From: Gammaproteobacteria bacterium
GTDB taxonomy: Bacteria > Pseudomonadota > Gammaproteobacteria > Chromatiales > Chromatiaceae
Length of the DNA stretch: 45,322 nt
Assembly: GCA_030148485.1 (NCBI GenBank)
Contig: JASBTJ010000061.1
Span: 1-45,322, forward strand
Direction: 5' to 3'
Part shown: positions 1 to 45,322 of the stretch, one piece after another
Layout: each line of letters opens with the position of its first letter
Position numbering within the stretch: the first letter of the stretch is position 1
Position numbers and translations under genes: made by a program
The notes under the pieces: model-generated
Told to the model about the DNA's origin: nothing
What the model saw: the letters and a program-made list of their open reading frames with translations, nothing else
The model's database searches: none

Positions 1-135
1 CGGTGACACTCGCCGGGGCGACGGTATGTTAGTAAGCATCTGATGCTTGGCAGCTCAATAGTCGTCCCCGGCGGGTGCCTGTCCCACTTGGCAAGCCTAG
101 GAGAAGACCGACCATGGAGCAGGACGGACTATCTA
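1..135. other. Structured non-coding segment next to an attC remnant, possibly an IS110-type element end
   Basis: No protein is recognisable here. Bases 7-22 can pair with 61-77 (CGCCGGGG with CCCCGGCG, then CGAC with GTCG across one bulged T, plus CAC with GTG), enclosing about 38 bases that hold a perfect small hairpin, AAGCAT-CTG-ATGCTT, at 34-48. Such nested structure suggests a functional RNA or a mobile-element end. IS110-family elements carry a structured guide RNA in a non-coding end, and an IS110-like transposase remnant lies at 751-966 beyond the cassette. That makes an element end a reasonable but unproven reading. The window starts inside the segment, so its true limits are unknown. 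Confidence 0.3.
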
Positions 136-219
136 TAAAGCAGGTCAATGCGCTCGCTATACTCGCTGGGACGCTCCACCGCTACGCGGCTCCGCGCCCC
201 TTACCTTGAACGTTATGTG
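136..219 (+). other. Integron attC-like recombination site (partial)
   Basis: The segment has a GC-rich imperfect palindrome followed by CCTTACCTTGAAC and GTTATGT (212-218). This matches the L' and R' end of integron attC sites, whose core consensus is GTTRRRY. The expected left R'' box is not clear (CTATAAA at about 132-138 is at best degenerate), so the left side is probably decayed or replaced. The AT-rich gene starts right after it, as expected for a cassette array. The octamer GTTATGTG at 212-219 is the exact reverse complement of CACATAAC at 708-715, which supports cassette boundaries. Confidence 0.6.
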
Positions 220-228
220 CAAATAGAG

Positions 229-705
229 ATGACACCTACAAAGTTACTAGGTTGGATAATTAATATTACAGGAGTAATCATTTTATCTCTTGGAATATCC
301 ACCTACTTTTGGCCGACGTTAGAAGCTAGAGTATTGGAAATAAAGAAACATCACATAGCTTATGACAACACCCCGGTTATTACTCCTGGTAAAAAGCCTA
401 AATTAAGGGATACTCACATCAACACCATAGAAATAGAATATGAGTACAAAGTTGATGGTAAGAAATATAAAAACACAACAACTTCATTATTTAGTAAAAG
501 AATTAAATATTATAATGAATCACTATTACCAGAAGCCGGAAAAACAATTAACATTAGATATGCGCCGCTAGCTAATAATTTAAGTATTATTAATACTGGC
601 ATACCAATTTTTACCGTTATCGCTTTAGTTATTACAGGTTCTTTTCTTTTATTTTTAAAGGAATTTAGCGCATGGTTTTTTACAACCATCTTCAAACAGA
701 AATAA
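229..705 (+). CDS. DUF3592-type membrane protein, integron gene cassette
   Basis: This 158-residue protein has a hydrophobic helix near each end (about residues 7-26 and 128-150). The soluble region between carries the DUF3592-like pattern: a strand with EYEYKVDGKKY, then a GKTINIRYAP stretch. Its function is unknown and it is predicted to sit in the inner membrane. I chose ATG 229 because the in-frame ATG at 148 lies inside the attC-like site, and translation from there would give residues encoded by the recombination site. The gene is strikingly AT-rich compared with the rest of the window, and TAA ends it. It is flanked by attC core sequences, as in a mobile integron cassette acquired from elsewhere. 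No integrase is in the window. Confidence 0.7.
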   Translation: MTPTKLLGWIINITGVIILSLGISTYFWPTLEARVLEIKKHHIAYDNTPVITPGKKPKLRDTHINTIEIEYEYKVDGKKYKNTTTSLFSKRIKYYNESLLPEAGKTINIRYAPLANNLSIINTGIPIFTVIALVITGSFLLFLKEFSAWFFTTIFKQK

Positions 706-730
706 CACACATAACACACGCCCTGAGGTA
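706..730 (+). other. Left (R'') end of the cassette's own attC, interrupted
   Basis: CACATAAC at 708-715 fits the R'' box and pairs exactly with GTTATGTG at the cassette start, as expected because integrase cuts between G and TT of the R' box. The rest of the attC is missing: within about 30 bases the sequence becomes the 3' end of a transposase remnant on the other strand. This is compatible with an insertion-sequence hit in the attC. Confidence 0.5.
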
Positions 731-750
731 GTCCGCCAAGGGAACCAGGT

Positions 751-966
751 CTATTTGGCGAAGTCTTCGACGAGCGGGGATCCCTTCGCCTTGAGGGCCA
801 TCAGGTACTTGGCTTCGTCATAGGGTCGGCGGTCGATCCAGCAGCGATGAAGGATGCTGATCCATTTGAACGCCAATGCGCGGATCGCCATCTGGTGGAT
901 TTTCCCCTTCTCACGCTGGGCCTGATAGCACGCCCGCGCCCAGAACGAGATCCGCAGGGGCTCGTC
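751..966 (-). pseudogene. Transposase C-terminal remnant, IS110/IS116/IS902-like
   Basis: The reverse strand from GAC at 966 to TAG at 753-751 reads as about 71 codons: DEPLRISFWARACYQAQREK, then a stretch with ALAFKWISILHRCW, then PYDEAKYLMALKAKGSPL. I recognise this as the C-terminal part of an IS110-group transposase from recollection of the family, not a search. Nothing similar continues upstream on that strand, so the N-terminal catalytic part (DEDD RuvC-like) is gone and the copy is dead. It abuts the R'' box of the cassette attC. Some IS110/IS1111-group elements are known to target attC sites. Bases 967-1118 hold no further gene that I can support. Confidence 0.6.
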
Positions 967-1118
967 GGCCCGTCGCTATCACATCCGCCCCCCAAGAATG
1001 CGGTCATTTTTGCGTCGTCGCCCCGCGGATCGGCATTGAAGTGGCGATGAACGAGCGCTACCGCATGGCGGTCCAATGCTGAGACACGACGGAATAAACC
1101 CGGACAAGGAAGACGACA

Positions 1119-2471
1119 ATGGCTCAACCCTACGATCTCATCGTTATCGGCACCGGCACCGCCGCCACCGTTAGCGCCACACGCTGCCGTGCGGCGGGCT
1201 GGCGGGTGGCGGTAATCGATCATCGCCCGTTCGGCGGCACCTGCGCGCTGCGCGGCTGTGATCCGAAAAAGATGCTGGTGGCCGCCGCCGAGGTGATCGA
1301 CGGCGTCAGCCGCATGCACCAGGTGGACGTGGTCCAAGGCCAGTCGGCCATCGACTGGGCGGCACTGCAGCGCTTCAAACGCTCATTCACCGACCCAGTG
1401 CCGGACAAGCGCGAGCGAATGTACCGGGATCACGGTATCAATACCTACCACGGCAAGGCCCGTTTCACCGGACCGAACCGGATCACTGTGAATGGAGAGG
1501 CACTCGAGGCCAAACAGTTCGTCATCGCCGCCGGTGCCGAACCGGCGCCGCTGCCCATCGACGGCGCGGAACACCTCACGCTGAGCGACGCCTTCCTGGA
1601 ACTCGAATCGTTACCCAAGCGGCTGGTACTGGTCGGCGGCGGCTTCATCGGCTTCGAGTTCGCTCACGTGGCCGCCCGCGCCGGCGCGCAGGTTACCATC
1701 CTCAATCGTGGCCCTCGTCCGCTCAAGAATTTCGAACCCGAACTCGTCGACGCGCTGGTCCGACGCGGCGAGGGCATCGGCATTGAGCTGCATTGCGGGC
1801 ACGAAGTGAAATCGATTTGCCCAGACAACGACGAGTATACCGTTCACGCGACGGCCCCAGATGGCGAGGCGACTTTCGCAGCCGCCTGCGTCGTGCACAG
1901 CGGCGGGCGTGTGCCCGCAGTGGCCGATCTGGACCTCGATGCCGCCGGTATCGCCTATGAAAAATTCCACATTGGGCGAAACCCGTACTTGCAAAGCACC
2001 TCGAATCCAGCCGTCTATATTGCCGGCGATGCCGGCGCCCCGCCCCTGCCGCTGACGCCGGTCGCCGCGCTGGAGGCTAACGCGGTGGCAAGCAACCTGT
2101 TGGACGGCAATCACCAAACGGTGGATTACGCCGGCATTCCCACCGCGGTGTTCAGTGTGCCGGCGCTGGCCCGGGTCGGTCTGCTGGAGGCCGAGGCGAA
2201 GGAACAGGGGCTGAAATATCGCGTTAACCACCAGATGGTTCCGGACTGGTACAGCGCCCGGCGGGCAAACGAGCCCTGTTACGCCTATAAGGTGTTGGTG
2301 GAGGAGGAAACCGATCGCGTGCTCGGCGCCCACGTGGTCGGCCCCGATGCGGTGGAAATCGTCAATCTGTTCGGACTGGCCATGCGCACCGGCCTCAAGG
2401 CGGCGGATCTGGCCTACGCAACCTTCGCCTACCCGACCTGGGCCTCCGATCTGGAGTCCATGTTACCGTGA
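1119..2471 (+). CDS. Pyridine nucleotide-disulfide oxidoreductase (glutathione/mercuric reductase-like flavoprotein)
   Basis: This 450-residue cytosolic flavoenzyme has a dinucleotide-binding motif (GTGTAATVSATRC, from residue 11) and a redox-active disulfide in GGTCALRGCDPKK (Cys42 and Cys47). It also has an NAD(P) Rossmann motif (LVGGGFIGFEF), the second FAD motif (VYIAGDAGA) and a C-terminal dimerisation domain. Family members move electrons from NAD(P)H through FAD to a disulfide or similar substrate. The disulfide loop differs from the usual GGTCVNVGCVPKK. The C-terminal tail reads AYPTWASDLE, where classical members have HPTxxE, so the acid/base His appears absent. The substrate cannot be named. 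AAGGA sits at a good distance before ATG 1119. The gene stands alone, just downstream of the mobile scar. Confidence 0.85.
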   Translation: MAQPYDLIVIGTGTAATVSATRCRAAGWRVAVIDHRPFGGTCALRGCDPKKMLVAAAEVIDGVSRMHQVDVVQGQSAIDWAALQRFKRSFTDPVPDKRERMYRDHGINTYHGKARFTGPNRITVNGEALEAKQFVIAAGAEPAPLPIDGAEHLTLSDAFLELESLPKRLVLVGGGFIGFEFAHVAARAGAQVTILNRGPRPLKNFEPELVDALVRRGEGIGIELHCGHEVKSICPDNDEYTVHATAPDGEATFAAACVVHSGGRVPAVADLDLDAAGIAYEKFHIGRNPYLQSTSNPAVYIAGDAGAPPLPLTPVAALEANAVASNLLDGNHQTVDYAGIPTAVFSVPALARVGLLEAEAKEQGLKYRVNHQMVPDWYSARRANEPCYAYKVLVEEETDRVLGAHVVGPDAVEIVNLFGLAMRTGLKAADLAYATFAYPTWASDLESMLP

Positions 2472-2569
2472 AGTAACATTGTTCCGCCGGCGGCGCCGAG
2501 CGACGTCGGGTGCGGGGTAGAAACGGCGGTCTTGTAGCGCGGTGTGTCACGAAGTTTTTATCCTGATCC

Positions 2570-2602
2570 CAATCGGGCTCCAATCGGGCTCCAATCGGGC
2601 TC
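2570..2602 (+). repeat. Three tandem copies of an 11-bp unit
   Basis: The unit CAATCGGGCTC is repeated exactly three times (2570-2580, 2581-2591, 2592-2602) in the gap between the reductase and the methyltransferase-like gene. It lies about 70 bases upstream of the proposed start at 2672. It could be a binding-site array or simple slippage; nothing in the sequence decides this. Confidence 0.8.
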
Positions 2603-2671
2603 CAAACGCCGCTCCGTGTTCGAGCCCGCTGAACGCGACGGTACCTGGCCGATACATCCCCACACCCCCGC

Positions 2672-3115
2672 ATGGACAGCCCGTTGCCATCAGCGCACCC
2701 CAACATCATTGCACCGCCGCCGTTGCTCTTCGCGGGGTTCGCCCTGACAGGATTCGGTCTGCACTGGATGCTGCCACTCCGGATACCGAGTGAATTCGGC
2801 TGGCGGCTCGCTATCGGGTTGTTTTTCCTGACTGGCGGCTCGGCCCTCGCCCGTTGGGCGTTTGCACATTTTCGTCGCCACGCGACCTCAGCCAGCCCGC
2901 GGGACAGCGCGGTCGCGTTGATCCAGGACAGGCCGTTCGCGTTGTCGCGCAATCCGGTGTACGTTGCCATGTCGCTGCTCTATCTTGGCGTGGCGTTCGG
3001 GCTGGGGTCCGGCTGGCTGCTGCTGCTGCCCGTGCTGTTGGTGGCGATGCACGTCGGCGTGGTGCGACCGGAAGAGCGGTACCTGACGACCCGGTTCGGC
3101 GATGCTTATGCGTAG
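2672..3115 (+). CDS. Isoprenylcysteine carboxylmethyltransferase-family membrane protein, frame continues past a TAG to 3145
   Basis: The 147 residues before the first stop contain several hydrophobic helices and the ICMT/PEMT-like signature (PFALSRNPVYVAMSLLYLG, then EERYLTTRFGDAYA). This family of integral membrane methyltransferases uses S-adenosylmethionine; the bacterial substrates are mostly unknown. After TAG 3113-3115 the same frame encodes YRNRVRPWL and then TGA (3143-3145), which is exactly the usual family ending (Y-x-x-R-V-R-x-W-L). The TAG therefore truncates a conserved tail by nine residues plus the stop position. The truncated protein may still fold. ATG 2672 lacks a strong ribosome site, so the exact start is uncertain. 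Confidence 0.75.
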   Translation: MDSPLPSAHPNIIAPPPLLFAGFALTGFGLHWMLPLRIPSEFGWRLAIGLFFLTGGSALARWAFAHFRRHATSASPRDSAVALIQDRPFALSRNPVYVAMSLLYLGVAFGLGSGWLLLLPVLLVAMHVGVVRPEERYLTTRFGDAYA

Positions 3116-3244
3116 TACCGCAACCGGGTACGGCCTTGGCTGTGACGCTCAGCGCGCGCACGGTCCGCCACCGGGGAATCGACGGGTGATGCCGCACGGG
3201 CACAGCGACAGGTCCATCGCCAACACTAGCGGAGTCATCGTCCG

Positions 3245-3757
3245 ATGAGCACCCCCGCCATGCTGCACTTCTTTTGCGGGAAGATGGCGGCCGGAAAATC
3301 CACCCTCGCCCGTCAGCTCGCGGCCAGACACGACGCGCTGTTGCTCAGCGAGGACGACTGGCTGGGCGGTCTGTTCCCCGGCCAGATCAATGCGGTTGCC
3401 GACTACGCCAAGCACTCAAAGCAGCTGCGGTCGATACTGGGGCCGCACGTACAGCAGTTGCTGGCACGGGGAACCGAGGTGGTGCTGGATTTTCCGGGCA
3501 ATACCCCGGCGCAGCGCGTTTGGTTTCGGTCCATCTTTGAGCCGGTTAACGCCCCGCACACCCTGCATTTTATCGACCTGACGGACGCTCAGTGCCTACG
3601 CCAATTACGCCAGCGCCATACCGGGCAAGCCGCCGGGTCCGCCTTCACGTCGGCGGCGGCATTTGCATCCGTAACCCGGTATTTTTCACCGCCAGCGGGC
3701 GACGAGGATTTCAACGTGGTCAGGTACAACGACACCCAGGATCGCATACCGAACTGA
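3245..3757 (+). CDS. P-loop AAA-type ATP-binding protein, predicted kinase
   Basis: The 170-residue protein begins with a Walker A motif (GKMAAGKST, residues 12-20). An LSEDDWLGGLFPG segment follows, as in small zeta-toxin/gluconate-kinase-like P-loop kinases, then a Walker B-like strand (VVLDFPG) and an arginine-rich lid (LRQLRQRHTG). It probably phosphorylates a small molecule or nucleotide, but the substrate is unknown. No antitoxin-like partner is adjacent, so a toxin-antitoxin role is not supported. It follows the methyltransferase-like gene by about 100 bases and could be co-transcribed with it. Bases 3758-4033 downstream hold nothing I can assign. Confidence 0.75.
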   Translation: MSTPAMLHFFCGKMAAGKSTLARQLAARHDALLLSEDDWLGGLFPGQINAVADYAKHSKQLRSILGPHVQQLLARGTEVVLDFPGNTPAQRVWFRSIFEPVNAPHTLHFIDLTDAQCLRQLRQRHTGQAAGSAFTSAAAFASVTRYFSPPAGDEDFNVVRYNDTQDRIPN

Positions 3758-4033
3758 CTTTTCATTGTGCACACCACCGGTTGCGCAAAACGCCGGCACG
3801 GCGCTCGATCAGCGTGACACCCGCCACCAGCGGAACCCGATCTGCGCCCCGAAGAGGCCGCGGCCTGATCGTCAGCGAACGCGACCGCAGATCTTTCCGG
3901 CTGACAGCTGATCGACCACAAGCGGTCAAAGAATCGCGACGTCCTTGATATAAACACTAGACTCGACTGCTGGTCTGGTTCGATACGCGGGCGCAAAGCC
4001 GGCGCAGATCGATTTCACGAGGAGACGCGTGAT

Positions 4034-4420
4034 ATGAACATGCACTATGGCGCCCTGTTATGTGCGGGCACCTTGACCTTGCTATCCACCACCATGGCCG
4101 GTAAACGACTGAGCGGCGATGAGATCCGTACGCTGCTCACCGGCAAGACGGTTCACGGCACCCACCACAAGCGCGGCACCATCGAAACGCATTTCGGTGA
4201 AGACGGCCGTGTGACCAACTGATCCGGCGACGGGACGACACGCGCCGGAAAGTGGTGGGTTGACGGCGATAAACGCTGCATCGCCTGGGATCATAAGGGC
4301 AAGGATTTTTGCCACTAGATCAAGCGCGAAGACGATGGCAGCCACGTGCTGATCCATAGCCGCAAGGGCAAGCGCCTGGTGGAAATGACCACCGTCAGCG
4401 ACGGTAGCCCGGTGAACTGA
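4034..4420 (+). pseudogene. Small secreted protein gene with two in-frame stops (TGA and TAG)
   Basis: From ATG 4034 the frame encodes a signal peptide (hydrophobic core after MNMHYGALLC, cleavage near TTMAGK) and a small domain (LSGDEIRTLLTGKTVHGTH). The frame stays coherent through TGA 4220-4222 and TAG 4316-4318 to a final TGA at 4418-4420. Between and after the stops it reads RAGKWWVDGDKRCIAWDHKG and SHVLIHSRKGKRLVEMT, which look like real protein. Restored, it would be 128 residues and periplasmic. It resembles small bacterial secreted domains with a KWW-x(5-10)-C pattern, whose function I do not know. No frameshift is needed. The first 62 residues alone would lack the conserved W/C part. 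Confidence 0.6.
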
Positions 4421-4557
4421 TCGCTTACACTCCTACCCGCCGGCGAGGCGGTTGGTTGACGTCGCCGAGCGGCGGCACGGGCAAGCAAATCGCCATCCCC
4501 CGCCGCGCGACGGCAGTCAGGCACCGGCCGAGGGGGAGCCCAAGCTCCCTGCCCGGC

Positions 4558-5871
4558 TCAAGTCGCCCAATCCGCAATGGCCGCACTCGCGGCCATCACC
4601 CGACCGCAGTACTTGTTCAGAAAGGCACGGTCGATTCGGCCCTGGTGCGCGGCGGCTTTGAGTGCTTCGCTGCCGTCAAAATCGACATCGGCCAGACGGA
4701 AGCTCAACTCGTCAGCGGGTCGGCCGAAATCGCTCCCCGGCAGGGTGGCAACACCCCGCTCCCGCAACAACCCTTCGCACAACTGCGGGCTGGTGTGGAT
4801 ACCCCGCTCTGCGAGACTGTCTTTTTGCGCGGTGAAATCGGGAAACAGATAGAAGCCGCCCTCCGGCTCCGCCACCTGTATGCCTGCGGCAGCCAGCTGT
4901 TCGACCACGGCCCCACCCAGCGCGCGTAGGATGCGGCGGGAGTGATGCAGATAGGCACCAATCTCCGGCCCACCCTGGTAGGCCCGTACCACGGCATACT
5001 GGATCGGCGCACTGGTGGTGGTAAAGGTCTCGCTGGCGACCACGGCCATGGCCTCCTGCAGCCAACGTAGCGCCGGTGGAAACAGGAAGGTGCCCAACCG
5101 CCAACCACCGGCCCCGGCCCACTTGCTCAGGCCACTGCTGATGATGGTGCCTTCCGGGTAGTGGCGGGCGATGGACCGGTGCTGGCCTTGATGGTACAGC
5201 TCGCCGTAGATCTCGTCGGACAACACGATCACGCCGTAACGTTGCGCCACCGCCGCCAGCGCGGCCAACTGGTCGTCGTCGTAACTGACCCCCAGCGGAT
5301 TGCTGGGGTAGTTGAGGATCAGCAAGCGCGGGCGCGTCGGATCGCCCCGGCACAATGCGTCCAGTTCAGCCGGCTGAAGACGCCAGCCGTGGTCCCGTTG
5401 CGTCGTGATCCAATGTACCTGGCGACCGATGATCGACGCTTGAGGGGTGTAGGACACCCAACTGGGCGCGGGAACGAGCAGGTCGCCGTAGTACACCAGT
5501 TGCAGGATGAACATCAGCTCCTTGGAGCCCGGGCCGATCAACACATCCTCCCCGCCCCCGGCGACGGCGTTGACACGTTGATGATAGCCGGCAACCGCCT
5601 CCCTCAGCGCAGGTAGTCCCTTTACCGGCAGGTAGTCTTTTTGATGGGCGTTGTCCCGCAACGCCTGGACAACCACATCCGGTACCGGGAACGGCGACTG
5701 CCCCAGCCCCAACCGGTAAACCTGTTTGCCGGCTTGCTGCAACCGGGCACTGTGCTCATTGACGGCCAGCGTCGCCGATGGCGCCAGGCTGCGAACATTC
5801 AGATTGAGCTGCGCGTTTGCCGGGGTCCGTTGCGGCGCAAAGCCGAACGGCGACTGCGGAACGGCATTCAT
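4558..5871 (-). CDS. Class I/II pyridoxal-phosphate aminotransferase
   Basis: This 437-residue protein of the aspartate aminotransferase fold has GLGQSPFPVPDVV near the N terminus, the NYPSNPLG substrate loop and LSDEIYGELYH. SSGLSKWAGAGGWRLG carries the lysine expected to bind pyridoxal phosphate, and the arginine in FRLADVDFDG would bind the substrate carboxylate. It transfers an amino group between an amino acid and a 2-oxo acid in the cytosol; the exact substrates are not evident. The frame is open upstream to 5997, but I chose ATG 5871 (MNAVPQS) because an AAGGA lies about eight bases before it. The extra upstream residues are arginine-rich and look non-coding. It is divergent from the efflux transporter gene, with about 277 bases between them. 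Confidence 0.85.
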   Translation of the reverse strand: MNAVPQSPFGFAPQRTPANAQLNLNVRSLAPSATLAVNEHSARLQQAGKQVYRLGLGQSPFPVPDVVVQALRDNAHQKDYLPVKGLPALREAVAGYHQRVNAVAGGGEDVLIGPGSKELMFILQLVYYGDLLVPAPSWVSYTPQASIIGRQVHWITTQRDHGWRLQPAELDALCRGDPTRPRLLILNYPSNPLGVSYDDDQLAALAAVAQRYGVIVLSDEIYGELYHQGQHRSIARHYPEGTIISSGLSKWAGAGGWRLGTFLFPPALRWLQEAMAVVASETFTTTSAPIQYAVVRAYQGGPEIGAYLHHSRRILRALGGAVVEQLAAAGIQVAEPEGGFYLFPDFTAQKDSLAERGIHTSPQLCEGLLRERGVATLPGSDFGRPADELSFRLADVDFDGSEALKAAAHQGRIDRAFLNKYCGRVMAASAAIADWAT

Positions 5872-6086
5872 CACTGTGTCCTTGTCGAGTCCCGCCCGAC
5901 GTCGTGCACCCACTGGTGACTGCGCAAGGAGCGTACCAGGGCACAGCCCCCTTGCCGCACGCCAGATCGTTCGTTCGCGGCGCAAATCGCGATCCATACC
6001 TAGCGGCGCGTACCACTACAGTGCGTACCCACGAACTTTGCCGCCATGTCGCCGGTCTTTATGCAGACAGCTTGCGGGCGGCAGGA

Positions 6087-6115
6087 TTGCCCTGCGCCGT
6101 CGGTATCCGTATTAT
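6087..6115 (+). promoter_or_regulatory. Sigma-70-type promoter for the cation efflux gene
   Basis: TTGCCC (6087-6092) and TATTAT (6110-6115) are separated by 17 bases, close to the TTGACA/TATAAT consensus. Transcription would start near 6122 and leave a leader of under 30 bases before the TTG start at 6149. No operator-like inverted repeat was obvious. Confidence 0.5.
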
Positions 6116-6148
6116 GGCTAGGGGCACGGTTCCGCTGGAGCACTACCG

Positions 6149-7051
6149 TTGGCACACGACCACAGCGCCCACCACGGCAATTACAATCGCGCCTTCGCCA
6201 TCGGCGTAGTGGTGAACCTTGCCTTTGTCGCCATCGAAGCGGGCTATGGCATTGCCGCCGACTCGCTGGCGTTGATCGCGGATGCCGGCCACAACCTGAG
6301 CGATGTGGTCGGGCTGCTGTTGGCGTGGGGAGCAAGCGCGCTGGCCGGCAAGGCCGCGTCGGACAAACGGACCTACGGTTTTCGCAAGGCAACGGTGATG
6401 GCCTCGTTGGGTAGTGCGATCATGCTGTTGGTGGCCTTAGGCGGTATCGCCTGGGAAGCCATCGGTCGATTCAACGACCCGCAACCGGTGGCCGGCATGA
6501 CGGTGATCGTAGTCGCGGCCATCGGCGTGGTCATCAATACCGCCACGGCGCTGTTGTTCGTGTCCGGGCAAAAACACGACCTGAACCTGCGCGGCGCCTT
6601 TCTGCACATGGCCGCGGACGCAGCGGTTTCGGTAGGCGTGGTGATCGCGGGGCTGTTCATTCTGTTCAAGAACTGGTTATGGATCGACCCCGCCATCAGT
6701 CTGGTCATTGCCGGCGTCATCTTCGTCGGCACCTGGGGACTGTTGCGCGATTCCATGAACTACGCCATGGACGCCGTGCCGGCGAAGATCGATCTGACCG
6801 GTGTGCGCCAATATCTGGAGCATTTCGATCACGTCGACCACATCCACGACCTGCACATCTGGCCCTTGAGCACCACGGAGATCGCGCTAACGGTGCACTT
6901 GGTGGTCAACAAGCAGGTGCTGGACAACGACTTTCTCAACGAGCTGCAAACACATCTGCATGACACCTTCGACATCGAGCATGCGACCATTCAGATTGAA
7001 AGTGCGTTGGCCGAGAACCATTGTCGACTGGACTGCCATCCCGCCGGTTGA
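6149..7051 (+). CDS. Cation diffusion facilitator, CzcD-like zinc/divalent metal efflux transporter
   Basis: This 300-residue inner-membrane protein has six predicted helices and the paired HxxxD metal-site motifs of the family: H48-N-L-S-D52 in helix 2 and HMAAD in helix 5. A histidine-rich N terminus (MAHDHSAHHG) and a cytosolic C-terminal domain (HVDHIHDLHIWPLST) complete the pattern. Such proteins expel Zn2+, Co2+ or Cd2+ in exchange for protons. TTG 6149 is taken as the start because GGAG lies eight bases upstream and the His-rich N terminus is typical. A CHPAG-type ending with cysteines and histidines may add a metal ligand. It stands alone under its own promoter. Confidence 0.9.
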   Translation: MAHDHSAHHGNYNRAFAIGVVVNLAFVAIEAGYGIAADSLALIADAGHNLSDVVGLLLAWGASALAGKAASDKRTYGFRKATVMASLGSAIMLLVALGGIAWEAIGRFNDPQPVAGMTVIVVAAIGVVINTATALLFVSGQKHDLNLRGAFLHMAADAAVSVGVVIAGLFILFKNWLWIDPAISLVIAGVIFVGTWGLLRDSMNYAMDAVPAKIDLTGVRQYLEHFDHVDHIHDLHIWPLSTTEIALTVHLVVNKQVLDNDFLNELQTHLHDTFDIEHATIQIESALAENHCRLDCHPAG

Positions 7052-7205
7052 GCGGCGCCTGAGGACTGCAGGTCCGCAACCATTTATTAAACCTTTTACC
7101 CTGTACACCGTGTGGGTTAAAGTGCGGCCAATATAACGAATCCAGGCCGCCCAGGATGGTCATGCTCGGGTTCCGGTGCGATTCCGATAATACGAAGACC
7201 CGACC

Positions 7206-8525
7206 ATGCCCGCTACCCAGAGCGCTTTGGCGCAGGCCCGACAGATTCTGGCAGCAGCCGATCAGAAGCTGGACAAGCTGCGCGCCGTCAAACCCTATCT
7301 GATCGATCTGTCGCTAAGGGAGAACCCCGTCGGCGCCCGCGTGGGGCAAACGCTGGCGGAAAAGTTGGCGATCCTGCCTCGGCTGCGTGAGTTCGGTTTT
7401 CAGAACATCCTGCTCGGCACGCTCGATTACGGATTGCCCGACGAGTTGGAAGTGGATGACGATTTCATGGCGCATCTACGCGACCACGACGTCGACATGA
7501 CCGGCTGTTTCGCCTTTACCGCCATCGGCATCGCCCAGCCAGACGGCCGTTTCGTCGCCGACCCGTCGCAGCTGAAGTTGCAACGCTACGGCGTACCGAA
7601 CACGCTCCATGAGATCTACCTGACCCACGAGGGAATGGGCGATCAATACGACCGCGAGACCTTGAAGCGCAGCCTGCCCGCCAGTATCCGCTGGCTGCAC
7701 GAAAACGTTCGCGGCGACAACGGCAACCCGCCACGCATCCTGATCAATGTCGTCGATGGCTGCGACGCCTTCGCCGAAGATCCGGACTGGGTGTGCGAGA
7801 TCCTCGCCCTGTTGGCCGACCAACCCATCGAGGGGGTCAGCATCGAGGACGACCGCGGGGTGTTTCTCCCGTTTCAGGTGGGTGCCTATGTGGCGGTGAT
7901 GCGTCAACTGCCGCCGCCGCCACTGAAGATCCTGGTCCATATGCATGCCGGCGGTGGGTTCGAGAATGCCTCGGTCATGGAGGCCTTGCTCAACGGTGCC
8001 GATGGTGTCTGGGGCGGCCTGCCGAAGCGCGCCGCGATCATCGGGCACGCCTCCTTGGGCGAACTGATCGCCAATCTGGTGCGCCTGGGCAACCCGCATA
8101 TGCAGGACTACCGGTTGGACCAGTTGCTGCCGCTGGCCACCGGTCTGCAGGTGGAAGACGAAGAACAAGCGGTGCCGGACGACCTGCCGATACTCGGGCA
8201 CAACGCCTATCGTTTGCCGTTGAGTTTCTTCCGCCAGCAGGCGGGACGGTTCATGGACCTGGTGCCGGAAGCCATCGGCGGTAGTTACGGCTTCCGTATC
8301 TGCCCGGTGGTCAGCGATCAGGCAGTGATCGCCGGACGGTTGGCCGAGGTCACCGGTCGGCCGGTGTCCAGCTTCCCGGACGCTGTGCTGACCCAGATGA
8401 TCCGCTTGATGCGCCGGGAGCTGCGTGCCGGCACCCGTATTGTGTACGACCAACCCCAGGAACTATTGGACCTGTACCAGCGTGCAGGCGGCGGCCAAGC
8501 GAAACCCGAGACAGGCGCTCCGTAG
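7206..8525 (+). CDS. DRE-TIM metallolyase-like protein (HMG-CoA lyase / isopropylmalate synthase superfamily)
   Basis: This 439-residue protein has a TIM-barrel core of the HMGL-like type. DLSLRENPVG lies near the N terminus, VSIEDDRGV mid-barrel and HMHAGGG (His245 and His247) at the usual metal-binding HxH, followed by NGADGVWGGLPKRAAIIGH. Family enzymes cleave or form C-C bonds in 2-oxo acid or acyl-CoA chemistry with a divalent metal. The usual N-terminal D-x-x-x-RDG triplet reads D-L-S-L-REN here, a clear departure, so known substrates cannot be assumed. ATG 7206 has only a weak ribosome site (GAAGA). The gene ends in TAG, and the diguanylate cyclase gene follows after 68 bases, possibly in the same transcript. 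Confidence 0.65.
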   Translation: MPATQSALAQARQILAAADQKLDKLRAVKPYLIDLSLRENPVGARVGQTLAEKLAILPRLREFGFQNILLGTLDYGLPDELEVDDDFMAHLRDHDVDMTGCFAFTAIGIAQPDGRFVADPSQLKLQRYGVPNTLHEIYLTHEGMGDQYDRETLKRSLPASIRWLHENVRGDNGNPPRILINVVDGCDAFAEDPDWVCEILALLADQPIEGVSIEDDRGVFLPFQVGAYVAVMRQLPPPPLKILVHMHAGGGFENASVMEALLNGADGVWGGLPKRAAIIGHASLGELIANLVRLGNPHMQDYRLDQLLPLATGLQVEDEEQAVPDDLPILGHNAYRLPLSFFRQQAGRFMDLVPEAIGGSYGFRICPVVSDQAVIAGRLAEVTGRPVSSFPDAVLTQMIRLMRRELRAGTRIVYDQPQELLDLYQRAGGGQAKPETGAP

Positions 8526-8593
8526 CGCGCGTCGCCGACAACGACGTGCCTTACGAAGCCACCCCCCCTCCCATAACGGCGTAAAGGATCACC

Positions 8594-9535
8594 ATGAGCG
8601 AGCAAGCGAACGAGCTGGACATCGACAGCACGGTCTACAAGACGCTGCTGGAATCCACCAAGGCCATCCCCTGGCAGATCGACTGGGAAACCAAGCGCTT
8701 CAGCTATATCGGCCCGCAGATCGCGACCCTGCTGGGCTGGAGCCAGGACAGCTGGCAGAGCGTCGAGGACTGGGTCGCCCGCATGCACCCCGAGGATCGC
8801 GACAAGGTATTCAACTTCTGTGTCAGCCAATCCTTGGCAGGGGTCGATCATGAAGCAGACTATCGGGCTTTGACGGCCGACGGCGGCTATGTCTGGATCC
8901 GCGATGTGGTCCACGTGATGCGGGAAAACGACGAAGTGGTCTCACTGGTCGGTTTCATGTTCGACATCAGCGAACGCAAACAACGCGAGGAGGAACTGCT
9001 GCGCCTGCAAAAGGAACTCCAGGAGCTGTCCTTCAAGGACGGCCTGACCGGCGTACCGAACCGACGCATGTTCGACACCTTCATGGACATGGAATGGAGT
9101 CAGGCCCGACGCAACCGGCAACCACTGTCGTTGGTGATGATCGATATCGACTACTTCAAGCAGTACAACGATCATTACGGGCATATTCAGGGCGACGACT
9201 GCTTGAAACAGGTCGCCGAATTGCTGAGCGGCGCGGCCACCCGCTCGCGTGATTTCTTTGCCCGTTTCGGCGGCGAGGAGTTCGCCCTGGTATTACCGGA
9301 GACCGACAGGCTGGCCGCGAACAAGATCGCCCAACGCTGCCGCGACATCATCTTCAAGGCGCAGATTCCCCATGCCAAGTCCGACATCAGCACGGTACTG
9401 ACCATCAGTCAGGGCGTCGGCACCATCGTCCCCGATCAGGGCGACGACCAACGGGCATTCATCGAGCTGGTGGACAACCTGCTATACAGCGCCAAGCAGA
9501 ATGGGCGCAACCGGATCGGCACCCAGAGTTCGTAA
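8594..9535 (+). CDS. PAS-GGDEF diguanylate cyclase
   Basis: The 313 residues comprise a PAS domain (about 20-127, ending in FMFDISERKQREEE, a PAS/PAC-type coiled linker) and a GGDEF domain (about 145-310). The active-site loop is intact (GGEEF, 226-230), as is the DxD-type metal site (MIDIDYFK). An inhibitory I-site RxxD (R217-D220) precedes the active site by five residues. It should make cyclic di-GMP from two GTP and be product-inhibited. There is no membrane segment, so it is cytosolic. Given the flagellar and polysaccharide genes elsewhere in the window, a role in the motile/sessile switch is a reasonable inference. AAAGGATC precedes ATG 8594. Confidence 0.9.
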   Translation: MSEQANELDIDSTVYKTLLESTKAIPWQIDWETKRFSYIGPQIATLLGWSQDSWQSVEDWVARMHPEDRDKVFNFCVSQSLAGVDHEADYRALTADGGYVWIRDVVHVMRENDEVVSLVGFMFDISERKQREEELLRLQKELQELSFKDGLTGVPNRRMFDTFMDMEWSQARRNRQPLSLVMIDIDYFKQYNDHYGHIQGDDCLKQVAELLSGAATRSRDFFARFGGEEFALVLPETDRLAANKIAQRCRDIIFKAQIPHAKSDISTVLTISQGVGTIVPDQGDDQRAFIELVDNLLYSAKQNGRNRIGTQSS

Positions 9536-9570
9536 CATCATCGTGACCTGCGTAACCCGGGGTGAAGGAT

Positions 9571-10170
9571 ATGCCGCTTGCCAAGCTTTTAACCGTTACC
9601 GGTTTGCTGCTCCTGGTCACCGGTTGCGGCACCCGACCGACTTCCCTGGTCGATTCGAAGGGGGACGCAGGCAGCGCCCGACTGACCAGTGAATGTGATG
9701 CGAGGTGCAAAGCCGCCCTGGGCAAGCAGCTCGATATTGCTGAGATAAAAAGCCTGAACCCGTATGCACGTTCCTTCGCGTACATCGGTTCGCCCATTGT
9801 TCATCGCGTCAACGGACTCCCCAGCGACACCGGGATGTACGGGTATGGCGGCGCGTACAACAGCGCCTGGGACGGCGCATTCGAGATCGACATACCCGTC
9901 GGCCGGACCTCGCTCCTGGTCCGGCTGGACAATCATTACAATCCGAACAAACCCCGGCGCATGCTGCGCTTCGAGGCGCTCAAAGCACATACGTATTTCG
10001 TCGGCGAGTACTATCGGGAAGACACCATGAGCCACAGCTACCGCTGGCTTCCCTTCGTCTTCGACAAGACGTCAGCCCGGGTGGTCTCCCCGACCGGGGC
10101 GCCGCGCTGGGAAGGCGGCGACGCGCCGGGGTATCAACACCCGCTGCCGATCCCGGTGATCACCAAGTAG
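9571..10170 (+). CDS. Hypothetical outer- or inner-membrane lipoprotein
   Basis: The N terminus (MPLAKLLTVTGLLLLVTGC) is a lipoprotein signal peptide with lipobox VTGC, lipidated at Cys19. The mature part has two further cysteines (ECDARCKAAL) and an immunoglobulin-like middle section (FEIDIPVGRTSLLVRL, then LRFEALKAHTYFVGEYY) reminiscent of small periplasmic lipoproteins of unknown role. I preferred ATG 9571, with GGTGAAGG just upstream, over GTG 9562. It follows the cyclase gene by 35 bases and converges on ligA, whose stop is only 17 bases away. TAG ends it. Confidence 0.65.
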   Translation: MPLAKLLTVTGLLLLVTGCGTRPTSLVDSKGDAGSARLTSECDARCKAALGKQLDIAEIKSLNPYARSFAYIGSPIVHRVNGLPSDTGMYGYGGAYNSAWDGAFEIDIPVGRTSLLVRLDNHYNPNKPRRMLRFEALKAHTYFVGEYYREDTMSHSYRWLPFVFDKTSARVVSPTGAPRWEGGDAPGYQHPLPIPVITK

Positions 10171-10179
10171 ACCGGACCC

Positions 10180-13692
<3,513 letters not shown>

Positions 13693-13711
13693 CGACTACG
13701 ACTCGCGCCAG

Positions 13712-16700
13712 TCAGCCAGCAGCGGCCAGCTGGGCCGCTTCTTCCACGTCCACCGACACCAGACGCGACACACCCGGCTCGTGCATGGTCACCCCGGACA
13801 ACTGATTGGAGATTTCCATGGTGACCTTGTTGTGGGTGATGAAGATGAACTGCACATGCTCGGACATCTCCTTGACCAATTGCGAAAAACGCCCGACGTT
13901 GGCGTCGTCCAACGGCGCGTCAACCTCGTCAAGCATGCAGAAGGGCGCCGGATTCAAACGGAAGATGGCAAACACCATGGCGACCGCGGTAAGCGCCTTC
14001 TCTCCCCCTGACAGCAGATGGATGGAAGAGTTGCGCTTGCCGGGCGGGCGAGCCATGACCGACACGCCGGTATCCAACAGATCCTCGCCGGTCAGCTCCA
14101 GGTAGGCATGACCGCCGCCGAACAACTTGGGGAACAGCTCTTTCAGGCCGGTGTTGACCTTGTCGAAGGTTTCCTTGAAGCGCGTACGGGTCTCCCGGTC
14201 GATCTTGCGGATCGCCTCCTCCAGGGTTTCCAACGACTCGGTGACATCGGCGAACTGCTTGTCCAGATACTCCATGCGCTCGGACTGTTCCTTGAACTCG
14301 TCGATGGCGGCCAGATTGATGGGACCAAGGCGCTGGATCTTCAATGACAGATCACTGACCCGGGCCTCCCAGTCCGCCAAGCGTGCGTCCTCCGGCAGGC
14401 CTTCCTCGAGTTCGTCCTGCTTGAAGCCGGTCTCGGCCAACTGCTCTTCCAGGGTGTTGGCTCGCACCACGATTTCCTGACGGGACATGCGCGCCTGATC
14501 CAGCTTGGCGCGCTCGTCCTGCACCCGCTGCTCGGTGTGATGGCGGTTCTGTTCCAGTTCGCGCAGCTTGTGGTCAATGGCCTCCAGGCCCTTGCGTGCC
14601 TCGGACAGCTGTCCTTCGATGCTGATGCGCGCCGCCAGTTTTTCCTCCAGCTCCTGCTGTTGCAGGGCCAGCGGTTCGGCCGCATTGGTCAGGTTTTCAC
14701 GCAGCTCGCCCACGCGCAGCTGTAACTGTTCCAGTTGCGAACTGGCGCGGTCCAGACCGGAACGCAACGACTGCTCGGAGGAACGCATGGATTCCACCCG
14801 CAAGGCGATCTCATGGGCCGCGGTACGGGCCTGCTGGGCGCCGTTACGGGCCTCATCGAATTGGCGCCGCAACTGGTCGCGACGGGCAATCAATTGCTCG
14901 CGGCGGCTGCCCAGCTCTTCCATGTCCGCCAACGCCTTGTGCAACTGGCTGCGCGCGGTTTCCATGGCCAGGGCGCCCGTCTCCACCTGCTCACGCAGCT
15001 CGGCGGCGTCGTTCTCCAACGCTTCCAGGCGATGACGCAACTGCTCGGCGCGCGCGCGCTTGCCGGACAACTGGGCGCGGATATCCGCAAGTTGACGATT
15101 GGCGGCGTCCTGGGCGCGCTGTTGTTCGTCACGGCGGTGCTCGGCCTGAGCCAGCGCCTGCTGGCCTTCGGCCAGCTGCGCGGCCAAACCGTCCACCTGT
15201 TCGTCGAGTGCGCCGAGGCGGGCAACCAGATCACGCAGTTCCTGTTCACGCGCGAGCACACCGGCACTGGCATCGGCCGCCTTGTGGTAGCGCAACCACC
15301 CCTTGCCCAGCCAGATGCCTTCCGGCGTGACAACGGACTGACCATCCGCCAGACCATCCCGACGGGCCAGCGCGGACGCGAGATCCGGCGCTGTTTGGAC
15401 CTCACCCAGTAAGCCGTTCAATGCCGCCGGCCCCCGCACCACGGCGGCCAGCGACCCCGGCGCCGGCGCAACGTCGCCGCCCCGTTCGATCAGCCCCAGC
15501 CGCCCCTGCTCCAGTTGGCCGACCGCCGCGCCCAAGGCAGCAAGATCGTCGACGCACAGGGCCTGCAGATGGTGACCCAACACCGCCTCGGCAGCGGTCT
15601 GCCAGGCGCTGTCCACCTCGATGGTTTCGAGCAGGCGTTTGGCGCCACTCAGCCCGCTGGCATCCAGCCATTGGCCGAAGCGGCCGTCACCTTCGCCCAT
15701 GGCATCCTGCTGCAGGGCCTGCAACGACGCCAGCCGCCCCTTGCCGGTTTCCAGTTCGGTGCGGGCCTCGTTCAAGCGCTGTTGGTGCTCGCCGATCCGT
15801 TCGCGCTGGCGGGCAATGGTCTCGGCCACTTCGGCGGTCTGTACCGCCAATTCCTCCACCTGCGCCTGCTGCTCGCCTTCGCGGCGCTCCAGTTCGTTGA
15901 TCTCGGCCTGCAACTGCACGTCCGCCAGCCGCTGGCGTTCTTCCTCCAGTCGCTCCAGACGCCGGCGCAGGTTGCTTTCCTGTTGTTCCAGGCTGTTGAT
16001 GCGGGTGCGCTCCACCTGGGCAACCTGGGCCGGCTCGGTGGCCTGCTCGTTGAAGGCATCCCACTCGCCCTGCCAGTCGTGCATGGCCGATTCGGCATTG
16101 GCGAGAATCTCCGCCGCCGCTTCGACACGCCCCTGGGCCTCTTCCAACTGAGGGCGATCCCGGTCGAGCTGCTCGGCTAGTTCCTCCAGGCGGGTCTGGT
16201 CGGTCTGTTGATGGGACTGGGCCTCGTTGAGGGTGCGCTCAGCCTGCGCCAAGTCCTGCTCCTGCTGGCGGCGGGATTCGCGGGCATACTGGATGGCTTC
16301 CTCCAGTCGCGCGATCTCGGCGCCGGCCGCATAGAACCGGCCTTGCACCGCGTTGAAGGACTCGTTCGCTTCGGCATGGGCACTGCGCTGTCCTTCGATG
16401 CCGGATTCAAGCTCCCGTTGTTTGGCGATGGCCTCCTGCAGCCGGTTCTCCTGTTCTGCAATGACGCGATCACGCTTGGCGACATCCTCACCCATACCAC
16501 GCAGCTTCAGTGCCAGCAATTCGGCACGGGCCTGGCGTTCCTCGGTCTTCAGGCCCTTGTATTTTTCCGCCGTGGCCGCCTGACGCTCCAGATGGCGCAA
16601 CTGCTTGCTGACCTCTTCCCGCAGGTCGTTCAACCGATCCAGGTTTTCACGGGTGTGATTGATACGGCGCTCTGTTTCCTTGCGTCGTTCCTTGTATTTG

Positions 16701-17212
16701 GAGATGCCGGCGGCCTCTTCCAGATGCGCGCGCAGGTCTTCCGGGCGCGCCTCGATCAGACGCGAGATCATGCCCTGCTCGATGATGGCGTAGCTACGCG
16801 GCCCCAGGCCGGTACCCAGGAACAGGTCGGCGATATCCCGACGCCGGCAGCGCACGCCATTCAGATAGTAGTTGGATTGACCGTCCCGTGAGACCTGCCG
16901 CTTGACCGAGATCTACGCGTACTGGGCGTATTGACCGCCGGCGCTGCCGTCGGCGTTGTCAAAGACCAATTCGATACTGGCGGTGCCCACCGGCTTACGA
17001 CTGGACGAGCCGTTGAAGATCACGTCCGCCATGGATTCGCCGCGGAGCATCTTCGCCGAACTTTCGCCCATAACCCAACGAACTGCGTCGATCACGTTGG
17101 ATTTTCCACAGCCGTTAGGGCCCACGATCCCCACCAGATTGCTCGGGAAATGGACCGTCGTGGGGTCGACAAAGGACTTGAAACCGGCGAGTTTGATTTT
17201 ATCCAGGCGCAT
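13712..17212 (-). pseudogene. smc: Chromosome segregation ATPase Smc, interrupted by an in-frame TAG
   Basis: SMC condenses and segregates the chromosome. The full frame spans 1166 residue positions, normal for the family. It has Walker [10 protein letters not shown] (residues 31-39), two long coiled coils around a hinge (near the middle, GQWLDASGLSGAKRLLETI onward), the C-motif LLSGGEKALTAVA and Walker B FCMLDEVDAPLDD. Codon 100 is TAG (16915-16913), between QYAQYA and ISVKRQVSRDGQSN, where homologues have YAEISVKR, so GAG has become TAG. No frameshift is present on either side. Without readthrough the 99-residue front has Walker A only, and the remainder, which could restart near GTG 16855, lacks it. 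Loss of Smc would be surprising with no replacement visible, so artefact or suppression must be considered. Confidence 0.9.
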
Positions 17213-17358
17213 GGGGCGAAAAGATACCGGAAGCCCCTGCCCCCCACAAGCAAAACCGCGTGCGCGCTTTTTCTCAGAAAGACATCGTAATTTGTTGTTT
17301 TTACTTAATTATTAACACCTCCATAAGTGCGGGGTAATAAAGCGACGAAGGTCTCGCT

Positions 17359-17364
17359 TATAAT
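17359..17364 (+). promoter_or_regulatory. -10 element upstream of queF
   Basis: TATAAT matches the -10 consensus exactly and lies 33 bases before the queF start. No convincing -35 hexamer is found 16-18 bases upstream. The region 17290-17350 is unusually AT-rich. No preQ1 riboswitch-like structure was recognised in the short leader. Confidence 0.4.
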
Positions 17365-17397
17365 CCCCGGCCAACCCCGCTTCAGGAGCCCAAAGCG

Positions 17398-17787
17398 ATG
17401 TCGTCGCAGCCGTCCAAAGACCTCGAAACCTTTCCCAATCCACGCCCCGGTCGCGACTACACCATCCGCATCCGTATGCCCGAGTTCACCTGCCTGTGCC
17501 CCAAGACGGGTAAGCCGGACTTTGCCGAGTTGTTGCTTGAGTACGTGCCCAACGACAAATGCGTCGAACTCAAGGCGTTGAAGATGTACATCTGGTCGTT
17601 TCGTGACGAAGGTGCCTTCCACGAAGACGTCACCAACCAGATGCTCGACGCGCTGGTAGCCGCCACCCAACCCAAGTTCATGCGACTGAGCGCGGATTTC
17701 AAGGTGCGCGGCGGCATCTACACCCTGGTGGTCGCCGAGCACCGCGATCCGGCCTGGACGGCACCGGCACCGGTGGTCCTGCCCTGA
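17398..17787 (+). CDS. queF: NADPH-dependent 7-cyano-7-deazaguanine reductase QueF
   Basis: QueF reduces preQ0 to preQ1 with NADPH in queuosine tRNA modification. The 129-residue length is that of the short (unimodular, B. subtilis-type) QueF. The catalytic cysteine is Cys34 in [15 protein letters not shown], and the QueF motif is [18 protein letters not shown] and [15 protein letters not shown] complete the T-fold. GGAG lies nine bases before ATG 17398. No other queuosine genes are adjacent. The stop codon overlaps the proposed start of the kinase gene by three bases. Confidence 0.95.
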
Positions 17788-19076
17788 CCCGACCGGCCCC
17801 GGCCTCTGCCTTCATTGGCCTGGACCTCGGCACCTCCGGCTGCCGGGGTGTCGCCATCGACGCGCGGGGACGGCTGCTCGCGGAACGGGCACTGGCCCTG
17901 CCGGCCTCGCGGCGGGCGGGTGACGGGCACGCGGAGCAACAACCCGACGACTGGTGGCAGGCCGTGCTCACGGTCCTTCATGCACTTGTCGCAGCGCTGA
18001 CCGAACACACGCCCATTGCGCTCGCTTGCGATGGCACGTCCGCCACGCTATTGATCAGCGATGCACAAGGCAACCCGCTGACTCCGGCATTGATGTATGA
18101 CGACCGACGGGCGGTGACCCAGGCCCGGCGATTGGCCGACATCGCGCCCCGTGACAGCGCCGTGCACTCGGCCAGCAGCAGTCTGGCCAAACTCATGTGG
18201 CTAGGGGAGCGGCTGCCGGCGGGCGCGGCACACGCCTGTCATCAAGCGGAATGGGTCGCCGGACGGCTGCGCGGACGCCTCGGCCAGGGTGATGAGAACA
18301 ACTGTTTGAAGCTGGGTTACGACCCGACCACCGGCCAGTGGCCTGACTGGCTGGCACACACCGGTGTTGATCGGGCGCTGCTGCCCGAGGTGGTCGCCGC
18401 GGGTACGATACTGGGTACCGTCGCACCGGATGTCGCCGCGCGCATCGGCGCGCCCCCCGACCTGACCGTGGTGGCCGGGACCACCGACAGCGTCGCCGCC
18501 GCGCTCGCCTGCGGGCTGCGCGACCCTGGCGACGCGGCTACCGCGCTGGGCAGCACCCTGGCGCTCAAACTGCTCTCGCCTACCGCGGTGTTCGCCCCGG
18601 AATACGGCGTGTATAGCCACCGTATCCTCGGACACTGGCTGGTCGGCGGCGCGTCGAACAGCGGTGGCGCCGTGTTGCGGGCCCACTTCAGTGACGCAGA
18701 GATGGCCAGGCTTGAGGGCGATGTCGACCCAAGGCGTCCCACGGGACTCGATTATTACCCGCTGCTGCGGCCCGGCGAACGCTTCCCGGTGAACGACCCG
18801 CGATTACAGCCGCGGATCGCGCCAGCGCCTGGGGAACGCGCCGTCTTCTTTCAAGGGTTGCTCGAAGGCATCGCCGCCATCGAGGCGGCCGGCTACCACC
18901 ACCTGACGGCTATGGGCGGCGCACCACTACGGCGGGTGGTCACCACCGGAGGCGGCGCAAGAAACGCACCCTGGCGACACATCCGCCAGGGCATGCTGGG
19001 TGTCCCGGTGCACACGGCAACGCACCACCAAGCCGCCTATGGCGCGGCCCTGCTGGCCCGTGCCGGCAGCGCCTAG
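17784..19076 (+). CDS. FGGY-family carbohydrate kinase, proposed CTG start
   Basis: Members phosphorylate sugars or polyols with ATP (xylulokinase/ribulokinase superfamily). The ATP-binding motif [17 protein letters not shown] lies at 17811-17861. It is followed by [33 protein letters not shown] and the C-terminal FGGY signature region ([18 protein letters not shown]). The frame carries no ATG, GTG or TTG before this motif; the first standard start is GTG 17964, which would delete the whole N-terminal phosphate-binding strand. CTG 17784 sits in a CTGA overlap with the queF stop, exactly where an ATGA-type coupled start would be expected, giving 430 residues. A non-standard start, or a mutated ATG, is therefore inferred. 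The substrate is unknown. Confidence 0.8.
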
Positions 19077-19077
19077 G

Positions 19078-19220
19078 CCACCGCTGAAAAATTCAGCGGT
19101 GCCGCGGCACAGGGAGGCGCCGCCAAAATCGGTCACTGCCAGTGACTGGTTTTGAAGCAAGCTGCAAACCCAGTTTGCAGCACAGCGGGCGCTGAGAAGT
19201 CCAGGATGGACTTATTCAGC
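19078..19220 (-). repeat. Multi-hairpin dispersed repeat, copy A
   Basis: In the reverse orientation this copy begins GGGCTGAATAAGTCC and ends in the hairpin CACCGCTGAA-AAA-TTCAGCGGTG (19079-19101). Between them lie GCAAAC-CCA-GTTTGC (19164-19178) and the long arm AAAATCgGTCACT...AGTGACtGGTTTT. It separates the convergent kinase and prsT genes, starting two bases after the kinase stop. Its outer end supplies the TGA stop of prsT. Copies B and C lie at 33710-33835 and 45183-45322. A bidirectional terminator or REP/MITE-like role is likely. Confidence 0.85.
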
Positions 19221-22035
19221 CCTTCAGCTTGTCACGCAGTTCCTTTGCCGGCAGCGACCACTGGGTGTTCGGGTGATCGTTGATGATACGCTCCACCAAG
19301 GGCTTGGCTTCTTTGTCCCGCCCGCTGCGATGTAGCGCCTCGGCCACGTGCAGCCCGATCTCCGGGTTGCGCGGCGCCAGCACCAGCGCCTGCTGCAGCA
19401 GACTGAGCCCTTCGGTGCGTTTGCCGCTGTTGAACAGCACCCAGCCGTAGGTGTCGACGATCTCGGCACGTTCGGGGGCGATATCGTAGGCCTTGCGCGC
19501 ATACTCTTCCGCCCTCGGGTCCGACTTCTTCAGGTACAACCAGGCCAGATTGTTGAAGATGATCGGATTGGGCTCATTGCTGCTCTTCTGTACCTGTTCG
19601 TAGCTGGCGATGGCCTCGTCGATCAACCCGCTCTGCTGCTGCAACAGACCCAGGGTGCTGCGTGCCGCGGCATCGTCGGGATGATCGCGCAACCAGTCCT
19701 TGAGCAGATAGATGGCCTTGGGCCCCTTTCCGGCAGCCGCCAGGGTATGGGCGAACAGGTTGACGCGCTTGGAGGTCCCCTCGGCGCGCACGGCCTTTTC
19801 CAAGGCGGTCAATGCACGGTTGATCTGCCCTTTGCCTCGGTAAGCGGCAGCCTCCAGTTCGTACCCGGCCGGGTTTTTCGGGAAGTGTTCCTGCAATTTG
19901 GTCGCCACTGCCAGGGCTTCGTCCCAACGGCTGGCCTTCAATTCCAGCTCACCCAGCGCCATGTAGAGCAGCGGCACCTGATGCTTGTCGTCCAACTCCA
20001 GGGCCTGCTGGAAACTCAACCGCGCACCGGTCAGGTCCCCAGACGCCGCCTGGGCCCGGCCGAGCTGGAACCAGCCTTCGATGTAATCCGGTTGACGCTC
20101 GACCAGTTGCTGCAAGCTGCGCACCGCATTGCTGAACTGGCCCGCCTGGATGAGCGCCATGCCGCGCATGCGCAATACCTGCGGCGACTCCTGGGTGGCT
20201 TTGGGCAAACCGTTCAGCAAGGCCGTGGCCTTGAGCGGCTCGCCTTTGCGCAACAGGGATTCCACCAACAGCAACGTGGACTGCGCGGAATCCGGGTTGG
20301 CCTGGTGCGCCCTGCCGACCCATTTTTCAAAACCGGCCTCGTCACCGCGGCTCTTGGCGATGGCAGCCAATCCCAACATGGCCCCTTCATGCCCCGGGCG
20401 TTTCTTCAGTACCTGCTCAAAGTGGCGGGCCGCCTCGTCAGGCTTGTTCTGAATGCCGGCCACCCGCGCCAGGTTCATATCGGCGACCACGAAGTTCGGA
20501 TCGATGTCCAGCGCCGCTTCGAAGGAAGCCCGCGCCTTGTCGAAGTCCTTCGCGGCCATATGCGCCAAACCGATCAGATTGTCGGGCACCGGGCTGTCCT
20601 TCATCCGTTCGCGCAGTTTTTCGGCGACGGCAATGGCCTTCTCCGAGTCACCCGCCTTCAGATGGGACAACACCAGCAGCACGTCGGCCTGGACCACATC
20701 CTGGCCGAGCTTGACCGCCTCTTCCAACTCGGAGATCGCCGAGGGCGTGTCACCGGACGCCAACTGGCCGACCGCCAGCTGAGTGCGCAACAACGCCTGG
20801 TCCGGCGCCAGCTCCACCGCCCGAGCCATGAACTCGCTGCCCTTTGAATGGTTGCCGGCCTGCATATAGGCGGTACCCAGCAATGCCATCAGCTGCGCAT
20901 CCTGCGGATGCACCGCTGTCATGCGCTCCAACACCGTGATTGCTCGTTGCGGCTCATTGAGTTTCAACCGGGTTGCCGCCAACAACTTGCCAACCATCGG
21001 CTCTTGGGGAAGCTGACTGTAGATCCTCGCCAAGTAGTCTTCGGCAAGCTGATACTTTCCCTGGGCGTAGTTCACCACGCCGTACAACAACTGCGCTTGT
21101 GTCTGATCCGGGATCGCACGCAGCACCAGTTGCAGCTGTTCGTTGGCCGTGTCCAGGTCGCCTTTCTGATAAGCGGCCAGTGCGTGGATATAACTGGCGA
21201 ACGGGATATCCTTGAAACGGGCTCGCATCTCCTTTACGTCCGCGAGTGCCTCATCTGTCTTGCCTTGGGCGACATGCACCAGCGCAAGTCCGACATAACC
21301 ACGGACATTGCCCGGCGCCAGTTCCTTGGCCTTGGCGAAATGCGCCTCGGCCTCGTCCAATTGCTTAAGCTGGCGATGCAGTTCGGCCTTGGTCAGTTGC
21401 GCCTCGGCGTTATCCGGGTATGCCTTGACCAGGGCCGCGGCATCATCGAGCGCCTGCTGATATTCGCGCTGCTGGACCAGCATGCGCACACGACCCAGGC
21501 GCACCAGGACGTTTTCCGGGTCCAGGGCCAAGGCCTGATCGTAGGCCGCCATCGCCTTGTCGCGTTCCCCTTGCGCCAGCAGAGCCTGGCCGCGCATGGC
21601 CAGGACCGATGCCCTGACTGTCGGCTCCAGGCTGTCGTCCGGCAGGATTTTTTCCAGCACGGTTTGATACTGGTTCTGCATCATCAACGACTGGCCATAG
21701 CCGATCAGCCAGCGCTTGGGGTCGGCGCCGAGCTGCCCGGCACGGCCGAATTCCTTTTCCGCTGCGGGACCGTCGTTCAATCGCAGATACAAGGCGCCGA
21801 GCAGCAACCGCGCTTCGATATGGCTCGGGTCGCGCTGCAACGCATTCTTCAATTGGATGATCGCCGCCTTGGCTTCACCCTTTGCCAGATATTGTTTGGC
21901 CTCGGCATAGTATTCGTCGGCCTTGGAAGCCGCGAAGCACGGCGCCGGCGCAAGGACGACGGACGCCGCGACCAATGCAACCCCCAACACGCGACACAGC
22001 TGGCGATGCGGCAACTTGGGTTTGATTGTATTCAT
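19216..22035 (-). CDS. prsT: XrtA/PEP-CTERM system TPR-repeat protein PrsT
   Basis: The 939-residue protein begins with a signal peptide (LGVALVAASVVLAPAPCFA) and then consists almost entirely of tetratricopeptide repeats, for example KAAIIQLKNALQRDPSHIEA, from about residue 40 to the end. PrsT-type proteins accompany PEP-CTERM/exosortase and exopolysaccharide loci and are thought to act as periplasmic or envelope scaffolds. The CFA sequence near the cleavage site could be read as a lipobox but is not a typical one. It is last in the sugar transferase-prsK-prsR-prsT run, 25 bases after prsR. Its stop codon lies inside repeat copy A. Confidence 0.9.
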   Translation of the reverse strand: MNTIKPKLPHRQLCRVLGVALVAASVVLAPAPCFAASKADEYYAEAKQYLAKGEAKAAIIQLKNALQRDPSHIEARLLLGALYLRLNDGPAAEKEFGRAGQLGADPKRWLIGYGQSLMMQNQYQTVLEKILPDDSLEPTVRASVLAMRGQALLAQGERDKAMAAYDQALALDPENVLVRLGRVRMLVQQREYQQALDDAAALVKAYPDNAEAQLTKAELHRQLKQLDEAEAHFAKAKELAPGNVRGYVGLALVHVAQGKTDEALADVKEMRARFKDIPFASYIHALAAYQKGDLDTANEQLQLVLRAIPDQTQAQLLYGVVNYAQGKYQLAEDYLARIYSQLPQEPMVGKLLAATRLKLNEPQRAITVLERMTAVHPQDAQLMALLGTAYMQAGNHSKGSEFMARAVELAPDQALLRTQLAVGQLASGDTPSAISELEEAVKLGQDVVQADVLLVLSHLKAGDSEKAIAVAEKLRERMKDSPVPDNLIGLAHMAAKDFDKARASFEAALDIDPNFVVADMNLARVAGIQNKPDEAARHFEQVLKKRPGHEGAMLGLAAIAKSRGDEAGFEKWVGRAHQANPDSAQSTLLLVESLLRKGEPLKATALLNGLPKATQESPQVLRMRGMALIQAGQFSNAVRSLQQLVERQPDYIEGWFQLGRAQAASGDLTGARLSFQQALELDDKHQVPLLYMALGELELKASRWDEALAVATKLQEHFPKNPAGYELEAAAYRGKGQINRALTALEKAVRAEGTSKRVNLFAHTLAAAGKGPKAIYLLKDWLRDHPDDAAARSTLGLLQQQSGLIDEAIASYEQVQKSSNEPNPIIFNNLAWLYLKKSDPRAEEYARKAYDIAPERAEIVDTYGWVLFNSGKRTEGLSLLQQALVLAPRNPEIGLHVAEALHRSGRDKEAKPLVERIINDHPNTQWSLPAKELRDKLKG

Positions 22036-22060
22036 CGAATCGTCTCTCCCTGCGGGCAGC

Positions 22061-23413
22061 TCAGGCCTTGATGCCGTATTTGCGCATCAGGTTGTAAAGG
22101 GTGGGTCGCGTCACACCGAGCAGCTCGGCGGTTTTCGACACGTTGTGATTGGTGCGGCTCAAGGCGGCCAGAATCGCTCGGGACTCTGCCTTCTCTCGGA
22201 CTTCCCGCAGGTTCAAGGGTTCGCTTTCCGCGGATTCGTGGACGTCGTCGAGTTCAAGATCCTCGCAGGTGACGCGGGCGCCGTCGGCCATGATCACGGC
22301 GCGTTTGACGCGGTTTTCCAGCTCACGGACGTTACCTGGCCAAGAATGCGCCTCGATGGCGGCGACCGCATCGTTGGAAAATCCCTTGACCGGGCGCTTC
22401 AGTTCACTGGCGAAGCGTTCCAGGAAGGCCCGGGCAAGGACACTGGCGTCACCGGATCGCTCACGTAGCGCGGGGACGTTCACCGTTGCCTCGTTGATGC
22501 GGTAGAACAGGTCCTCACGAAAATCGCCGTTCTGGATCAGCTGGGGCAGATCACGGTGGGTCGCGCAGATGACCCGGACGTCAACGGGGATCTCCTTGCG
22601 GCCGCCCACCCGTTCGATGACCCGTTCCTGGAGGAAGCGCAACAGCTTGGCCTGCAGCGGCATCGGCAGATCGCCCACCTCGTCCAGGAACAGCATACCG
22701 CCGTCGGCCGACTCGATCTTGCCAGGGGTGGTCTTGGCAGCGCCGGTGAAGGCGCCCTTTTCGTAACCGAACAGCTCGCTCTCCAACAGTGCTTCCGGGA
22801 TCGCTGCGCAATTGATGGCCACCAGGCGCCCTGTGCGCCGGTCGCTCAACTGATGCAGCGCCTTGACCAGGACTTCCTTGCCGGTACCACTCTCGCCGAG
22901 AACCAGCGTGGACACATCCACCGGCGCGAGCTTTTCGATGGTCCGACAAACCTTGAGCATCTCGGTACTGGCGGCAATCAGCCCCTGCAACGCGGCATCG
23001 GAACTGGTGGTTTGCAGGCGGCGATTCTGTTGTTCCAGCGCGTGCACCCGGGCGGCACGCTGGACCGCCATGGCGAGCAATTCCGGGTCGATGGGTTTCT
23101 CGAAGAAATCGTAGGCGCCCATGCCGATGGCACGCACCGCGTTGTTCTTGTCGTCGTGCCCGGTCACCACGATGACCTTGGTATCCGGTGCCAGGGACAA
23201 CAGATCCTGCAGTACGGCGAATCCTTGCGATACCCCGCCCGGGTCCGGCGGCAGTCCCAGGTCCAGGGTCACGACCGCCGGCTCCAGGCGTCGCAGCTGC
23301 GCCAGCGCACTGTCGCGATCGTCCGCAACAGCCACCTCGAAATCCTCGAAGCTCCAGCGCAGTTGGCTTTGCAGTCCGGGGTCGTCTTCTACTACCAGGA
23401 GTTTGCTATGCAC
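22061..23413 (-). CDS. prsR: Sigma-54-dependent response regulator PrsR
   Basis: The 450 residues carry a receiver domain with phospho-acceptor Asp51 (VVTLDLGLPP) and Lys107 (EKPID). An AAA+ domain follows with Walker A GESGTGKE (173-180), the sigma-54 contact loop GAFTGA and Walker B GGMLFLDEVGD. The C-terminal HTH is Fis-like (SKTAELLGVTRPTLYNLMRKYG). The protein should activate sigma-54 promoters when phosphorylated by PrsK, and in PEP-CTERM organisms it controls exopolysaccharide and PEP-CTERM genes. It follows prsK by 48 bases. No sigma-54 site was found in the leader between this operon and tviB. Confidence 0.93.
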   Translation of the reverse strand: MHSKLLVVEDDPGLQSQLRWSFEDFEVAVADDRDSALAQLRRLEPAVVTLDLGLPPDPGGVSQGFAVLQDLLSLAPDTKVIVVTGHDDKNNAVRAIGMGAYDFFEKPIDPELLAMAVQRAARVHALEQQNRRLQTTSSDAALQGLIAASTEMLKVCRTIEKLAPVDVSTLVLGESGTGKEVLVKALHQLSDRRTGRLVAINCAAIPEALLESELFGYEKGAFTGAAKTTPGKIESADGGMLFLDEVGDLPMPLQAKLLRFLQERVIERVGGRKEIPVDVRVICATHRDLPQLIQNGDFREDLFYRINEATVNVPALRERSGDASVLARAFLERFASELKRPVKGFSNDAVAAIEAHSWPGNVRELENRVKRAVIMADGARVTCEDLELDDVHESAESEPLNLREVREKAESRAILAALSRTNHNVSKTAELLGVTRPTLYNLMRKYGIKA

Positions 23414-23461
23414 TCCCCACCTCGTGTTATTCGCGGTTATCCTTACCGATGCCGGGCACGA

Positions 23462-25531
23462 TTATCGACGGGCCTCGGCTTTGGCCAGCGGCAGACTGAT
23501 GCGGAACGAGGTCCCTTGTCCCGGCTCGCTGGTCACTTCGACCTGACCACCCAGGGCACGGACGAACTCGCGGCATTCATAAGCCCCGATACCCATCCCG
23601 GTCAGCCCCTTGGTGGAGTCGAATGGGCGAAACAGGCGCTGCTCGACGAACGTCTTGTCCATGCCGCTGCCCGTATCGCGGACGTCCACTATAGCCTGAT
23701 CTTCCGCGGTCCGCAGCACGACCTCCACCCGACCGTCAGGGCGCGTGGCGTCCTGGGCGTTTTGCACCACATGACCGATCACGGCACCCAGCCGATCCGG
23801 CTCTGCCACGACCCAAACGGACTTATCATCCGCCGCCAGTGACGGGGCGGGCCGGCTGCCTTGACGCGCGGCAACCAGATCCCGCAGCAGCACACCGAGA
23901 TCCACCGGCACACCCTTGATCGCCATACCTTCCGCGCTTTTGAGCTGGCCCATCAAGCGGTTCATTTTCGATACGGCATTTTCGATGGTCTTGACCGCAT
24001 CCTCCACAAACTCGGGATTGTGCTTGTGGCGTTCGGCGTTACGCGCCACCAGCGACAACTGCGCGATCAGATTTTTCAGATCGTGCAACACGAAGGCCGA
24101 CAGACGATTGAAACCTTCGAACTGCCGGGCCTCGGCCAATGCCTCGGCCGCCTGGCTCAGCGCCAGATAGCTGGCGGCCTGCATGCCGGCGGTCTTAAGC
24201 AGGTCCAGGTTTTCGTAATTGAGTTGTTGCGGGGAACGGGGCTCGAACAACACCACAAAGCCCTGCAGCCGGTCGTCGTGCAGCAAGGGCACCAACAGCC
24301 AGGCGGCGTCGACCCGGACCAGCCAATCGGGCAGCTCCAAGCCGGCGTACAGCGCCGGATCGCGCGCGAACTCGCCCAGGTTGATGACCCAACGCCGCTC
24401 CTGCATGAACGCCACCACCGGGTCGCTGTCGGCCAATCGCGGGAACGACTGGGTCGGGTATCCGAATACCGCAGCACAAGCGTAATCGTCACCATCGCGC
24501 AGCCAAAGCAACCCGCCCGGGCTTTCCACGGTTTCACCCAGCGCCCAGATCACCCGCTCCGGCAACGGCATGGTGCTGTGCTGTCCGGACAAGGTGCCGA
24601 TCAGGCGCAGCCACTCCTCCCGATAATCATATCGGTAATGGAAGAAATGCTTGTTGAAGAAGACCTTGGTGCGGGCCCGCAGCTGACCGGAGAACAACAT
24701 CACCAACAGCAACACCACGGCACCGAACAGGAACACGATCTGCAGTGCCGCGCCCCACTCGCCGCCCCACACCTGGATGTAATAGCCGGTCAACGCCATG
24801 ATCAGCATGTACACCCCGGCGCTGAGCAACGCGGTGGTGTGGAACACCATGCGGCGGGACACGAACAGCGCGACCTGCAATGACGGATTGCGCGACAAGG
24901 AAAGGCCGATCAGGGGCACCATCAAGGCGTTGACGCTGCCGCGCGCGGCCCAGATGGCCGGGTCAAGACGCTGGAACAACAGCGCATCGGTGTACAGATA
25001 GAAATCGTACGCAAACAGCGAACCGAGCCCGAAGCACAGATATTTGAGCGTCCACCGATGCTCCAACGGGCTGTTGCGGAACACCTGTTCCACCAGGATC
25101 AGGCCGGCCACGGCAAACAACAGATGTCCGATCAACCGCCAATGGACCGGTGGCCAATCGCCCGGTAACGGCGCCGACTCGCCGAACAGCGAGATCAACA
25201 TCAGCAACCCAAGCGCCACACTGGACGCGCGCATGACATTCAAGGTCCGCCGGTAACCCGGATGATCCTGGGCGAGCGGCTGCAACAGCGCGAACAGGAA
25301 CACCAGCCAGAGCAGCGGCCGAATCACCTCCAACGCCCAGACCACCGCAACCGACAAGGTGCTGGCCTGTGCCTGCACTGCCAGTACCGCCGCCCACACT
25401 GCGCTGGCCCAGACCGCGACCAGCAGGACCTGATTGCCACCCGGTTTGCGCCAGGTGGTCAGCAGCAGCAACCCCAGCAAGGCATACAGCAGCCCCGCTA
25501 GGCCGTAGCCGACCAACGCGATCTGCGCCAT
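23462..25531 (-). CDS. prsK: XrtA/PEP-CTERM system histidine kinase PrsK
   Basis: The 689-residue protein has an N-terminal multi-helix membrane sensor (about residues 1-280), a GAF-like middle section and a histidine kinase core. His is in FVLHDLKNLIAQLSL, and the N, G1 and G2 boxes are VVQNAQDATRPD, VDVRDTGSGMD and GMGIGAYECREFV. HDLKN rather than HExxxP is typical of PrsK. It sits in the inner membrane and probably phosphorylates PrsR, encoded next. It starts 12 bases after the sugar transferase stop, so the two are likely co-transcribed. It ends in TAA. Confidence 0.93.
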   Translation of the reverse strand: MAQIALVGYGLAGLLYALLGLLLLTTWRKPGGNQVLLVAVWASAVWAAVLAVQAQASTLSVAVVWALEVIRPLLWLVFLFALLQPLAQDHPGYRRTLNVMRASSVALGLLMLISLFGESAPLPGDWPPVHWRLIGHLLFAVAGLILVEQVFRNSPLEHRWTLKYLCFGLGSLFAYDFYLYTDALLFQRLDPAIWAARGSVNALMVPLIGLSLSRNPSLQVALFVSRRMVFHTTALLSAGVYMLIMALTGYYIQVWGGEWGAALQIVFLFGAVVLLLVMLFSGQLRARTKVFFNKHFFHYRYDYREEWLRLIGTLSGQHSTMPLPERVIWALGETVESPGGLLWLRDGDDYACAAVFGYPTQSFPRLADSDPVVAFMQERRWVINLGEFARDPALYAGLELPDWLVRVDAAWLLVPLLHDDRLQGFVVLFEPRSPQQLNYENLDLLKTAGMQAASYLALSQAAEALAEARQFEGFNRLSAFVLHDLKNLIAQLSLVARNAERHKHNPEFVEDAVKTIENAVSKMNRLMGQLKSAEGMAIKGVPVDLGVLLRDLVAARQGSRPAPSLAADDKSVWVVAEPDRLGAVIGHVVQNAQDATRPDGRVEVVLRTAEDQAIVDVRDTGSGMDKTFVEQRLFRPFDSTKGLTGMGIGAYECREFVRALGGQVEVTSEPGQGTSFRISLPLAKAEARR

Positions 25532-25543
25532 GGGCCAGCGCCC

Positions 25544-26935
25544 CTAGCGGGCGCCTTTCCTCCACAGCACCACCTCGACCGTTTCCAACAGGATGATCAG
25601 GTCGAGAAAGAAACTGGTGTTTTTCACGTAGTACAGGTCGTACTGAAGCTTTTCCCGTGCATCGTCCTCGGACGAACCATATTGATAGCAGAGCTGCGCC
25701 CAGCCGGTAAGACCGGGCATGACCCGATGGCGTTCATCGTAGAAACTGATCTTTCCCTTGAACTGCTCGACGAACTCCGGACGCTCCGGACGTGGGCCGA
25801 CCAGACTCATCTCGCCCCGCAGCACGTTGAACAGTTGCGGTAGCTCGTCCAGACGGGTCTTGCGGATGAAACGCCCCACCCGGGTGACACGGTCATCGCC
25901 GACCTGCGCCCACCGGGCTTTGCCGTCGGCCTCGGCATCGGTTCGCATGCTACGAAACTTGTGCAACCGGAAATGTCTGCCGCCGCACCCCACCCGGGTC
26001 TGGTGGTAGAAGACAGGACCACGCCAACCGGCTTCCCAGCGGATCGCCAACGCGGTGGCGAGCATCAACGGCGATGCCAACACGACGCCGATAGCGGCAG
26101 CCAGCAGGTCGAAGGCGCGTTTCCCGTAATGGCCCAGGCCGCGCCCGCGAAAGCCCGACGCGGTCAGCAACCAGCCGGGCGTCACCAGGTCGATGCGGAT
26201 ACAGGCGGCCTCCTTTTCAAAGAAGCTCGGCAGATCCAACACGGTGATACCGCGCATCTTGCAGTCCAGCAGTTCCTCCACCGGCATACGTCGACGACGG
26301 TCGTCCACGGCGATGACGATCTCGTCCACCTCCCGGGCGACGGCGGCCTCAAGCAGTGGCACCGACAGGTGCGACCGCTGGGAAGGTTCGATGACATCTT
26401 CGGCCTCGTTCAGTTGCACGTAGCCGACCACTTGAAAGGTATCGGAGTCCTGGGACAGGTCACGGACCATCTGGGCATGCTTGCCGGTACCCAGCACCAG
26501 GACGCGGTGCTTGCGGACATCTTCTCCTGTGGTGCGGTAAAAGGCGGTTCGCAGCACCAAAACACCGAGCAAAGAGACCAACAACGCGTAGCCGAGCACC
26601 CCGCGGCCGACGAACAGGCCAGGCACAGCGTAGAAAAGCAGACTCATGGCCATGCTGGCGAACAGAAAAGCGAGCCCGATACGAACCAGCAAGCCGCCGC
26701 TCAGTCTCAGTCCCCGCTGATACAGGCCGACCGATACCATGGCGGCGCTCATCAGGCCGCCGAACAGCAGCGCGGTGTACCACAGCGAATAACTGTCTTG
26801 TTCGAGACGTCCCAGGTCCCCTTCGAACCGCAGGTAGGCGCCGACGACCAGGGCGAGCGCGCAGACCCAGAATTCAGCCAACCCCAGCATCAGGTAAGCC
26901 CTGGACACATAGTGTCCAAATACCCGGACCATCAT
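25544..26935 (-). CDS. Polyprenyl-phosphate sugar-1-phosphate transferase (PEP-CTERM-associated sugar transferase type)
   Basis: This enzyme starts a polysaccharide repeat unit by moving a sugar-1-phosphate to undecaprenyl phosphate at the inner membrane. The 463 residues show four or five N-terminal helices (to about 125) and a CoA-binding-like Rossmann section ([18 protein letters not shown]). A re-entrant helix and the catalytic bacterial sugar-transferase domain follow ([61 protein letters not shown]). It is the first gene of the prs run and divergent from tviB. The VVLWRKGAR end followed by TAG looks natural. Two ATGs lie in tandem at the start. Confidence 0.9.
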
Positions 26936-26962
26936 GTTATCGCGCTCTCCTTCGTTGGTACG

Positions 26963-26979
26963 CGGCGCGCGACGCGCCG
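26963..26979. other. GC-rich hairpin in the divergent leader
   Basis: CGGCGCG-CGA-CGCGCCG is a perfect 7-bp stem about 30 bases before the sugar transferase start, inside its untranslated leader. It may affect transcript folding or be an operator; nothing else supports a role. A TATGAT -10-like hexamer at 27113-27118 faces tviB but has no good -35. The rest of 26936-27206 holds nothing I can assign. Confidence 0.3.
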
Positions 26980-27206
26980 TTGTCCGTCGGCCAATGATTG
27001 TTCATATTGCGGCCGACCTTTATATCCTGGTCTGTCACAAAGCGGACGAAGCTTTGCGGCTAAATATATCAGGCGACACGCGTACTGGCTGCCCTTGGGT
27101 AACACATCACGCTATGATGCGCCCACCAAACCCTCGTGGCACCCGGAGTGGTCTCGCGTGCAGGGGGATCGTCGTCTCGGAATGGAACCTAAGGAAAACG
27201 AACCCG

Positions 27207-28484
<1,278 letters not shown>

Positions 28485-28505
28485 CCGAAGAAGGACTCAA
28501 CCAAC

Positions 28506-29513
28506 ATGCGTGTTTTGGTCACCGGCGCCGCCGGCTTTATCGGTTCAGCGCTGTCCCTGCGCCTGCTCGAAAGGGGCGACGAAGTCATCGGCGTCGACTG
28601 CCTGGATCCCTACTACGACGTCAGCCTGAAGGAAAAACGCCTGGAGCGCACCAAGGCGTATGACGGTTTCACCGATCTGCGGCTGCGCATCGAGGACCGC
28701 GAGGGCATGAAGGCGGCCTTCGCCAAGTATCAGCCGCAACGCGTGGTCAACTTGGCGGCACAGGCCGGGGTACGTTACTCCATCGAAAATCCCGCGGCCT
28801 ATGTCGACAGCAACCTGGTGGGATTCGGCAATGTCTTGGAAGGCTGCCGGCACAACGGCGTGGAACACCTGGTCTACGCCTCGTCCAGCTCGGTTTACGG
28901 CGCCAACACCGAGATGCCCTTCTCCATCCACGACAACGTGGACCATCCGCTCAGCCTGTACGCGGCCAGCAAGAAGGCCAACGAGTTGATGGCCCACACC
29001 TACGGCCACCTGTACCGGCTACCCACCACCGGGCTGCGCTTCTTCACCGTGTACGGTCCGTGGGGCCGGCCGGACATGGCGCTATTCCTGTTCGCCAAGG
29101 CGATCTTGGAGGACCGTCCCATCGACGTCTTCAACTACGGCAACCATCGCCGCGACTTCACCTATATCGACGATATCGTCGAAGGGGTGATCCGGGTGCT
29201 GGACAAACCGGCTCAGCCCAACCCCGATTGGAGCGGCGCCAGCCCCGATCCCGGCACCAGCAATGCGCCCTTCCGCATCTACAACATCGGCAACAATTCG
29301 CCGGTGGAACTGATGACCTATATCGGCGCCCTGGAAAAAGCCCTGGGCAAGGAAGCGCGCAAAAACATGCTGCCGTTGCAGCCAGGCGACGTGCCGGACA
29401 CCTACGCCAACGTCGACGATCTGGTGGCGGACATGGGCTACAAGCCGGAGACCCGGGTGGAAGACGGCGTGGCCAATTTCGTCGCCTGGTATCGGGACTT
29501 CTACAAGGTCTGA
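28506..29513 (+). CDS. NAD-dependent UDP-uronate/UDP-sugar 4-epimerase (CapI/LpsL-like)
   Basis: This 335-residue short-chain dehydrogenase fold has the NAD motif GAAGFIG (7-13), a serine-rich ASSSSVYG catalytic segment and the Y152-x3-K156 pair (YAASKKANE). [15 protein letters not shown] and [14 protein letters not shown] are typical of UDP-glucuronate 4-epimerases. It should interconvert the gluco and galacto forms of the acid made by the upstream dehydrogenase. AAGGA precedes ATG 28506. The gene converges on the RpfE-type gene; the 107 bases between them show no strong terminator. Confidence 0.88.
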
Positions 29514-29620
29514 CCCGGCTGGCGGCCAAGGCTGTCAACCCGCCGTGCAGGTCATGGCAGGCTGGATATCGCAGAATGCGATAAGCGAAGTGCGTGCGCT
29601 ATGGGCTGCCCAAGGACGAG

Positions 29621-30589
29621 CTAACCGGTCGGCCCGACCTCTTCCGGCCAGTGTGACAGCAGCGGTCGCGGTCGACGCCACCAGCGCCAACGCGCCCCTG
29701 GGGTCAGCCGATAGGCGCGGCCGTCGCCGGGATACAACACCGTCGGTTCGCGCAGCCCTGCCAGTCGCGCCTGTACCCCGGCCACGGCCTGCAACCAGCG
29801 CTGCGGATCGCCGTCCCACACCGCCCGTTCACACGCACCCAGCCAGCACAGGGTATCGCCGGTTGCGCCGAGCGCTTGCTGCGCCAGGCCGCGTAGCCAG
29901 GCCGGTGCTGCGCCGGACAAGGCCGGCCCCTTGCCGACCGTTGGGGCCACACCACCGCCATGAAACCACAGCCCACTCACTGTTGGCCGGCCGGCCGCCG
30001 CCCGGGTCTCGTTCAACGGCAGTCCATGGAACAGCATCTGGATCTCGTTCAGGCGGGCTCGCCAGTCGGTGGCATCCGGGCCCTGCGGCAGAAACAGGTC
30101 CACGTTGCGCCCGATGACCTGTCCCAGCGGTGACGTACGGACTGCCGGCGGGTCTGCAAGGTGGAGATACAAATGCCCGGCCGGGCTGATCTGGAGCTGC
30201 CAGCCATCGTCCCGGAAATGGTCATTGAACGCCGCGACGAGCGTGTCGGTCTCGGCCGGCGTGAGGTCCGCAGCCGCGCTGTCGAACAGCAACAGCCGGT
30301 CCTGATCCGGCGCCAGATGCACGGGGGTGGCGTGATACACCGCGCCCGACACTGCGGTGTCGCTCTCCGCCTGCCAGGCTAGCGCTGCCGTGGGCAGCTC
30401 GTCACCGATATCGGACACAGCGAACAAGTGGCACACCAAGGCCTGGGCATCGACAGCCACCGATTGGACGTCACCGCGAGCAAGCCAACGCTCGATGACC
30501 GGAAACCGATGCCCGGCGGCATGCTCCGCCAACCGCGGCATGGGCCCGAGCAGGCCGGGCACGATCAGGTGCAGCACCTGATCGGCCAT
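29621..30589 (-). CDS. RpfE-type conserved protein (phosphoglycerate-mutase-like, function uncertain)
   Basis: The 322-residue protein matches a family often labelled regulatory protein RpfE type or, loosely, phosphoglycerate mutase. The markers are LHLIVPGLLGP at the start, ARLNEIQMLFHGLPLNETRAA, then GLWFHGGG. No phosphatase metal-site set is clear, so an enzymatic role is not claimed. It is cytosolic. It follows hom by 29 bases and is probably in the alaC-hom transcript. In other gammaproteobacteria a similar gene sits near recJ, which is not seen here. It ends in a natural-looking TAG. Confidence 0.65.
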   Translation of the reverse strand: MADQVLHLIVPGLLGPMPRLAEHAAGHRFPVIERWLARGDVQSVAVDAQALVCHLFAVSDIGDELPTAALAWQAESDTAVSGAVYHATPVHLAPDQDRLLLFDSAAADLTPAETDTLVAAFNDHFRDDGWQLQISPAGHLYLHLADPPAVRTSPLGQVIGRNVDLFLPQGPDATDWRARLNEIQMLFHGLPLNETRAAAGRPTVSGLWFHGGGVAPTVGKGPALSGAAPAWLRGLAQQALGATGDTLCWLGACERAVWDGDPQRWLQAVAGVQARLAGLREPTVLYPGDGRAYRLTPGARWRWWRRPRPLLSHWPEEVGPTG

Positions 30590-30618
30590 ATCAGCTCGCC
30601 CTCATGGACTGGCCGCGC

Positions 30619-31929
30619 CTAGCCCAGCTGTTCGACACGGATGCGGGTGACCTCGCCATGCACGGCATCCAGCGCGGCGATCTTGGCCAGGGCGTCGTTC
30701 ATTTGCGCCTCGCGCACCTCGTGGGTGAGCAGGATCAACGGCACCTGGGACTCACCCTCGGCGGCCTCCTTCTGCTGCATGGCCTCGATACTGATGCCGG
30801 CATCGCCGAGGATACCGGTGATCGCGGCGATCACCCCCGGCTTGTCCTGCACCGACAGGCGCAGGTAGTACCCGGTGACCACCTCGTCCATGGGCAGTAC
30901 CGGCAGGTCCGACAGCTCGCCCGGCTGGAAGGCCAGATGCGGCCCCCGATTCTCCGGATCCGTGGTCAGGGTGCGGGTCACGTCGATGATGTCCGCCACC
31001 ACTGCCGACGCGGTGGGCAGTGAACCGGCGCCGGCGCCATAGTACAGGGTCGGGCCGACGGCATCGCCCTGCACCAGCACGGCATTCATCACACCATTGA
31101 CGTTGGCGATCAGGCGCCGTTCCGGAATCAGGGTGGGATGCACGCGCAACTCGATACCCTGATCAGTCTTGCGGGTCACGCCCAGATGCTTGATGCGATA
31201 GCCCAGCGCCTCGGCGTAAGCCACGTCCTGCTGTCCGACACGGGTGATGCCCTCGGTAAAGCATTTGTCGAACTGCAACGGGATACCGAACGCCAGGGAC
31301 GCCAGAATGGTCAGTTTGTGCGCCGCATCGATGCCTTCCACATCGAATGTCGGATCCGCCTCGGCGTAGCCGAGGGCCTGCGCCTCCTTGAGTACATCCG
31401 CGAAATCACGCCCCTTGTCCTTCATCTCGGTGAGGATGAAGTTGCCGGTGCCGTTGATGATGCCGGCGATCCATTCGATGTGATTGGCCGCCAGGCCTTC
31501 CCGCACCGCCTTGATGATGGGAATACCGCCCGCGACGGCGGCTTCGAAGGCCACGGTAACGCCTTTGGCCTGGGCGGCGGCGAAGATCTCGTTGCCGTGC
31601 AGGGCGATCAGCGCCTTGTTGGCGGTGATCACGTGCTTGCCGTTGGCGATGGCCTCCAGCACCAGCTAGCGCGCCGGGGAGTAGCCACCGATGAGTTCCA
31701 CCACAATATCGATGTCCGGATTGCGAACCACATCGAAGGCATCGTTGCAGATAGTGACGTCGTCCAGGCCTTCGAGCTTGCTGGCGTCATACTCTCGGGC
31801 GGCCGCCTGGGTGACCTTGATCTCGCGCCCGGCGCGCCGGGCGATCTCGGTCGCGTTGCGCACAAGTACATTGAGGGTACCGCCGCCGACGGTACCGAGG
31901 CCCAGCAATCCAACCTTGACGGGATTCAA
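30619..31929 (-). pseudogene. hom: Homoserine dehydrogenase, interrupted by an in-frame TAG
   Basis: Hom reduces aspartate semialdehyde to homoserine for threonine and methionine synthesis. The complete frame is 436 positions, the usual size. It has the NAD(P) motif GLLGLGTVGGGT (7-18), the substrate region (GIINGTGNFILTEM, then AEADPTFDVEGIDAAHKL) and a C-terminal ACT domain (YYLRLSVQDKPGVIAAIT). Codon 88 is TAG (31668-31666), between GGYSPAR and LVLEAIANGK, where homologues have ARELVL, so GAG has become TAG. The first fragment holds only the cofactor-binding start; the second lacks it. No indel is present. Auxotrophy would be expected if this is real and not suppressed or duplicated. Confidence 0.92.
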
Positions 31930-31987
31930 CGTTCTACTCTCCTGACGTCGGGCCGACGTCGCGCGCCGGCCGTGAATTCGATGCGAC

Positions 31988-33184
31988 TCAGTCGCCGGCC
32001 TTGAGCAGGCCGTCCTTGCGGAACATGTCGCGGATGCCGCGCACGGCCTGACGGGTGCGATGTTCGTTTTCGATCAGCCCGAAGCGCACATGGGTATCGC
32101 CGTACTCGCCGAACCCAATCCCCGGCGACACCGCCACATGTGCCTCTGCCAGCAGCTTCTTGGAAAATTCCAGCGAGCCCATGTGCCGGTAGGCCTCCGG
32201 GATGGGTGCCCAGACGAACATGGTCGCCTTGGGACGTTCGACATGCCAGCCGATGTTATTGAGCCCGTCGCACAGCACATTACGACGACTCTCGTACATG
32301 CTGCGAATCTCTTCCACACAATCCTGCGGGCCCTCCAGCGCCGCAATAGCCGCCACCTGGATCGGTGTGAAGGTGCCGTAATCTAGATACGACTTGATGC
32401 GGCCGAGCGCTGCCACCAGGGTCTTGTTGCCGACCATGAAACCGACCCGCCAGCCCGGCATGTTGTAGGTCTTGGACAGCGAATAGAACTCCACCGCGAT
32501 ATCCTCGGCGCCGGGCACCTGCAGGATCGACGGCGTCTTGTAGCCATCGAACACGATCTCGGCATAGGCGATATCGTGCACCACCCAGATGTTGTGTTCC
32601 TTGGCAATGGCGACCACCTTTGCCAGGAAATCCACGTCCACGCAGTCGGTGGTGGGATTGCCGGGGAAATTGATCACCAGCATCTTGGGACGGGGCCAGG
32701 AATCGGTGATCGCCTTTTCCAAGGCCTGACAGAAATCCACGTCCGGGGTCATGGGTACGTGGCGCACATCGGCGCCGGCGATGATGAAGCCGTACGGATG
32801 GATCGGATACGCCGGGTTGGGCACCAGCACCGAGTCACCCGGCCCCATGGTCGCCAAGGCCAGGTGCGCCAGGCCCTCCTTGGAGCCGATGGTAACGATC
32901 GCTTGGCTATCGGGATCCAGGTCGACGTCGAATTTGTCCTTGTACCAATTGCAGATGGCGCGACGCAGGCGGGGAATCCCCTTGGACATCGAATAGCGAT
33001 GGGTGTCCTCACGCTGCGCGGCTTCGCACAGCTTGTCCACGATATGTTTGGGCGTCGGTTGGTCCGGATTGCCCATGCCGAAATCGATGATGTCCTCACC
33101 GCGAGCTCGCGCCGCCGCCTTCAATTCGTTCACAATGGCGAACACGTACGGCGGCAAGCGATTGATTCTGCGGAATTCTTCCAT
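31988..33184 (-). CDS. alaC: Alanine-synthesising transaminase AlaC
   Basis: AlaC-type enzymes make alanine from pyruvate using glutamate as donor. The 398 residues show the class I aminotransferase fold: [42 protein letters not shown], the pyridoxal-phosphate lysine in [16 protein letters not shown] and a C-terminal [15 protein letters not shown]. The frame opens at 33220, but ATG 33184 ([15 protein letters not shown]) matches the usual start of the family; GTG further up is possible. alaC directly upstream of hom, 58 bases apart, is a common gammaproteobacterial arrangement. Confidence 0.9.
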
Positions 33185-33340
33185 CTCGGGGGTGGACACG
33201 GGCGACCTCGGGCGGCACAAAGGGGGCGAAAAGTAAGTCGGCTAAAGTACCTGAATCGACTCTAAAAGGTCAATGAAATTAGGTGATTACAGGCCGCATT
33301 CCGGACCGGCGTCGCAGCCGCGACGGGCAGGAGCGAAGAC

Positions 33341-33709
33341 ATGAAAATGGCATTGGACGATATTGACGAACGGTTGGTGATCCGCGGGTATGGACCGGGC
33401 GAGCTGGCCATCGGACGGCAGACGTACACCAGCAGTCTGCTGCTGACCCCGGATGGCGTATTGCCCGACTGGGAACCGAACGCCGTGGCCGACATCACCG
33501 CCCGTCATCTGCTGGCGGTACTCGACCACCGGCCGGAACTGCTGATCCTGGGCACCGGCGAGCGCCAGGACTTCCCGTCCCCGCGGCTGTTCGTGGACCT
33601 GATGGACGCCAGGGTCGGCTACGAGGTGATGGACACGGCCGCCGCATGCCGCACCTACAACATCCTGCTCGGGGAGGGTCGCCGGGTAGTGGCGGCGTTG
33701 TTGCTCTAG
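33341..33709 (+). CDS. Mth938-domain protein (DUF498/DUF598)
   Basis: The 122-residue soluble protein has the family pattern VIRGYGPGELAIGRQTYTSSLLL, ELLILGTGERQDFPSP and a C-terminal DTAAACRTYNILLGEGRRV. Its function is unknown; distant relatives occur with respiratory complex I assembly factors. AGGAG lies about seven bases before ATG 33341. It is a single gene, divergent from alaC and convergent with fliJ. TAG ends it just before repeat copy B. Confidence 0.85.
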   Translation: MKMALDDIDERLVIRGYGPGELAIGRQTYTSSLLLTPDGVLPDWEPNAVADITARHLLAVLDHRPELLILGTGERQDFPSPRLFVDLMDARVGYEVMDTAAACRTYNILLGEGRRVVAALLL

Positions 33710-33835
33710 GAAAGCGCTGAATAAATCCATCCTGGACTTCCCTGCGCACGATGCGCTGTAAAACGGCCACCTGCCGTGACCGATTTTGGCGACACCTCCC
33801 TGCGCCGCGGGACCGCTGAATGTTTCAGCGGTGGC
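33710..33835 (+). repeat. Multi-hairpin dispersed repeat, copy B (shortened)
   Basis: It begins AAAGCGCTGAATAAATCC and has GCGCA-CGA-TGCGC. The third and fourth hairpins are merged into one short arm (ACGGC...GCCGT), followed by GACCGATTTTGG and ACCTCCCTGCGCCG. It ends in a perfect 9-bp stem, ACCGCTGAA-TGT-TTCAGCGGT (33812-33832). It fills the whole gap between the convergent Mth938 gene and fliJ, consistent with a two-way terminator. Confidence 0.85.
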
Positions 33836-34264
33836 CTAATCCGGCTTGCGTTGTGGGCGGTCGTCCTGCTGTGCCTGCTCGCGCTTGTCCGCCGCGCGCC
33901 GCTCATCGGCCTGCATGCGTTCCACCACGTTGTTCATCATCTGGGTACGGGTGTACTTGTCCCGCCAAGTGGCTTGGGCATCCGCGCAGGCCGCCTTTTC
34001 CTGAGCGACCAGTTTCTCCTGCTCGGCTATCGCCGTTTCGAGCTTGTCCAGGAAAAGTTGGAACTCGCGAATCCGCGAAACCGGCATGCCCTGCTGGTTG
34101 GCCTGCTGATACTTGGCCAGATATTCAGTGTGATAGTCGCGCAGGTTCGCCAACTGCTGTTCCGCCTGCTGCTTGCGCTTGAGTCGCTCGCCCAGCGCCG
34201 TCGCCGCCTGCCGCTCGCGATTATCGGCCACCCGCTGAACGGGCTTGAAACGATCAGATGACAC
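33836..34264 (-). CDS. fliJ: Flagellar export chaperone-like protein FliJ
   Basis: FliJ is the stalk-like coiled coil that links the FliI ATPase ring to the export gate and handles chaperones. The 142 residues are almost all charged helix ([39 protein letters not shown]), with the usual FQLFLDKL middle. It overlaps the end of fliI by 11 bases. It is the last gene of the fliE-fliJ run here; fliK does not follow, because repeat copy B and a convergent gene come next. TAG ends it. Confidence 0.88.
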
Positions 34265-35639
34265 CCGGCTCCCCTGGCGCGGTCACCGGCATCTGTTGGG
34301 GGAACAGGTTCATCAGATCGTCCAGGCTGTTGTCCAGGTCATGACGGGTATCCATGGTCTGCCGCAGGAAATCCTGCAGTGCCGGCATCATCATGATGGC
34401 ACGATCGATCTGCTCGTTGGAGCCGGCCTCATAGGCGCCGACACTGATCAGGTCGCGGTTCTGCATGTACACACTGTACAGCTGTTTGAATTCCCGCGCG
34501 GCCGCTTGATGATCGCGGCTGGTGATGTCGTTCATGGCCCGGCTCACCGATGCCTCGATGTCGATGGCCGGATACTGGCCCGACTCGGCGATGCGGCGTG
34601 ACAGCACCACGTGACCATCGAGAATGGCCCGCGCCGCGTCGGCGATGGGGTCCTGCTGATCGTCGCCTTCGGTCAGTACCGTGTAGAACGCGGTGATCGA
34701 TCCACCGCCCTTGTCGCCGTTGCCCGCCCGCTCCACCAGTTGCGGCAGTTTCGCAAACACCGACGGCGGATAGCCCTTGGTGGCCGGCGGCTCGTTGATG
34801 GCCAGGCCAATCTCGCGCTGCGCCTGGGCAAACCGGGTCAGCTAGTCCATCAGCAGCAGAACGTTCTTGCCCTGGTCACGAAAATGCTCCGCGATACTGG
34901 TGCACAACATGGCGCCGTGCATGCGTCGCAAGGGTGGCTGGTCGGCGGGCACCGCCACCACGACGGCGCGGGCCATCCCGGCATCGCCGAGGATGTTGTC
35001 CACGAACTCCTTCACTTCCCGCCCCCGCTCACCGATCAGGCCCACCACCACCACGTCGGCGCTGGTGTACTTGGTCATCATGCCGAGCAGCACGGATTTA
35101 CCGACGCCCGAGCCGGCGAACAGTCCCAGGCGTTGCCCCCGCCCCACCGATAGCAGGCTGTTGATCGCCCGGATGCCGACGTCCAGCGGCTCGCGGATCG
35201 GACTACGGGCCAGGGGGTTGATGGATTCGCCGGTCAATGGCCGACGATCGGTGGAGTGAATGGGCCCCTTGCCATCAAGGGGCTTGCCCGCGCCATCGAC
35301 CACCCGTCCGAGCAGCTCGTCACCGACCACCGCCTCGGACACACGCCCCTGCGGCGCCACCCGAGCATCGGGCTCCAGCCCGCGGATGTCGCCCGTCGGC
35401 ATCAGGTACAGGCTTTCGCCGGCAAAGCCGACCACTTCGGCCTCGATCCGGTCGCCACCGGGGCTGATCACGTCGCAGCGTCCACCGATGGCGGCGCGAC
35501 AGCCGACGGCTTCCAGGGTCAATCCCACCATGCGGGTCAGTTTGCCTTCCACCACCAGGCCACGGGAGTCGCCCACCGAGCGCGCCATGCGGGCGATACG
35601 ATCACACCAAATCGCCTTACGATCCGGGTCCGGGATCAC
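34254..35639 (-). pseudogene. fliI: Flagellum-specific ATPase FliI, interrupted by an in-frame TAG
   Basis: FliI energises flagellar protein export. The frame is 461 positions, full length, with Walker A AGSGVGKS (175-182), GLIGERGREVKEFV and Walker B VLLLMD. TAG (34844-34842, codon 266) then stands where all homologues have Ser in [15 protein letters not shown], so TCG has become TAG. The frame resumes at once with [14 protein letters not shown] and continues through [16 protein letters not shown] and the C-terminal domain. GTG 35639 overlaps the fliH stop as GTGA. Without readthrough the enzyme loses half its catalytic domain and export should fail, although all neighbouring flagellar genes are intact. 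Confidence 0.92.
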
Positions 35640-36292
35640 GTGCCGGACTCCTCGTCATCCTGATCGCGCTCCGCAGCCAGCAGCGGCGCCACCAAGGCGC
35701 CGATCCGCGACTCCAAGGTCGCGTCGACGGTGGAATTGTCAGTGGTCACGCGGCAACCGCCCCGCTGTAACGTGGGATCCTCGACGATGCTCCACTGCTG
35801 GTCCGAGTCGCCCAACTTGTAGACCTCACGCACCAGCTCGGCGTCTTCCGGATGCAGAATCACGCGGACATTGCGGGCCGCCACCGGCAGTGCGGCCAGC
35901 GCCTCGCGTACCACGCCGATGATCTGCCCGGGGTCCATCTTGATCTCTCGTCGCACCAACTGGCGCACCATGCTGATCACCAGCGTGACCAGTTGCTGCT
36001 CCACCTCGTCGTCCAGTTTCTCGAACGGTCGTTGCAGCCCATGCATCAACCGGTCGAGTACAGCCAGGCGCTCCATGGCCGCCTTGCGACCTTCTTCCAA
36101 TGCCTCCTGATGACCGTAGCGCTGCCCCTCGGTGCGCCCCTGCTCGTAACCCTCCTGATACGCCGCCTTTTGCAACGCCTCCAGGTCCCGCGCGGTCACG
36201 CCCCGCTGCCGTTCCTGTTCGCGGTGCTCGTCTCGCCCATCCGCCATCGCCGGCGGCACCCAGGGCGATATGTTGTCGCTGTCGTGGTTCAC
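35636..36292 (-). CDS. fliH: Flagellar assembly protein FliH
   Basis: FliH binds and restrains FliI and docks it at the export apparatus. The 218 residues have an acidic N terminus, a glycine-spaced helix (AAYQEGYEQGRTEGQRYGHQ, the GxxxG-type repeat typical of FliH), a central coiled coil and a C-terminal domain (VEDPTLQRGGCRVTTDNSTV). GTG 36292 is taken as the start; ATG at MADGRDEHR, 15 codons in, is an alternative. It starts 21 bases after fliG, and its stop overlaps the fliI start. Confidence 0.9.
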   Translation of the reverse strand: MNHDSDNISPWVPPAMADGRDEHREQERQRGVTARDLEALQKAAYQEGYEQGRTEGQRYGHQEALEEGRKAAMERLAVLDRLMHGLQRPFEKLDDEVEQQLVTLVISMVRQLVRREIKMDPGQIIGVVREALAALPVAARNVRVILHPEDAELVREVYKLGDSDQQWSIVEDPTLQRGGCRVTTDNSTVDATLESRIGALVAPLLAAERDQDDEESGT

Positions 36293-36313
36293 GCGGACGC
36301 CACCGGTCGGCGG

Positions 36314-37342
36314 TTAGATGAAGTCGTCGCCACCGCCGCCTCCCAGGCTGATTTCGCCGGCATCGGCCAGGCGACGAGCCACCGACAGTATCTCCTTCTG
36401 CGCCGCTTCGACGTCGGACAAACGCGCCGGCTGAGCAGCATCCAGGTCGTCCTTGAGCATCTCGGCCGCACGGGAGGACATGTTGCTGAAGATCTTGTCG
36501 CGTAGGCCCTCGACCGCACCGCGCAAAGCCAGCAACAGCTGATCGGAGGACACCTCCCGCAACAGGGTCTGCATACCCCGATCGTCCACCTCGGCCAGGT
36601 TTTCGAACACGAACATGTTGTCCTGGATCTCGGTGGCCAGGTCTTCGTCGGCATCGGAGATGGCCTCGATGACCTGCTGTTCCACCGTGCCATCGACGAA
36701 ATTGAGGATGTCCGCAGCTTTTTTCACACCGCCCAGGTTGGTGTTCTTAGCCGCGCCGGCACCGGAGAACTGCTTCTCCAGAATCTCATCCAGCTCCTGC
36801 AAGGACGCCGGCTGAATGCCGTCCAAGGTGGCAATGCGCATCACGATATCGGTACGCACCCGGTCCGGGAACTCGGCCAGTACCGCGGCTGCCTGATCCG
36901 GATCCAGAAACGACAGCACGATGGAGATGATCTGCGGATGCTCCAGCCGGATCACGTCGGCGATCTGCCGGGCATCCATCCACTTCAGTTGTTCCAACCC
37001 CTTGCTGTTGCGTCCCAACAGGATGCGATCGATGACGCCGGCGGCCTTATCGGTACCCAGCGCAGAGGTCAGCATATTGCGGATGTATTCGTCAGACCCC
37101 AGACCCAACGAGGTCTGCTCGCCGATGGTCTCGACGAAGTCTTGCATCACCTGCTCCATCATGGACTTGGTGATGTTGGTCAGGCCCGCCATGGCGCCGC
37201 CGATCTCCTGTACCTCCTTCGGCCCCATGTACTTGAGAATCTCGGCGGCATACTTCTCACCCAGGCCGAGCATCAATACGGCGGTGCGCTCCAGCCCCGT
37301 CAGCTTGGCGACGGCTGTGGTGACGTTGGCTTCAGCCGGCAT
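36314..37342 (-). CDS. fliG: Flagellar motor switch protein FliG
   Basis: FliG forms the rotor ring that meets the stator and sets rotation direction. The 342 residues include the N-terminal FliF-binding domain (LTGLERTAVLMLGLGEKYAAE), the middle domain with the EHPQ motif (RLEHPQIISIVLSFLDPDQA) and the C-terminal torque domain with charged residues (LLREVSSDQLLLALRGAVEG, then LRDKIFSNMSSRAAEML). It overlaps the end of fliF by 11 bases. The end (GGGGGDDFI) is glycine-rich but close to that of relatives. Confidence 0.95.
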   Translation of the reverse strand: MPAEANVTTAVAKLTGLERTAVLMLGLGEKYAAEILKYMGPKEVQEIGGAMAGLTNITKSMMEQVMQDFVETIGEQTSLGLGSDEYIRNMLTSALGTDKAAGVIDRILLGRNSKGLEQLKWMDARQIADVIRLEHPQIISIVLSFLDPDQAAAVLAEFPDRVRTDIVMRIATLDGIQPASLQELDEILEKQFSGAGAAKNTNLGGVKKAADILNFVDGTVEQQVIEAISDADEDLATEIQDNMFVFENLAEVDDRGMQTLLREVSSDQLLLALRGAVEGLRDKIFSNMSSRAAEMLKDDLDAAQPARLSDVEAAQKEILSVARRLADAGEISLGGGGGDDFI

Positions 37343-39038
37343 CTTCTGCTACCCAGGTTTTGACCAGTTGCGCTACCCGCTTGGGGTCGTTGTCCACCAG
37401 TTTACGGGCAGCCTCCATGGTGTCCTCATAGGCCGCCGGCCCGGTCAACTGGATCGGTTGGCCATCGGCACCGATGGCCGGTGTGCCCCCGGCGGCCATC
37501 GGTTTGCCGTCCGGCCCGGCGGGCACGGCCATCGGCGTACCATCCGGCCCCACGGTCTGCACCATGCCCTCAGGCACTTCGCTGACCGGTGTGGCGGTGA
37601 GCCGCTTCAGGGTCGGGCGCAGTACACCGAAGATCAGGAACAACACCACCAGCGCCCCACCCAGTTGCTTGGCCAGATCCCACACCCAGGGCTGCTCCCA
37701 GATCGGCAGCGCCGGCAAGGCCTCCGGCGCCTGCGGCACCTGGAATGCACTATTGATCACCCGCACACTGTCGCCGCGATCCGCATTGAACCCGACCGCC
37801 TCGCGTACCAGTGCGGTGATGCGTTCGATATCCTCCGGCGTACGTTCACGGCGGACGACCTTGCCGTCCGCATCCGTGGTGACGACATCGTCGACCACCA
37901 CGGCCACCGATAACCGACGGATGCTGTTGGGCGATTGGCGGGTATGGCTGACCACGCGGTCCAGCTCGAAGTTACGCGTCGCTTGGCGACTACTGTTGAT
38001 CGGCGTCCCGGCCGCATCGGCATTGTCAGCGTTGGCCTGCTCCGGCGCCGTGGCCGCGGCAGGCGGTTGGTTGCTCAATGCCCCCGGGATACCCCCGGCA
38101 GCGCCACCGTTACGGGTAACCTGTTCATTGACTTGCTCGCTGCGCAGTGCAGTCTGCTCGGGGTTGTAGCGTTCCTGGGTCTGCTCGGTGACGGTGAAAT
38201 CGATATCCGCGGTAACCTGCGCCTGCACGTTGTCGGCACCCAGGATGGGGGCAAGCAGATGCTCGATGCGGTCGCGGTAGTGGGCTTCGATCTTCTGGGT
38301 GTATTCGAACTGGGTCGCGGACAGTTTCATGTTCCGGTCGGCCTGCGGTTCGCTCAGTAGTCGTCCCTTGTGATCCACGACAGTGACCTGACTGGCCTCC
38401 AGTTCCGGAATCCCCGCCGCCACCAGATGCACGATGGCATCGACCTGGGGTTGTTCGAGACTACGCCCCGCGTACAGCTTGAGCACCACCGATGCCGACG
38501 GCTTCTTGCGCTTGCGCACGAACACCGACTGCTTGGGCAGCGCCAAATGGACGCGCGCCGTATCGACATTCGCCAAGGTGCTGATAGTGCGGGCCAGTTC
38601 GCCTTCCAGGGCATGGTGATAACGGGCCTGCTCGACCATCCGACTGGTACCGAAGCCGGTGTCCTGATTGAGGATTTCGAAACCCATCCCGGTGCTGTTG
38701 GGCAGGCCCTGGCTGGCCAACTGCATGCGTAGCTCCTGCAGCTTGCCCGCGGGAACCAACACCATGCCGGTGCCCTCGTCGATACGGAACTCCACCCCCG
38801 CCTGTTCCAGCGCCGCGACCACGGCGGCGGCATCCTTTTGCCCCAGGTTGCCGTACAGAGGGGAAAAATTTGGCGTTTGCGACCAAAGCACCACGGCCAC
38901 GCCCAACGCCACGCTGGCGGCAATACCGACCATTACGGCCAATTGACGGAACAGCGGATTGTCGGTCAGTCCGGTAGCGGCCAGGCCGTCGCCGTCGGGC
39001 ATCGGGGTGGCGGCGTTCGCGGTGGTCATCTCTGCCAT
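37332..39038 (-). CDS. fliF: Flagellar MS-ring protein FliF
   Basis: FliF makes the membrane ring that is the base of the flagellum. The 568 residues have a first membrane helix (about 32-52, LAVMVGIAASVALGVAVVLW) and two ring-building domains (NFSPLYGNLGQKDAAAVVAA, GFGTSRMVEQARYHHALEGE, then VDHKGRLLSEPQ). An Ala/Asn-rich variable stretch, a second helix (about 460-480) and a C-terminal tail for FliG (KLVDNDPKRVAQLVKTWV) follow. It begins 53 bases after fliE, and its stop lies within the first codons of fliG. Confidence 0.95.
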   Translation of the reverse strand: MAEMTTANAATPMPDGDGLAATGLTDNPLFRQLAVMVGIAASVALGVAVVLWSQTPNFSPLYGNLGQKDAAAVVAALEQAGVEFRIDEGTGMVLVPAGKLQELRMQLASQGLPNSTGMGFEILNQDTGFGTSRMVEQARYHHALEGELARTISTLANVDTARVHLALPKQSVFVRKRKKPSASVVLKLYAGRSLEQPQVDAIVHLVAAGIPELEASQVTVVDHKGRLLSEPQADRNMKLSATQFEYTQKIEAHYRDRIEHLLAPILGADNVQAQVTADIDFTVTEQTQERYNPEQTALRSEQVNEQVTRNGGAAGGIPGALSNQPPAAATAPEQANADNADAAGTPINSSRQATRNFELDRVVSHTRQSPNSIRRLSVAVVVDDVVTTDADGKVVRRERTPEDIERITALVREAVGFNADRGDSVRVINSAFQVPQAPEALPALPIWEQPWVWDLAKQLGGALVVLFLIFGVLRPTLKRLTATPVSEVPEGMVQTVGPDGTPMAVPAGPDGKPMAAGGTPAIGADGQPIQLTGPAAYEDTMEAARKLVDNDPKRVAQLVKTWVAEDAG

Positions 39039-39091
39039 GGGGTGTCAGTCGTCGTGTTGGTTGGTGGTTATCGGACGGCAGCGGCCTGGGC

Positions 39092-39412
39092 TTATACCGG
39101 CATGTTCATGACGTCTTTGTAGGCCTCGACCAGCTTGTTTCTCACTTGCACCATGGCCTGAAACGACACACTGGCCTTCTGGCTGGCAATCATCACCTGC
39201 GCCAGATCGACATCCTCGGCCCCCAGCTCGAAGGTGGTCTTGAGTTCGCCGGAGGTCTTTTGCACTTGGTTGACGGAGTCGATGGAGTTCTTCAACAAGT
39301 CGCCGAAGGCCGGCGCGCCGGCGACGTTTTCGGTAACCGGCGCGGCGCCTTGGCTCTGGGCCGCCATGACCCGCATCTGGGCGAGAACCTGGTTGATTTC
39401 TGGGGTGCTCAT
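39092..39412 (-). CDS. fliE: Flagellar hook-basal body adaptor FliE
   Basis: FliE joins the MS ring to the rod. The 106 residues show the small helical form of the family, ending VMIASQKASVSFQAMVQVRN and KLVEAYKDVMNMPV, which is the conserved FliE C terminus. It is the first gene of the fliEFGHIJ run and has its own sigma-54 promoter about 55 bases upstream, next to the fleR stop. Confidence 0.95.
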   Translation of the reverse strand: MSTPEINQVLAQMRVMAAQSQGAAPVTENVAGAPAFGDLLKNSIDSVNQVQKTSGELKTTFELGAEDVDLAQVMIASQKASVSFQAMVQVRNKLVEAYKDVMNMPV

Positions 39413-39466
39413 GCTTGACCTCGGGGTGTCCGATTCTTGACGTCAGGGCGCGATATTGGAAATGAC

Positions 39467-39483
39467 AGCAGCTTTCGGGCCAA
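39467..39483 (-). promoter_or_regulatory. Sigma-54 (RpoN) promoter of the fliE operon
   Basis: Read on the minus strand it is TTGGCCCGAAAGCTGCT, matching 15 of 17 positions of YTGGCACGRNNNTTGCW, with the invariant GG and GC ten bases apart. Transcription would start near 39456, leaving a leader of about 45 bases to fliE. FleR, encoded directly upstream, is the expected activator. Confidence 0.75.
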
Positions 39484-39484
39484 C

Positions 39485-40864
39485 TCAAGGCACCGCATAG
39501 CCGGCTTCGCGTAGCTTGGCGATCTTGTAACGCAAGGTGCGGGGACTGATGCCCAGAATCGCGGCGGCATTCTTGCGACTGCCGCCGCCGTTGCGCAGTG
39601 CGTCCAGAATCATCTGGTCTTCCACCGACTTCAGGTCCGCGTTGAGCCGACTGGGCGCTTCCTCGGTCACGCCTTCATCCTGGTCCGCCGCGTCCATCGG
39701 CATCGACTGGAACGCCGTGCCGGTCTCGACCAACTCGAAATGGATGTCTTCGGCACGCACCTGCTCGCCGTCGCACAGGATCAGCGCCCGCTGCATGGTG
39801 TTGTCCAGCTCGCGGACATTGCCCGGCCAGCGATGCCCCCGTAGTTTGGCCAGTGCCGTGGCTGCCAGGGTCGGCGCCGGCTGCCCTTCACGCAGGTGGC
39901 GGTTCAACAAATACTGCGCCAGGGGTTCGATATCCCGCGGCCGATCCCGCAGCGGCGGCAACATCAGGGGGAATACCGACAGACGGTAGAACAGGTCCTC
40001 GCGGAACCGCCCGGCGGCAACTTCTTCACGCAGATTGCGGTTCGACGTCGCCAACACCCGTACGTCGAGTTGGATCAGCTCGCGCCCCCCCAGGCGCTCC
40101 ACTTCGCGCTCCTGCAACACCCGTAGCAGCTTCGCCTGCAACGGTAGACTCATCTCGGATATCTCGTCGAGCAGCAAGGTGCCGCCCTGGGCTTGTTCGA
40201 ACTTGCCCGCGCTGGCGCGCAGCGCCCCGGTGAAGGCGCCTTTTTCATAGCCGAACAGCACTGCCTCGAGCATGTTGTCCGGGATGGCGGCGCAGTTGAT
40301 GGCGACGAATGGCGCGTCGTCGCGGGGCGAATGCTGGTGGATATGGCGGGCCACCACCTCCTTGCCGGTGCCGGACTCACCCAGGATCAGTACCGTCGCG
40401 TCGCTGGCGGCTACCCGCTGGGCCAGCGCCGCCAGCTCACGGGTGCGCACGTCCTCGGCCACCAGTGTGGTGTTCTGTTCAGGGTTGCCCGCCAGGTAGC
40501 GGCCCACCTTGTCCAGCAGCATCTGTACATCGAATGGCTTCGCCAGATAATCGACGGCGCCCAGCTTCATCGCTTCCACGGCCTGGGCGACGCTGCCATA
40601 GGCGGTCATCATCAACACCGGCAAGCCGTGGAAGCGGTCACGCAGGTGGCGCAACAGGGTGTTGCCGTCCATGGGCGCCATCTGCACGTCGCTCAGCACC
40701 ATGTCCACGGGTTCGCGGTCCAAGGTTGCCAGGGCCGCTTCGCCATCAGCGGCATGGGCTACCTGATAACCGCCCAAAGACAAGGTGTCTGCGATGGCCT
40801 CGGCCAGTGCCGGGTCGTCTTCGACCAGCAGGATGCGTTGTTGGGAGTTTTTGGAAGACTGCAT
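39485..40864 (-). CDS. fleR: Sigma-54-dependent flagellar response regulator FleR/FlrC
   Basis: The regulator switches on middle flagellar genes when phosphorylated by FleS. The 459 residues have a receiver domain (Asp59 in MVLSDVQMAPMDG, Lys in YLAKPFDV), an AAA+ domain ([33 protein letters not shown]) and a Fis-like HTH (GSRKNAAAILGISPRTLRYK). It starts three bases after the fleS stop, so the pair is translationally coupled. Its stop is two bases from the sigma-54 promoter of fliE. Confidence 0.93.
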   Translation of the reverse strand: MQSSKNSQQRILLVEDDPALAEAIADTLSLGGYQVAHAADGEAALATLDREPVDMVLSDVQMAPMDGNTLLRHLRDRFHGLPVLMMTAYGSVAQAVEAMKLGAVDYLAKPFDVQMLLDKVGRYLAGNPEQNTTLVAEDVRTRELAALAQRVAASDATVLILGESGTGKEVVARHIHQHSPRDDAPFVAINCAAIPDNMLEAVLFGYEKGAFTGALRASAGKFEQAQGGTLLLDEISEMSLPLQAKLLRVLQEREVERLGGRELIQLDVRVLATSNRNLREEVAAGRFREDLFYRLSVFPLMLPPLRDRPRDIEPLAQYLLNRHLREGQPAPTLAATALAKLRGHRWPGNVRELDNTMQRALILCDGEQVRAEDIHFELVETGTAFQSMPMDAADQDEGVTEEAPSRLNADLKSVEDQMILDALRNGGGSRKNAAAILGISPRTLRYKIAKLREAGYAVP

Positions 40865-40867
40865 GGC

Positions 40868-42049
40868 TCACTGCTCTCCATCTTCACGTGTGCCGCCGGC
40901 GATGGGCAGCGTGATGCGGAAACAGGCGCCACCGGCGGTGGCGTCGCAATAATCGATGCGGCCGTCATGATCGACGGCCACCGAGTGCACCACCGCCAAG
41001 CCCAGGCCGGTGCCGCGCTCGCCGGTGGTGAAGAACGGATCGAAGATCCGCTGCTGGATGTGCTCCGGGATCCCTGGGCCGTCGTCGCTCACGATAATCT
41101 GGTAACCGGTCGCGGTGACACTCAGGGCGACCTCGATGGATACCCCCTTACCGCCGTGCTCCAGTGCGTTGTTGACCAGTGCCCCGATAGCGCCGGTAAG
41201 CGCATCACGATTGCCCAGTACCCGCGCCTGCACTTCCTGCACACCAGTGAGGGTCAGGCTGGCTTCCTGCCCGGCCAGCTTGGGCTGTACCAGGGCCACA
41301 CCGTCTCGCAGCACGCGCACCAGATCCACCGCCTGCGGCGTGTAACGACCGCCACGCGCAAACGCCAGCATGTCGGCGACCAGATTCTCGGTATGGCGCA
41401 AGCGGTCGGTCAGCTTGCGGGCGTATTCGCCCTGCTTGGCGGCCGGCACCCCGCCGCGTGCCAATTGATCGGCATAGAGCAAGGCCGCGGACAACGGGGT
41501 ACGCACCTGATGGGCCAGTTGAGCGGCCATCTCGCCCATGGCGGTAAGCCGTTCGTTGCGGTTGACTTCGTCTTGCAGACGACGGGTTTCGGTGACATCC
41601 ATCATCACCAGCACCCGGCCGTTGTCGTTCAATGGCCGACAACGCATGTTCACCCGGCGACCGTCCGCGAGGCGCCATTCGTCGCCGTCCGCCAGGCGCG
41701 CCAGGGTCTCGTCACGTACCTCGGACCAGCGTCGCCCCCAGGCGATACCCGGAAACAAGGCCTGCGCGGCAGGGTTGAATTGATCGACCCGATCACGGCC
41801 GTCCACCAGCACCACCGCCGCCGGCAGGGCTTCGAGCAGGTTGGTCAGGCGGTCCGCCAGGCGTTGCTTCTCGGCAAGCTCCCGGGAGCGCGCCTGGCGG
41901 GACTGGACCAGTTCGGTATTGAGTTGGCCGACCCGGGCTTCCAAGGTCTGGTAGGCACCGGTCAGCTGTTCGGACAGCTGATTGAACAGGCCGAAGGCCT
42001 CGGCGAGGGCCTCACGATCATCGAGCTGGACGGCGGTCTGGCTGGCCAT
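40868..42049 (-). CDS. fleS: Flagellar sensor histidine kinase FleS/FlrB
   Basis: The 393-residue kinase has an N-terminal coiled coil (about 25-70), a PAS domain (about 70-155), a phospho-acceptor His180 in MGEMAAQLAHQVRTPLSAAL and an ATPase domain (ALVNNALEHGGKG, ISDDGPGIPEHIQQRIFDPF-type boxes, RGTGLGLAVVHS). It has no membrane helix, so it is a cytosolic kinase sensing an internal flagellar cue, as known for FlrB/FleS. AAGGA precedes ATG 42049. It has its own sigma-54 promoter. Confidence 0.92.
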   Translation of the reverse strand: MASQTAVQLDDREALAEAFGLFNQLSEQLTGAYQTLEARVGQLNTELVQSRQARSRELAEKQRLADRLTNLLEALPAAVVLVDGRDRVDQFNPAAQALFPGIAWGRRWSEVRDETLARLADGDEWRLADGRRVNMRCRPLNDNGRVLVMMDVTETRRLQDEVNRNERLTAMGEMAAQLAHQVRTPLSAALLYADQLARGGVPAAKQGEYARKLTDRLRHTENLVADMLAFARGGRYTPQAVDLVRVLRDGVALVQPKLAGQEASLTLTGVQEVQARVLGNRDALTGAIGALVNNALEHGGKGVSIEVALSVTATGYQIIVSDDGPGIPEHIQQRIFDPFFTTGERGTGLGLAVVHSVAVDHDGRIDYCDATAGGACFRITLPIAGGTREDGEQ

Positions 42050-42066
42050 GGCATCGGTTCCTTGCG

Positions 42067-42082
42067 CCGGGAGGTGTCCCGG
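42067..42082 (-). promoter_or_regulatory. Leader hairpin before fleS
   Basis: CCGGGA-GGTG-TCCCGG is a perfect 6-bp stem with a four-base loop, immediately upstream of the AAGGA ribosome site of fleS. A second stem, TCCCTG-TTGAAC-CAGGGA (42086-42103), lies across the predicted start of transcription. The first could tune fleS translation. Confidence 0.35.
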
Positions 42083-42102
42083 GCTTCCCTGTTGAACCAG
42101 GG

Positions 42103-42119
42103 AGCAAAGACCATGCCTG
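42103..42119 (-). promoter_or_regulatory. Sigma-54 (RpoN) promoter of fleSR
   Basis: The minus strand reads CAGGCATGGTCTTTGCT, matching 15 of 17 consensus positions, including a perfect TTGCT -12 half and GG-N10-GC spacing. Transcription would start near 42092. FleQ, encoded just upstream, is the expected activator, as in other polar-flagellate gammaproteobacteria. Confidence 0.75.
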
Positions 42120-42171
42120 TTTCACATTTTTTTATAAAACAACAACTTGCGCAACACGGATGAGCGCGGCG

Positions 42172-43641
<1,470 letters not shown>

Positions 43642-43737
43642 AAGACCGGATCCACATACAAGGCGGGGAGTTTCAGGAAGTTAAGCATTGGATAGGCGAT
43701 ATGTCAAAAAAACGACAGTTTACCGAAACCCGTACCC

Positions 43738-43766
43738 TTGACACCCCCGGGAGGCGTCCGTAGAAC
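43738..43766 (+). promoter_or_regulatory. Sigma-70-type promoter for the CorC-type gene
   Basis: TTGACA (43738-43743, perfect -35) and TAGAAC (43761-43766, four of six) are 17 bases apart. Transcription would start near 43773, about 30 bases before the TTG start. Confidence 0.55.
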
Positions 43767-43804
43767 TGCGGACATCCTCACCTAGACACCGACGGATCCC
43801 CCCC

Positions 43805-45091
43805 TTGAACGACATTCCCACAGGCGCGCTGTTTGCGATCCTGTCTTTTCTCATTCTGCTCTCGGCATTCTTCTCCGGCTCGGAAACGGCCCTGATGACC
43901 TTGAACCGGTACCGGCTGCGCCACCTCGCGGAGGAAGGTCACGCCACCGCCCGCTTGGCGGAACGATTGCTGAAACGCCCGGACCGACTGATCGGGTTGA
44001 TCCTGCTGGGCAACAACTTCGTCAACATCCTGGCTTCTTCGCTGTCGACCATCATCGCCCTGCGGTTGGGCGGTGAAGGCGCCATCGCCGCCGCCGCGTT
44101 CATCCTGACGCTGGTGGTGCTGATCTTCGCCGAGGTCGCCCCCAAGACCCTGGCCGCCCTGCACCCCGAGCGTCTGGCCTTTCCCGCCTCCTGGGTCTAC
44201 ACCCCGCTGCTGTCCAACTGGTCACCGTTGCGCTGGATCGTGTGGGTGGTCAACGCCATCGCCAACAACCTGCTCAAGCTGCTCAAGCTGTACCCCGAAG
44301 ACGCCGAGGGCGATACGTTGAGCCGCGAGGAGCTGCGCACGGTGGTGACCGAGGCCGGCGCGATGATCCCGAAGAAACACAAGAAGATGCTGCTCAACAT
44401 CCTCGACCTGGAAAAGGCCACGGTCGAGGACATCATGGTCCCGCGCAACGAGATCGACGGGGTCAACATCGCCGCGCCGCTGGATGAGATCCTGCAAGAG
44501 ATCAAGACCTCGCCCTACACCCGTATCCTGGCGTACGAGAGCAGCGTGGACAACGTGCGCGGCTTTCTCCACGCACGGCGGGTGCTGCAAGCCAGTCTGG
44601 CCGGACAGCTCGATCGTGAGACCCTGGAAGGATTGATCCGCGAACCCTACTACATCCCCGCCGGCACTTCGCTGAACCGCCAACTGCTGCAATTCCAACG
44701 ACAGAAACGTCGCGTCGGTCTGGTGGTGGACGAGTACGGCGACGTGGAAGGCCTGGTGACCCTGGGCGACCTGCTCGAGGAAATCGTCGGCGAATTCACC
44801 ACCGACCCCTCGGACAGTATCGCCGACGTGCGGGCCGAGGCGGACGGCAGCTATCTGGTGGACGGCAGTGCCAATGTCCGCGATCTGGTCCGCACATTGG
44901 ACTGGGACCTTCCCACCGATGGGCCCAAGACCCTCAATGGTCTAATCCTGGAACAGCTGGAAAGCATGCCGGAGACCGGTATCAGCCTGCTACTCAACGG
45001 TTACCCGGTGGAAATCCTGCAAACCCAGGCGAATGCGGTGAAAACCGTGCGCTTCCGTCCTCGTGATCGGCGTATCGTCGCGCCGGACTGA
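43805..45091 (+). CDS. HlyC/CorC-family transporter (DUF21-CBS-CorC)
   Basis: The 428-residue inner-membrane protein has a DUF21 domain with three or four helices (about 1-190), starting AILSFLILLSAFFSGSETALM. Two CBS repeats follow (about 200-330, MVPRNEIDGVNI, then GLVVDEYGDVEGLVTLGDLLEEIVGE) and a C-terminal CorC_HlyC domain (about 345-425). Relatives (CNNM/CorC, YfjD, PaeA) are implicated in Mg2+/Co2+ or cadaverine efflux, so the cargo is uncertain. TTG 43805 is preferred because homologues start MNDIP-like, although the ribosome site is poor. It is a monocistronic unit with its own promoter. Confidence 0.9.
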   Translation: MNDIPTGALFAILSFLILLSAFFSGSETALMTLNRYRLRHLAEEGHATARLAERLLKRPDRLIGLILLGNNFVNILASSLSTIIALRLGGEGAIAAAAFILTLVVLIFAEVAPKTLAALHPERLAFPASWVYTPLLSNWSPLRWIVWVVNAIANNLLKLLKLYPEDAEGDTLSREELRTVVTEAGAMIPKKHKKMLLNILDLEKATVEDIMVPRNEIDGVNIAAPLDEILQEIKTSPYTRILAYESSVDNVRGFLHARRVLQASLAGQLDRETLEGLIREPYYIPAGTSLNRQLLQFQRQKRRVGLVVDEYGDVEGLVTLGDLLEEIVGEFTTDPSDSIADVRAEADGSYLVDGSANVRDLVRTLDWDLPTDGPKTLNGLILEQLESMPETGISLLLNGYPVEILQTQANAVKTVRFRPRDRRIVAPD

Positions 45092-45162
45092 TCCGCCACG
45101 GCGCAACCGGGAACGCCCGGGGCGAAGAAATAGTGGCGCGCGGCGCCCGGGGCGAGGCACGG

Positions 45163-45198
45163 CTTATTCAGCGACTCCCTAAGGAAGCGCTGAATAAG
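45163..45198. repeat. Inverted repeat marking the outer edge of repeat copy C
   Basis: CTTATTCAGCG (45163-45173) is the exact reverse complement of CGCTGAATAAG (45188-45198), the start of the multi-hairpin element. It may be the edge of a second, inverted and mostly lost copy, or a natural outer arm. Just upstream GCCCGGGGCGA occurs twice (45115-45125, 45145-45155). Confidence 0.6.
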
Positions 45199-45322
45199 TC
45201 CATCCTGGACTTCTCAGCGCACGCTGCGCTGCAAACGCGGTTTGCAACTTGATTCAAAATCAGTCGCTTGCAGCGACCGATTTTGGCGGCACCTCCCTGT
45301 GCCGCGGAAGCTCTGAATTTTT
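45183..45322 (+). repeat. Multi-hairpin dispersed repeat, copy C (runs to the window end)
   Basis: Consecutive stems are visible: GCGCTGA..AAGTCCA with TGGACTT.TCAGCGC (45187-45220), the overlapping alternative AGCGCA-CGC-TGCGCT (45216-45230), GCAAAC-GCG-GTTTGC (45231-45245), a long arm AAAATC.GTCGCT with AGCGAC.GATTTT (45256-45284) and CGGCAC-CTCCCT-GTGCCG (45287-45304). The last stem (GCTCTGAATTTTT) is cut by the window edge. The gene that follows is not in view. Confidence 0.85.

Follow-up and report, generated by a model that had tools for sequence, protein, structure and literature searches.

In-frame stop codons, mostly TAG, in conserved genes of a draft gammaproteobacterial genome: consensus errors as the favoured explanation, with a partly unexplained TAG excess

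Artefacts of 8-oxoG in sequencing libraries are G:C-to-T:A substitutions without indels, and they are usually rare per read. The same substitution spectrum characterizes mutM/mutY mutator strains. In-frame TAG inside conserved genes is found where UAG is reassigned or suppressed, as in code 15 phages and in pyrrolysine systems (see PMC9523058). According to the introduction of a 2021 screen of 250,000 genomes, all of the bacterial stop codon changes then known involve UGA (PMC8629427); its authors expect pseudogene stops mainly from transitions. Among the literature matches listed, none reports a case like the one described below.

We analysed a stretch of 45,322 nucleotides (the window), which is contig 57 of a gammaproteobacterial assembly of 3.20 Mb in 97 contigs (91.6% complete, contamination 3.14%). 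The original prediction held that five genes of the window are interrupted by six in-frame stops, and all six were present at the positions and in the frames that it gave (Table 1). The interruption of genes was borne out for three of the five. In smc, hom and fliI, the frame carries one TAG and is open everywhere else, the Pfam domains of the products continue across all three stops, and each product is matched from end to end, stop included, by an NCBIfam equivalog or subfamily model with a score above cut-off. The remaining two cases were weak. TAG 3113 stands at residue 148 in a PEMT-family protein, beyond the matched domain (44-144), and the next stop follows 10 codons on. The small ORF that holds both TGA 4220 and TAG 4316 cannot be classed as a conserved gene because it matched no Pfam family and a protein search gave no homologue at E 1e-5 (0 of 16 candidates).

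Table 1. Interrupted frames of the window and the stop codons inside the three firm cases.
Feature	Positions	Strand	Evidence
smc, chromosome segregation ATPase, single TAG	13712..17212	-	SMC_N across the stop; TIGR02168 end to end
TAG inside smc	16913..16915	-	genus mate G001 has a sense codon
hom, homoserine dehydrogenase, single TAG	30619..31926	-	matches in 32 relatives, all without a stop
TAG inside hom	31666..31668	-	column is E in 120/120 listed homologues
fliI, flagellar export ATPase, single TAG	34254..35639	-	TIGR03496 over cut-off across the stop
TAG inside fliI	34842..34844	-	genus mate G001 has a sense codon
PEMT-family methyltransferase, TAG at 3113-3115	2672..3142	+	weak case
Small ORF, TGA 4220 and TAG 4316	4034..4417	+	no detectable homologue; weak case

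A glutamate had been proposed as the ancestral residue in both hom and smc. For hom the homologues bear this out uniformly, while for smc they do so only in part: E is present in the five closest of 119 listed homologues and in 73 of 76 alignments from named genomes, but the commonest residue among the 119 is Q (73), followed by E (14), T (14) and S (11). Neither protein showed a marked excess of odd residues, which counts against consensus errors in these genes. Residue 328 of hom departs, by a T-to-G-type change, from a residue that is invariant in the 120 listed homologues, a misfit that counts in favour of such errors.

Among the best 120 of 8000 scored proteins, the nearest was 92% identical for hom and 87% identical for smc (the window's own fragment left out). 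Among these listed hom and smc proteins there was neither one from a second assembly of the species nor a second smc or hom copy from it. The named relatives are Sedimenticolaceae MAGs, Chromatiales MAGs and Thiosocius.

To count in-frame stops beyond the window, we fitted an HMM gene model to a sample of 1,651,231 bases of the 3.20 Mb; a plain codon log-odds scan had given too many antisense false positives. The model found 1526 genes and 49 candidate internal stops (22 TAG, 20 TGA, 7 TAA). Seventeen of these (15 TAG, 1 TAA, 1 TGA) were accepted on the strength of domain or family models and matches in relatives, and 29 were dropped because, as judged by eye, they marked a gene end followed by another gene in the same frame or lay antisense. 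Three with no domain across the stop were held back: TAG L141:743, TAG L194:12261 and TGA L205:2376, the last of which may interrupt a porin-like gene. A first homology scan, in which antisense ORFs served as queries, was set aside; it had returned 214 apparently good stops along with four pairs resembling frameshifts. When repeated it returned 16 (8 TGA, 7 TAG, 1 TAA), from which smc, fliI, uvrB, rimO and ccmF were kept and the other eleven dropped by eye as antisense. The rimO and ccmF stops, which the HMM had read as gene ends, were thus added from homology.

The result is 19 in-frame stops accepted inside conserved proteins in 1.65 of 3.20 Mb: 16 TAG, 1 TAA and 2 TGA. TAG interrupts smc, hom, fliI, ilvC, an amino-acid permease gene, two RND pump genes, uvrB, rpoH, cas9, rimO, a 2-oxoacid dehydrogenase E2 gene, dapD, bamA, prfB (RF2) and an MbnH-like peroxidase gene; TAA interrupts slmA, and TGA an EAL-domain gene and what we take to be ccmF, where 18 alignments support the stop. 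Each of the 19 genes has exactly one stop. The RF2 model TIGR00020 runs across the TAG of prfB with 504.6 bits (cut-off 370), and a model likewise confirms rimO across its stop. In the two RND pump genes, the piece after each stop takes up the model where the piece before it leaves off. The peroxidase scored below the MbnH cut-off. The cas9 gene, at L143:15510-18689 (TIGR01865, 616 bits), is of type II.

Several of the interrupted genes, RF2, BamA and DapD among them, are essential in E. coli, so stops that are real and unread would hardly be viable. The stops in these three genes therefore imply either that the sequence is wrong or that the cell reads TAG.

When the same HMM model was applied to 753,005 bases of three relatives (200 kb of G004, 153 kb of G013 and 400 kb of G001), no stop was accepted, as against about 8 expected at the rate of HMM-found stops in this genome; the eight candidates (3, 1 and 4, respectively) were all judged by eye to be gene junctions or antisense. 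For each of prfB, bamA, dapD and uvrB, the copies from 16 genomes were compared, this genome among them, and only the copy from here had an internal TAG or TAA. The RF2 genes of five relatives have one in-frame TGA each, presumably the known RF2 frameshift site. Among the named genomes, one smc copy out of 80 has an internal TAG, that of the gammaproteobacterial MAG isolate Site_C30 (L081:10001-13513); the next codon there is CTG, a pattern shared with several of the present sites. Such events therefore also occur elsewhere.

At 12 of the 19 sites the lost residue could be read from relatives (E 7, S 3, Q 1, W 1), with support ranging from 120 homologues for hom down to one for rimO, and with two of three relatives agreeing for bamA; at the RF2 site one homologue has A instead of Q. 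The other seven sites, among them rpoH, for which one close chain was insufficient, stand outside the spectrum count. Ten of the 12 require G:C-to-T:A; the other two are transitions, which are not of the oxidation type. The proposed lean towards G:C-to-T:A thus holds across the genome sample with two exceptions. The claim that indels are absent also held, as frameshifts were found in none of 424 query-locus pairs; the five flagged cases (one plus the four above) were adjacent genes or antisense matches.

We lean towards the reading that these in-frame stops are errors of the assembled consensus, each a substitution of one base, and not codons read by the living cell. G-to-T and C-to-A calls would have entered the consensus through oxidised-guanine-type damage to the DNA, in the sample or in the library, or through low coverage; the stop-making errors in conserved genes would then be those that show, among a larger number of errors overall. 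Consensus errors fit best with the spectrum, with the interruption of core genes and with the absence of frameshifts. The stops are substitution-only, are scattered over many contigs and fall in genes with intact counterparts in relatives. The scarcity of TAA and TGA is poorly accounted for and stays partly unexplained. The original prediction had left a mutator, an artefact and suppression side by side; the artefact is the best remaining of the three, although alone it does not predict the TAG excess.

This excess keeps recent suppression in play as a candidate. As the bias was suggested by the window, only the 16 stops outside it count as a test. Thirteen of these are TAG; the share expected from codon supply is 45% for G:C-to-T:A changes and about 52% when transitions are added (P = 0.003 and 0.016, respectively, for a stop list curated partly by eye). 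If the stops are consensus errors, the codon supply of a 63% GC genome would account for some of the excess, and sequence context or chance for the rest. The codon 3' of the internal TAG is CTG in 5 of the 15 HMM-accepted sites against a background of 7.5%, a comparison made post hoc. The observed/expected ratio of CTAG was 0.49 here (first 990 kb of the sample) and 0.28, 0.11 and 0.27 in G004, G013 and G001; errors were rejected as a source of this weaker CTAG depletion because their estimated number is too small.

An alternative is recent natural amber suppression, in which a suppressor tRNA missing from the assembly reads TAG, so that TAG nonsense mutations are tolerated while those to TAA and TGA are purged. 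It would accommodate both the interruption of core genes and the predominance of TAG, which makes up 16 of all 19 stops and 13 of the 16 beyond the window. Among 32 tRNA hits none had a CUA anticodon, and the two pattern hits for such a tRNA were normal Arg(TCT) and Glu(TTC) tRNAs; however, the Trp and Cys tRNAs are absent as well from this 91.6% complete assembly. The tRNA set is therefore incomplete, and a CUA tRNA may sit in an assembly gap. The other decoding components speak against suppression: prfA (RF1) is intact as judged by model score (553 bits, cut-off 423, no stop), and the best match to PylS reached 30 bits against a cut-off of 178. At the 10 TAG sites of 16 that were resolved, no one residue is common to all: six lost E, three S and one Q. 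Transversion dominates, and CAG, the commonest one-step source, gave only one site.

Terminator use points the same way. TAG had also been proposed to be a genuine terminator, and in the 1.65 Mb sample it ends 215 of 1469 genes (15%), next to 1013 TGA and 241 TAA, a share comparable to that in G001 (46 of 365). The median distance to a back-up stop is 27 codons after TAG and 28 after TGA terminators, so TAG terminators in the sample are neither avoided nor backed up more closely than TGA. We regard amber suppression as unlikely on these data. Its fuller form, in which a recent natural suppressor lets dozens of core genes, that of RF2 included, tolerate TAG as a sense codon while TAG also goes on terminating genes normally, is quite unlikely.

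Another possibility, also quite improbable, is that the stops are real nonsense alleles, arising either from a G:C-to-T:A mutator or in a mixed or polyploid population with intact copies, where the consensus caught the broken ones. The predominance of G:C-to-T:A, the stops without frameshifts and the contamination estimate are all consistent with this. The mutator version is not favoured by the repair genes, as mutY (380 bits, cut-off 286.5) and mutM (297.4 bits, cut-off 203.3) both exceed curated cut-offs in stop-free frames; as to the population version, the listed proteins contained no second smc or hom copy from the species. In either version, the TAG excess is left unexplained. Taken together, the intact RF1, MutM and MutY, the lack of a CUA tRNA or PylS among the hits, and ordinary termination at TAG leave both a mutator and an established recoding unsupported. 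Ordinary gene decay could cover the weak sites (3113 near its gene end and the two stops in an ORF without homologue) but is highly improbable overall given the absence of frameshifts, the single stop in each of the 19 genes and the core functions affected.

Returning to consensus errors, we asked whether the sites fall in particular contigs, and the evidence is mixed. Contigs of at least 60 kb hold 1 of the 19 sites where about 4.4 are expected (P 0.046), while the site contigs do not differ from background in median length (P 0.50) or the sites in distance from contig ends (P 0.38). Amino-acid-changing differences from relatives gave no clear excess of G:C-to-T:A over the reverse (77 and 72) in what is a low-power test.

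If the stops are artefacts, they show how a draft genome can mimic TAG recoding: its core genes carry stops, TAG for the most part, frameshifts are lacking, and there is no closely related intact copy to set beside it. If suppression were true, UAG would be ambiguous in this bacterial genome; its code would be at the very start of becoming ambiguous, and the conversion of a terminator into a sense codon would be open to direct study.

The case resembles several known systems and matches none fully. With UAG-reassigned or suppressed codes it shares in-frame TAG inside conserved genes; unlike in those systems, RF1 is intact, TAG is a normal terminator, neither a CUA tRNA nor PylS was detected and no single residue belongs to the TAG sites. 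It also recalls the false calls of stop reassignment from pseudogenes or contamination treated in PMC8629427, which likewise show recoding-like in-frame stops and no suppressor tRNA, although the stops here arise mostly from transversions and lie in core genes. The G:C-to-T:A spectrum is that of mutM/mutY mutator strains, yet both genes are intact. Finally, 8-oxoG library artefacts do not predict the TAG excess, and errors of that type would here have reached the consensus; with them the present stops share the G:C-to-T:A substitutions, the freedom from indels and the scatter over genes.
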